NCBI GenBank assembly: GCA_902785985.1
Contig: CADABA010000048.1
Location: forward strand, 1 to 39,392
Direction of reading: 5' to 3'
Length of the DNA stretch: 39,392 nucleotides
Source: an uncultured Lachnospiraceae bacterium
Lineage (GTDB): Bacteria; Bacillota; Clostridia; Lachnospirales; Lachnospiraceae
Position numbers and translations under genes: made by a program. Numbering within the stretch: position 1 is the first letter of the stretch; each line of letters begins with the position of its first letter. This document shows, piece after piece, positions 1 to 39,392 of this stretch. The notes under the pieces were generated by a model. That model worked only from the letters and a program-made list of their open reading frames with translations, searched no databases and was not told the DNA's origin.

Positions 1-218
1 GCCATCCGGCCGAGATCATGGATATGTCCTTCGCTGTCCAGGCACTCAGCCTCAAGTGGCTTGTCGATCATAAGGATGAGCTTACGACGAAGGTGTACAA
101 GATCCCGGATACGATCGACGACGAGATCGGCCGGGCAAAGCTCGCCGCGATGGGACTTTCCATCGATCAGCTTACACCGGAGCAGGAAGAGTACCTTGGC
201 GGCTGGAAGGTCGACTGA
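1..218 (+). CDS. ahcY: Adenosylhomocysteinase, C-terminal end only (cut by window edge)
   Basis: The reading frame is open from the first complete codon (position 3, His-Pro-Ala-Glu-Ile-Met) to TGA at 216-218, so the gene begins before the window. The roughly 70 visible residues match the tail of S-adenosylhomocysteine hydrolase: the GHPAEIMDMSF-type segment, the KVYKIPDTIDDEIGR stretch, and the near-terminal L-TPEQEEYLGGW motif. The family splits S-adenosylhomocysteine to adenosine and homocysteine in the cytoplasm and recycles the product of methyltransferases. The NAD-binding and catalytic parts lie outside the window, so activity cannot be judged. The C-terminus is shorter than the E. coli/eukaryote-style KPDHYRY ending and fits the shorter bacterial form. 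Confidence 0.85.
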   Translation, partial: HPAEIMDMSFAVQALSLKWLVDHKDELTTKVYKIPDTIDDEIGRAKLAAMGLSIDQLTPEQEEYLGGWKVD

Positions 219-220
219 GA

Positions 221-335
221 GACGGCGGTTCCTGTAATAGATCTTATCGGAAGTTGCGAAAGCAACTTTCGATAAAAGGCTTGCGAAGCAAGCCGAATTA
301 TGATTACAGGGTTCGCGAAGCGGTTCCTGTAATAC
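221..335. repeat. Cluster of short hairpins and a 15-bp direct repeat between ahcY and pth
   Basis: Three stem-loops lie in about 90 bp. Positions 244-275 form a long hairpin (TTATCG-AAGTTGC arm, GAAA loop, one wobble). Positions 278-294 form a perfect 7-bp stem GGCTTGC/GCAAGCC with a GAA loop. ATTACAGG at 303-310 is the inverse of CCTGTAAT at 326-333. The 15-mer GCGGTTCCTGTAATA occurs at 225-239 and again at 320-334. There is no T-tract, so a simple terminator is not supported; a small palindromic intergenic repeat or RNA processing site is possible. Confidence 0.5.
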
Positions 336-425
336 ACTTTGCAGCAAGTACGACCGCGGTCAGGTTTCCTGAGCGCGGTCTTCACTGTCTGCCCGGTCAA
401 CGGGCAGCGCATACGGAGGAAATAC

Positions 426-989
426 ATGTACATCTTTGTCGGCCTGGGAAATCCGGGCACCCGCTATGAAGGCACCCGCCACAATATGGGCTTCGATGTC
501 ATCGACAGGGTCATCGAGGACAACCGAATTCCGTTTTCCGGGCGTAAGTTCCATTCGTTCCTGGGAAGCGGACGGATCGGAGCGGAGAAGATCATCGTCG
601 CAAAGCCCCTGACATATATGAACCTGAGCGGGACGGCCGTGCGGGAGATCGTCGACTTTTATAAGATCGATCCGGCGAACGAGCTCGTCGTGATCAGTGA
701 CGATATTGACCTTGAGCCCGGACATGTCCGGATCCGCAAGAAAGGATCCGCAGGCGGTCAGAACGGCCTGAAGCACATCATTCAGTGCCTGGGAACACAG
801 GAGTTCATCCGGATCCGCGTCGGGACCGGCGCGAAGCCGGCAGACTGGGATCTCGCGGACTGGGTCCTGTCCAGATTTCCGAAGGACGAGAGGAAAGTCG
901 TTGATGAAGCAATCGTACGCGCGGCGAAAGCGTGTGAGACGATCGTCACGGACGGAGTCGACCGTGCCATGAATCTGTACAATGGATGA
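426..989 (+). CDS. pth: Peptidyl-tRNA hydrolase
   Basis: The 187-residue product is the usual length for bacterial Pth, which releases tRNA from prematurely dropped peptidyl-tRNA. The start at 426 follows a GGAGGA ribosome site (415-420, spacing 5); in-frame upstream codons encode nothing family-like. Visible motifs are GLGNPG (Asn9), TRHNMGF (His19, the catalytic histidine equivalent), the TYMNLSG segment (Asn66) and ISDDIDL (Asp92). The usual GGHNGLK motif reads GGQNGLK, so the histidine before the conserved Asn113 is glutamine. The stop overlaps the start region of mfd, and pth-mfd adjacency is common in Firmicutes. Confidence 0.95.
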   Translation: MYIFVGLGNPGTRYEGTRHNMGFDVIDRVIEDNRIPFSGRKFHSFLGSGRIGAEKIIVAKPLTYMNLSGTAVREIVDFYKIDPANELVVISDDIDLEPGHVRIRKKGSAGGQNGLKHIIQCLGTQEFIRIRVGTGAKPADWDLADWVLSRFPKDERKVVDEAIVRAAKACETIVTDGVDRAMNLYNG

Positions 990-996
990 GGTTGCT

Positions 997-3900
997 ATGC
1001 AGATGTTTTTAAAGCCGCTCGCGGAGCTGGCCGAATACAGTGAGATCAGAGACCGCATGGGCAGGGGAAGAGGGATCGTCTCCCTGACCGGATGCATTGA
1101 CGCGCACAAAGCCCATATGATTTACGGGCTCTCTTTTGATGCAGAAAAGGTCCTCGTCATCACGGAAAATGACATGACTGCGAGAGTCCTCCACGAGGAC
1201 CTCAGTTTTTATTATCCGGAGGCAGCGCTCTATCCTGCCAAGGACCTCCTCTTTTACCAGGCGGACATCGCGAGCAACCTGCTCGATATCCAGCGGCTGC
1301 GGGCCTTCCGGGCCCTCACCGGGGAAAAGCAGGCTGTCGTCGTCCTTCCGGCCTCAGCACTCATGGACCGCGTCTCGACCAGGGAATCCTTCACGGACGC
1401 CTGCATAGCGCTCGATCTCGGGGATGAGACGGATCTCGACTGGCTGAAGAAGCAGCTGACTCTGCTTGGCTACGAGCGCACGGCGGCAGTAAATCTTCCG
1501 GGCCAGTTCGCTGTCCGCGGCGATATTCTGGACGTATGGTCCCTGACGGAGGATCACCCGTACAGAATAGAGCTCTTCGGCGATGAGATCGATTCGATCC
1601 GGGCGTTCGACGCGGAATCGCAGAGATCGGTCGAGGAGCTTCCCCGCGTCCTTATCTTTCCGGCCTGCGACAGTGTCGGGGAGACAGGGCCGTTCTTAGA
1701 CTGGTTCCCGGAAAATGAACGCAGCACAGCCTTTTTCCTGGACGAGCCCGGACGCATTTATGATGCATTGAAGGTCACAGAGGATGAATTCCGCGAGAGC
1801 GTGAAGAACCGCATGGAGAGGGGCGATTATAAGAAGGGAGAGACAGTCCCGGAAATTACCGGAGTGAGTGAGATCACCGCGATGCTGAACAGAAGGCGGT
1901 CGGTCGCTCTCTCTTCCCTCGATACCAGAAAGAGCAGCTGGGATGTCACGGACGTCTTCGGAGCGACGGTCCAGAGCACGGCAGGCTATATGGGCAGCTT
2001 TGATCTTCTGGCCCAGGATCTCTTAAAATACAGGAAACGCGGATTCAGGGTGATCGTTCTGTCCGGCTCGCGAACGAGAGCAAAGCGCCTTGCGCAGGAT
2101 CTTTCGGGGCTCGATGTGCCTGCATTTTACACGGAAAATCAGGATTACGAGGTGCAGAAGGGGCAGATCGTCGTCCTCTACGGCCATCGTCGTCCTCTAC
2201 GGCCATGCGAGCCGCGGATTCGAGTATCCGCTGATCCGCCTCGCGGTCATTACCGAGACGGATATCTTCGGTAAAAAGCAGCAGAGAAAGCGGAAGAAGA
2301 GGACAAGGTACAGCGGAGAGAAGATCGCGAGCTTTGCGGAACTGCACGTCGGCGATTATGTGGTCCATGAGAACCGCGGGCTTGCGATCTATAAGGGAAT
2401 CGAGCAGGTCTGTGTCGATGACGTCATGAAGGACCGTCAGAGGTTCCGTCAAGAACATCGCGAAGGACCTTGTCGCACTGTATGCCGAGCGGGAGGCGAA
2501 GGACGGATTTGTCTACAGCCCGGACACCGAATGGCAGCGCGAGTTCGAGGAGCTCTTCCCCTACGAGGAGACAGAGGATCAGCTGCAGGCAATTGAGGAC
2601 ACCAAGCGGGATATGGAAAGCCGGAAGAGCATGGATCGGCTGATCTGCGGGGATGTCGGCTACGGGAAGACCGAGATCGCGCTCCGCGCTGCCTTTAAGG
2701 CGGTGATGGACGGCAAGCAGGTGGCCTATCTCGTGCCTACGACGATCCTGGCCCAGCAGCATTACAGGACATTCCTGCAGCGCATGAAGGATTTCGCGGT
2801 GCGCGTTGAGCTTCTGTGCCGTTTCCGCACGTCTGCGGAAATAAAAAAGACGATCGAGGATCTTAAGAAAGGGCTCGTCGATGTCGTCATAGGGACGCAC
2901 CGGCTGCTCTCGAAAGATGTTCAGTTCAAAAACCTGGGACTTCTCGTCATCGACGAGGAGCAGCGCTTCGGCGTTACCCACAAGGAGAAAATAAAGAACC
3001 TGCGGAAGGATGTCGACGTCCTCACACTGACCGCGACACCGATTCCGCGGACGCTCCACATGAGCCTTGTCGGGATCCGGGACATGTCGGTCCTCGAGGA
3101 GCCGCCCCAGGAGCGTGTCCCGATCCAGACCTATGTCATGGAATATAACGAGGAGATGGTCCGGGAGGCGATCTGCCGCGAGCTCGCGCGGGGAGGACAG
3201 GTCTACTATGTCTATAACCGCGTGCGGGACATTTCCGAGCGGACAGCCCGGATACAGAAGCTGGTACCGGAAGCCCAGGTCGCCTTTGCGGACGGCCAGA
3301 TGAACAAGCGTCAGCTTGAGGATATCATGGTGGACTTCATCAACGGAGATATTGATGTCCTTGTCACGACCACCATCATTGAGACGGGACTTGATATCTC
3401 CAATGCCAATACGATGATCGTCCACGATGCGGACCGGATGGGCCTGTCCCAGCTCTACCAGCTCCGGGGCAGAGTCGGGCGCTCCAACCGGACGGCCTAC
3501 GCATTTCTCATGTATCGCAGGGATAAGCAGCTGAAGGAAGTCGCGGAGAAGAGACTCTCGGCGATCCGTGAGTTCACGGAGCTCGGCTCGGGCTTTAAGA
3601 TCGCGATGCGGGATCTTGAGATCCGCGGAGCGGGCAATCTGCTCGGCGCGGAGCAGTCCGGCCATATGGAGACAGTCGGTTATGATCTCTACTGCAAAAT
3701 GCTCGCGGAAGCGGTCCGGGAGGTGAAGGGGGAGATCTGTGAAGAGGATTTCGAGACGGTCGTCGACCTGCCGGTCGATGCCTATATCCCGGACACGTAC
3801 ATTCCGGATGAATTCCAGAAGCTGGATTTCTACAAGAGGATCGCTGCTATTGAGAATGATCTGGATTACGAGGATATCTCGGATGAGCTGATGGACCGCT

Positions 3901-4208
3901 ACGGCGAACTTCCGGTCTCTGTCCGGAACCTTCTCCTCATTGCGTCTCTGAAGGCCTCTGCCCATGCGGCCTCCATCACGGAGATCAAGGACCGCGGAAG
4001 GGAGATCAGCCTGACGGTGAAGCAGGACCCGAGCTTTGAGATCGCGGAGCTCTCGAGAATCATCGGTTCATTTGCCGGAATGTTCACCATCCACCGGTAT
4101 CCGAGAGGGGATGTATTCCTCTATCACGGCCCGGAAGACGGCAGGATCATGATTGATAATATGAAAAGATTTACAGATGAACTTGCGGGAACTGCCAAAA
4201 GAGGCTAA
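997..4208 (+). pseudogene. mfd: Transcription-repair coupling factor Mfd, broken by two lesions
   Basis: Mfd removes stalled RNA polymerase and recruits UvrA. The start at 997 has a GATGAGG site (985-991, spacing 5); an ATG at 982 is an alternative. The coding is split across three frames. The N-terminal UvrB-like part runs to about 2186. A direct 19-bp duplication at 2167-2204 shifts the frame by +1. The second part (ETDIFG, then the VVHENRGLAIYKGIEQV start of the RNA polymerase-interaction domain) runs to about 2432. There roughly 50 residues are missing and the frame shifts again, resuming at V-R-G-S-V-K-N-I-A. The third part (to 4208) has intact helicase motifs: GDVGYGKTE, VIDEEQRFG, LTATPIPRT, TTTIIETG, QLRGRVGRS, and the C-terminal TRCF domain. 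Nothing else looks decayed, so a recent lesion or an assembly error are both possible. Confidence 0.85.
2167..2206. repeat. Exact 19-bp tandem duplication inside mfd
   Basis: The 19-mer beginning ATCGTCGTCCTC occurs at 2167-2185 and again, without a gap, at 2186-2204, with two further matching bases. Removing one copy restores the expected Mfd reading (Q-I-V-V-L-Y-G-H-A-S-R-G-F-E). Since 19 is not a multiple of three, the extra copy is what shifts the frame. Confidence 0.9.
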
Positions 4209-4266
4209 AATAGAAAGCTGATTATGCTCAGACGGGCATTGGTTGAAAGAAAGGATTTAGCAGGTC

Positions 4267-5574
4267 ATGAATACTATTCTTAAGAAACTTTCCGCAGTGG
4301 GCCTTTCCGCGGTCATGGCAGCCGGGATGCTGGCCGGATGCGGCGCGAAGGATGCGGCGGTGAAGATGGACGGTTCAAAGGTCGTCACAACAGTCAACGA
4401 CGAGGAGGTACAGCTCGGTGTCGTGAGTTTTTATGCGAAATATCAGCAGGCATATCTCTTTCAGATGTATTCCGCTTATTTCGGAACGACGGAGATTTTC
4501 GATACGCCGGCGACCAGCTCCTCCGATCAGACTTACGGCGAGCAGATGCGCGATTCGACCCTCGAGAACGTCGAGGATCTGGTCCTCCTGAACCAGCATG
4601 CGGAAGAGTACGGCGTGTCTCTGACAGAGGAAGAACTGAAAAAGATCGACGAGGTCGCGCAGGCCTACATCGACAAAAATTCCGAGGAGGTCCGTGAGGA
4701 GATCGGAGCAAGCTTCGACAATGTCGTAACTCTGCTCAAGCTTCAGACGATCCAGTCGAAAATGTCTGAGCCGATCGGCAAGGAGGTCGACCAGAATGTC
4801 TCTGACGAGGAAGCCCGGCAGTCGACAGTATCCTACGTTACGATCCCGAAGGAAACGGCAGCCGCTGATTCAACGGCATCAACGGCTTCTACCGGGTCAA
4901 CGGCATCTGCGGAATCTGCGAAGAGCGATGCGGAGGCCAAAGACGAGAGCCTTGAGAAGGCTGAGAAGGTCCTTGCGGCTCTGAAGAAGGAGTCAGATCC
5001 GAAGACAGCGGATTTCACGAAAGTCGCGCAGACTGTGGATTCGGCGCTCATGGCGTCTACGGGCCAGTTCTCCGCGAACGATAAGACAGATACGAATCTT
5101 GATGCGGCTGTCGTCGAAGCGGTCAGCGGGCTCAAGGAAGGCGAGGTAGTCGATAAGGTCATCGAGAATGAGGCGGGAACAGCCTACTATGTCGTGCGGT
5201 TCGACAAAGAGTTCGATGAAGATGCTACGGAGGCCAAGAAGGAGTCGATTTTAAGTACGCGCAAGTCGGATCATTATACAGAACTTATCGATAAGTGGAG
5301 AGGGGAAGCGACGATCACGCGGAATGAGGATGTTCTGAAGACTCTCGTGATCTCTGACAGGAAACCGGTCGTCCTGGCACAGGATCCGGTGGACAGCACG
5401 GCATCCGCAGCGGAGACTGCATCGACAGCACAGACAGCTGAATCTGCAGAGTCAAAGGAAGAATCAAAAGCTGAGTCGAAAGCGGAATCAAAAGCAGAAT
5501 CGAAGACGGAATCAGAAACAGAGTCGAAAGCAGAATCGAAGACAGAGTCCGCTGCATCCGAATCGAAGAAATAA
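4267..5574 (+). CDS. Parvulin-type peptidyl-prolyl isomerase lipoprotein (PrsA/SurA-like)
   Basis: The 435-residue product has an N-terminal lipoprotein signal (positive start, hydrophobic stretch, lipobox L-A-G-C, lipidated Cys25). Residues about 35-170 resemble the SurA/PrsA N-terminal chaperone region with a helical segment rich in Glu and Lys. The degenerate PpiC-like rotamase region follows (about 190-350; GLKEGEV and AYYVVRFDKEF are visible), interrupted by a Ser/Thr/Ala-rich linker around 198-220. The last 45 or so residues are an ESKAE-type repeat tail. The expected role is folding of secreted proteins at the outer membrane face. The gene follows mfd by 58 bp and is followed by a terminator. 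The low-complexity tail has a repeated DNA register and could vary in length. Confidence 0.82.
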   Translation: MNTILKKLSAVGLSAVMAAGMLAGCGAKDAAVKMDGSKVVTTVNDEEVQLGVVSFYAKYQQAYLFQMYSAYFGTTEIFDTPATSSSDQTYGEQMRDSTLENVEDLVLLNQHAEEYGVSLTEEELKKIDEVAQAYIDKNSEEVREEIGASFDNVVTLLKLQTIQSKMSEPIGKEVDQNVSDEEARQSTVSYVTIPKETAAADSTASTASTGSTASAESAKSDAEAKDESLEKAEKVLAALKKESDPKTADFTKVAQTVDSALMASTGQFSANDKTDTNLDAAVVEAVSGLKEGEVVDKVIENEAGTAYYVVRFDKEFDEDATEAKKESILSTRKSDHYTELIDKWRGEATITRNEDVLKTLVISDRKPVVLAQDPVDSTASAAETASTAQTAESAESKEESKAESKAESKAESKTESETESKAESKTESAASESKK

Positions 5575-5693
5575 TGAGATCCGGGTACGCGTATCGTAAA
5601 GAGAGCGGCGCGCGGCAGCTGGGGACGGCGGAAGTGCTTCGCATCCTGCGCTGCATTGCCGAACGCGCAGACGTACCTGAGATGGATGAAGAG

Positions 5694-5727
5694 GAGACAT
5701 GGTGTTTTCGCCGTGTCTCTTTTATCT
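5694..5727 (+). terminator. Rho-independent terminator after the foldase gene
   Basis: The stem GAGACATGG (5694-5702) pairs with CCGTGTCTC (5711-5719) with one wobble. The loop is T-rich and a TTTTATCTTTT tract follows. It lies 120 bp after the foldase stop and separates that gene from the V-ATPase operon. Confidence 0.65.
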
Positions 5728-5756
5728 TTTGACAGGAGCTGCTTTTCGGACAGAGC

Positions 5757-5800
5757 CGCGCCGCGCACGTCGCGGCAGGAACGCCGAGGCGTTCCTGAAG
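5757..5800 (+). repeat. R1 repeat element, copy a
   Basis: GCGGCAGGAACGCC followed by GA and GGCGTTCCTG gives a perfect 10-bp stem at 5776-5797. It is preceded by GCGCACGTCGCGG-type sequence, as in the other R1 copies (near 6035, 13043, 26005, 32151). Confidence 0.7.
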
Positions 5801-5904
5801 AGGAAGGGACCGGACTTGCGATGTGATTTCTCCGGATGGAACCCTGATTTTCAATGTATTGTCAGGCAAAACTTCTTTTACTGCGGACAAGTTTTGTCAG
5901 TGAC

Positions 5905-5932
5905 TTGATTTCCTGTCTTGAAAGCGTAAAAT
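5905..5932 (+). promoter_or_regulatory. Candidate sigma-A promoter for the V-ATPase operon
   Basis: TTGATT (5905-5910), a 16-bp spacer and TAAAAT (5927-5932) lie 164 bp before the first ATPase gene. The predicted leader of about 155 nt would contain an R1 element (stem at 6035-6056). The call rests on consensus match only. Confidence 0.4.
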
Positions 5933-6009
5933 TAGAATGATGCAGTAAAAAACGCGCAGCAATATCATTTGTCCGTGCCGATTTACGTCATACGGTCTTT
6001 TACGGAATG

Positions 6010-6059
6010 TGATTCGCACGTAAGCGTGCCGCGGCAGGAACACTGAGGTGTTCTTGATA
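6010..6059 (+). repeat. R1 repeat element, copy b, in the V-ATPase leader
   Basis: The stem is CAGGAACACT, then GA, then GGTGTTCTTG (6035-6056). Compared with copy a, a G-C pair has become A-T and a C-G pair a T-G wobble, so pairing is kept although sequence changed. The upstream part TTCGCACGTAAGCGTGCC matches copy d near 25983. Confidence 0.7.
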
Positions 6060-6095
6060 CTGCAGAATAGAACAGCTATGGAAGGGGAGGTGTTT

Positions 6096-6407
6096 ATGGA
6101 CAACTCCGTCATTGAACGGCTCGCTGACATTGAGCGAGAGGCTTCGGGCCTTGTAGAGAAGGCTGAACGGGAGTCGCAGGAGCTCACCGCTTCTTATGAG
6201 CGCAGGACTCTCGAATTCGACGAGGAAGCCGAGGCGGCTGCGGAGAAAGAGATCGCCGATATGCGTGCCTCGCTCGAGAAAAAGAACGAAGAGACCATGC
6301 AGGCGCTTGAGTCGGAGATGGAGCGCATGGCCTCTATTCTCGACCAGGAGTACGAATCGAAAATCGACACGCGCGCGGACGAGATCGTGAAGAAAATTCT
6401 TGAGTGA
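6096..6407 (+). CDS. V-type ATPase peripheral-stalk subunit G/H
   Basis: The 103-residue protein is almost entirely charged coiled coil, rich in Glu, Lys, Ala and Arg, with no hydrophobic segment and a typical C-terminal end (ADEIVKKILE). The start at 6096 has a strong AGGGGAGG site (spacing 5); upstream in-frame codons look untranslated. In bacterial and archaeal A/V-ATPases this small subunit pairs with E to form the peripheral stalk that holds the A3B3 head to subunit I. It is the first gene of the operon, 12 bp before subunit C. Identity comes from position plus character, since coiled-coil proteins share little sequence. Confidence 0.75.
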   Translation: MDNSVIERLADIEREASGLVEKAERESQELTASYERRTLEFDEEAEAAAEKEIADMRASLEKKNEETMQALESEMERMASILDQEYESKIDTRADEIVKKILE

Positions 6408-6419
6408 AGGAGGACTCGT

Positions 6420-7460
6420 ATGGGCAGTCTGCTATCTTACAGCGGGGTCATTACGAAGATCCGCGCCATGGAAAAGCTCCTGATCTCGGATGATGAATTC
6501 AGAGAAATCGTTTCACTGCCTTCTGTTTCCGCCATCGAGGCATATCTTATGAAAAATCCCCGTTACGCTGAGGAATTTCGCCGGTTTCCGACCGAGGAGG
6601 TCCACCGCGGAGTCCTCGAGTCGATCCTCGGATGTACCGTATTCCGTGATTATGTGAAGATTTTTCATTTTTGTACGATGGAGCAGAGAAAATTTCTGCG
6701 GAAATATGTAAGGCGGTATGAGATCAGGCTTCTGAAAAAATGCCTGTCCTTTGTCTGTCAGGGAAGCACGCCGACAGACAGCATGTTTGCGTACGGGGAT
6801 TTTTTTGACAGGTACACGTCTCTTGACACGAAGGCTCTGTCCGCCTGCACTTCTGTCGCGGAGCTTCTGCATGCGATCCGTGATACGGAATACGCGCCTG
6901 TCCTTGCCCGGATCGATGAGATACCGGATGCGTCTCTCTTTGACTATGAGACTGCGCTCGATATGCATCATTTTCGGACGGGCTGGAAGGAACTCGGTAA
7001 GATCCTTCCGAAGGACAGCCTTGAGGCTGTGGCGGCAGGGTATGGGACCAAGATGGACCTGCTGAACCTGTGGTATATTCACAGGGCGAGGGCGTTTTAC
7101 AGGATGAACAAGGCGGATACTTTTGCGCTTCTCATTCCGGTGCGGTTCAAACTGCGAAAGGAAGAGATCGAGGCGCTCGTCGGTGCGGATTCGGAAGAAG
7201 AATTCAGAAAGGCGCTTGCCGATACACGTTACGGCAGGAAATATCCGGATCTTGCGCCGGAAAATCTCGAGAGCATGTATAACACGATCTGTCGGAAAGT
7301 TCTCGGGGAGCAGGCGAAGAAGAATCCGTATTCCATCGCTTCGGTCTATAATTACCTCTTTCTCAGAGAGCATGAGGAGTACCGGCTGACATCCGCTGTG
7401 GAGTGTGTGCGGTATGGCGTGAAGCCGGATGAGGCCATGGAGATGATTCTGACACTTTAA
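6420..7460 (+). CDS. ntpC: V-type ATPase subunit C (AC39/d family)
   Basis: The 346-residue protein belongs to the V-ATPase AC39 family, a funnel-shaped socket linking the central stalk (D, F) to the membrane K ring. Characteristic parts are the N-terminal Y-S-G-V-I-T-K-I-R-A-M-E segment, the central LRKYVRRYEIRLLKKCL helix, and the final AVECVRYGVKPDEAMEMI stretch. It is predicted cytoplasmic and helical with no membrane segment. The start follows AAGGAGG (spacing 5-6) and lies 12 bp after the stalk gene. The stop codon lies within the first bases of an R2 repeat, so the repeat abuts the gene exactly. Confidence 0.92.
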   Translation: MGSLLSYSGVITKIRAMEKLLISDDEFREIVSLPSVSAIEAYLMKNPRYAEEFRRFPTEEVHRGVLESILGCTVFRDYVKIFHFCTMEQRKFLRKYVRRYEIRLLKKCLSFVCQGSTPTDSMFAYGDFFDRYTSLDTKALSACTSVAELLHAIRDTEYAPVLARIDEIPDASLFDYETALDMHHFRTGWKELGKILPKDSLEAVAAGYGTKMDLLNLWYIHRARAFYRMNKADTFALLIPVRFKLRKEEIEALVGADSEEEFRKALADTRYGRKYPDLAPENLESMYNTICRKVLGEQAKKNPYSIASVYNYLFLREHEEYRLTSAVECVRYGVKPDEAMEMILTL

Positions 7461-7525
7461 TCTCTGACGCAGAATTCCCGTGAATTGTGCAGTGAGATGA
7501 CTGCGCAGATGTAAAGTAAAGATTT
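7458..7525 (+). repeat. R2 repeat element, copy a, between ATPase C and I genes
   Basis: The sequence begins TTTAATCTCTGACGCAGAAT, where TAA is the stop codon of subunit C, and continues with TCCCGTGAATTGTGC and GAGATGACTGCGCA. It matches R2 copies near 12891 and 25845. The right part, where the inverse of CTCTGACGC is expected, is not evident, so this copy is partial. Confidence 0.6.
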
Positions 7526-7588
7526 TGTACACTGATTCAGCAAAGCGGACCCGGAATGTCCGCTCTGCTCAGAAAGTAAGAGGGGCAT

Positions 7589-9541
7589 ATGATTGAAAAA
7601 ATGAAATTCGTAAGCCTCACAGGTCCCAGGGGGGACATTGACCGGATGGTCATGCGGTATCTTTCCAAGTATGACATTCATCTTGAAAATGCGATGACCG
7701 AACTGTCCGATGTCCATGGCCTGACGCCCTATGTACAGACAAATCCGTACAAGGGGCTGCTTGCGAAAGCCAACGAATTCGCGGCGCTTACGGAAAAGGG
7801 CGCTGCCAAGGCAGACCCGGTCACGCTGCCGTTAGACGAGGCGATCGACCTTATCCGGATGCTCGGCGCGGATCTGACCGAGCTCACGGACAAAAGAAAG
7901 ACTCTGCTGCTAAAAGATGAGGAACTGTCGGACCTGATCAAAAAGCTGACACCTTTCAAGGAAGTCGGGTATGATCTCCGGACCATCCTGGATTTCCGCT
8001 ATATCGCAAGCCGGTTCGGCAGGATCCCCCGTGACTATATTGACGAGTACCGGGATTATATCCTTCAGAATACGAACACGATCACGATCGATTGCAGCCA
8101 GGATGATGATTATCTCTATGGGATATATTTTGCTCCCCGCTCGGAAGTTTACAAGGTCGACGCGGTCTTTGCGTCCCTTCATTTTGAGCGGTATTATCTC
8201 CCGAAAGAGTATCAGGGAACACCCGATCAGATCTATCTGGAAATCGCTGAGAAAAAGGCGGAAAATGACAGGCAGATCGCCGCGCTGGACGATGAAATGA
8301 AAAAAACGCTCAGCAGCCACACACCTGCCCTCCTGGCCGCCAGAGAGAAGCTGGAGCTCCTCTCCGCGAATTTCGATGTTCGGAAAATGGCCGCCTGCAC
8401 AAAGAACGGCAGTAAGTCGGATGTTTTCTACATTGTCTGCGGATGGATGGCGGAAGCGGATGTCAGAAAGCTTCGCGAAGACATCAGGGACGACAAGTTC
8501 GTCACACTGATCGAGCAGGAGAACGAGGAGGTCGGTGTGAAGACACCGACGCGGCTTCGGAACCCGAAGATATTCAAGCCCTACGAGATGTATGTCAAAA
8601 TGTACGGGCTGCCCAACTACCGTGAGATCGATCCGACGATCCTTGTGGCGGTGACGTATTCTTTCATTTTCGGGATCATGTACGGAGATGTCGGTCAGGG
8701 GCTGTGTCTTGCAGTATTCGGCTTCCTGCTCTACAGGTTCAGGCATATTGATCTCGCGGGGATCATCGCGCTGGCAGGGGTTTCTTCCACGTTCTTCGGT
8801 TTCATGTTCGGCAGTGTCTTCGGCTTTGAGGATGTCATTGAGGCACGCTGGCTCAGACCGCGCGAGGCGATGGTCACGCTTCCGGGTGTAGGATCCATCA
8901 ATACGGTCCTCGTCTGTGCGATCGTCTTCGGCATGTTCCTCGTCCTGGTCTCGATGATCCTTCATATCATCAATTACAGGCGGGACCGGAATGTGGAGGA
9001 GACCTTCTTCAGCACGAATTCCGTGGCAGGCCTTATCTTTTACGGCACCGTGGTCTTCCTGATCGTCATGGTCTTCAGCGGACATGCGGTTCCGGCAGCC
9101 GGTATTTTTATCGCACTGATCGTTCTGAGCGTCCTTGCCATGTTCTTCAAGGAGCCGCTCACGAAGATCGCTCTGAAGAAAAAAGGACCGAAGATCGAGG
9201 GAGGAATCGGCATGTTCATCGTGCAGGGCTTCTTCGAGATGTTCGAGGTCATGCTTTCCTTCTTCTCCAACACGCTCTCCTTCGTGCGTATCGGCGCCTT
9301 CGCCGTGAGCCATGCAGCGATGATGAGCGTTGTTCTGATGCTGGCCGGCGCGGAGAACGGGGGAAGTCCGAACTGGATCATCATCGTCCTCGGCAACCTG
9401 TTCGTCATGGGTATTGAAGGTCTGATCGTCGGGATCCAGGTCCTGAGACTTGAATTTTATGAGCTGTTCTCCCGCTACTATAAGGGGGACGGCAAGGAAT
9501 TCGTGCCGTCGCTCACGAAGAGAAAGACGGAGAAGAGCTGA
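7589..9541 (+). CDS. ntpI: V-type ATPase subunit I (a-subunit, ion channel stator)
   Basis: The 650-residue product has the two-part architecture of subunit I. An N-terminal cytoplasmic coiled-coil arm spans about 1-340 and a membrane domain of about seven helices runs to the end. The family segments ALVAVTYSFIFGIMYGDVGQG-like (about 350-370) and LSFVRIGAFAVSHAAMM (about 568-584) are present. The arginine in the latter corresponds to the conserved residue that takes part in ion release from the K-ring glutamate. The start at 7589 follows GAGGGG (spacing 4-5). It lies 128 bp after subunit C with a partial R2 repeat between. Confidence 0.93.
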   Translation: MIEKMKFVSLTGPRGDIDRMVMRYLSKYDIHLENAMTELSDVHGLTPYVQTNPYKGLLAKANEFAALTEKGAAKADPVTLPLDEAIDLIRMLGADLTELTDKRKTLLLKDEELSDLIKKLTPFKEVGYDLRTILDFRYIASRFGRIPRDYIDEYRDYILQNTNTITIDCSQDDDYLYGIYFAPRSEVYKVDAVFASLHFERYYLPKEYQGTPDQIYLEIAEKKAENDRQIAALDDEMKKTLSSHTPALLAAREKLELLSANFDVRKMAACTKNGSKSDVFYIVCGWMAEADVRKLREDIRDDKFVTLIEQENEEVGVKTPTRLRNPKIFKPYEMYVKMYGLPNYREIDPTILVAVTYSFIFGIMYGDVGQGLCLAVFGFLLYRFRHIDLAGIIALAGVSSTFFGFMFGSVFGFEDVIEARWLRPREAMVTLPGVGSINTVLVCAIVFGMFLVLVSMILHIINYRRDRNVEETFFSTNSVAGLIFYGTVVFLIVMVFSGHAVPAAGIFIALIVLSVLAMFFKEPLTKIALKKKGPKIEGGIGMFIVQGFFEMFEVMLSFFSNTLSFVRIGAFAVSHAAMMSVVLMLAGAENGGSPNWIIIVLGNLFVMGIEGLIVGIQVLRLEFYELFSRYYKGDGKEFVPSLTKRKTEKS

Positions 9542-9661
9542 ATGTATGCGGTGCTGCCGTACGTATAAAAAGGCAGCGCGTTCCTGTATAGAAAGGCACA
9601 TAGGGGTGCCGCTCCGGGGCCGGGTCTCCGGAAATATTATCAGTTTAATGAGGAGGTCACC

Positions 9662-10102
9662 ATGACACTTACAATCCAGATCTTACTGTTTGCTGCGCTT
9701 ATCCTGAGCATTCTGATTCCGGGCACCGTATTTCTGCTCGGCGAGAAGAACCGCGGCCGTTTCAAGACGATGCTGGCGGTCAATCTGTTCACATTTTTCG
9801 GACTGCTGCTCATCTCGGTCATCACGATGTTCGCCGGCGCAGCGCCGGTCTTCGCGGATGAGGCCCAGACGATGGGCTCCGGACTCCAGAAAGGTCTCGG
9901 ATACATCGCTGCCGCGCTCTCTACCGGCATCTCCTGTCTGGGCGGCGGTATCGCTGTCGCCTCTGCAGCCTCAGCGGCACTGGGCGCGATCAGTGAGGAT
10001 CAGAGCATCCTCGGTAAGTCCCTTATTTACGTCGGTCTTGCAGAAGGTGTGTGCCTCTATGGTCTGATCATTTCCTTTATGATCATCGGCCAGCTCGGCT
10101 GA
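9662..10102 (+). CDS. ntpK: V-type ATPase subunit K (proteolipid ring)
   Basis: The 146-residue membrane protein has four hydrophobic segments (about 5-27, 37-60, 78-108, 118-145). The C-terminal pair is the proteolipid hairpin: LGYIAAALSTG and GGGIAVASAASAALGAISED, then GLAEGVCLYGLI with the ion-binding glutamate. The N-terminal pair carries no second ion-binding acid, and its end (AAPVFADEAQ) resembles a signal-type region. This longer form is, to my knowledge, usual in Lachnospiraceae and differs from the 16-kDa duplicated type because only one glutamate is present. The start follows GAGGAGG. Whether H+ or Na+ is carried cannot be decided here. Confidence 0.9.
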   Translation: MTLTIQILLFAALILSILIPGTVFLLGEKNRGRFKTMLAVNLFTFFGLLLISVITMFAGAAPVFADEAQTMGSGLQKGLGYIAAALSTGISCLGGGIAVASAASAALGAISEDQSILGKSLIYVGLAEGVCLYGLIISFMIIGQLG

Positions 10103-10152
10103 TTTCATTTCCTTGTTCGGCGGACACGATTTTCGCTTTTGAGGGAAAATGT

Positions 10153-10479
10153 ATGAAAATGTATCTTATAAGTGACAACATTGACACACTGACCGGCATG
10201 CGTCTCGCCGGCATCCCCGGTGTCGTCGCTCACGGGAAGGATGAGCTTGAAGCTGCCCTCACGGCTGCTTTCGCGGATCCTGATATCGGCGTGCTCCTTC
10301 TCACCGAGAAGTTCGGGAGGGATTTTCCGGAGTATGTGAACCGGGTAAAGCTCACGCACCGGATGCCGCTTATTATCGACATTCCGGACCGGCACGGCAG
10401 CGGCCGCCGGCCGGATTTCATTACGGCCTATGTCAATGAGGCGATAGGATTGAAAGACAGTAGAAGAAAAGTTGGATAA
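10153..10479 (+). CDS. V-type ATPase subunit F (central stalk)
   Basis: The 108-residue protein fits subunit F: an early YLISDNIDTLTGMRLAGIPG segment, the VLLLTEK strand, and the PLIIDIPDRHGS motif characteristic of the family (compare P-x-I-x-x-I-P). Subunit F binds the central rotor D in the cytoplasm and regulates coupling. I chose ATG 10153 (GAGGGA site 10141-10146, spacing 6) over upstream in-frame codons that encode nothing family-like. The stop overlaps the TTG start of subunit E by 8 bp, suggesting translational coupling. Confidence 0.9.
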   Translation: MKMYLISDNIDTLTGMRLAGIPGVVAHGKDELEAALTAAFADPDIGVLLLTEKFGRDFPEYVNRVKLTHRMPLIIDIPDRHGSGRRPDFITAYVNEAIGLKDSRRKVG

Positions 10480-11041
10480 TTTCAGAACGATCTGCGTTGA
10501 GAACGCGCGTAAGGACAGCGTGAAGGCGCAGAAGGCAGTCAGGGAGAAGCTCGAGGCTTCTTTCGAAGAGCACAAGGCACAGAAAAAAGAGAGCCTCAGG
10601 ACACGGGTCTATGAAGAGACGATCGAAGTCCGCCGTGAATTCAACCGGATCGAGTCGGAGCGCAGGGCGGAGATCCGCAGGAAAATGGCCAAACGCCAGG
10701 CTGTGATCGAGGACAGGATCTTTAAGGCGGCGGAGGAAAAGCTTGCGGAGTTCAGGAATTCGTCTGCGTACGGAGAGTATCTTGTCCGAAAGATCACGGA
10801 AGCGATCAACTTCGCGAACGGTGAGAGTATAACGGTCTATATCGACGCCTCGGATAAGGACTTTGTCAGGAGGATCCTGGAAAAGAGAGGAATCTCGCCG
10901 ACCATCTCGAGGGAGAGCTTCGGCGGCGGAGTGCGCATAGTGCTGAATAAGAGCAGGATCCTCATCGACAATTCTTTCAGGAAAAAGATGGAAGAGGCGA
11001 GAGAGTGGTTCACATTTGACGAAGGAGACGGTGATGTCTGA
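10472..11041 (+). CDS. V-type ATPase subunit E (peripheral stalk)
   Basis: The 189-residue protein has a long N-terminal coiled coil (1-100, charged, Lys/Arg/Glu-rich) and a C-terminal globular part. The latter includes the EAINFANGESITVYID strand and SFGGGVRIVLNKSRILIDNS, equivalent to the conserved GG-hinge of V-ATPase E. The coiled-coil half pairs with the G/H subunit. The start is TTG at 10472 inside the end of subunit F, with a weak purine-rich site (AGAAGAAAAG). The stop overlaps the subunit A start by 8 bp. F-E-A are thus tightly packed and probably coupled in translation. Confidence 0.9.
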   Translation: MDNFRTICVENARKDSVKAQKAVREKLEASFEEHKAQKKESLRTRVYEETIEVRREFNRIESERRAEIRRKMAKRQAVIEDRIFKAAEEKLAEFRNSSAYGEYLVRKITEAINFANGESITVYIDASDKDFVRRILEKRGISPTISRESFGGGVRIVLNKSRILIDNSFRKKMEEAREWFTFDEGDGDV

Positions 11042-12806
11042 AAATAAAGGCGTTATATACGGAATCAACGGCCCTGTCATCTACATGAAGGATGCGGTCG
11101 GATTCAAGATGGCGGAGATGGTCTATGTCGGGCAGGAAAAGCTGGTCGGCGAAGTAATTTCCATCACCGGGAACATGACTTCCGTCCAGGTATACGAGGA
11201 GACAGGCGGTCTTGTTCCGGGGGAGACGGTCACAGGGACCGGAGCGCCGCTTGCGATCACACTGGGCCCGGGCATTCTGAACGGGATTTTTGACGGGATC
11301 GAGCGTCCGCTTGATGAGATCGCGAAGCAGTCCGGAAAGTTCATTGCCCGCGGTCTTTCCGTGAATTCTCTCGACACGGAGAAAAAATGGGATGTAAAGA
11401 TCAAAGTGAAGGCCGGGGATCATATTTCCGGCGGCATGGTGATCGCGGAGACACAGGAGACCCCGTCCATCCTTCACAGATCCATGGTGCCTCCCGATAT
11501 TCATGAGGCAGTCGTATCGGAAGCCGTCCCGGACGGCAGCTATACCGTGACGGACACGATCATCAAGGCGGAGCTTCCGGATGGAAGTGTCAGAGAATTG
11601 CAGCTCGCCCAGAGATGGCCGATCCGCATCCCGCGCCCCTGCGCGAAGAGACTGCCGGCATCGGAGCCGCTTGTCACGGGTCAGCGCATTCTCGATACCC
11701 TCTTTCCCATCGCCCGCGGCGGGACTGCCGCGATCCCGGGCGGATTCGGGACCGGAAAGACCATGACCCAGCATTCGATCGCCAAGTTCTCCAATGCCAA
11801 TGTCATCATCTATATCGGCTGCGGCGAACGCGGAAATGAAATGACCGAGGTCCTCGAAGACTTCTCGAAGCTCGAGGATCCGCAGACGGGCAACAAGCTG
11901 ATGGCGAGGACTGCCCTGATCGCGAATACATCCAATATGCCGGTCGCAGCCCGCGAGGCCTCCATTTACACGGGGATCACGCTGGCTGAGTATTACCGCG
12001 ATATGGGCTACGACGTTGCGATCATGGCGGATTCCACATCCCGCTGGGCAGAGGCGCTGCGTGAGCTGTCAGGACGTATGGAAGAGATGCCAGCGGAGGA
12101 AGGTTTCCCGGCTTATCTTGCGTCCAGGCTGGCTGCGTTTTATGAGCGTGCCGGACAAATGAAGACCCTCAGCGGGGAAGTCGGATCCGTATCGATCATC
12201 GGCGCAGTCTCCCCGCAGGGCGGAGACTTTTCCGAGCCCGTCACGATGAATACCAAGCGTTTTGTCCGCTGCTTCTGGGGACTTGATAAGGCGCTCGCCT
12301 ACGCGCGCCATTATCCGGCGATCAACTGGATGGAGAGCTACAGCGAGTATGTGAGAGATCTCGGCCCGTGGTACAGGACGCATGTGGACCGGCGGTTCGT
12401 GGAGGACCGCTCCATAATCACGGCGCTCCTCAGCACGGAGGATAAGCTCATGGAGACTGTCAAACTGATCGGTTCGGATGTCCTTCCGGACGACCAGAAG
12501 CTGACGCTTGAGATCGCGCGTGTTATCCGTCAGGGATTTCTGCAGCAGAACGCGTTCCACGAGGAGGACCGGAATGTTCCTCTGAAGAAGCAGTTCCTCA
12601 TGATGGAGACGATCCTCTATCTCTACAAGCGCTCGAGGGAGCTTATCGCAGCCGGACATCCGATGTCGGTCCTGAAGCGGGAGGAGATCTTTGAGAAGAT
12701 CATCGCGATCAAGTATGATGTGCCGAATGCGGAGCCTGAGCTCTTTGATGAGTACAGGAAGAAAATCGACGACTTCTGCACAAGAGTGGTGGAGAGGAAC
12801 GGCTGA
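11034..12806 (+). CDS. ntpA: V-type ATPase catalytic subunit A
   Basis: The 590-residue protein is the nucleotide-hydrolysing subunit. The start at 11034 has GAAGGAG (spacing 6). The N-terminal beta barrel and non-homologous region (about 1-210) are followed by Walker A GGFGTGKT (about 235-242, in the family usually GPFGSGKT), IGCGERGNEMTE (about 261-272), and DSTSRWAEALREL with the Walker B region. After these comes the EGFPAYLASRLAAFYERAG segment typical of A subunits. The C-terminal helical domain includes AYARHYPAINWMESYSEY. Length and motifs are complete, with no frameshift. The next gene (B) is 277 bp away, an unusually large gap in this operon, filled with R2 and R1 repeats. Confidence 0.96.
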   Translation: MSENKGVIYGINGPVIYMKDAVGFKMAEMVYVGQEKLVGEVISITGNMTSVQVYEETGGLVPGETVTGTGAPLAITLGPGILNGIFDGIERPLDEIAKQSGKFIARGLSVNSLDTEKKWDVKIKVKAGDHISGGMVIAETQETPSILHRSMVPPDIHEAVVSEAVPDGSYTVTDTIIKAELPDGSVRELQLAQRWPIRIPRPCAKRLPASEPLVTGQRILDTLFPIARGGTAAIPGGFGTGKTMTQHSIAKFSNANVIIYIGCGERGNEMTEVLEDFSKLEDPQTGNKLMARTALIANTSNMPVAAREASIYTGITLAEYYRDMGYDVAIMADSTSRWAEALRELSGRMEEMPAEEGFPAYLASRLAAFYERAGQMKTLSGEVGSVSIIGAVSPQGGDFSEPVTMNTKRFVRCFWGLDKALAYARHYPAINWMESYSEYVRDLGPWYRTHVDRRFVEDRSIITALLSTEDKLMETVKLIGSDVLPDDQKLTLEIARVIRQGFLQQNAFHEEDRNVPLKKQFLMMETILYLYKRSRELIAAGHPMSVLKREEIFEKIIAIKYDVPNAEPELFDEYRKKIDDFCTRVVERNG

Positions 12807-12830
12807 GGATCTGCTCGGGACCGTGATCCG

Positions 12831-12979
12831 GATCTCTTATGCAGAATGCTTGCGGCGGTGCCTGCGATGCATGTGCAAAGCAGAACCTGCCTCTTATGCA
12901 GAATGCTCGTGATGGGGCTCACGATGAATACACAAAATGAAACTGTTCTCTGACACGGGTACGGATCTGCGTCAGAGAT
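12831..12979 (+). repeat. R2 repeat element, copy b (full copy plus a partial duplicate), between ATPase A and B
   Basis: The full copy (12891-12979) begins CTCTTATGCAGAATGCTCG, contains GATGAATACACAAAATGAAAC, and ends CTGCGTCAGAGAT. The end is roughly the inverse of the R2 start, so the element has imperfect terminal inverted repeats. A second left end (GATCTCTTATGCAGAATGC) starts at 12831, so the left half is duplicated. R1 follows from 12986. Confidence 0.6.
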
Positions 12980-12985
12980 GAAAAG

Positions 12986-13065
12986 CTTCCGGCGGATCAC
13001 AGCCGCACAGTGAGGAGAGTGTTTCCCGCCTGCGCGGTGCGGCAGGAACGCCGGGGCGTTCTTGA
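12986..13065 (+). repeat. R1 repeat element, copy c, directly after R2
   Basis: The copy runs from CTTCCGGCGGATCAC and AGCCGCACAG to the stem CAGGAACGCC-GG-GGCGTTCTTG (13043-13064). The left half matches copies d and e (CCGGCGGATCGCAGCC). It ends 18 bp before the start of subunit B. Confidence 0.7.
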
Positions 13066-13083
13066 ATATACGAGGAAAAACAT

Positions 13084-14487
13084 ATGTCAATTGAATATCT
13101 TGGTCTCAGCCGGATCAATGGCCCGCTGGTCGTCCTCGAGGGCGTCCGCGGGGCAGCGTATGATGAGATCGTTGAATTCACCGTAGACGGAAAAGAAAAG
13201 CGTCTCGGCCGTATTATCGAGGATTATGAGGACAAGGCTGTCATTCAGGTCTTTGAGGGAACGGACGGTATGTCTCTGACCAATACCCACACTGTCCTCA
13301 CCGGACATCCCATGGAGCTGGCTGTCTCGTCAGAGATCCTCGGCAGGACGTTCGACGGGATCGGAAGGCCGATCGACGGCCTGGGACCGGTCCGTGCGGA
13401 AGCCCGTGTCAATGTGAACGGTCTGCCGCTCAACCCCTGCAGGCGGGAATATCCGAGAAACTATATCAATACAGGCTTTTCGGCGATCGACGGCCTCACG
13501 ACGCTGATCCGCGGCCAGAAGCTTCCGATATTTTCCGGAAACGGCCTCCCGCACAATGAACTGGCGGCTCAGCTTGTCCAGCAGGCTTCTCTGGGAGCGG
13601 ACAGCACGGAGAAATTTGCGGTCATTTTTGCGGCGATGGGCGTAAAGTATGATGTGGCGGAGTATTTCCGGAGAACTTTTGAAGAGAGCGGAGTGTCGGA
13701 TCATGTGACCATGTTCCTGAACCTGGCAAATGATCCCGTCGTCGAGCGTCTGATCACACCGAAGGTGGCCCTCACGGCTGCCGAGTACCTTGCATTTGAA
13801 AAAGGAATGCACATCCTTGTCATCATGACGGATATCACATCCTACTGTGAGGCCATGCGTGAGGTCTCTTCCTCGAAGGGAGAGATTCCCTCCAGAAAAG
13901 GCTACCCGGGCTATCTCTATTCGGACCTTGCCTCTCTCTATGAGAGGGCAGGACTGGTCGCAGGGCAGAAGGGATCGGTCACCCAGATCCCGATCCTGAC
14001 CATGCCGAACGATGATATCACGCATCCGATCCCCGATCTCACAGGGTATATTACGGAGGGCCAGATCGTTCTGGACCGCACGCTTCAGAATAAAGGCATT
14101 TATCCGCCGATCTCTGTGCTCCCGTCCCTTTCCAGACTGATGAAGGACGGTATCGGTGAGGGCTATACGCGCGAAGATCATCAGGCTGTTGCGAATCAGC
14201 TTTTCTCCTCCTATGCGAAGGTGGATGACATCCGGTCGCTGGCCTCGGTCATCGGCGAGGATGAACTGTCCGAGACGGATAAAAAGTATCTTGTCTTCGG
14301 CAATGCATTTGAGGAGAAATTTGTCGGCCAGACGGAGGCGGAAAACCGCCCTGTCACGGAGACCCTTGATATCGGATGGAAGCTGCTTCGTATTCTTCCG
14401 AAGTCGGAGCTGGATCGGATCGATTCGAAAATGCTTGAGAAGTATTATAAAGGGAACAAAAAATCTTTCGAAGCCTCCAGGTCATGA
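13084..14487 (+). CDS. ntpB: V-type ATPase regulatory subunit B
   Basis: The 467-residue protein is the non-catalytic nucleotide-binding partner of A. It has the hallmark [20 protein letters not shown] and [14 protein letters not shown] segments (about 136-165), and lacks a canonical P-loop as expected. The motifs [33 protein letters not shown] and [17 protein letters not shown] are all conserved. The start at 13084 follows CGAGGAAAAACAT. The gene is separated from A by the R2-R1 composite repeat and from D by 181 bp with nothing recognisable. Confidence 0.96.
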
Positions 14488-14668
14488 GTACAGGGACCCG
14501 ATCCGGTCTTTATGTCGGCTGACGGCGGCTCGAATCCCCCGCATCTTTCCCGCGGGCGGAACCCGGAATGCAGAAGACGGGCAGAACGGTCCGGTTCAGA
14601 CTGAAGGCGCCGGGATATTCCTGATACGTATGTACCGGCAGAAAAGCGTTAATGGAGGAGGTGATTGA

Positions 14669-15289
14669 ATGGATCCGAATGAGGTCCCGACAAAAGGGAA
14701 CCTGGTACGGGCCAGGAACTCTCTGAAACTCTCCCGGCAGGGCTATGAGCTCATGGATAAAAAAAGAAATATTCTGATCCGTGAGCTGACAAAATATATC
14801 GAACAGGCAAAGGTCATTCAAAGCACGATCGATGAGGCTTACAAAACGGCGTATGCGGCGCTGCAGCGCGCCAACATCCGGATGGGAATCGACAATGTTC
14901 AGGCTATTTCCAGGACGGTCACTGTGGATGAATCGATTGATGTGCGCCTCAGAAGTGTCATGGGGACGGAAATCCCGCTGGTCCGATGTTCTAAGGAGGA
15001 GGGCGGAAAGCCTGCCTATTCCTTCTACAGCACGCACGATTCACTGGACGAGGCGAAGGCAGCCTTTCTTCGGGTGAAGGAGCTCACACTTGAACTTGCC
15101 CAGGTAGAGATTGCCGCCTATCGGCTTGCCGCCGGTGTGCAGAAGACCCAGAAGAGGGCGAATGCGCTCCAGAACATCACGATTCCTCACTATGAGGATC
15201 TGGCAAAGAATATCCAGAACGCTCTGGAGGAAAAGGAGCGCGAGGAGTTCACCCGGCTGAAAGTAATCAAGAGAATGAAAGCAAAATGA
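14669..15289 (+). CDS. ntpD: V-type ATPase subunit D (central rotor shaft)
   Basis: The 206-residue protein starts PTKGNLVRARNSLKLSRQGY, the family signature, and folds as two long helices (about 10-75 and 130-200) that form the rotating shaft inside A3B3. ANALQNITIPHYE near 163-176 is also typical. The start at 14669 has GGAGGAGGTGATTGA upstream. It is the last gene of the operon. Convergent trxB lies downstream, with a strong terminator 263 bp later. The internal gap includes a DnaA-box-like cluster. Confidence 0.95.
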   Translation: MDPNEVPTKGNLVRARNSLKLSRQGYELMDKKRNILIRELTKYIEQAKVIQSTIDEAYKTAYAALQRANIRMGIDNVQAISRTVTVDESIDVRLRSVMGTEIPLVRCSKEEGGKPAYSFYSTHDSLDEAKAAFLRVKELTLELAQVEIAAYRLAAGVQKTQKRANALQNITIPHYEDLAKNIQNALEEKEREEFTRLKVIKRMKAK

Positions 15290-15370
15290 TTTGCATAAAG
15301 AGCCGCCCGCTCCCGGCAGTCGGATTACATAAGCCTTGAATTATGGCACGGAATCCTTGTCAAGCTTAAA

Positions 15371-15517
15371 TAATCCACAAAACGGACGTTCTTTTTGGGG
15401 AATCGGGTTGACGTAAGGTATTCACGATAATTCTGTGGATAATGTGGAAGAACCCGTGCACAAATCGGAAATCCGCGGAAATTCCACTGTTTTTATGTGG
15501 ATAAGATGTGTGGACAA
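15371..15517. promoter_or_regulatory. DnaA-box-like cluster
   Basis: Two exact inverse copies of the consensus TTATCCACA (TGTGGATAA) lie at 15434-15442 and 15496-15504. Two one-mismatch sites flank them: TAATCCACA at 15371-15379 and TGTGGACAA at 15509-15517. An AT-rich stretch follows to 15551. The gap lies between two converging genes, so promoter or operator function for either gene is unlikely. DnaA binding is inferred from motif only. Confidence 0.5.
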
Positions 15518-15551
15518 AAACCAAATGTTTCAATTTTGTTAAGAAAAAATT

Positions 15552-15590
15552 AAGGGATATTTCGTCAATTTGACGAAATATCCCTTTTTC
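15552..15590. terminator. Strong, probably bidirectional terminator between ntpD and trxB
   Basis: A perfect 16-bp stem lies at 15552-15567/15571-15586 (AAGGGATATTTCGTCA arm, loop ATT). It is followed by TTTC and preceded by AAGAAAAAATT, which gives a T-tract on the other strand. It can end both the V-ATPase transcript and convergent trxB. Confidence 0.85.
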
Positions 15591-15638
15591 CATAAAAAAG
15601 GTTGCTCTGCATTTATGTTAACACAGGTCTCCTGCATA

Positions 15639-16553
15639 TCAATGCGCGATGAGATAATCCTGTACGGAGGTCACACAGTTCGCCCCGTCCGCGCAGGCCG
15701 TGATGATCTGGCGGAGCTGCTTTGTCCGCAGATCTCCTGCCGCAAAGACACCCGGCTCGGAGGTTCTTCCGTCCTCGCCTGCCTCGATGTATCCGCCTCG
15801 GTCAAGAGCGAGCTGTCCCTCCACCAGACTGTTCGTCGGCTGGATTCCTACTGCCATGAACACACCGCTCACGGCAACTTCGCGGTCTCCCTCTCCCTTC
15901 GTGCTGGCAGTAAGGATGGAGGATACCTGTCCGTTCTCTCCCGAGATGGATGTGAGCGTGCGGGACCAGAGCATCTCCACGTTGGGGAGGGCAAGCAGGC
16001 GGTCCTGAAGTACCTTTGCTGCCCGAAGCTCATCCCTTCTGTGGACCACATAGACTTTGCTGCACAGGCGGGCGAGGAAAATGGCATCTTCGACGGCAAC
16101 ATCACCGCCACCGACGACTGCAACTTCACGGCCGCGGAAGAATGCACCGTCACAGGTCGCGCAGTAGGAGACGCCCATCCCCGCAAGTTCAAGTTCACCC
16201 GGGACGCCCAGCTTTCTGTGGTTCGCACCCATCGCAAGGATGACCGTCTTCGCCTCATAGGTCTCATCGTCCGTCACGACCTTCTTGACATCTCCCTTAA
16301 GCTCCAGTGCTGTCACTTCTGCTGTGATGAATTCCGCGCCGAGCTTTTCCGCGTGCTCTCGCATCTGCATGCTGAGATCCATGCCGCTTATGCCCGGCAC
16401 TGCGGGATAATTATCTACCTCATAGGTGTTGACGACCTGGCCGCCGCTCATGAAGTTCTGCTCGATGATGATAAAGTTCAGTTTTGCACGTGTCGCATAG
16501 ATTGCTGCGGTGAGTCCGGCAGGGCCGGAGCCGACGATTATGAGATCATACAT
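15639..16553 (-). CDS. trxB: Thioredoxin reductase
   Basis: The 304-residue flavoprotein passes electrons from NADPH through FAD and a disulfide to thioredoxin. The FAD-binding GSGPAG is at residues 8-13, the redox-active C-A-T-C at 131-134, the NADPH-binding GGGDVAVE at 148-155, and the second FAD motif GVFAAGD near the C-terminus. Length is typical of low-molecular-weight TrxB. On the minus strand a GGAAGGAGA site precedes the ATG. The matching thioredoxin gene lies at 19305 but is not co-transcribed. Confidence 0.95.
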   Translation of the reverse strand: MYDLIIVGSGPAGLTAAIYATRAKLNFIIIEQNFMSGGQVVNTYEVDNYPAVPGISGMDLSMQMREHAEKLGAEFITAEVTALELKGDVKKVVTDDETYEAKTVILAMGANHRKLGVPGELELAGMGVSYCATCDGAFFRGREVAVVGGGDVAVEDAIFLARLCSKVYVVHRRDELRAAKVLQDRLLALPNVEMLWSRTLTSISGENGQVSSILTASTKGEGDREVAVSGVFMAVGIQPTNSLVEGQLALDRGGYIEAGEDGRTSEPGVFAAGDLRTKQLRQIITACADGANCVTSVQDYLIAH

Positions 16554-17138
16554 TCTTTTTTCTCCTTCCTTTTCTTTCAGAGATAAGCATCTGCGGAACG
16601 CAGTACCGGGAGGTATTGGATGAACAATTCACTGAAAAGGCACCGTTTCGCAGTTCCCTGCTTTCAGAGACAGGTTTCATTTTTCACAGTTCGATTTTTG
16701 TTTATCACGCAGTGAAAGGTGTGGGATCCTGCGGGAGAGAATCCTCATGAACAGGTCTTCCCGGGATTGTTTCGACCGCCGTAAAGAGCATTTTCTTCTG
16801 CCGTTTTGAGGCAGGGTCTGTCCGAAAAAGCTGATCAGGGAGCCTGTCCGAAAAAGTCTGCTTTGACAAAAGGAGCCGGTCGGCGTTCACGCGCGTGTAA
16901 CCGAGGGCTCCTTTATATACTAACACGAATATTATTCTGCGAAAAGATTTTAAACGTAAATATTTTATAAAACACAAATACAGAGGAAGAGAATTTCATC
17001 AGGAAGCATCTTTCTCTTTGCGCGGATGAAATCCAACGGAGACCTTGATCCGGATACTGTTCTGAACCTCTGTCAGAGTCGGGAAGCACTCTGCGCATTC
17101 ATCCTGCGATCGAAATCACGGGAAATCTGTGTCGGAGA
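16554..17138. other. 585-bp gap between trxB and the galactokinase-like gene
   Basis: No supported gene lies here. The gap should contain the trxB promoter (not clearly recognisable) and the terminator at 16869-16914. A 14-base sequence, CTGTCCGAAAAAGC/T, occurs twice about 30 bp apart (near 16818 and 16853), each followed by a similar purine-rich run. The short open frames here show no codon pattern or motif of a real protein. Confidence 0.45.
16869..16914 (-). terminator. Terminator of the galactokinase-like gene
   Basis: AAAGGAGCC (16869-16877) and GGCTCCTTT (16906-16914) form a perfect 9-bp stem with a further CGGT/ACCG pairing inside. On the minus strand the stem is followed by TTTTG. 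It lies about 225 bp after the stop at 17139. Confidence 0.55.
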
Positions 17139-18305
17139 TTACAGGATCCGGTGTGCGCCGTCCCCTGCGAAAGCCTCGTAAAATTCGGGCTCGATACCGA
17201 ACGCATCCGTGTACTCCTGCTTCGTCACCTCGAGGAAATTCGGGATCGCGTCTTTGCGGACTATGCTGACCGTGCAGCCTGCGTAACCGCCGGTCATTCG
17301 GCTTCCGATAACACCGGGGGTCCTCCAGGCGAGTTCTACGAGAAAATTGACTTCCGGGCTGGAGACATCATAATCGTTTCTGAGAGAAATGTGAGAAGCA
17401 TTCATCAATTCTCCGAACCGCCGCAGGTTATCAGCACGGAGTGCGCTGCAGGCCTGAATCGTCCGCTGATTCTCGTAGACGACGTGGCGTGCCCTCTTGA
17501 CCAGGGTCTCGTCCATCAGGACATCCTTACAGCTCTCAAAGGTATCGCTGCTCAGGTCGCCCAGGAACTGGACGTGCGTGACGGTCTGGAACTTTCTGAG
17601 GGCCCTGGCGCATTCCTGACGCCGGATATCGTACAGTTCGGCGATATGCGGGTTCTTTACGTGGCTGTTCGTGACGATGATCTCTGCATCGCCGAGCTCA
17701 AGCGGTATGTACATGTAGGTCAGGCGCTTGCTGTCCAGAAAAATGGCGTGATCTTTTTTTCCCATCGCCGCGGTGAACTGATTCATGATACCGAAATTGA
17801 CGCCGATATAGCGGTTCTCGCCCTCCTGGCAGATCAGCGCAATGTCAAGATCTGAAAGATCACAGTTATACAGCTCTCTGAGCATGAAGCCGGTGAGGAC
17901 TTCGATCGCTGCGGAAGAGCACAGTCCGACTTCACGCGGAAGGGTGCTGTCAATCAGAAGATCAAATCCGGTCGGTATGATCTCTCCGTGTTCCCTGAAA
18001 CTCCAGATGACGCTCTTGACGTATCGGGACCAGTCCTGATCTCTGCCGGGGACAAGCTCATCGAGCCGGTCCTCAAGGATGCCGTCTGATTCGACGGCGC
18101 AGGAGTACAGGCGGATCTTTCGATCGGTCCGCTTCCGGATCAGACCTGTGACCCCGAGCGTCAGCGCACAGGGGAATACATGACCTCCGTTGTAGTCGGT
18201 ATGTTCGCCGACCAGACTGACCCGGCCGGGCGCAAAGAAGGTGAAGACGCTGTCATCATATCCAAATAGCTGTCTGAACTTTTCAAGAAGAAGTTCTGTT
18301 CCCAT
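17139..18305 (-). CDS. galK: Galactokinase-like GHMP kinase with altered active-site motifs
   Basis: The 388-residue product has the full length and order of galactokinase, which phosphorylates galactose at C1 with ATP. Residues 27-38 read GRVSLVGEHTDY (usually GRVNLIGEHTDY). The ATP loop at 123-133 reads PREVGLCSSAA (usually P-x-G-x-G-L-S-S-S-A). The catalytic-base motif at 172-176 reads GIMNQ where canonical enzymes have GIMDQ. The C-terminal GHMP motif reads SRMTGGYAGCT. The overall fold is clearly GalK, but the replaced Asp may abolish or change catalysis. It is transcribed alone on the minus strand from a promoter at 18329-18356 and preceded by GGGGGGTAGGAC. It could be a regulator or a kinase of another sugar. 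Confidence 0.8.
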   Translation of the reverse strand: MGTELLLEKFRQLFGYDDSVFTFFAPGRVSLVGEHTDYNGGHVFPCALTLGVTGLIRKRTDRKIRLYSCAVESDGILEDRLDELVPGRDQDWSRYVKSVIWSFREHGEIIPTGFDLLIDSTLPREVGLCSSAAIEVLTGFMLRELYNCDLSDLDIALICQEGENRYIGVNFGIMNQFTAAMGKKDHAIFLDSKRLTYMYIPLELGDAEIIVTNSHVKNPHIAELYDIRRQECARALRKFQTVTHVQFLGDLSSDTFESCKDVLMDETLVKRARHVVYENQRTIQACSALRADNLRRFGELMNASHISLRNDYDVSSPEVNFLVELAWRTPGVIGSRMTGGYAGCTVSIVRKDAIPNFLEVTKQEYTDAFGIEPEFYEAFAGDGAHRIL

Positions 18306-18328
18306 GTCCTACCCCCCATTATTTTCTC

Positions 18329-18356
18329 ATTCTATTGTAAATACGTACAATTTCAA
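18329..18356 (-). promoter_or_regulatory. Promoter of the galactokinase-like gene with an inverted repeat in its spacer
   Basis: On the minus strand, TTGAAA (18351-18356), a 16-bp spacer and TAGAAT (18329-18334) form a good sigma-A promoter 24 bp before the start codon. The spacer is itself an inverted repeat, TTGTA-N6-TACAA (18335-18350), a likely operator for a repressor. Confidence 0.55.
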
Positions 18357-18532
18357 ATTCAATGGAATTTTTGTTTATTTTTATGTACAAGAAAGGAATT
18401 TTCGGGGAAATTTTGTGAATAGCGTGAAAGGAAATGCGGGAAGGATCCTTTGCAGCGGTGTTCCGCCTTCTGTTCATCCTTTCTTTTTCAGATCCGGCTC
18501 AGGAAGAAAATGCAACCTGTCCATGCGGGGGA

Positions 18533-18561
18533 TTTACATTTTATCAAATATGTTGTAGAAT
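18533..18561 (+). promoter_or_regulatory. Promoter of trmB, positioned for a leaderless mRNA
   Basis: TTTACA (18533-18538), an exact 17-bp spacer and TAGAAT (18556-18561). Initiation about 7 nt downstream falls on the ATG at 18568. No ribosome-binding sequence is present between. Confidence 0.55.
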
Positions 18562-18567
18562 ATGCCC

Positions 18568-19302
18568 ATGAGACTCAGAAATGTACCGGAAGCAAAAGAA
18601 ATAGTAAAAAACAGCCCCTATGTGATTCAGGATCCGTTCAGGATGCGCGGAAAGTGGAGAGAGTTTACCGACCGTCCTCTCTATGTTGAGATCGGTACCG
18701 GGAAAGGCAGCTTTCTCATGGAGACCGCGAGAAGGCATCCGGAGCTGGAATTTATCGGGGTGGAACGCTATGAGAGCGTTCTTTACCGTGCGTGCGAGAA
18801 GATGGAGGGCAAAGAGGCGATGGATCCCGCGTCGCGGGCGATCCTTGCAGAGCAGGTAAGGCAGGCGTCCGACGAGGCAGACGCAGTAACGCCGGAGAAT
18901 CTGCACTTTTTAAGCATGGATGCCAGAGATCTGCCGGATGTCTTCGCACCGGGAGAGGTCGACGGACTGTATCTTAACTTCTCGGATCCGTGGCCGAAAG
19001 CGCGGCATGCAAAGAGACGGCTCACGTCCCGGGAATTTCTGGCCGTCTATGAGAAGTTCCTGAAGGATGGAGGGATTCTTGAGTTCAAGACGGACAACAG
19101 GCCGCTTTTCGATTTTTCGGTCGATGAGCTCACGGAGGCTCCGAACTGGGAAATTCTGGAGCACACATACGATCTGCACCATGATCCGGTCATGGGAGCG
19201 GGAAATGTGATGACGGAGTACGAAAAGAAATTTTCGGCTCTTGGCAACAAGATCAACAAGTTAAAGGCGGTCTTTCATCGTCCGCCGATTGAGGAGGAAT
19301 AA
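18568..19302 (+). CDS. trmB: tRNA (guanine-N7-)-methyltransferase
   Basis: The 244-residue product methylates G46 of tRNAs using S-adenosylmethionine. Conserved parts are the MRLRNVP start, VEIGTGKGSF (SAM-binding loop), FIGVERY, the family motif FSDPWPKARHAKRR, and FKTDNRPLFDFS. ATG 18568 begins exactly at the family's usual MRLRN start; an ATG two codons upstream (18562) is possible. There is no GGAGG site, but a promoter ends 7 bp before the start (leaderless mRNA likely). The stop lies 2 bp before the thioredoxin gene, so the two form an operon. Confidence 0.93.
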   Translation: MRLRNVPEAKEIVKNSPYVIQDPFRMRGKWREFTDRPLYVEIGTGKGSFLMETARRHPELEFIGVERYESVLYRACEKMEGKEAMDPASRAILAEQVRQASDEADAVTPENLHFLSMDARDLPDVFAPGEVDGLYLNFSDPWPKARHAKRRLTSREFLAVYEKFLKDGGILEFKTDNRPLFDFSVDELTEAPNWEILEHTYDLHHDPVMGAGNVMTEYEKKFSALGNKINKLKAVFHRPPIEEE

Positions 19303-19304
19303 TT

Positions 19305-19625
19305 ATGGTCATTAAAGTTACAGAGGAAACATTTGAAAATGAAGTGCTCAAGTCAGAGCTTCCGGTTCTCGTGGACTGCTATGCAGACTGGTGCGGACCG
19401 TGTAAGATGATGGCTCCGGTGCTTGAGAAGATGGCGGAGAAGTTCGAGGGCAGACTTAAGGTCTGCAAGGTCAATGTGGACGATGATTCCGCGATCGCGA
19501 TGCAGTATAACGTCATGTCGATCCCGAACTTCATTTTCTTTAAGAACGGCGAGAGCGTTAAGAATATCGTCGGCGGAATGAGCCCGAAGGATTTCGAGCA
19601 GAACATTGTTGCATTTCTTGGCTGA
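19305..19625 (+). CDS. trxA: Thioredoxin
   Basis: The 106-residue product has the active site W-C-G-P-C at residues 29-33 (VLVDCYADWCGPCKMMAP) and the cis-proline segment MSIPNFIFFKNG. It is a cytoplasmic dithiol donor reduced by TrxB (15639-16553). The start follows GAGGAGG (spacing 7) and the gene sits 2 bp after trmB. A hairpin pair and a terminator follow. Confidence 0.95.
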   Translation: MVIKVTEETFENEVLKSELPVLVDCYADWCGPCKMMAPVLEKMAEKFEGRLKVCKVNVDDDSAIAMQYNVMSIPNFIFFKNGESVKNIVGGMSPKDFEQNIVAFLG

Positions 19626-19639
19626 TCTGATAATATAGC

Positions 19640-19739
19640 GGGAGAAACGTATCCGCCCGGAGACGGGGGATCCGGTTTCTCCCTTCTGAGTAAGACCCCG
19701 GAAGGCCTGATAAGGGACAGATCCTTTCGGGGTTTTTTA
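19640..19739 (+). terminator. Tandem hairpins ending the trmB-trx operon
   Basis: The first stem is GGGAGAAAC (19640-19648) with GTTTCTCCC (19675-19683), no T-tract. The second, ACCCCGGAAGG / CCTTTCGGGGT (19695-19732), is followed by TTTTTT and is the likely terminator. Confidence 0.75.
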
Positions 19740-19827
19740 TTCATCTTTTTGGAGCGGAAGGAGTATGGGCCCCGGCGCTGCGGATCATCTTCGGCAGCAT
19801 GCCGGAGACCGCCGGGGTCACAGACCG

Positions 19828-19926
19828 GTTTATCTCAGTGGGGAAGACCCCCGCTTCTATAAGCGGGGGATATGTCAATATCCTGCTCGTCTCAGTGGCG
19901 GGTTTCAATCCCCCACTGAGATAAAC
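19828..19926 (-). repeat. M repeat element, copy 1 (MITE-like)
   Basis: The element is 99 bp and bounded by GTTTATCTCAG and its inverse CTGAGATAAAC. Inside are a strong hairpin CCCCCGCTT-CTAT-AAGCGGGGG-type (19848-19869) and a second stem-loop CTCAGTGGCGGG / CCCCCACTGAG. Read on the minus strand it aligns along its length with copy 2 (28553) and copy 3 (32232). It carries no gene of its own. Confidence 0.75.
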
Positions 19927-19968
19927 GTCTTGAAACGGATATTTGCAGCATTTGAGACGGAGACGAAC

Positions 19969-20928
19969 ATGAACAAATATATGGCCTCTGCGTTGGGCGG
20001 AGGTGTCTGCTGGGGATTTATGGGCTTCTTTACCCGCCATCTTTCGCAGTATGGAATTGATGCGAACGGGGCGATCATAGTCAGGTGCGGCCTTGCCGCT
20101 GTCTGCTTCGGAATACTTATCCTTTGTACGGGACGGGAACAGTTCAGGATCAGGCTTGCGGATGTGTGGTGCTTTCTTGGGACGGGCCTTTTAAGCCTGC
20201 TCTTTTTTACATTTTGCTATTTCCATGCGATCAACATGATGAGCCTGTCCACAGCGGCGATCCTTCTGTATACCGCGCCGACAATTGTAATGCTTCTGTC
20301 AGCCGTGCTCTTTGGAGAGAAGCTGACAAAGACAAGGATCCTGGCAGCCATTCTCGCGTTTGCGGGATGTGCGCTGGTTTCCGGGATCGGTATGGGGATG
20401 TCAGTCACTCTGACAGGACTTCTGTTCGGTCTCGGGTCCGGATTCGGCTATGCGCTGTATACGATCTTTTCCAGGTTTGCATTGAAGAAAGGGTACAGCA
20501 GCAGTACGATCAACTTCTATTCCTGTCTGCTGGCGTCGGCAGGCGCGTTCCTGATCTGGAGGCCGCAGGGCCTGGCCGGCTGCATGACACAGTCCGGTCC
20601 GGCATTGTTATGGTGTCTCGGCACGGGAGTGATCAGCTGTTTTATCCCGTACATGCTGTACACGTACTCACTTACGGGGCTTGAGAACGGGAAAGCGTCC
20701 ATTCTCTCGTCCGTAGAGCCCGTCGTTGCGTCCTTAGTCGGTGTGTTCGTCTATAAGGAGCCGATGACTTTTCCGGCTCTCGCAGGGATCCTTCTGGTCC
20801 TGTCGGCAATCATACTGCTGAATCAGAAATCGCAGGGGAAGGGCGGGAATCCGGAGAATATGGAAGAGGAAACTGCGCAGACTGCAGGAAAAGAGCTCCG
20901 GCAAAAAGCGAAAGCAAAAAAGTTTTAA
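19969..20928 (+). CDS. EamA/DMT-family membrane transporter
   Basis: The 319-residue product has ten hydrophobic segments arranged as two EamA domains (about 1-140 and 150-290), typical of drug/metabolite exporters. Residues near the start (GGGVCWGFMGFFTR) and the conserved first-domain end (LTKTRILAAILAFAGC) fit the family, as does the second-domain ending (VEPVVASLVGVFVYKE, ALAGILLVLSAIILLN). A hydrophilic Lys/Glu-rich tail of about 40 residues is unusually long. The start at 19969 is chosen because earlier in-frame codons translate the M element; its ribosome site is weak. The substrate cannot be predicted. Confidence 0.85.
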   Translation: MNKYMASALGGGVCWGFMGFFTRHLSQYGIDANGAIIVRCGLAAVCFGILILCTGREQFRIRLADVWCFLGTGLLSLLFFTFCYFHAINMMSLSTAAILLYTAPTIVMLLSAVLFGEKLTKTRILAAILAFAGCALVSGIGMGMSVTLTGLLFGLGSGFGYALYTIFSRFALKKGYSSSTINFYSCLLASAGAFLIWRPQGLAGCMTQSGPALLWCLGTGVISCFIPYMLYTYSLTGLENGKASILSSVEPVVASLVGVFVYKEPMTFPALAGILLVLSAIILLNQKSQGKGGNPENMEEETAQTAGKELRQKAKAKKF

Positions 20929-20945
20929 AAAAATGAAAAAAAAGC

Positions 20946-20974
20946 TTGCATTTTACATGCCGGATACGTATAAT
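20946..20974 (+). promoter_or_regulatory. Promoter of the tRNA-Lys gene
   Basis: TTGCAT (20946-20951), exactly 17 bp, then TATAAT (20969-20974). It lies 35 bp before the tRNA and just after an A-rich tract, near consensus as expected for a stable RNA gene. Confidence 0.8.
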
Positions 20975-21009
20975 AACACTTGCGCTGAGAAATCAGCATC
21001 AATAAAGAC

Positions 21010-21082
21010 GCGCTTCTAGCTCAGTTGGTAGAGCACCTGACTCTTAATCAGGGTGTCCGGGGTTCGAGTCCCCGGAGGCGCA
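21010..21082 (+). tRNA. tRNA-Lys, anticodon CTT
   Basis: The 73-nt gene folds as a standard cloverleaf. The acceptor stem is GCGCTTC / GAGGCGC with discriminator A, the D arm AGCTCAGTTGGTAGAGC, the anticodon loop CTCTTAA (CTT), and the T arm CCGGGGTTCGAGTCCCCGG. CCA is not encoded. It stands alone, with its own promoter upstream and a hairpin terminator downstream. Confidence 0.97.
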
Positions 21083-21089
21083 TATGGAT

Positions 21090-21120
21090 AAGCATCTCGT
21101 AAGAGGTGCTTATTTTGATT
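21090..21120 (+). terminator. Terminator after tRNA-Lys
   Basis: AAGCATCTC (21090-21098) pairs with GAGGTGCTT (21103-21111) with one G-T wobble and a GTAA loop, followed by ATTTTGATTT. Confidence 0.75.
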
Positions 21121-21231
21121 TCCCGCACAGAATTCTGCGCTTTCGGATCAGACATTGACTCTGGAAAAAGAACTGATAAAATATGAAAGGGGGGACAGAA
21201 CAATAGAAAGAATCCCCCTGTCGGGAGTCTT

Positions 21232-21759
21232 ATGAATACGAGTGAAATTGTACAATGCGGAGTTCGGGAACAACATGAACTGTCTGTTCTGGCGGACAGG
21301 ATATCTAAAGTGGTGACAGGCCATGACAGCACGATCCCTGACCTCAGGGCAGGAGGTAAATCGGAAATCAAACAGTCAGTTTCTGTCATCAATTCGATCA
21401 GAGCAAGAGTCGGAATGGAGATAAAACTTCTGGAAAAATATCAGTCCGAGATAAAAACGCTCTTATCAGCGATAGAGGATAAGATGGAGTTCCTTCATGA
21501 CTGCAGCGATCCGTGGCTGCTCGAAACAGCAAGAGAGCGTGCGGAGAAACTGGCACTCTCCCGGACTGTTTACACACAGCTGTCTGCCACGGTTGACGCA
21601 GCGATCGGGCAGTACAGCGAGTATGCGGAGACGCTTAAAGAAGCTGTACATGGGATGAGCCTGATGCTTGAGCAGTCGGGTGCCATTGAACTGACGGAAA
21701 TCTATTTGGACGTCCGGAAGGCTGCAGTCCGCGCTTCGGAGGTGAAGATCTCCGTCTGA
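21232..21759 (+). CDS. Uncharacterized helical protein upstream of a VWA protein
   Basis: The 175-residue product is not recognised. It is mostly alpha-helical with heptad-like charge patterns (EKYQSEIKTLLSAIEDKMEF; ARERAEKLALSRT), has no signal peptide or membrane segment, and ends in a Val/Lys-rich strand. The start at 21232 has GGGAG (spacing about 5). It precedes the VWA protein gene by 48 bp and is probably co-transcribed. In some Firmicutes VWA/substrate-binding fusion genes sit in TelA (toxic-anion resistance) operons; this protein has the coiled-coil character of such partners, but no motif ties it to TelA. Confidence 0.55.
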   Translation: MNTSEIVQCGVREQHELSVLADRISKVVTGHDSTIPDLRAGGKSEIKQSVSVINSIRARVGMEIKLLEKYQSEIKTLLSAIEDKMEFLHDCSDPWLLETARERAEKLALSRTVYTQLSATVDAAIGQYSEYAETLKEAVHGMSLMLEQSGAIELTEIYLDVRKAAVRASEVKISV

Positions 21760-21807
21760 GGGGAATACATTTAATCCGGCCAAACGATAGGCGGCAGGAG
21801 CGTAAGT

Positions 21808-23097
21808 GTGACTGTTCGCAAAATTGCTTCCGGAGAGGTCGTCACCTATATGGTGAACGGAGGATACAGGCCTGAGGTATTCATTCCATCTAACTATGCA
21901 TGGGGAAAGATGCTTGATGCGTCCGGGATCAGGACAGTCGAAATTGCGGACAGGATCGTCGGAAATACCGCAGGGATCCTGATGTCCCGCGAGATGCATG
22001 AGGAATATTCAGAAAAATATGGAGAAGTCACGGTATCAGGTGTGCTGGAAGCTGCGATTGCCGGAGATCTGATATTTGCGTACACCAATCCGTATACATC
22101 CAGTACGGGTCTTAATATACTGACAGCCATGCTGTATTCATTTGATCAGAACAATCCGCTTTCAGAGCAGGCGACACAGAAGCTGATCACGTATCAGCAG
22201 AATGCGCCGACGGCGGCATATACGACAGCAGTTCTGAGGAACTCCGCGAAGAAGGGGATTATAGACGCTATGGTCATGGAGGAGCAGGCGTATATCAATA
22301 CTCCTGAGCTGAAAGATTATGTATACACTCCTGCAGGCATTCGTCATGACCATCCGTTCTATACGTTCGAGTATGTTTCTGATGAGAAAAAGCAGGCTGC
22401 AGAGCTCTTTGCGCAATATTGTATGAGCGAAGAGAACCAGAAACTTGCCGGGGATAAAGGGTTCAACAGGCATGATGACTATGTCGGACAGGATACCGGA
22501 CTTGATGGAAGCGGGTATTTTGCGGCACAGAACGTGTGGAAGACAAATAAAAACGGCGGAAGACCGATTATCGCGGTATTTGTTACGGATGTCAGCGGCT
22601 CAATGAACGGGCTTCCGCTGAATACGCTGAAGGAATCCCTTCTCGCATCTGCAAAATATATCGGATCCGACAATTATGTAGGCCTTATCAGCTATAGTGA
22701 CGATGTTTACGTAAATCTTAAAATAGATAAATTCAATAACAAACAGCGGGCTTATTTTTCAGGAGCAGTAAAAAGCCTGAATGCAAATGGAAACACAGCT
22801 ACCTATGATGCCGTTGCTGTCGGACTGAAAATGCTTCTTGATAAAGCGGAGGAGGTGCCGGATGCGTCTCTTGTCCTGTTTGTTCTGAGTGACGGGGTGA
22901 AGAACAGAGGATTGGGGCTGAACAGGATCAAACCGATCGTAGGAGGACTTCATATACCGGTCTACTGTATCGGATATAATATGAATAATACAAAAGAACT
23001 GAAGGAACTTGCTGAAATCAATGAGGCAGCACTGATCAACGCAGACAGTGATGATATTGTGAATCAGCTAAGGAATCTCTTTAATGTAAATATGTAA
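21808..23097 (+). CDS. VWA-domain protein with a partial substrate-binding-like domain, N-terminus missing
   Basis: Of the 429 residues, about 1-225 resemble the later half of a periplasmic-binding-type domain (GDLIFAYTNPYTSSTGLNIL, then YTPAGIRHDHPFYTFEYV). Residues about 255-425 form a von Willebrand A domain with an intact MIDAS: DVSGS near 261, the GNTATYD threonine segment near 325-335, and the LSDG aspartate near 360. Proteins of this type are normally exported, but this one starts abruptly at GTG 21808 (AGGAG at 21796-21800, spacing 8) with no signal peptide, and the in-frame upstream sequence meets a stop at 21772-21774. It may be a truncated gene or an unusual cytosolic form. Confidence 0.65.
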   Translation: MTVRKIASGEVVTYMVNGGYRPEVFIPSNYAWGKMLDASGIRTVEIADRIVGNTAGILMSREMHEEYSEKYGEVTVSGVLEAAIAGDLIFAYTNPYTSSTGLNILTAMLYSFDQNNPLSEQATQKLITYQQNAPTAAYTTAVLRNSAKKGIIDAMVMEEQAYINTPELKDYVYTPAGIRHDHPFYTFEYVSDEKKQAAELFAQYCMSEENQKLAGDKGFNRHDDYVGQDTGLDGSGYFAAQNVWKTNKNGGRPIIAVFVTDVSGSMNGLPLNTLKESLLASAKYIGSDNYVGLISYSDDVYVNLKIDKFNNKQRAYFSGAVKSLNANGNTATYDAVAVGLKMLLDKAEEVPDASLVLFVLSDGVKNRGLGLNRIKPIVGGLHIPVYCIGYNMNNTKELKELAEINEAALINADSDDIVNQLRNLFNVNM

Positions 23098-23104
23098 CAG
23101 AACG

Positions 23105-23140
23105 GATCCGGGATGACAGAAACTGTTGTCCCGGATCTTT
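23105..23140 (+). terminator. Terminator after the VWA gene
   Basis: GATCCGGGA (23105-23113) pairs with TCCCGGATC (23129-23137), with additional GACAG/CTGTT pairing inside. TTTCC follows. It lies 8 bp after the stop. Confidence 0.7.
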
Positions 23141-23692
23141 CCTGTGCATGCGAATATGCGGACGTGTCCGTCATGACGCAGCGGGTAATCTTTACTTCGA
23201 TATTTTGAGTTGCACTGAGAGAAAAGGGCAGGACAGAGGGTCGTAAAAACCGACTCATGTTCTGCCCTTCATTGTTCATCGCGCAATCCTGGTGACGGAA
23301 GATTGTCAGATTTGCGTGCAGGGGAATATTCGTTTTCATCGTGAGAAAAATCCCGCGAGGAAGATTCAGGTCTCACTCGCCGGAGCTGGTGCGGGATTCA
23401 GGGAAGCGCCGGCTGACAGAAGAGCAAAATGAATTTCTGCATGTCCTGCGCGGCAGGAAATGCGGGACAAGAATGCAGATGGACTTGAAAATATGAAAAT
23501 TATTTTCATACTACTTTGTGCTATGCCTTCATCTGTTTGACAATTAATGAAAAATATTGTAGTATTTGTCTATAAAAACACGCAAAAACGAGCGATTATT
23601 GAAAATAATGACGTAAAGGACTGCAAAAAAAGAAAAAATTTTTATAATCAGAAAAGAATCTTTTTAGAAAGATAAGTTGATTCAGGACTGAC
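23141..23692. other. Gap before the LacI-type gene, AT-rich at its right side
   Basis: No supported gene. A second hairpin lies at 23224-23269 (AAGGGCAGGAC / GTTCTGCCCTT with one wobble). The sequence becomes strikingly AT-rich from about 23500 and holds the promoter at 23537-23565, followed by a roughly 120-nt leader. Confidence 0.5.
23537..23565 (+). promoter_or_regulatory. Promoter of the LacI-type regulator gene
   Basis: TTGACA (23537-23542, perfect consensus), 17-bp spacer, TAGTAT (23560-23565). The surrounding sequence is AT-rich. The start codon follows 128 bp later. Confidence 0.65.
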
Positions 23693-24736
23693 ATGAGAAA
23701 AGAATTTTTACCGAATATGAAGAAAAGAATACGGATCGAAGACGTGGCAAAAGAAGCCGGTGTATCGATCACAACTGTATCCAGAGCTCTGAACGGAAGC
23801 GGATACGTTAAGGAAGCGACGCGTCAGAAAGTTTTTGAAGCGCTTCAGGCACTGGATTACAAGCCGGGTGTCGTGAGGAACACTGTTGAGCCGGAGATAG
23901 AAGAGAAAAGGATCATCTGTATGATCATACCTTCTATTGAAAATCTTATTTTTCCACAGATCATCAAAGGCGCGGAAGAATATCTCAGGAAGCACGACTA
24001 TATATTAAGCCTCTGCAACACGGAAGAGGATCCCGCGATTGAACTGGAATCGATACGCAAGATGCGCGCTCATGGAGCAGCCGGTTTTCTTGTCTGTTCT
24101 GCAGAGAGGAAGGATCGTTATCTCCGCATGCTTCACGAGAATCAGGTTCCTGCTGTTCTCCTGAACCGGTCCACGGAAGAGGAGATATACAGCTCGATCT
24201 CCGTTGACCATTTTCAGGCTGCCTATGACGCGGTGCATTACCTGATTCAGTCAGGCAGAAAGAAAATCGCCATTGCGTCAGGAAGAGAAGATCTCCTGCT
24301 GTATGGACAGCGGTTGGAGGGATATTGTAAGGCTCTGACGGACGCCGGACTGCCTGTGAGGGAAGAGTGGATCATGCGCGATGTCAGCGGGAGAAACGGA
24401 TTCTATCAGAAGACGATCGATCTTCTGAATGGACCGGAGAGACCGGATGCCATTTTCTGCACCAATGATCCGAAGGCATTTGTTGTTATGCGGGCGCTTC
24501 AGGATCAGGGAGTCCGTATCCCGGAGGAGATTGCCGTCATGGGGTTTGACAATGTGGAGATCTCAGCACTTGTCGAGCCTACGCTGACGACAGTCGCTCA
24601 GCCCTTTACCCTGATCGGGGAGACCGGAGCCAGGCTTCTTCTGGAACAGATTCGGCATAAGGAAGAGCACGGCGTCCTGCCAAAGCCATTCCATACAGTG
24701 ATGCCGACGGAGCTGATCGTGAGAAAGTCGACGTGA
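23693..24736 (+). CDS. LacI/GalR-family transcriptional regulator
   Basis: The 347-residue protein has an N-terminal helix-turn-helix (RIEDVAKEAGVSITTVSRALNGS, residues about 13-35). A LacI-type hinge and periplasmic-binding-like sensor domain follow (ICMIIPSIENLIFPQIIKGAE, VPAVLLNRS, SVDHFQAAYDAVHYLI, PDAIFCTND, IAVMGFDNVEISALVEPTLTTVAQP). It probably binds a sugar or sugar-derived ligand and represses its target by dimeric operator binding. Start 23693 is chosen because AGGA lies about 10 nt upstream; the start at 23717 lacks a ribosome site. It is followed by a 17-bp tandem repeat and the SDR gene, the likely regulated neighbour. Confidence 0.9.
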   Translation: MRKEFLPNMKKRIRIEDVAKEAGVSITTVSRALNGSGYVKEATRQKVFEALQALDYKPGVVRNTVEPEIEEKRIICMIIPSIENLIFPQIIKGAEEYLRKHDYILSLCNTEEDPAIELESIRKMRAHGAAGFLVCSAERKDRYLRMLHENQVPAVLLNRSTEEEIYSSISVDHFQAAYDAVHYLIQSGRKKIAIASGREDLLLYGQRLEGYCKALTDAGLPVREEWIMRDVSGRNGFYQKTIDLLNGPERPDAIFCTNDPKAFVVMRALQDQGVRIPEEIAVMGFDNVEISALVEPTLTTVAQPFTLIGETGARLLLEQIRHKEEHGVLPKPFHTVMPTELIVRKST

Positions 24737-24749
24737 AAAATCCGAACAG

Positions 24750-24935
24750 GCACGGAGGCTTAACAAGTGCAGAATTTCAGCTGTGCAGGAGCTTAAGCTG
24801 TACGGGAGCTTAACAAGCGCAGGACCTTAAGCTGTGCAGGAACTTAACATATGCCGGAACGCAACATGCGCTGGAACTTAAGCTGCGCAGGAGCTTAACA
24901 CACACAGGAACTCAACATGAGCAGGAGCCTATGCC
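24750..24935. repeat. 17-bp tandem repeat, about 11 degenerate units
   Basis: Units start at 24750, 24767, 24783, 24800, 24817, 24834, 24851, 24868, 24885, 24902 and 24919, each 17 bp (one is 16). A typical unit reads GCGCAGGAGCTTAAGCT. Ends alternate between AAGCT and AACAN types. The period is not a multiple of three and no reading frame runs through it. A palindrome (GCCTAT, eight bases, ATAGGC at 24927-24946) follows the last unit. Confidence 0.85.
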
Positions 24936-25050
24936 GCGGTATAGGCATGAAACAGGGAGGAATGAGAATGCTTTGACAGCAGGCAGCCGTTGATCGGAGC
25001 CTGTTTAAAGGGAACAAAATGAATAACATACGACTGTAGAGGGGGGTCAT

Positions 25051-25818
25051 ATGAAAAAAACAGCTGTTGTGACAGGGTCAGGACGTGGAATCGGTCTGGC
25101 TGTTGCCAGACAACTTGGAATGGATGGATGCCGGATCATTATTACTGCCAGAGGAAGAGCGGAAGACAATCAGAAAGCCATCGATGCACTCAAATCATGT
25201 GGAATCGAGGTTGCTTATGTACAGGCGGATATTCTCTTTGCAAAAGACCGCAGAAGGATCATAGAGGAGGCGGTACGGCTGTATGGGAGAATTGATATTC
25301 TGGTCAACAATGCGGGGGTAGCGCCGTTAGAACGGGCAGACCTTCTCGATATGTCAGAGGAGAGTTTTGACCGGGTCATCTGCATCAATACGAAGGGAAC
25401 CATGTTCATGACGCAGCTTGCGGCAAAGCAGATGCTCTCGCAGGAGCGGACAGACGGAATCAGAGGATATATTGTTAATATTTCCAGCTGCAGCGCGGAA
25501 GCAGTGAGTACGAACCGCGGGGAATATTGTGTGTCCAAGGCAGGTATTTCCATGCTGACCAAGTTGTTTGCGAATCGTCTGGCCGGGGAAGGAATCCTGG
25601 TAAATGAAGTACGTCCCGGCGTGATCGCGACAGACATGACGAGCGGTGTGAAGGAGAAATACGACAGACTGATCGGGGAGGGCATTTTCCCGATAGCCAG
25701 ATGGGGGAGACCGGAGGATGTCGCGGACGCTGTGAGCGCACTGGTCAGCGGAAAATTCGATTATTCGACCGGGATCCACATCGATGTGGACGGCGGTTTT
25801 CATATAAAGAGTCTTTAA
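25051..25818 (+). CDS. Short-chain dehydrogenase/reductase (classical SDR)
   Basis: The 255-residue product has the Rossmann TGSGRGIG (residues 8-15), NNAG (86-89), the catalytic Ser in IVNISSCS (about 145) and Tyr159-x3-Lys163 (Y-C-V-S-K). PGVIATDM follows, then the C-terminal glycine-rich end GIHIDVDGG. It is an NAD(P)H-dependent oxidoreductase, in the group annotated as 3-oxoacyl-ACP reductase or sugar/alcohol dehydrogenase; the substrate is unknown. The start at 25051 has AGAGGGGGG upstream. It follows the LacI-type regulator and precedes the hydrolase gene, both candidates for a shared catabolic role. The stop codon TAA begins a TTTAATCTCTGAC segment resembling R2. Confidence 0.88.
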   Translation: MKKTAVVTGSGRGIGLAVARQLGMDGCRIIITARGRAEDNQKAIDALKSCGIEVAYVQADILFAKDRRRIIEEAVRLYGRIDILVNNAGVAPLERADLLDMSEESFDRVICINTKGTMFMTQLAAKQMLSQERTDGIRGYIVNISSCSAEAVSTNRGEYCVSKAGISMLTKLFANRLAGEGILVNEVRPGVIATDMTSGVKEKYDRLIGEGIFPIARWGRPEDVADAVSALVSGKFDYSTGIHIDVDGGFHIKSL

Positions 25819-25844
25819 TCTCTGACATATACTTCCTGTGCGTT

Positions 25845-25942
25845 TAATCTCTGACGCAGAATTCTCGTGATGTGAGTCTGAGATGAATGCGCAAAGTGAA
25901 ACAGCTCTTTTGTATGGGATGCAGAGTAAGCGTCAGAAATTT
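25845..25942 (+). repeat. R2 repeat element, copy c
   Basis: This copy runs from TAATCTCTGACGCAGAATTC to GCGTCAGAAAT, with imperfect terminal inverted repeats (CTCTGACGC / GCGTCAGA). The inner part GATGAATGCGCAAAGTGAAAC aligns with copy b. A short extra TAATCTCTGAC lies at 25817 across the SDR stop codon. Confidence 0.65.
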
Positions 25943-25950
25943 ATGCCTTA

Positions 25951-26026
25951 TGTGAATCGCAGCCGCGCAAAGAGGAAGGTGCTTCGCACGTAAGCGCTGC
26001 GCTGCAGGAATGTGAGGCGTTCCTGA
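25951..26026 (+). repeat. R1 repeat element, copy d, directly after R2
   Basis: TGTGAATCGCAGCCGCGCAA and GAGGAAGGTGCTTCGCACG lead to the terminal stem CAGGAATG..GAGGCGTTCCTG (26005-26025, one base deleted). The left part is nearly identical to copy e. Confidence 0.7.
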
Positions 26027-26141
26027 CAGAGGCGTACGATCAGAAGCGGAACATATGAAGCCTCCGCGACAACAGACAAATCGCTGCTGCGGCCGTTTGT
26101 TCAAAAACAGAACGTATTTATTCGGAGCATAAAGATCAGAT

Positions 26142-26259
26142 AACTAAGATTTCCCGCATTCGGATGCATGGTTGTTACCATACTGATTTGTGCGGGATCT
26201 TTAGTTGGATAAAAGCAACGAGAGGACTATATACCCCCGCTGCTGAGGGGGCGTATATA
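26142..26259 (+). promoter_or_regulatory. Structured leader upstream of the hydrolase gene (candidate RNA element)
   Basis: The first hairpin is long: AACTAAGATTTCCCGCA (26142-26158) pairs with TGCGGGATCTTTAGTT (26191-26206), with an internal ATGGT/ACCAT stem (26168-26172/26177-26181). The second, at 26228-26259, combines TATATA/TATATA and CCCCC/GGGGG. No T-tract follows either one, so a simple terminator is not supported. Both lie within 150 bp of the start codon and its GTAGGAGG site. Confidence 0.45.
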
Positions 26260-26291
26260 CACTGTAATTTTATCAGTAGGAGGTTTTTTGT

Positions 26292-27140
26292 ATGGCAACA
26301 CGCGACAATTTCTTCAGAACAAGTGATGAAGCGATTCTTTATTTCGAAGATCACAGCCCGGAAAAAGGAAAACCGATCGTGCTTGTCCCGGGGTTTTGCT
26401 GCTCGGCACAGTTTTATGAGAACAATATCAAAGTCTTAAAGGAGACCAACCGAGTCATAACATTTGACCCGAGAGGGCAGGGAAGATCCTCCAAAGGCCT
26501 TCAGGGGCACACAGTCGTCCGCAACTGTGCAGACATAAAGGAACTCCTGGATTATCTGGACGTTCAGGATGCCGTTCTTCTTGGCTGGTCGATGGCTGGC
26601 CAGTTCATTGTCAAGTATTTTGATCTCTATGGAGCATACCGTGTGAGAGCACTGGGGCTCATCGACTGTCCGCTGGGTGCCATGCAGGACGAGCCGTGGA
26701 ATGCGCACGGTCTGAAGGGATTCAACTGGGATCTGTTCAATGACCACATGGTCATGAATTACAATGATCTGCACGGATACTGCAATTTCTTTGCGCATAT
26801 GATGTATGAAGGAAATGACGACAGTAAGATCGACTGGTGCACGTCTATTCTCGAGAAGACGCCGGCCTGGATCAGCTTTGCGATCTACAGCGATCTGGTC
26901 ATGACCAATGGGTATGAGATTCTGAAAAAGATCGATATTCCCATGGTCTTCTTTGGTGCGAACGGACGGGTCACGGCGAACGGGAAGGAGCTTGCCTCCA
27001 AATGGTATCCGGAAGCGGCGGTGAATTCTCCGTATAAGGAGTCCTATCCGTACGAACATGGCGGACATGTTTTCTTTGACGTATTTCCGGATGAGTTCAA
27101 CCGGGATCTGCTCCATTTCGTGAATGCGCTGGATAAGTAA
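26292..27140 (+). CDS. Alpha/beta hydrolase
   Basis: The 282-residue cytoplasmic protein has the nucleophile elbow G-W-S-M-A-G (Ser100), an oxyanion-hole region VPGFCCSAQF (about 32-41), RGQGRSS (about 61-67) and a C-terminal histidine in EHGGHVFFD (about 259). The segment where the acid usually sits reads FFGANGRVTANG, without an obvious aspartate, so the acid is elsewhere or altered. The family includes esterases, epoxide hydrolases and haloperoxidase-like proteins. The start follows AGTAGGAGG (spacing about 8). It is alone, after a structured leader, and ended by the terminator at 27155-27194. Confidence 0.82.
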   Translation: MATRDNFFRTSDEAILYFEDHSPEKGKPIVLVPGFCCSAQFYENNIKVLKETNRVITFDPRGQGRSSKGLQGHTVVRNCADIKELLDYLDVQDAVLLGWSMAGQFIVKYFDLYGAYRVRALGLIDCPLGAMQDEPWNAHGLKGFNWDLFNDHMVMNYNDLHGYCNFFAHMMYEGNDDSKIDWCTSILEKTPAWISFAIYSDLVMTNGYEILKKIDIPMVFFGANGRVTANGKELASKWYPEAAVNSPYKESYPYEHGGHVFFDVFPDEFNRDLLHFVNALDK

Positions 27141-27154
27141 AAGATCATATTAGG

Positions 27155-27194
27155 ACAAGGCTGCCGCATCGGTTGACGCGGCAGCCTTGTTTTT
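27155..27194 (+). terminator. Terminator after the hydrolase gene
   Basis: ACAAGGCTGCCGC pairs with GCGGCAGCCTTGT, a perfect 13-bp stem, followed by TTTTC. Confidence 0.85.
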
Positions 27195-27235
27195 CGTGCT
27201 TATCGTTCGAAGGGAGACAGGAAACCATCACAGTC

Positions 27236-28303
27236 TCATGAGATGATGCCGCCCCCGATAACGACGTCCCCGTCATACAGGACGACGGACTGTCCGGGCG
27301 TGATCGCCCGCTGCGGCTGGTCGAATTCGACCCGGAGAAGGTCGTCTTCCGGCTGCGTGACTGTGCAGGGCTGCTCTTTATGGCGGTAGCGGATTTTGGC
27401 ACTGCAGCGGAGTGAGCCTTCGATCCGGTCTGTGGTGATCAGATTGATCCGCCGGGCATAGAGAGTCTTTTTCATCAGATCCTCGTTGGAGCCGAGTGTG
27501 ACCGTGTTGCTCTCAGGGTCGATCTTTGTGACGAATAAGCGATGTTCTGCCGGGATCCCGAGTCCGCGCCGCTGGCCGAGCGTGTAGTGGATGATCCCTT
27601 TGTGCCGGCCGAGAACATGTCCCCCGGCATCAACAAAATCTCCCGCAGGGCATTCACGGCCGGTGTATCGCTGAATAAAACCGGCATAGTCGCCGTCGGG
27701 AACGAAACAAATATCCTGGCTGTCGTGCTTCTTGGCATTTATAAAATTTTTCTCGGCGGCGATTTCCCTGGTCCGCTGCTTATCCTGATCCCCAAGGGGG
27801 AACTGTACATGGGAAAGCATGTCCTGTGTCATCATATAGAGAACATAACTCTGATCCTTGGCCGGATCGAGTGCTTTCAGCAGAAGGTAACGTCCGCTCT
27901 CCGGGTCATATTTGATCCGGGCATAGTGTCCTGTGACAAGAATATCACAGCCCAGTTCTTTCATTTTCTCAAAGAGATGCTGAAACTTGAGGCAGCGGTT
28001 GCACTCAATGCAGGGATTGGGCGTGCGGCCATGCAGATACTCGTCGATAAAAGGTTCGATCACCTGCTCCCTGAAGTGATTCTCATAGTGGAAGATATGA
28101 TAGGGGATACCGATCTTTTCGGTCACGCTTCGCGCATCCTGCGTATTTTCGAGGGAGCAGCAGGTATCCAGGAGATCCTTTCCGATAACATCATTTTCAT
28201 ACAGCCGCATCGTGCAGCCCACACATTCATATCCGCGGGATGACATGATCTGGGCGGCAACGCTGCTGTCCACACCTCCGCTCATGGCAATCAATGCTTT
28301 CAT
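27236..28303 (-). CDS. mnmA: tRNA-specific 2-thiouridylase
   Basis: The 355-residue enzyme inserts sulfur at U34 of Glu, Gln and Lys tRNAs. The PP-loop SGGVDSS lies at residues 8-14, Cys101 (in TPNPCIECN) is the equivalent of the E. coli nucleophile region, and Cys199 in SQDICFVPD is the second catalytic cysteine. LGQRRGLG and the C-terminal ITPGQSVVLYDGDVVIGGG complete the family features. ATG 28303 is chosen over the upstream in-frame TTG (28309); AAAGGAA lies about 10 nt before it. It is a single gene on the minus strand. Confidence 0.95.
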   Translation of the reverse strand: MKALIAMSGGVDSSVAAQIMSSRGYECVGCTMRLYENDVIGKDLLDTCCSLENTQDARSVTEKIGIPYHIFHYENHFREQVIEPFIDEYLHGRTPNPCIECNRCLKFQHLFEKMKELGCDILVTGHYARIKYDPESGRYLLLKALDPAKDQSYVLYMMTQDMLSHVQFPLGDQDKQRTREIAAEKNFINAKKHDSQDICFVPDGDYAGFIQRYTGRECPAGDFVDAGGHVLGRHKGIIHYTLGQRRGLGIPAEHRLFVTKIDPESNTVTLGSNEDLMKKTLYARRINLITTDRIEGSLRCSAKIRYRHKEQPCTVTQPEDDLLRVEFDQPQRAITPGQSVVLYDGDVVIGGGIIS

Positions 28304-28331
28304 CTGCAATATTTCCTTTCTTAAGAGACGG

Positions 28332-28449
28332 CCTGCAGGCGCTTCCGGAACTCATTGAGAGTACACAGTTTTGCAAATTCCTGGAAATGACCTGCAGGCG
28401 CTTCCGGAACTCATTGAAAATGCACAGTTTCGCAATTGTCCGGAAACGG
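28332..28449. repeat. 59-bp tandem direct repeat, two copies
   Basis: CCTGCAGGCGCTTCCGGAAC begins at 28332 and again at 28391, and the copies stay aligned for about 59 bp (28332-28390, 28391-28449) with some substitutions in the second half. It lies between the divergent mnmA and recD2 genes. A CCTGTGCG remnant follows. Confidence 0.85.
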
Positions 28450-28472
28450 CCTGTGCGTTGACGCGCTTCTCT

Positions 28473-28551
28473 GCGGTCCCGGGAACAGAAGCCCCGGCGT
28501 ACGTGGTGCGCCGGCGCCTTTATGCTGCGCACGGACGCGATCCGCCGGAGG
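28473..28551 (-). repeat. R1-like element, copy f (degenerate), next to M copy 2
   Basis: The sequence before M copy 2 shares GGTGCG and GCGATCCGCCGGAGG with R1 copy e, which sits at the same distance and orientation before M copy 3. The terminal stem is eroded. The R1-M junction (CCGGAGG, then GTTTATCTCAG) is nearly identical in both. Confidence 0.5.
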
Positions 28552-28552
28552 T

Positions 28553-28652
28553 GTTTATCTCAGTTGGGGATGGAAACCCGCTGCTGAGACGAGCAGGATA
28601 TTGTCTTGCCCATCGTCTGCAGAAGCGATGGATTTGCCATGCTGAGATAAAC
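28553..28652 (+). repeat. M repeat element, copy 2 (MITE-like)
   Basis: The element is bounded by GTTTATCTCAG and CTGAGATAAAC (100 bp). The internal hairpin reads CCATCG...CGATGG where copies 1 and 3 have CCCCCG...CGGGGG, so the stem is kept although its sequence differs. GACGAGCAGGATATTG is shared by all copies. Confidence 0.7.
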
Positions 28653-28695
28653 AGATGTGCTTTGATGAGTCTACCTGATGCCCGACGGTTTGTCA

Positions 28696-28794
28696 ACGGA
28701 GACGGCTCCCGGGACGTTTCCTGTTGCCACGGAGACGGCTCTCGGGACGTTTCCTGTTGCCATGGAGACGATTTTTCGGGCATTTCCTGCTTCG
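28696..28794. repeat. 33-bp tandem repeat, about three units
   Basis: Two near-identical units (28696-28728, 28729-28761), beginning ACGGAGACGGCTC and ending CCTGTTGCC, are followed by a diverged third unit to 28794. The period is 11 codons, but no translated product in this stretch has support. Confidence 0.8.
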
Positions 28795-28953
28795 CTGAAG
28801 GAAGCGCATATCTTGATAAAAACGGTGAAATGACGTACAGTAGACCCATAAAGCGGAACCCGCTGATCGATTTGGCGGGACAGGCGGTATGCTCCGGTCT
28901 TCCGGAGACAGACATTTTTACGACAGTACTGAAAGAAAGGCAGGTGACAGAGC

Positions 28954-31341
28954 GTGGAACATTTGCGATGTGTAGTCGAACGCATCACATATCAGAACCC
29001 CCAGAACGGATACTCTGTCATCAAGTGCAGGGCAAAGAATTTCCAGGATCTTGTGACAGTCGTCGGCGAGATGCCGGATGTGCATGTCGGGAGCGTTCTT
29101 TATCTGGGCGGATTCTGGAAAATGGACGCCAGATACGGCCGGCAGTTCACGATCCAGGAGTTTGAGGAGACACTGCCGGCAACCGTCTACGGCATAGAAA
29201 AATATCTGGGAAGCGGGCTGGTAAAGGGAATCGGTCCCAAATATGCAAAAAAAATCGTACAGAAATTCGGCAAGGATACGCTGGAGGTGATCGAGACTTC
29301 TCCGGATGATCTTCTGAAGATACCGGGCATCGGGAAAGTCCGTGTGGAACGGATCAAAAAGAGCTGGACCGAGCAGAAGGAGATCAAGAACATCATGCTC
29401 TTTCTGCAGGGGCATGACGTTTCCACGAGTCATGCCACGAAGATCTATAAGGCTTATGGAAATGAAAGTATAGAGATCGTGAAGCAGAACCCCTACCGCC
29501 TGGCGGATGACATCTGGGGAATCGGATTCAGGACAGCCGATACGATCGCGGAAAAGCTCGGATTTGACCATGAGAAGTATGTCCGCCTGCGGAGCGGCAT
29601 GCTCTATACCCTGAATAAGCTGTCTGACGAAGGGCACTGTTACGCGACCCGTGAACAGCTGATCCGGGCCGGCACAGAACTGCTCTCCGTGGAGGAGGGT
29701 GTTTTGAATATTGCCCTGGATGAAATGATCCGTGCACATGACGTTATCACAGAGGAACTGCCGATTCCTGAGGACGCGGCTGTCGGTCAGGTGCCCGACC
29801 GGGCGATTTACCTCCCGCCGTTCTTCTTCTCGGAAGCGGGTGCGGCGAGACGTCTCAGAGCTGTTCTGGAAAACAAAGAGGGAATTCGGGTCGGGACGGA
29901 AGGCCTTGCCGAACGGATCAGTCTCCGCACCGGCATGCAGTATGATGCGGTTCAGATACAGGCCATTGAGACAGCTGTGCAGAGTAAGGTCCTGATCCTG
30001 ACCGGCGGACCCGGGACGGGCAAGACGACAACAGTACTCGGAATCATCACGGCCTTTCGAGAGGCCGGTGCCAGGATCCTCCTGGCTGCGCCGACCGGGC
30101 GCGCGGCGAAACGTCTGACCGAAGCGGTGAACGGAAGTCCGCAGCCTTCTGCTTCGGGGGATGAGGAGGCCTGGCGGAGTGCACAGCGGCGTGGATCAGC
30201 ACGGACCAAAAGAAGCGGGATCTCCTCCTGCGGGGAGGCTAAGACCATCCACCGGCTTCTGGAAGTGAAAATGCCGGAAGGCTATCAGAGAAATGAAGAA
30301 AATCCTCTTCAGGGGGATGTACTGATCGTGGACGAGTGTTCCATGATCGACATCATGCTGATGTATAATCTCCTGAAAGCGGTACCCGATACCATGACCC
30401 TGATCCTGGTCGGGGATATTGACCAGCTGCCGAGCGTAGGTGCCGGCAATGTTCTTCGGGACATGATCGATTCGGAGTGCTTTCCGGTCGTCCGCCTGAC
30501 ACGGATCTTCCGGCAGGCGCAGACAAGCCGGATCATAACGAACGCTCACCGGGTGAACTCCGGAAAAATGCCGGATATTTCCAATGGGAAAAATACCGAC
30601 TTTTTCTTCATCGATATGGAGAAGACCATGGCGAGGGAACGGCAGAGCGCAGATCCTTTCCTGCCCCCGGGATCAGAAATTTCGCCTTCTGAGATTGCTG
30701 ACCGGGCAGCGAATGAGATCGTGACACTGGTAAAGACAAAACTCTCCCGGTACTACCGCACAGACTCCCGCGAGATCCAGGTCCTGACGCCCATGCAGCG
30801 GGGCGTGGTCGGAGCGGCGAACCTGAATCAGGCGCTTCAGGCAGCGATCAATCCGGGTCCGGGAAGCAGCGGCAGATTTCAGGAAACGGATCACGTGCTG
30901 CGGCGAGGCGGTATGGTATACCGCCGGGGCGATAAGGTCATGCAGATCCGGAATAATTACGACAAGGAAGTCTTTAACGGTGATATCGGATTTATTGAGA
31001 GCATTGATATGGAGGAGAGGACGCTTCGGGTGAATATCGACGACCGATCCGTAGAGTACGATGCCTCCGAGCTCGATGAGCTTGTGCTGGCCTATGCCAC
31101 GACTATTCATAAAGCGCAGGGTTCAGAGTATCCGATCGTCGTGATCCCGGTCCTGATGAACCACTACGTCATGCTGCAGCGGAACCTGATCTATACCGGT
31201 ATCACCCGTGCAAAGAAGATCCTTGTGCTGGTCGGAACGAAGAAAGCGCTGTCTTACGCCGTCCGCCATCTGACTGTGGATAAGCGCAATACCATGCTGA
31301 AAGAGCGTCTTCAGAAGCTCATTCCTGCCGGGAAAATATGA
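28954..31341 (+). CDS. recD2: RecD2-type ATP-dependent DNA helicase
   Basis: The 795-residue SF1B helicase has an N-terminal OB-fold and helix-hairpin-helix region (KGIGPKYAKKIVQKFG, LLKIPGIGKVRVERI) typical of RecD2, which acts without RecBC. Motif I is GGPGTGKTT (about 350-358), followed by APTGRAAKRL, VDECSMID (about 461), GDIDQLPSVGAGN and the 3'-end ATTIHKAQGSEYP and TRAKKILVLVG segments. There is a roughly 35-residue low-complexity insertion after APTGRAAKRL (Ser/Arg/Ala-rich, about 393-428) and a second after FFFIDMEK (about 555-585); both are loop regions in relatives. The start is GTG 28954 with a weak site. The terminator at 31397 ends it. Confidence 0.93.
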   Translation: MEHLRCVVERITYQNPQNGYSVIKCRAKNFQDLVTVVGEMPDVHVGSVLYLGGFWKMDARYGRQFTIQEFEETLPATVYGIEKYLGSGLVKGIGPKYAKKIVQKFGKDTLEVIETSPDDLLKIPGIGKVRVERIKKSWTEQKEIKNIMLFLQGHDVSTSHATKIYKAYGNESIEIVKQNPYRLADDIWGIGFRTADTIAEKLGFDHEKYVRLRSGMLYTLNKLSDEGHCYATREQLIRAGTELLSVEEGVLNIALDEMIRAHDVITEELPIPEDAAVGQVPDRAIYLPPFFFSEAGAARRLRAVLENKEGIRVGTEGLAERISLRTGMQYDAVQIQAIETAVQSKVLILTGGPGTGKTTTVLGIITAFREAGARILLAAPTGRAAKRLTEAVNGSPQPSASGDEEAWRSAQRRGSARTKRSGISSCGEAKTIHRLLEVKMPEGYQRNEENPLQGDVLIVDECSMIDIMLMYNLLKAVPDTMTLILVGDIDQLPSVGAGNVLRDMIDSECFPVVRLTRIFRQAQTSRIITNAHRVNSGKMPDISNGKNTDFFFIDMEKTMARERQSADPFLPPGSEISPSEIADRAANEIVTLVKTKLSRYYRTDSREIQVLTPMQRGVVGAANLNQALQAAINPGPGSSGRFQETDHVLRRGGMVYRRGDKVMQIRNNYDKEVFNGDIGFIESIDMEERTLRVNIDDRSVEYDASELDELVLAYATTIHKAQGSEYPIVVIPVLMNHYVMLQRNLIYTGITRAKKILVLVGTKKALSYAVRHLTVDKRNTMLKERLQKLIPAGKI

Positions 31342-31396
31342 GAAATTGATGAGCGAATCCAAAAGCTTCTCTTAGCCGGTAAAATATGAGACATGG

Positions 31397-31438
31397 CGAC
31401 AGGCCCGCAGCCAATCTGCTGCGGGCCTGTCGTTCTTT
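31397..31438 (+). terminator. Terminator after recD2
   Basis: A perfect 15-bp stem (CGACAGGCCCGCAGC, 31397-31411, loop CAATCT, second arm 31418-31432) is followed by TTCTTT. Confidence 0.9.
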
Positions 31439-31556
31439 ACGTGTAGACAGAGAGTAAAAAGGCTTTGATCCACCTTCCCGGGACTCGGCTCGGCGACGAA
31501 AGAGGATAGGTTCATCCCGAACTCAGAGATACTGATTTCGTTCTTTCTAATACGTC

Positions 31557-31979
31557 TTACTCAAAATGGAAAATATTGATCCCGGTCTTTTCGTCGAACC
31601 GGCGGCCGGTCTCGCAGTCGAGAACATCGACAAAGATCTCTGCAGTCACGGAGATGACGCACTCGACCAGATGCCCGCCGAAGAGTGAGAGGTCCGGCGT
31701 GGCGAGTCCTATGTGCACGTGAAGGTAAGGCTTCCCGTCTTTTCGTGAGATGTTACCGTTCAGGGAAGCGATCTCCATGGGTACATCGAGCGTTTTTCTG
31801 TGAAATTCCTTCTTTTCAAGATCGTAGAGCGCAATCTTTGCGTGGTTTGAAGCGCCGAGTCCCTGGATTTGGGCTGTGCGGATGTTTTCATTTTCCGCAA
31901 GCGCCGTCAGGGAAGAAATGATCTCGTCTCCGGGATCGAGACGAAGGATGAATGTGTGGCCGCATTTTCTGTATTCCAT
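31557..31979 (-). CDS. PPC-domain (DUF296) putative DNA-binding protein
   Basis: The 140-residue protein is a single PPC (plants and prokaryotes conserved) domain. It has an early L-D-P-G-D-E segment, the QGLGASNHAKIALYD strand-loop, and the metal/ligand segment PYLHVHIGLA with its paired histidines, followed by GGHLVECVISVTAEI. Bacterial members are thought to form trimers and may bind DNA or small ligands, but no specific function is established. It is alone on the minus strand, and its upstream gap (31980-32364) contains three different repeats. Confidence 0.85.
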   Translation of the reverse strand: MEYRKCGHTFILRLDPGDEIISSLTALAENENIRTAQIQGLGASNHAKIALYDLEKKEFHRKTLDVPMEIASLNGNISRKDGKPYLHVHIGLATPDLSLFGGHLVECVISVTAEIFVDVLDCETGRRFDEKTGINIFHFE

Positions 31980-32029
31980 AAGATCACCTCCGGACGGATT
32001 CTTGTTTATATGAATTTTCCTGACAGAAC

Positions 32030-32089
32030 TAACCTGATCGGACTTGTCTGCCTGAACTTACCTGCCTGAGTTTACCTGATTGGACTTGC
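32030..32089. repeat. Degenerate short tandem repeat, about 13-15 bp
   Basis: Four related units (CCTGATCGGACTTG, CTGCCTGAACTTA, CCTGCCTGAGTTTA, CCTGATTGGACTTG) lie in a row. Their inverse shares a GCAGG-A-ACTTAA-like core with the 17-bp units at 24750-24935. It is weakly conserved. Confidence 0.5.
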
Positions 32090-32150
32090 TTCATAAGACC
32101 TGCTTAATGGAACCAGCCTTACTGTACTTGTCGGACTGGTGCAGCTGCTT

Positions 32151-32230
32151 CAAGAACGCCTCAGCGTTCTTGCCGCGCCGCGCATGGTGCGAAGCACCTT
32201 CCTCTTTGCGCGGCTGCGATCCGCCGGAGG
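32151..32230 (-). repeat. R1 repeat element, copy e, next to M copy 3
   Basis: On the minus strand it reads CCTCCGGCGGATCGCAGCC, GCGCAAAGAGGAAGGTGC, TTCGCACCATGCGCGG, then the stem CAAGAACGCT-GA-GGCGTTCTTG (32151-32172). CCGCGCA pairs with TGCGCGG around an inner GGTGC/GCACC hairpin, so at least three stems are possible. Confidence 0.75.
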
Positions 32231-32231
32231 C

Positions 32232-32311
32232 GTTTATCTCAGTGGGGAGACGAGCAGGATATTGACCTATCCCCCGCTTATAGAAGCGGGGGTCTTCCCC
32301 ACTGAGATAAA
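32232..32311 (+). repeat. M repeat element, copy 3 (short form)
   Basis: The element (80 bp) is bounded by GTTTATCTCAGTGGGG and CCCCACTGAGATAAA. It holds the CCCCCGCTT-ATAG-AAGCGGGGG hairpin and GACGAGCAGGATATTGACC, but lacks the first internal stem-loop of copies 1 and 2. Confidence 0.75.
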
Positions 32312-32364
32312 TATCCTGGCGGAAATGCCCGGAGCAGCAGTATTTTTTGCAGTTTCCCTGCATT

Positions 32365-33153
32365 TTATTTTCCGAAAATGTACTGCTCGATGACCTCGCT
32401 CACCGCACTTTCCTGGCAGGTCGCTGCCGTTATGTGATCGCACTCTGCCTTCATGGCTTCCGCGGTGTTGGCGACGCCGACCCCGAGTCCTGCAGCCTTG
32501 ATCATGGACAGATCGTTGAAGTTGTCTCCGATGGCAATCGTGTCCTTCAAGTTGACGCCGAGCATTGCGGCGAGGCGGCGCAGACCGTCCCCTTTGGTGA
32601 CGCCTTTCTGATTAAACTCTATGTAGCGGTTCGATGAATAGCTGAGGTCGACAGCATCGAGGAGATCACTGACATCTTCCCGGATTTTTTCCATATATGC
32701 GTCGTCTCTGTTCATATAGAGGCACTCAAGGTCTTTGTCGAAGAACTCCGTCACTTCCATCCGGCCCCTGATATATTCGGCTTCTTCCGGTACCAGATTA
32801 TATACGTAGACCGTTTCTTTGGTGTAAATATGAATACATACACCAAGGCGCAGGCCCCGGCGGAAAAATTCTTCCGCCAGACCGAACGGGATGCCCTGGA
32901 AATGCAGGAGCCTGTTCCCCCTGTTCTCCGTGATGGCTCCGCCGTTAAATGAAATGACATACTGTCCGGCTGCTCCATACATGCCGAGTTCCTTCAGGGT
33001 AGGCGTCACACTCATGTACCCCCGGCCTGTCGCCGGCACAAATTTTACGCCGTGGGCCATTGCTTTCTGAATAGCGGCTTTGTCTTTCTCAGAGATCGAT
33101 TTATCACGGCGAAGTAATGTCTCATCCAGATCGCAGGCGATAATCTGATACAT
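32365..33153 (-). CDS. Cof-type HAD-superfamily phosphatase
   Basis: The 262-residue product has the HAD motif I D-L-D-E-T-L (residues 8-13), motif II in PATGRG, a C2-type cap domain (about 85-190), a conserved lysine in KGDGLRRL, and motif IV GDNFNDLSM. Members dephosphorylate sugar phosphates, flavin precursors or pyridoxal phosphate; the substrate is not predictable. The start at 33153 is preferred because AAAGGA lies 7-10 nt before and because MYQIIACDLDETL is the usual family beginning. It is separated by repeats from the PPC gene. Confidence 0.9.
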   Translation of the reverse strand: MYQIIACDLDETLLRRDKSISEKDKAAIQKAMAHGVKFVPATGRGYMSVTPTLKELGMYGAAGQYVISFNGGAITENRGNRLLHFQGIPFGLAEEFFRRGLRLGVCIHIYTKETVYVYNLVPEEAEYIRGRMEVTEFFDKDLECLYMNRDDAYMEKIREDVSDLLDAVDLSYSSNRYIEFNQKGVTKGDGLRRLAAMLGVNLKDTIAIGDNFNDLSMIKAAGLGVGVANTAEAMKAECDHITAATCQESAVSEVIEQYIFGK

Positions 33154-33552
33154 GTATATTTCCTTTCCTGAAGTGTTATTTACAGAGAGCACAGTTTTAC
33201 AGTATTATAACATAGAGTGATTCACTGGAACCAGCCAAAGGACGGGACAACAGGGAATCTTTGGCTATGTGAGCCGTGTATTGCAGGATACGGCGCAAAA
33301 GCGCAGGGTGCTGCCCGGCCGTGTGATGAGGGATATGATACGAGCGTCGGGGAATCTCCGCTGTGCGCCTCAGTTCCACAATGCTCCACCGGAGCATTGT
33401 TACGCATGCTTTAGCACACGAGGATTCGCAGGGATTCGTTTCTGTATTATGTCAGCTGACGCTGACACGAATCCCGCGCCAGGTCTCGCGAGCGAGACTT
33501 GAATTACGTCATTTTCGTAAGACCCGGCCGGCTCGTTGTATGGAGGTACTAT
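33154..33552. other. Gap between the HAD gene and the phosphodiesterase gene
   Basis: No supported gene. The gap is shared by divergent genes and should hold both promoters. The perfect palindromic stem AGGTCTCGC-GA-GCGAGACTT lies at 33481-33500, of the same type as the hairpins at 251-294. GAGGATTCGCAGGGATTCG contains two near-copies of GGATTCG. Confidence 0.4.
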
Positions 33553-34218
33553 ATGCGGGTAATGATCATCTCTGACACTCATAATATGCTTCGTCCGGAA
33601 GTCATCGAAAAGCTTTCGGAATGTGATGTGATCCTCCATGCCGGGGACATCTCAAAGGCGGAAATTCTCGAGGAGATCCGAAAATATGCGCCGGTCCATG
33701 TCGTACGCGGAAATAATGACAGAGGTGAGTGGGGCATGGCCCTTCCGCTCACGCTTGAGTTTGAGCTGGAGGGAATCCGGTTTTTCATGACCCACAAGCC
33801 GTTCGACGTGCCTTCGGATATCGGTATGCGAGGCGTGGACATCGTCATCTGCGGCCACACGCACAGGTATGACGACCATGAGGAGCAGGGGATCCGTTTC
33901 CTGAACCCGGGAAGCTGCGGACCGAGAAGGTTCACACAGCCGATCACAATGATGGAAATGACGATCGAGGGAGGCCGATCTGAGATCACGAAGGTGGAGA
34001 TCCCGCGCGGACCTTCCGGATCGATGGTGGAGCATATTCCGGGAGATATGCCGATGATCGTGAACCGCGTTGTCAGGGATATTAAGAAAAAGAAGACAGT
34101 GCCGGAGATCGCGGAGAGAAATGGGATCTCCCTGGAACTCGCTGAAAAAATCGTGCGGTTATATCTCACGCATCCCGGGGTGGATACGGAGGGAATCGTG
34201 AAAAAGATGGGAATTTGA
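33553..34218 (+). CDS. MJ0936/YfcE-type metallophosphoesterase with a C-terminal extension
   Basis: The 221-residue protein has the calcineurin-like metal sites S-D-T-H-N (Asp8, His10), H-A-G-D, R-G-N-N-D, T-H-K-P, and C-G-H-T-H. ATG 33553 has GGAGG at 33542-33546. Family members (about 155-180 residues) are Mn-dependent phosphodiesterases. Here about 60 extra residues follow, with a helix-turn-helix-like region (KTVPEIAERNGISLELAEKIVRLY) reminiscent of DNA-binding domains. The function of the extension is not known. The gene ends at a terminator that overlaps the next gene on the other strand. Confidence 0.88.
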   Translation: MRVMIISDTHNMLRPEVIEKLSECDVILHAGDISKAEILEEIRKYAPVHVVRGNNDRGEWGMALPLTLEFELEGIRFFMTHKPFDVPSDIGMRGVDIVICGHTHRYDDHEEQGIRFLNPGSCGPRRFTQPITMMEMTIEGGRSEITKVEIPRGPSGSMVEHIPGDMPMIVNRVVRDIKKKKTVPEIAERNGISLELAEKIVRLYLTHPGVDTEGIVKKMGI

Positions 34219-34244
34219 CAACGTTTCGCAGACGCCTGATAAGA

Positions 34245-35015
34245 TCAATGTATGAGGAGCAGCCGTTTTACGGCTGCTCCTGCTTTTGCGGAATTTTCCG
34301 CGCATATAAAAACTGCGTAACGTCCTTCCGTGATGATCTCCGCCTGATTGAGAAGGCGCATCTGATCGACCCCGTAGCTCTCGAAGACTCCGATCTGATT
34401 TGCCAGACGGGTCTCCATTGCTTTCCGGACACTTTCCGCCTGGCTTTCATCCTGCATGACGACGATGAGGAGCTCCGCGGCATCCATGTTGGAGGACGGG
34501 AGGCAGAGGCTGAAGTCCGTGAGTTCTGCGGCGTCCAGCCCGTAATATTTTCGAAGTGCCATGGCATCCCGGGGCGCAAAGGCGTTCTGTTCGCCGATCT
34601 CACTGAATACAGCTGTCTCAAGTTCGCTGAGAGTGACGTCGTCCCTTACCCGCCGGCCGGAGGTCAGGATCACGGCGGCCAGGATGAAGACGGCAGCGGC
34701 GGCTTCCGCGAGGATCAGGAATATGTGCGTGCGGTCGTTCGTGCGGGAGGATCTGCCGGATCTCCCTGTGACGAAAGCTGTCTCAGGCTTTCCGGCTTTC
34801 CGGGTACCTGAACGGACTGTCTTTTTCTGTGCACCTGTACCGGGAGCGCGGGTTCTTCCGGTGTCTGTCATTTTCCCGGTTCCCTTTTCCGATCTTCCTG
34901 ATTTCCGGGGGATGACAGGTTCTTCGGGCGCCCATGCCTTTCTGCTTTTCGCGGATCTGCCGGCCTTTTCGGGCGATTTTTTATTTGCAGATGCTGCAGC
35001 GGATGTTTTATCCAT
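34245..35015 (-). CDS. DUF4358-type membrane protein with a basic N-terminal tail
   Basis: The 256-residue product has a roughly 95-residue Lys/Arg/Ser-rich, probably disordered N-terminus, one membrane helix (about 97-118), then an extracytoplasmic domain similar to DUF4358 (LPSSNMDAAELLIVVMQDES and the ESVRKAMETRL helix). DUF4358 proteins lie with MBOAT and SGNH genes in Lachnospiraceae. The start at 35015 has AGAGGAA (spacing about 8). It is the last gene of the minus-strand surface cluster. Function unknown, likely accessory to acylation. Confidence 0.75.
   Translation of the reverse strand: MDKTSAAASANKKSPEKAGRSAKSRKAWAPEEPVIPRKSGRSEKGTGKMTDTGRTRAPGTGAQKKTVRSGTRKAGKPETAFVTGRSGRSSRTNDRTHIFLILAEAAAAVFILAAVILTSGRRVRDDVTLSELETAVFSEIGEQNAFAPRDAMALRKYYGLDAAELTDFSLCLPSSNMDAAELLIVVMQDESQAESVRKAMETRLANQIGVFESYGVDQMRLLNQAEIITEGRYAVFICAENSAKAGAAVKRLLLIH
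34256..34288 (+). terminator. Terminator inside the 3' end of the convergent DUF4358 gene
   Basis: GGAGCAGCCG (34256-34265) and CGGCTGCTCC (34271-34280) form a perfect stem with a TTTTA loop, followed by TGCTTTT. The convergent gene runs through it to a stop at 34245, so its last codons are part of the hairpin. Confidence 0.75.
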
Positions 35016-35036
35016 AAAGAATTCCTCTTATGCATT

Positions 35037-35882
35037 CTATTTTAAGTGAACCTGCGAGGCGGACACTGCTTCCGCAAGAAGTCCGATCCAACCCTCGTAA
35101 AAAGTATAGTTAAAATGAATCCCATCCTCCAGATATCTGTCCTGACTTACAAGGAAGGACAGGTCGAGATAGAGAATGTCATTTTCCTCAGACCAGGTCT
35201 TCAGGGCATCCGTGTAGTATACGGACATGGCAAGATCCTCGCGTACCGCCGCAAGATCATCGGAGGGTGGAGTCATCGAGCAGACAAAAATCTCTGCGTC
35301 CGGAAGAAGGCTCTTCACATAGGCAATCTGTGAAGCGTAGGCCTCCACATAGGAGTCGACTGTCTCATGGTCTGTGTCATTCAGGCCGGTAAAGAAGACG
35401 ACTGTGCGGGGCAGCATTGCCGAAGCAGCTTCGATCTGTCCTCCGAGCTCGCGGATGATCGCGCCGCGCTCGAAGAAAACGTGGGCTTCGTCCAGGAAAC
35501 CGTACTCCAGGACTGCCTGTGCCATGGAATCCCCGATGACAACGGTATCTTTGAGAATATTACGGTCCTGCGCCAGCTGTACTTCGTCCGGTTCAGGGAT
35601 CATACCGGCTTCATAGTTCGTGCGGAAACGCTCGATGGCGGATTTCCGGGATTCCATGGAGGAAGCGCCGGACGAGCCGTCGGGCACATCTTCGGAACGG
35701 GCTTCCTGCGCCTCGGCTACGGCCTGCTGCATGGCAGTTACATCACGGTTCTCCAGTTCCTGAATGTAGGCTTCCCCCTCGGAGATATCCGCACGGTGTC
35801 CGCAGCCTGCGAGGGACAGAAGAGAAATCAGGGCGGCGAGGAGAAGGAAATGCCTTCCGAATGGATGGAGCAGTGTTCGCAT
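35037..35882 (-). CDS. SGNH/GDSL hydrolase lipoprotein
   Basis: The 281-residue product has a lipoprotein signal with lipobox L-A-G-C (Cys about 27). SGNH blocks follow: V-V-I-G-D-S-M (block I, catalytic Ser), the F-F-T-G-L-N-D segment (block III, Asn) and the DGIHFNY segment (block V, Asp-x-x-His). Secreted members act as esterases or acetyltransferases on polysaccharides, consistent with the MBOAT neighbour. Start 35882 is preferred (GAGGCGG just upstream); codons further upstream fall in a 16-bp tandem repeat. The gap to DUF4358 is 21 bp. Confidence 0.87.
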   Translation of the reverse strand: MRTLLHPFGRHFLLLAALISLLSLAGCGHRADISEGEAYIQELENRDVTAMQQAVAEAQEARSEDVPDGSSGASSMESRKSAIERFRTNYEAGMIPEPDEVQLAQDRNILKDTVVIGDSMAQAVLEYGFLDEAHVFFERGAIIRELGGQIEAASAMLPRTVVFFTGLNDTDHETVDSYVEAYASQIAYVKSLLPDAEIFVCSMTPPSDDLAAVREDLAMSVYYTDALKTWSEENDILYLDLSFLVSQDRYLEDGIHFNYTFYEGWIGLLAEAVSASQVHLK

Positions 35883-35964
35883 TTTCCGCCTCGGTTTATT
35901 GGCTGTCTCATGAAATGTTTTTCTGAGTATCGATTTTCTTTTCAGTAATGATTTTCCATTCATA

Positions 35965-36043
35965 GATATAGGAGCTTTCGGGTATAGGAGCTTTCGGGTA
36001 TGGAGCTTTCGGATATAGGAGCTCTCGGGTATGGAAGCTTTTG
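35965..36043. repeat. 16-bp tandem repeat, five units, upstream of the SGNH gene
   Basis: Units of 15-16 bp (typical GATATAGGAGCTTTCG) lie at 35965, 35981, 35997, 36012 and 36028. The core GGAGCTTT resembles the core GGAGCTTA of the 17-bp units at 24750-24935. An in-frame minus-strand extension of the SGNH gene reads through it but has no family similarity. Confidence 0.8.
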
Positions 36044-36102
36044 GCATGGGATTTTCCGGTAAAGGTGCTCTGCGGTTCTCATTTATGTAAAACTATGCAC
36101 AC

Positions 36103-37827
36103 TCATCCCTGCTCTGTCCCCAGGACCAGCGCCAGCGACGTGTCCTCCGCTAGTGTATTCAGGTCGTAGAAAAAGAGCACACGGTCATAGCCGCCCGTAA
36201 GGATCAGCGCATTGAGATCCTCGTAGTAATAGCGCGGGTCGATGACATCGATTTCCCTGTAATCCTCGAGCAGGAACGGCAGGAAGCAGTTAAAGTAGGA
36301 GTCCTTGAAGACAAGGAGCTTTCCCCCGTCGGCATTGTCTGTCCGGATGTTCAGATGTCCGGTGTTGCCGCCGAGAAATACCGTATAGGGGTCGCTGCTT
36401 TTCAGCCCGTCCATACTGTAGACGGTTGCCCGCTTCGTCTGTGCGGACGGATCCGTCACGACGTAGGCGGGTTCCGCATCTCTTCGATAAATGAAGATCG
36501 TATCCTTTTTCGAAACCGAAAATCCGCTCTTTGCGGCGAGGGATCCGACAAAATCATTGCAGACTGCGAGAGGCGTCATGGAAGGTGAGCGTTCCGGATC
36601 CAGTCCCAGCGCGGCGCGCACGGTCGGAAGCGTGTAATATGCCGCCTCCGTCGTCCAGTGATGATCGCTTCTGTAGTAGGCTTGTCCGCCGTTTGCGTAG
36701 TATTCTGCGAGTGGGCCTGTCAGGTCACAGAATTCCGGCCCGTTGAGCCTGCCGCCGATATACTGCATCCACGTTCCCTGATCCTCCGTGATGGCGGAGG
36801 CGGGCAGGAGATCACTGCAGATGGAGACCGCATTCGGCGCGCAGACGAAAGTTCCGGGGATTTCAGTGCGGGCGCAGAAGGAGTTGACTGCATTCAGCAT
36901 CTGATCAAGACGATTCTGATCGACTTCCGTCATGCGCTCAATGAGATATCCGTCCCCGGATTTGAAGACGTCCTGGGACAGGCGGTTTCCCGTGAGAAGG
37001 CCGAAAGTGCTTCGGATCCGGATCAGAGCATTCCGCCCGACGAGCTGGTCGGAGGCCCAGGTCTCAAAATCCTCTGAGAAAGCACCGCTGACGATTCTGT
37101 CTGAGCTTACTTCCGGGAAGGAGGCGAGAGCGCGCTTTTCCGTCTCGGAGACGGCCCGGTCGGGGACGAGGACATTGAGAAGAGCGTAGAGGAACCAGAA
37201 CCCGAGAAGGAGAACAGCGAGGTTTGAGAGAATCGGGCTGCTTTCTGTAATCCGAAGAAATTTCTTTGAACCGGCGCTGCCGGTCGCCTTATTATACGAA
37301 AGAGGCTGCCGGCCTTTCCTTTTTCGATTGGGGTCTCCGGCTGCAGCGGCCTGCGTCTTTGCTTTGCCGGCGGCCGCAGCAGTCTGCGCCTTTGCTTTTC
37401 CGGCGGCTGCAGCAGTCTGCGGCCTGGCTTTTCCGGCGGCTGCAGCAGCCTGCGTCTTTGCTTTGCCGGCGGCCGCAGCAGTCTGCGGCCTGGCTTTTCC
37501 CGCGGCAGTGGTTCTGTTCTTCGTTTTGCCGGCGGGGACAGTTTTTGTCTTTTCCCTGCCGACAGAAGCCGCGTCTTTTTTTCCGGCGTTGTCTGCAGTC
37601 ACAGCACGTTTTGTCTTCGCTTTGCCTGCGGAAACAGCTGTGTTCGTCTTCGGACTCTTTGCCAGACCGTCTTTCTCTGCCCGGACACCAGCGTTTTTTC
37701 CGGCTGTTCCTTTCGCGGCCTTTGCTCTGCCGCTGCCTGTCCTGACAGGATCCTCCGGACCCGGAGCATAGGGATTCCGGGTCTTCTCTGTTCGGTTTTT
37801 ATTTTCAGGACGCATTAAATCAGCCAA
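36103..37827 (-). CDS. DHHW-domain membrane protein (polymer acylation partner)
   Basis: The 574-residue product has a long basic N-terminus rich in Lys, Ala and Thr (about 1-185). This includes five 11-residue units of the type AGKARPQTAAA. One membrane helix follows (about 198-220), then an extracytoplasmic DHHW domain (YRSDHHWTTEAAYY, residues about 386-399) with an SGNH-like FKDSY segment further on. DHHW proteins accompany MBOAT acyltransferases in alginate-acetylation-like systems. The start is TTG 37827, supported by GAGGTGA (spacing 7). The basic tail is cytoplasmic by the positive-inside rule and resembles histone-like tails; an ATG four codons later is the alternative start. Confidence 0.85.
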   Translation of the reverse strand: MADLMRPENKNRTEKTRNPYAPGPEDPVRTGSGRAKAAKGTAGKNAGVRAEKDGLAKSPKTNTAVSAGKAKTKRAVTADNAGKKDAASVGREKTKTVPAGKTKNRTTAAGKARPQTAAAAGKAKTQAAAAAGKARPQTAAAAGKAKAQTAAAAGKAKTQAAAAGDPNRKRKGRQPLSYNKATGSAGSKKFLRITESSPILSNLAVLLLGFWFLYALLNVLVPDRAVSETEKRALASFPEVSSDRIVSGAFSEDFETWASDQLVGRNALIRIRSTFGLLTGNRLSQDVFKSGDGYLIERMTEVDQNRLDQMLNAVNSFCARTEIPGTFVCAPNAVSICSDLLPASAITEDQGTWMQYIGGRLNGPEFCDLTGPLAEYYANGGQAYYRSDHHWTTEAAYYTLPTVRAALGLDPERSPSMTPLAVCNDFVGSLAAKSGFSVSKKDTIFIYRRDAEPAYVVTDPSAQTKRATVYSMDGLKSSDPYTVFLGGNTGHLNIRTDNADGGKLLVFKDSYFNCFLPFLLEDYREIDVIDPRYYYEDLNALILTGGYDRVLFFYDLNTLAEDTSLALVLGTEQG

Positions 37828-38019
37828 TTTTATTTCACCTCAGTAATTTTGTGAACGCGGTGCGGTCATTCGTATTTCTCTGTTGCCCGGGGATGCTCCC
37901 TGCATTGCATAAGAAAACCATTCTCCGGGGCCGGAAGACCTGTGCCCCATGTCATAGATAAGGTTTCCTCGGGGTGTCAATTTCACAACTCTGAGATCAG
38001 CGGAATTCCGCTTCAGAGA

Positions 38020-39340
38020 TCAGAATCTGAAATAAAGGAACGGGTTGAAACTGTCGTACGCCAGTGAGGCCAGGCAGAGAACGAACGCTGCCGCAAGGAT
38101 TCCGGCAAGGATGCGCTCATGCTTTCGATAGAGTGTGCCCAGCTGCTTTCCGGGCCAGCCTGCCGAGCAGACAGCGCCGGCGAGAAGAACGATCCCGTAG
38201 CTCATCAGATAGGCAAAGCTTCTGTGATCTGCCGCTCCGGCACCCATGCCGAACATTGCCCGGAGATACATTCCGAGCGCTTTGAAATCCGTGATCGCAA
38301 AGAGCATCCAGCCGAGCACGACGATCATGAGTGTATAGATCCGGCCGGCGATCCGGTGCTTCCGGAGAAAGTCCCCGAGCACATATTTTTCGAGGATGAG
38401 CCAGATGCCGTAGTAAAGACCCCAGAGGATAAAGTTGAGGCTCGCCCCGTGCCAGAGTCCTGTCAGCATCCAGACGATCAGGAGATTTCTTATATGTTTT
38501 TTTGTGCTTACCCGGTTCCCGCCGAGCGGTATGTAGACGTATTCCCTGAACCAGCTGCTGAGGGAAATATGCCATCTGCGCCAGAAATCCGTGACGGACA
38601 CAGCGGTATACGGGTGGTCAAAGTTTTCGGAAGTCGAAATAGAGCTGCAGGGAATAGGCGAGGGCCCCCGTCCAGGCGGTGAGTGCCGTCAGGGAGGAGG
38701 CGGGCAGGGAGGTGATCTCGGTAAAGAGGCCGCCGAGAACATTTGCAAGAAGGACCTTTTTGGCAAGTCCCTTCACAAAGAGGAAAAGACCCAGCCGCAC
38801 CTGCACAAGATCGACGGGATGGTCCTTCAGCTGCTCCTCGATGTTCTTATAGCGCACGATCGGCCCGGCGATCAGCTGCGGGAACATGGAGATATAGAGA
38901 CCGAAGTCCGTGATGGAGCGCTGCGCTTTGACTTTCCCCCTGTACACCTGAAAAGTGTAAAAGGAAATCCCGATGGGGAGCGACAAAGAGAGCGCGGGGA
39001 TCTTTGCGCGGAAGAGCGTATTGATCCATCCGATCAGCATATTGCAGTATTTGAAATAAAAGAGCAGTGCCAGATTGAGCGCCGTGATGATTCCGAGGTG
39101 CATCCGCAGACGGCCCTTCTCCATGTGGGCTTTCCGTGCCCGCTCGATCAGGAGCCCGAAACTGTAATTCATGAGGATGGATGCGAGCATGAGGAGCACG
39201 TAGACGGGCTCTCCCCAGGCATAGAAAAAGAGGCTCGCTGCGAGAAGAAAAATATTTCTTCCGGCAGCGGGCATAAGGTAGAAAACGGTCAGTACGACCG
39301 GTATAAAAAACAGGAGAAATGTGATGCTGCTGAAGACCAT
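38020..39340 (-). pseudogene. MBOAT acyltransferase (AlgI-like), broken by an internal deletion and frameshift
   Basis: The N-terminal part (39340 to about 38630) has hydrophobic helices and MBOAT motifs (FYTFQVYRGK, FPQLIAGPIVRYK, ending LQLYFDF). The C-terminal part (about 38620 to 38020) starts ENFDHPYTAVSVTDFWRRWH, continues WFREYVYIPLGG and LTGLWHGAS (with the catalytic histidine), and ends in hydrophobic helices. Between them about 19 residues (the SGYSDMAIGLG stretch) are missing and the frame shifts at about 38625-38635. The start at 39340 has AAGGAGAGG. The enzyme would transfer acyl groups across the membrane to a surface polymer. As in mfd, everything else appears undamaged, so an assembly fault is possible. 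Confidence 0.85.
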
Positions 39341-39392
39341 ATCCTCTCCTTCAACTGGTAACGTGAAAATGCACCTGTGGATTCCTGTGCCC

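Follow-up and report, generated by a model that had tools for sequence, protein, structure and literature searches.

An interspersed stem-loop repeat of a Lachnospiraceae genome forms the right-hand module of a composite mobile element, probably moved in trans by an IS200/IS605-type transposase

What are the stem-loop repeats that recur between the genes of an uncultured Lachnospiraceae bacterium? In a stretch of 39,392 nucleotides from this genome (hereafter the window), a repeat termed R1 had been predicted from the sequence to occur in five clear copies and one degenerate copy of roughly 80 bp each, and to constitute an undescribed REP-like or RNA-encoding family. Thirteen copies, including those of the window at 5976, 12990, 25950 and 32150 but not the one at 5744, served to build a covariance model, which recovers all five predicted terminal stems (5776, 6035, 13043, 26005 and 32151) at the scores given in Table 1. 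The start CCGGCGGATC-GCAGCC ascribed to the copies is found in those at 12990 (with CACAGCC) and 32150 only; the copy at 25950 has GTGAATCGCAGCC there, that at 5744 is truncated and that at 5976 has diverged. The degenerate copy (28473-28551) is weak when taken alone, and we read it as a decayed element because a recognisable 5' module on the same strand (28550-28650) adjoins it.

The layout of about 80 bp did not survive closer comparison: copies such as 32149-32306 run on into a long-stem module on their 5' side, and R1, rather than being the whole unit, makes up only the 3' part of a composite mobile element of about 160-270 bp. From 5' to 3' this consists of a long-stem module (D1) of several sequence types, an optional middle hairpin (D2) and R1, and judged on length a transposase gene would not fit into a complete copy. 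R1 itself measures 78-86 nt; a GGAAG, GTGGAAG or GTAGAAG word lies 5' of its inner hairpin, the foot of its terminal hairpin is CAAG or CAGG, and the element terminates on the 3' side in CTTGA(A/T). Type-e R1 modules have an internal GTAG. Right and left ends are also joined in tandem, at TTGAA^CTCAGTGGGG and TTGAAT^CTTCATCGCG, and some copies are truncated on the 5' side. A strict pairing of 5' module type with R1 type holds for the copies read in two relatives (G011 and G031) and is broken in the genome of the window, where type b is also combined with an R1 of the GCAGCCGCGC kind (L011, L013, L015). In their modular, exchangeable parts and intergenic placement these elements can be likened, by description and not by sequence, to the BOX elements of Streptococcus pneumoniae.

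By ORF-based gene calls all five window copies lie between predicted genes, as the original prediction stated. The copy that it placed in a V-ATPase leader is indeed there, 38 nt upstream of an ORF without a Pfam match that precedes the genes for the V-ATPase AC39, I, C, E, B and D subunits, and a second copy lies inside the same operon, 18 nt upstream of the B-subunit gene, at a site whose length differs in a relative (L063/G041). We dropped the V-ATPase sites as empty-site evidence, as divergence and crowding by other repeats keep the ends from being placed exactly. The youngest-looking element of the window has R1 copies of 100% identity elsewhere in the genome.

Table 1. Elements, modules and fragments located in the window
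Feature	Position	Strand	Details
Youngest-looking complete element	32149..32306	-	158 bp; type a; 5' module shortened
Target word TTTAT	32307..32311	-	Directly 5' of the 32149..32306 element; equals the type-a consensus
Guide-like word ATAAA	32233..32237	-	Complementary to the target word; putative guide
R1 right-end module	32150..32226	-	102.1 bits; two nested stems and terminal hairpin CAAGAACGC-TGAG-GCGTTCTTG
Type-c element	25849..26026	+	5' long-stem module from ~25849, left limit taken from the type-c start CTCTGACGC; R1 25950-26026, 78.1 bits
TTTAAT	25843-25848		Directly before the type-c element
Diverged type-c-like element	12893..13065	+	Between two V-ATPase genes; left limit approximate; R1 12990-13065, 76.3 bits
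Diverged R1 in V-ATPase leader	5976..6057	+	56.1 bits; 5' module not recognised
Truncated R1	5744..5798	+	Terminal hairpin and part of inner stem; 42.6 bits
Decayed element	28477..28650	-	Degenerate R1 28477-28547 (10.9 bits, E 0.3) and type-a 5' module
Isolated 5' module of type a, TTTAT word present, R1 absent	19829..19925	+	
Candidate sister-type right end	33419..33502	+	24.7 bits, E 9.7e-5; stem GGGATTCG/CGAATCCC; terminal hairpin ends GAGACTTGAAT; same type as the G068 sister element
Decayed pieces, 5' module and R1 inner part	16995..17140	-	
Further fragments	near 7456-7483		

A scan with the covariance model found at least 150 R1 copies in the genome of the window, with all 150 scored candidates matching and many copies being 97-100% identical, while many others are decayed. 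Across the genus (E 1e-4) R1 was detected in 17 of 42 genomes, at least 90 copies being present in five of the 42, including that of the window; a sample of the family yielded it in at least 20 of 250 genomes, among them that of the window and one congener. The searches over 40 genomes used stricter filters, and the scans scored at most 150 candidates in the genome of the window, 112 per genome across the genus and 18 in the family sample, so that the copy counts are lower bounds. In one genome (G012) several contigs start within 65 bases of a copy. The element was matched neither in Rfam nor in the phage and plasmid collections, and literature searches with the core 18-mer, for Lachnospiraceae repeats with IS605 or MITE and for non-autonomous IS605 elements or PATEs, in a scope that left out most subscription journals and all preprints, gave no description of it among the records listed. 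None of the outcomes that would have refuted the original prediction is therefore observed: copies are many, in relatives too, paired changes occur (see below) and the catalogues searched contain no match.

The original prediction also held that the stems are maintained by paired changes, and these are real: GCG/CGC is replaced by ACAC/GTGT at 6035, AGGAAC/GTTCCT alternates with AAGAAC/GTTCTT between copies, and double changes occur at 18 of the 21 R1 pairs, above the chance level (shuffled mean 9.3; none of 500 shuffles reaches 18). Such strong covariation would suit a functional structured RNA or regulatory leader (riboswitch, attenuator or sRNA) that has multiplied, and so would the gene context: 58 of 83 intergenic copies share the orientation of the upstream gene, and between tandem genes 39 are sense and 12 antisense (this set comprises the stronger matches, 54 of 75 plus 40 of 50; of these 94, eight were at locus edges and three overlapped predicted ORFs). 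Against an RNA stand the absence of R1 matches from 25 of the 42 congeners, the variable presence at orthologous sites and the lack of an Rfam match: in the whole window Rfam finds only a tRNA, and at five element loci nothing at gathering level. Moreover, at the paired columns of 127 distinct copies, many of which are decayed, G.T pairs (112) barely outnumber A.C pairs (94), and there is thus no hint of selection at the RNA level. There is little T enrichment 3' of the terminal hairpin, and a terminator role was accordingly rejected. For the RNA-encoding part of the prediction no RNA product came to light, and we give this explanation a very slight chance. An IStron, that is, a group I intron combined with an IS605 as the available text of PMC4227781 has it, was likewise looked for, with no Rfam intron match in the window or the five element loci. 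Since R1 is abundant in some genomes, was not found in many congeners and occupies variable sites, it should be annotated as a mobile element before a regulatory RNA.

The mode of insertion can be read from filled and empty sites. In one genome (G066) the element sits inside two tnpA genes (L369, L371), directly after GTTATAT, and two others (L365, L362) are uninterrupted; the flanks match these at 98-99% and abut there with no base lost or gained. Comparison of G011 with G031, which are 88-97% alike over the shared stretches compared, furnished a second exact site without target duplication (L248/L262), where CCCGTTTATT^[CTTCATCGCG..TTGAAT]^GTGGTACTGATGG corresponds to an empty CCCGTTTATTGCGGCACTGATGG. 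At L250/L261 the fit is within one base (GAGTTTTATT^[..]^CCCTGATGG versus GAGTTTTATGCCCTGATGA), and at L245/L259 the lengths agree by manual count (GATTGTTTTAAT^[..CTTGATT]^GCTAAG versus GATTGTTTCGATATTCGG). The target word is present in the empty site exactly in G066 and at L248/L262, one base off at L250/L261 and two off at L245/L259. By manual count L219 and L222 fit only within one and four bases, respectively, and in the other G011/G031 pairs read the site was deleted, one-sided or occupied by another copy. TTGAT, first taken from L219 and L222 as the target, was rejected because the target lies 5' of the element at the exact sites and because TTGA(A/T) is specific to subfamilies for the most part.

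Each subfamily is associated with its own word 5' of the element and with a complementary word that follows the large D1 stem and precedes D2 or a GCC-TCC-GGC hairpin: TTTAT/ATAAA (TTTAT 5' of 39 of 50 type-a modules), TTATT/AATAA (17 of 21 type-b modules), TTAAT/ATTAA (21 of 23, type c) and TATAT/ATATA (11 of 11, type e), with some of the type-a rows in this count representing an inner repeat of the arm. Type f, with five modules, is a poor match (TTCAA with TTAAA). Among the 73 two-ended copies, which remain once the 37 of 110 without a recognisable right end are set aside, 61 show five of five complementary bases, and the mean complementarity of 4.67 exceeds that obtained with words shuffled between copies (3.73; maximum of 2000 shuffles 3.99). 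This pairing is continuous with the D1 stem and can therefore also be read as an inverted repeat, as it would be in a conventional palindromic MITE that a DDE transposase moves in double-stranded form, its inverted ends being TTTAT...ATAAA and R1 a passenger. The inverted ends of D1 do take in the T-rich word, D1 also occurs without R1 (at 19829-19925 of the window and at a G021 site), and other palindromic repeat families occupy the same intergenic spots. The exact sites, however, show no target duplication and a T-rich word that pre-exists in the empty site, and on the right the insertion ends with R1 and not with D1; this explanation, already disfavoured, is thus highly improbable.

IS200/IS605 (HUH single-strand) elements choose their targets in the manner seen here: according to the accessible part of PMC5934647, IS608 inserts 3' of TTAC, and guides located 5' of its hairpins pair with its cleavage words. 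For this reason we regard R1 as the likely right end of a PATE-like, non-autonomous element of 160-270 bp that inserts without duplication 3' of short AT-rich words complementary to an internal word, and that is probably moved in trans as single-stranded DNA by a transposase of the IS200/IS605 type (Y1 HUH). On this model the left guide, which chooses the target, would be the ATAAA, AATAAA, ATTAAA or ATATA that separates D1 from the hairpin after it, and the terminal CTTGA (or CCTGA) would have its right guide in the CAAG (or CAGG) before the terminal hairpin. The candidate transposase would bind the D1/D2 and R1 hairpins and act on the single-stranded element in trans, and a change of guide would entail a change of target between subfamilies.

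The mobilising enzyme was sought at IS loci, and no IS bounded by the ends of the R1 element was found at the own-genome, genus and other IS loci scanned. R1 is absent from all 28 genus Y1 loci scanned (28 of the 56 Y1 places listed). In four other genomes 16 of 18 loci lack it, and the remaining two are the insertions in tnpA. Among the six tnpA/tnpB loci of the genome of the window, one (L033) has a weak match (19.5 bits) and another (L031) has an R1, which adjoins tnpA because an IS200 landed inside a type-b element; IS200 was therefore rejected as the parent. An IS605 right end bearing R1 was likewise discarded, the one tnpB locus of this genome that is readable to its end finishing differently, and element pieces near three (L237, L302, L310) of 35 IS loci examined do not bound an IS. 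Some links were nevertheless noted: type c has an inner hairpin, almost the same in type b, that resembles one lying 5' of tnpA in a G021 IS605 with tnpA and tnpB (29 nt, 90%) and one at a G027 tnpA locus (23 nt, 96%), and in G068 a decayed tnpA-tnpB frame is immediately preceded by a sister element fused to the initial 14 nt of its own left end. Counting against the IS200/IS605-type reading, canonical TnpA (E<1e-30) is encoded in only 10 of 17 R1-positive congeners and also in 5 of 25 R1-negative ones, and four of the R1-positive ones have no Y1 match. Y1 matches elsewhere include seven places with frames of 60-158 aa in G021 and one partial match about 0.7 kb from an R1 copy in G031.

The closed genome G232 holds 34 R1 copies, and its only two Y1 proteins, with frames of 220 and 267 aa, resemble RAYTs. 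This, like the GGAAG-type word before the inner hairpin, would fit a REP/BIME-type element moved by a RAYT, that is, by a domesticated chromosomal HUH enzyme acting on single strands and cleaving near a conserved foot motif. Yet no R1 lies within about 1.5 kb on either side of these RAYT-like genes; the R1-loaded G000, G021, G031 and G041 have no Y1 frame above 200 aa, and the R1-free G001, G003, G013 and G024 do have one. Most types also lack a GTAG foot and the length is 3-6 times that of a REP as given in the available text of PMC8266576, leaving this explanation unlikely. The REP-like label thus stands for a dispersed, hairpin-based repeat and fails for REP size, foot and proximity to the RAYT-like loci scanned. 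In G232 the element strand is the lagging-strand template in 28 of 34 copies, an asymmetry that would favour the IS200/IS605-type reading but is confounded by the 144 of 161 sampled long ORFs that run the same way.

Another explanation is that the element is an immobile relic, its copy number recording past spread and its guide match being inherited. Several R1-bearing genomes are without a Y1 match (4 of the 17 R1-positive congeners: G028, G033, G034 and G039), and many copies are decayed; the 97-100% identity of many copies in the genome of the window, the insertions that differ between G011 and G031 and the clean tnpA insertions all speak against it, and we deem it improbable, a little more so than a RAYT-driven element. 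Returning to the IS200/IS605-type reading, we tentatively extend it, as a possibility less probable than its failure, to a family-wide transposase-free lineage whose target is the first turn of its own left stem, whose sublineages were retargeted (to TTTAT, TTTATT, TTTAAT, TATAT and perhaps TTCAA) through a guide of 5-7 nt, and whose driver transposase is unrecognised and has no complete ends in common with it. If true, such a guide-switching lineage would show in nature how single-strand DNA transposition is redirected to new targets by its guides; the matched words across sublineages offer natural variants for the base-pairing rule shown by IS608 engineering, and the missing transposase becomes a defined, searchable question.

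Among known systems, REP/BIMEs and their RAYTs share with the R1 element the intergenic placement, hairpins, high copy number and a suspected Y1-type transposase (PMC8266576; PMC2817692, as far as their available text goes). A REP is a palindrome of 20-50 nt with a GTAG-like foot in the consulted part of PMC8266576, whereas the R1 element is larger, lacks that foot in most types, has no RAYT beside it at the loci scanned and has a specific target word. Closer are the palindrome-associated transposable elements (PATEs) described in Haloquadratum walsbyi (PMC3119063), with one PATE-like copy in Halanaerobium (PMC7290912): in the available portions of these accounts they too are transposase-free and numerous, have near-terminal palindromes, cause no target duplication, behave like IS605 and insert into IS605-type elements. 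In contrast to the PATEs of haloarchaea, the R1 element belongs to Lachnospiraceae-related bacteria, its ends cannot so far be traced to deletion within one IS605, its left module is a very long stem continuing into the target, R1 covaries strongly, and there are four target words with matching guides plus a fifth with a partial match. With IS608 and ISDra2 of the IS200/IS605 family, as portrayed in the accessible text of PMC5934647, it shares insertion 3' of a short word kept in the left flank, a complementary internal word, terminal hairpins and a right end that finishes in its own word. It differs from them in having no tnpA/tnpB; moreover, its guide-like word follows the first large stem, whereas the IS608 guide precedes the first hairpin, and its right hairpin is closed directly by CAAG and CTTGA, in contrast to IS608 with TCAA as CR and GAAT as GR (PMC5934647, same text).

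We built a covariance model with a three-helix structure from 13 copies of R1, four of them from the window; with this model the five clear stem-loop copies of the original prediction, the terminal stems of which we could read in every case, scored 42.6 to 102.1 bits, and the sixth, degenerate copy scored only 10.9 bits (E 0.3). The window's own genome (G000; a 3.88 Mb assembly in 449 contigs, 78% complete) holds at least 150 matches, a lower bound because every scored candidate matched (150/150, the weakest with E 4e-7). The paired base changes claimed earlier were borne out: in alignments fitted to the model, which are biased towards its structure, and among copies whose kinship inflates the counts, two-sided changes were found at 18 of 21 pairs for 70 distinct copies drawn from the window and from fetched parts of its genome (mean of shuffles 9.3; none of 500 reached 18), and at 14 of 21 pairs for 41 distinct copies of the relative G021 (shuffled mean 5.0, 0/500). 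Slid controls fell below the true structure on every covariation measure. Despite the alignment bias and kinship, the stem sequences leave little doubt about the pairing, since versions as unlike as GCCGCGC/GCGCGGC and ACGTGCG/CGCACGT keep the same fold and ends. Where the element closes on the right, CAAG...CTTGA and CAGG...CCTGA occur as alternatives, with 24 double changes at that pair, and these words, as read from the sequences, stay constant while the intervening hairpin varies. R1 is thus a real, abundant and structured repeat.

Matches were found in 20 of 250 genomes sampled from the family, and a search of phage and plasmid records with the window's element gave no match. Among 94 stronger copies taken from G000 and G021, 83 are intergenic, three overlap predicted ORFs and eight lie at locus edges; in the intergenic set, 58 copies are oriented like the gene upstream of them (39 versus 12 for tandem gene pairs). 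One window copy leads the V-ATPase operon and another lies inside it; the nearest named V-ATPase locus is on a MAG contig labelled ‘uncultured Clostridia bacterium’ (CAMOXU010000055.1, proteins 92% identical), and relatives from Blautia and Dorea come next. Two G021 loci (L201, L198) carry another intergenic palindromic repeat of ~250-300 bp (AACATTCACTCAAGATGTGG...CCACATCTTTCGTTCATGAAGAAGTT), which the same sites in G000 lack.

The proposed unit of ~80 bp turned out to be only part of a larger mobile unit. In 30 own-genome copies read with their flanks, the 3' end is constant (GTTCTTGA or near-identical, then A or T), and 5' modules of several kinds are each joined to R1 via GCCTC. The fold of the 5' module is kept across unlike sequences, as every type consists of a long stem that holds an inner hairpin and repeats its 5' arm imperfectly; in some copies a further hairpin, GCCTCAGC...GCTTAGGC, separates the module from R1. 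In the copies read from the relatives G011 and G031, type b pairs with R1 GCAGACGTGCG + TTGAA and type c with R1 GCAGCCGCGCATTAAGG + TTGAT; this pairing is not strict, because type b in the own genome also takes the GCAGCCGCGC form (L011, L013, L015). Some copies have an absent or truncated 5' module, and elements lie directly in tandem at L010, L017, L018 and L024.

Several other arrangements were noticed. A sister right end, with a GGGATTCG-like stem and a terminal hairpin ending GAGACTTGAA, occurs in the window, at L377, L173, L174, L184, L190 and elsewhere; both in the own genome and in relatives, several loci have it joined to type-a 5' modules, and it was excluded from the R1 counts. Several copies of the closed genome G232 (L330-L333, L336) have a hairpin-containing insert of ~53 bp (GGGCGCACATTGTCCGGTGGACAATGG...) between 5' module and R1. 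A MITE-like palindromic repeat, GGGCTGTCGCAT...ATGCGACAGCCTC, is present at L219 and L226 (G011, G031), and at L226 it abuts R1 directly (GACAGCCTCCGACGGATC), as if substituting for the 5' module.

Stems of the 5' modules and positions of features in the window
Feature	Window position	Description
R1, terminal stems	5776, 6035, 13043, 26005, 32151
Sister right end	33419-33502
Short direct tandem repeat	24772-24934	period 17
Short direct tandem repeat	35965-36058	period about 16
Short direct tandem repeat	37338-37539	period 33, within long ORF
Type a 5' module		outer stem CTCAGTGGGG/CCCCACTGAG
Type b 5' module		outer stem CTTCATCGCG/CGCGATGAAG
Type c 5' module		outer stem CTCTGACGC/GCGTCAGAG

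The best case for exact ends comes from the genome G066, where at two places (L369, L371) a type-e element sits in a tnpA frame close to the frame's 3' end. The flanks of the element, 117 bases before (ending GTTATAT) and 110 after, match two other tnpA copies of the same genome at 98-99% and abut in these uninterrupted copies (1853|1854 in L365, 834|833 in L362), without loss or duplication of a base; the empty copy already contains the target word. The identical element occupies the identical place in two tnpA copies (L369/L318 and L371/L340) and is missing from two others, and may have spread together with the IS. Between G011 and G031, 88-97% alike over the fetched shared stretches, we searched the joined flanks of 11, then 15 elements and read the other genome where the element seemed absent. 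One type-b site is exact (CCCGTTTATT^...TTGAAT^GTGGTACTGATGG versus empty CCCGTTTATTGCGGCACTGATGG), and a second is exact except for one base of the target word (GAGTTTTATT^...^CCCTGATGG versus empty GAGTTTTATGCCCTGATGA). For a type-c element (GATTGTTTTAAT^...CTTGATT^GCTAAG) the empty site is equal in length by manual count, with TTTCGAT at the word position. L219 agrees to within 1 base and L222 to within 4; the remaining pairs read, being deleted, one-sided or with another copy there, were left out.

Across all fetched loci, the five bases 5' of the module are TTTAT in 39/50 type-a, TTATT in 17/21 type-b, TTAAT in 21/23 type-c and TATAT in 11/11 type-e modules, with little conservation further upstream save a higher share of T in types b and c. 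The complements, ATAAA, AATAA, ATTAA and ATATA, stand between the 5' module and the GCCTC hairpin. Target and complement match at all five positions in 61 of 73 copies having both ends (mean 4.67; when shuffled between copies, mean 3.73, maximum 3.99 of 2000). Type f of G051 (five modules) has partial complementarity only, TTCAA with TTAAA or relatives. In G232, whose first ORF we read as DnaA and whose GC skew has opposite signs in the stretches at 1.52 and 1.60 Mb, the element strand is the lagging-strand template in 28 of 34 copies, as expected from single-strand transposition; this bias does not discriminate, however, because 144 of 161 long ORFs in the sampled stretches share that direction.

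Searches for Y1 transposases (the HUH class of IS200/IS605 tnpA and RAYT-like proteins) in 42 congeners, the own-genome tnpA/tnpB loci and G232 did not find the mobilizing enzyme. Y1 proteins are present in 22 of the 42 congeners. Canonical Y1 matches (E<1e-30) occur in 10/17 R1-positive versus 5/25 R1-negative genomes, and four of the 17 R1-positive ones lack any Y1 match. Of the 56 Y1 places in the genus, 28 were scanned, and R1 is absent from all 28. Six own-genome tnpA/tnpB loci yielded a weak match in L033 and one R1 in L031, there via an IS200 insertion: on contig C341 a type-b element is split precisely at TTTTATT^CTTCATCGCG by an IS200 on the opposite strand. In G031 a partial Y1 match lies ~0.7 kb from an R1 copy. 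An IS605 of G021 has upstream of tnpA a hairpin, CTCGTGACTTTAGTCGTGAG, that comes close to the one in types b and c, but the sequence after its tnpB is unlike R1. The IS200 copies L031 and L275 are preceded by TTATT and have AATAAA ahead of the left hairpin, words identical to those of type b. In G068 (L377, 1208-1737), a 180 bp sister element ends in CTTGAA; after it come 14 nt that repeat the start of its own left end, and then a decayed tnpA-tnpB frame that runs up to the contig end, possibly the trace of an autonomous relative. With 34 R1 copies, G232 encodes only two RAYT-like proteins; perhaps the transposase differs between hosts or was lost in some.

Thus, what had been proposed as a REP-like or RNA family is indeed structured and abundant, and is better read as the right end of a mobile element which carries no transposase and appears to work like a PATE (palindrome-associated transposable element) of the IS200/IS605 kind; the way it uses its target, the lack of a duplication and the complementary words all support its membership there, with an enzyme of that family as its presumed mover. 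This reading draws on two precedents. In IS608, each end has a cleavage word that pairs with a guide word next to a hairpin, and insertion occurs 3' of TTAC (PMC5934647). PATEs have IS605-type ends, carry no transposase and insert without duplicating the target (PMC3119063, PMC7290912), and the R1 element likewise lacks both transposase and target duplication.
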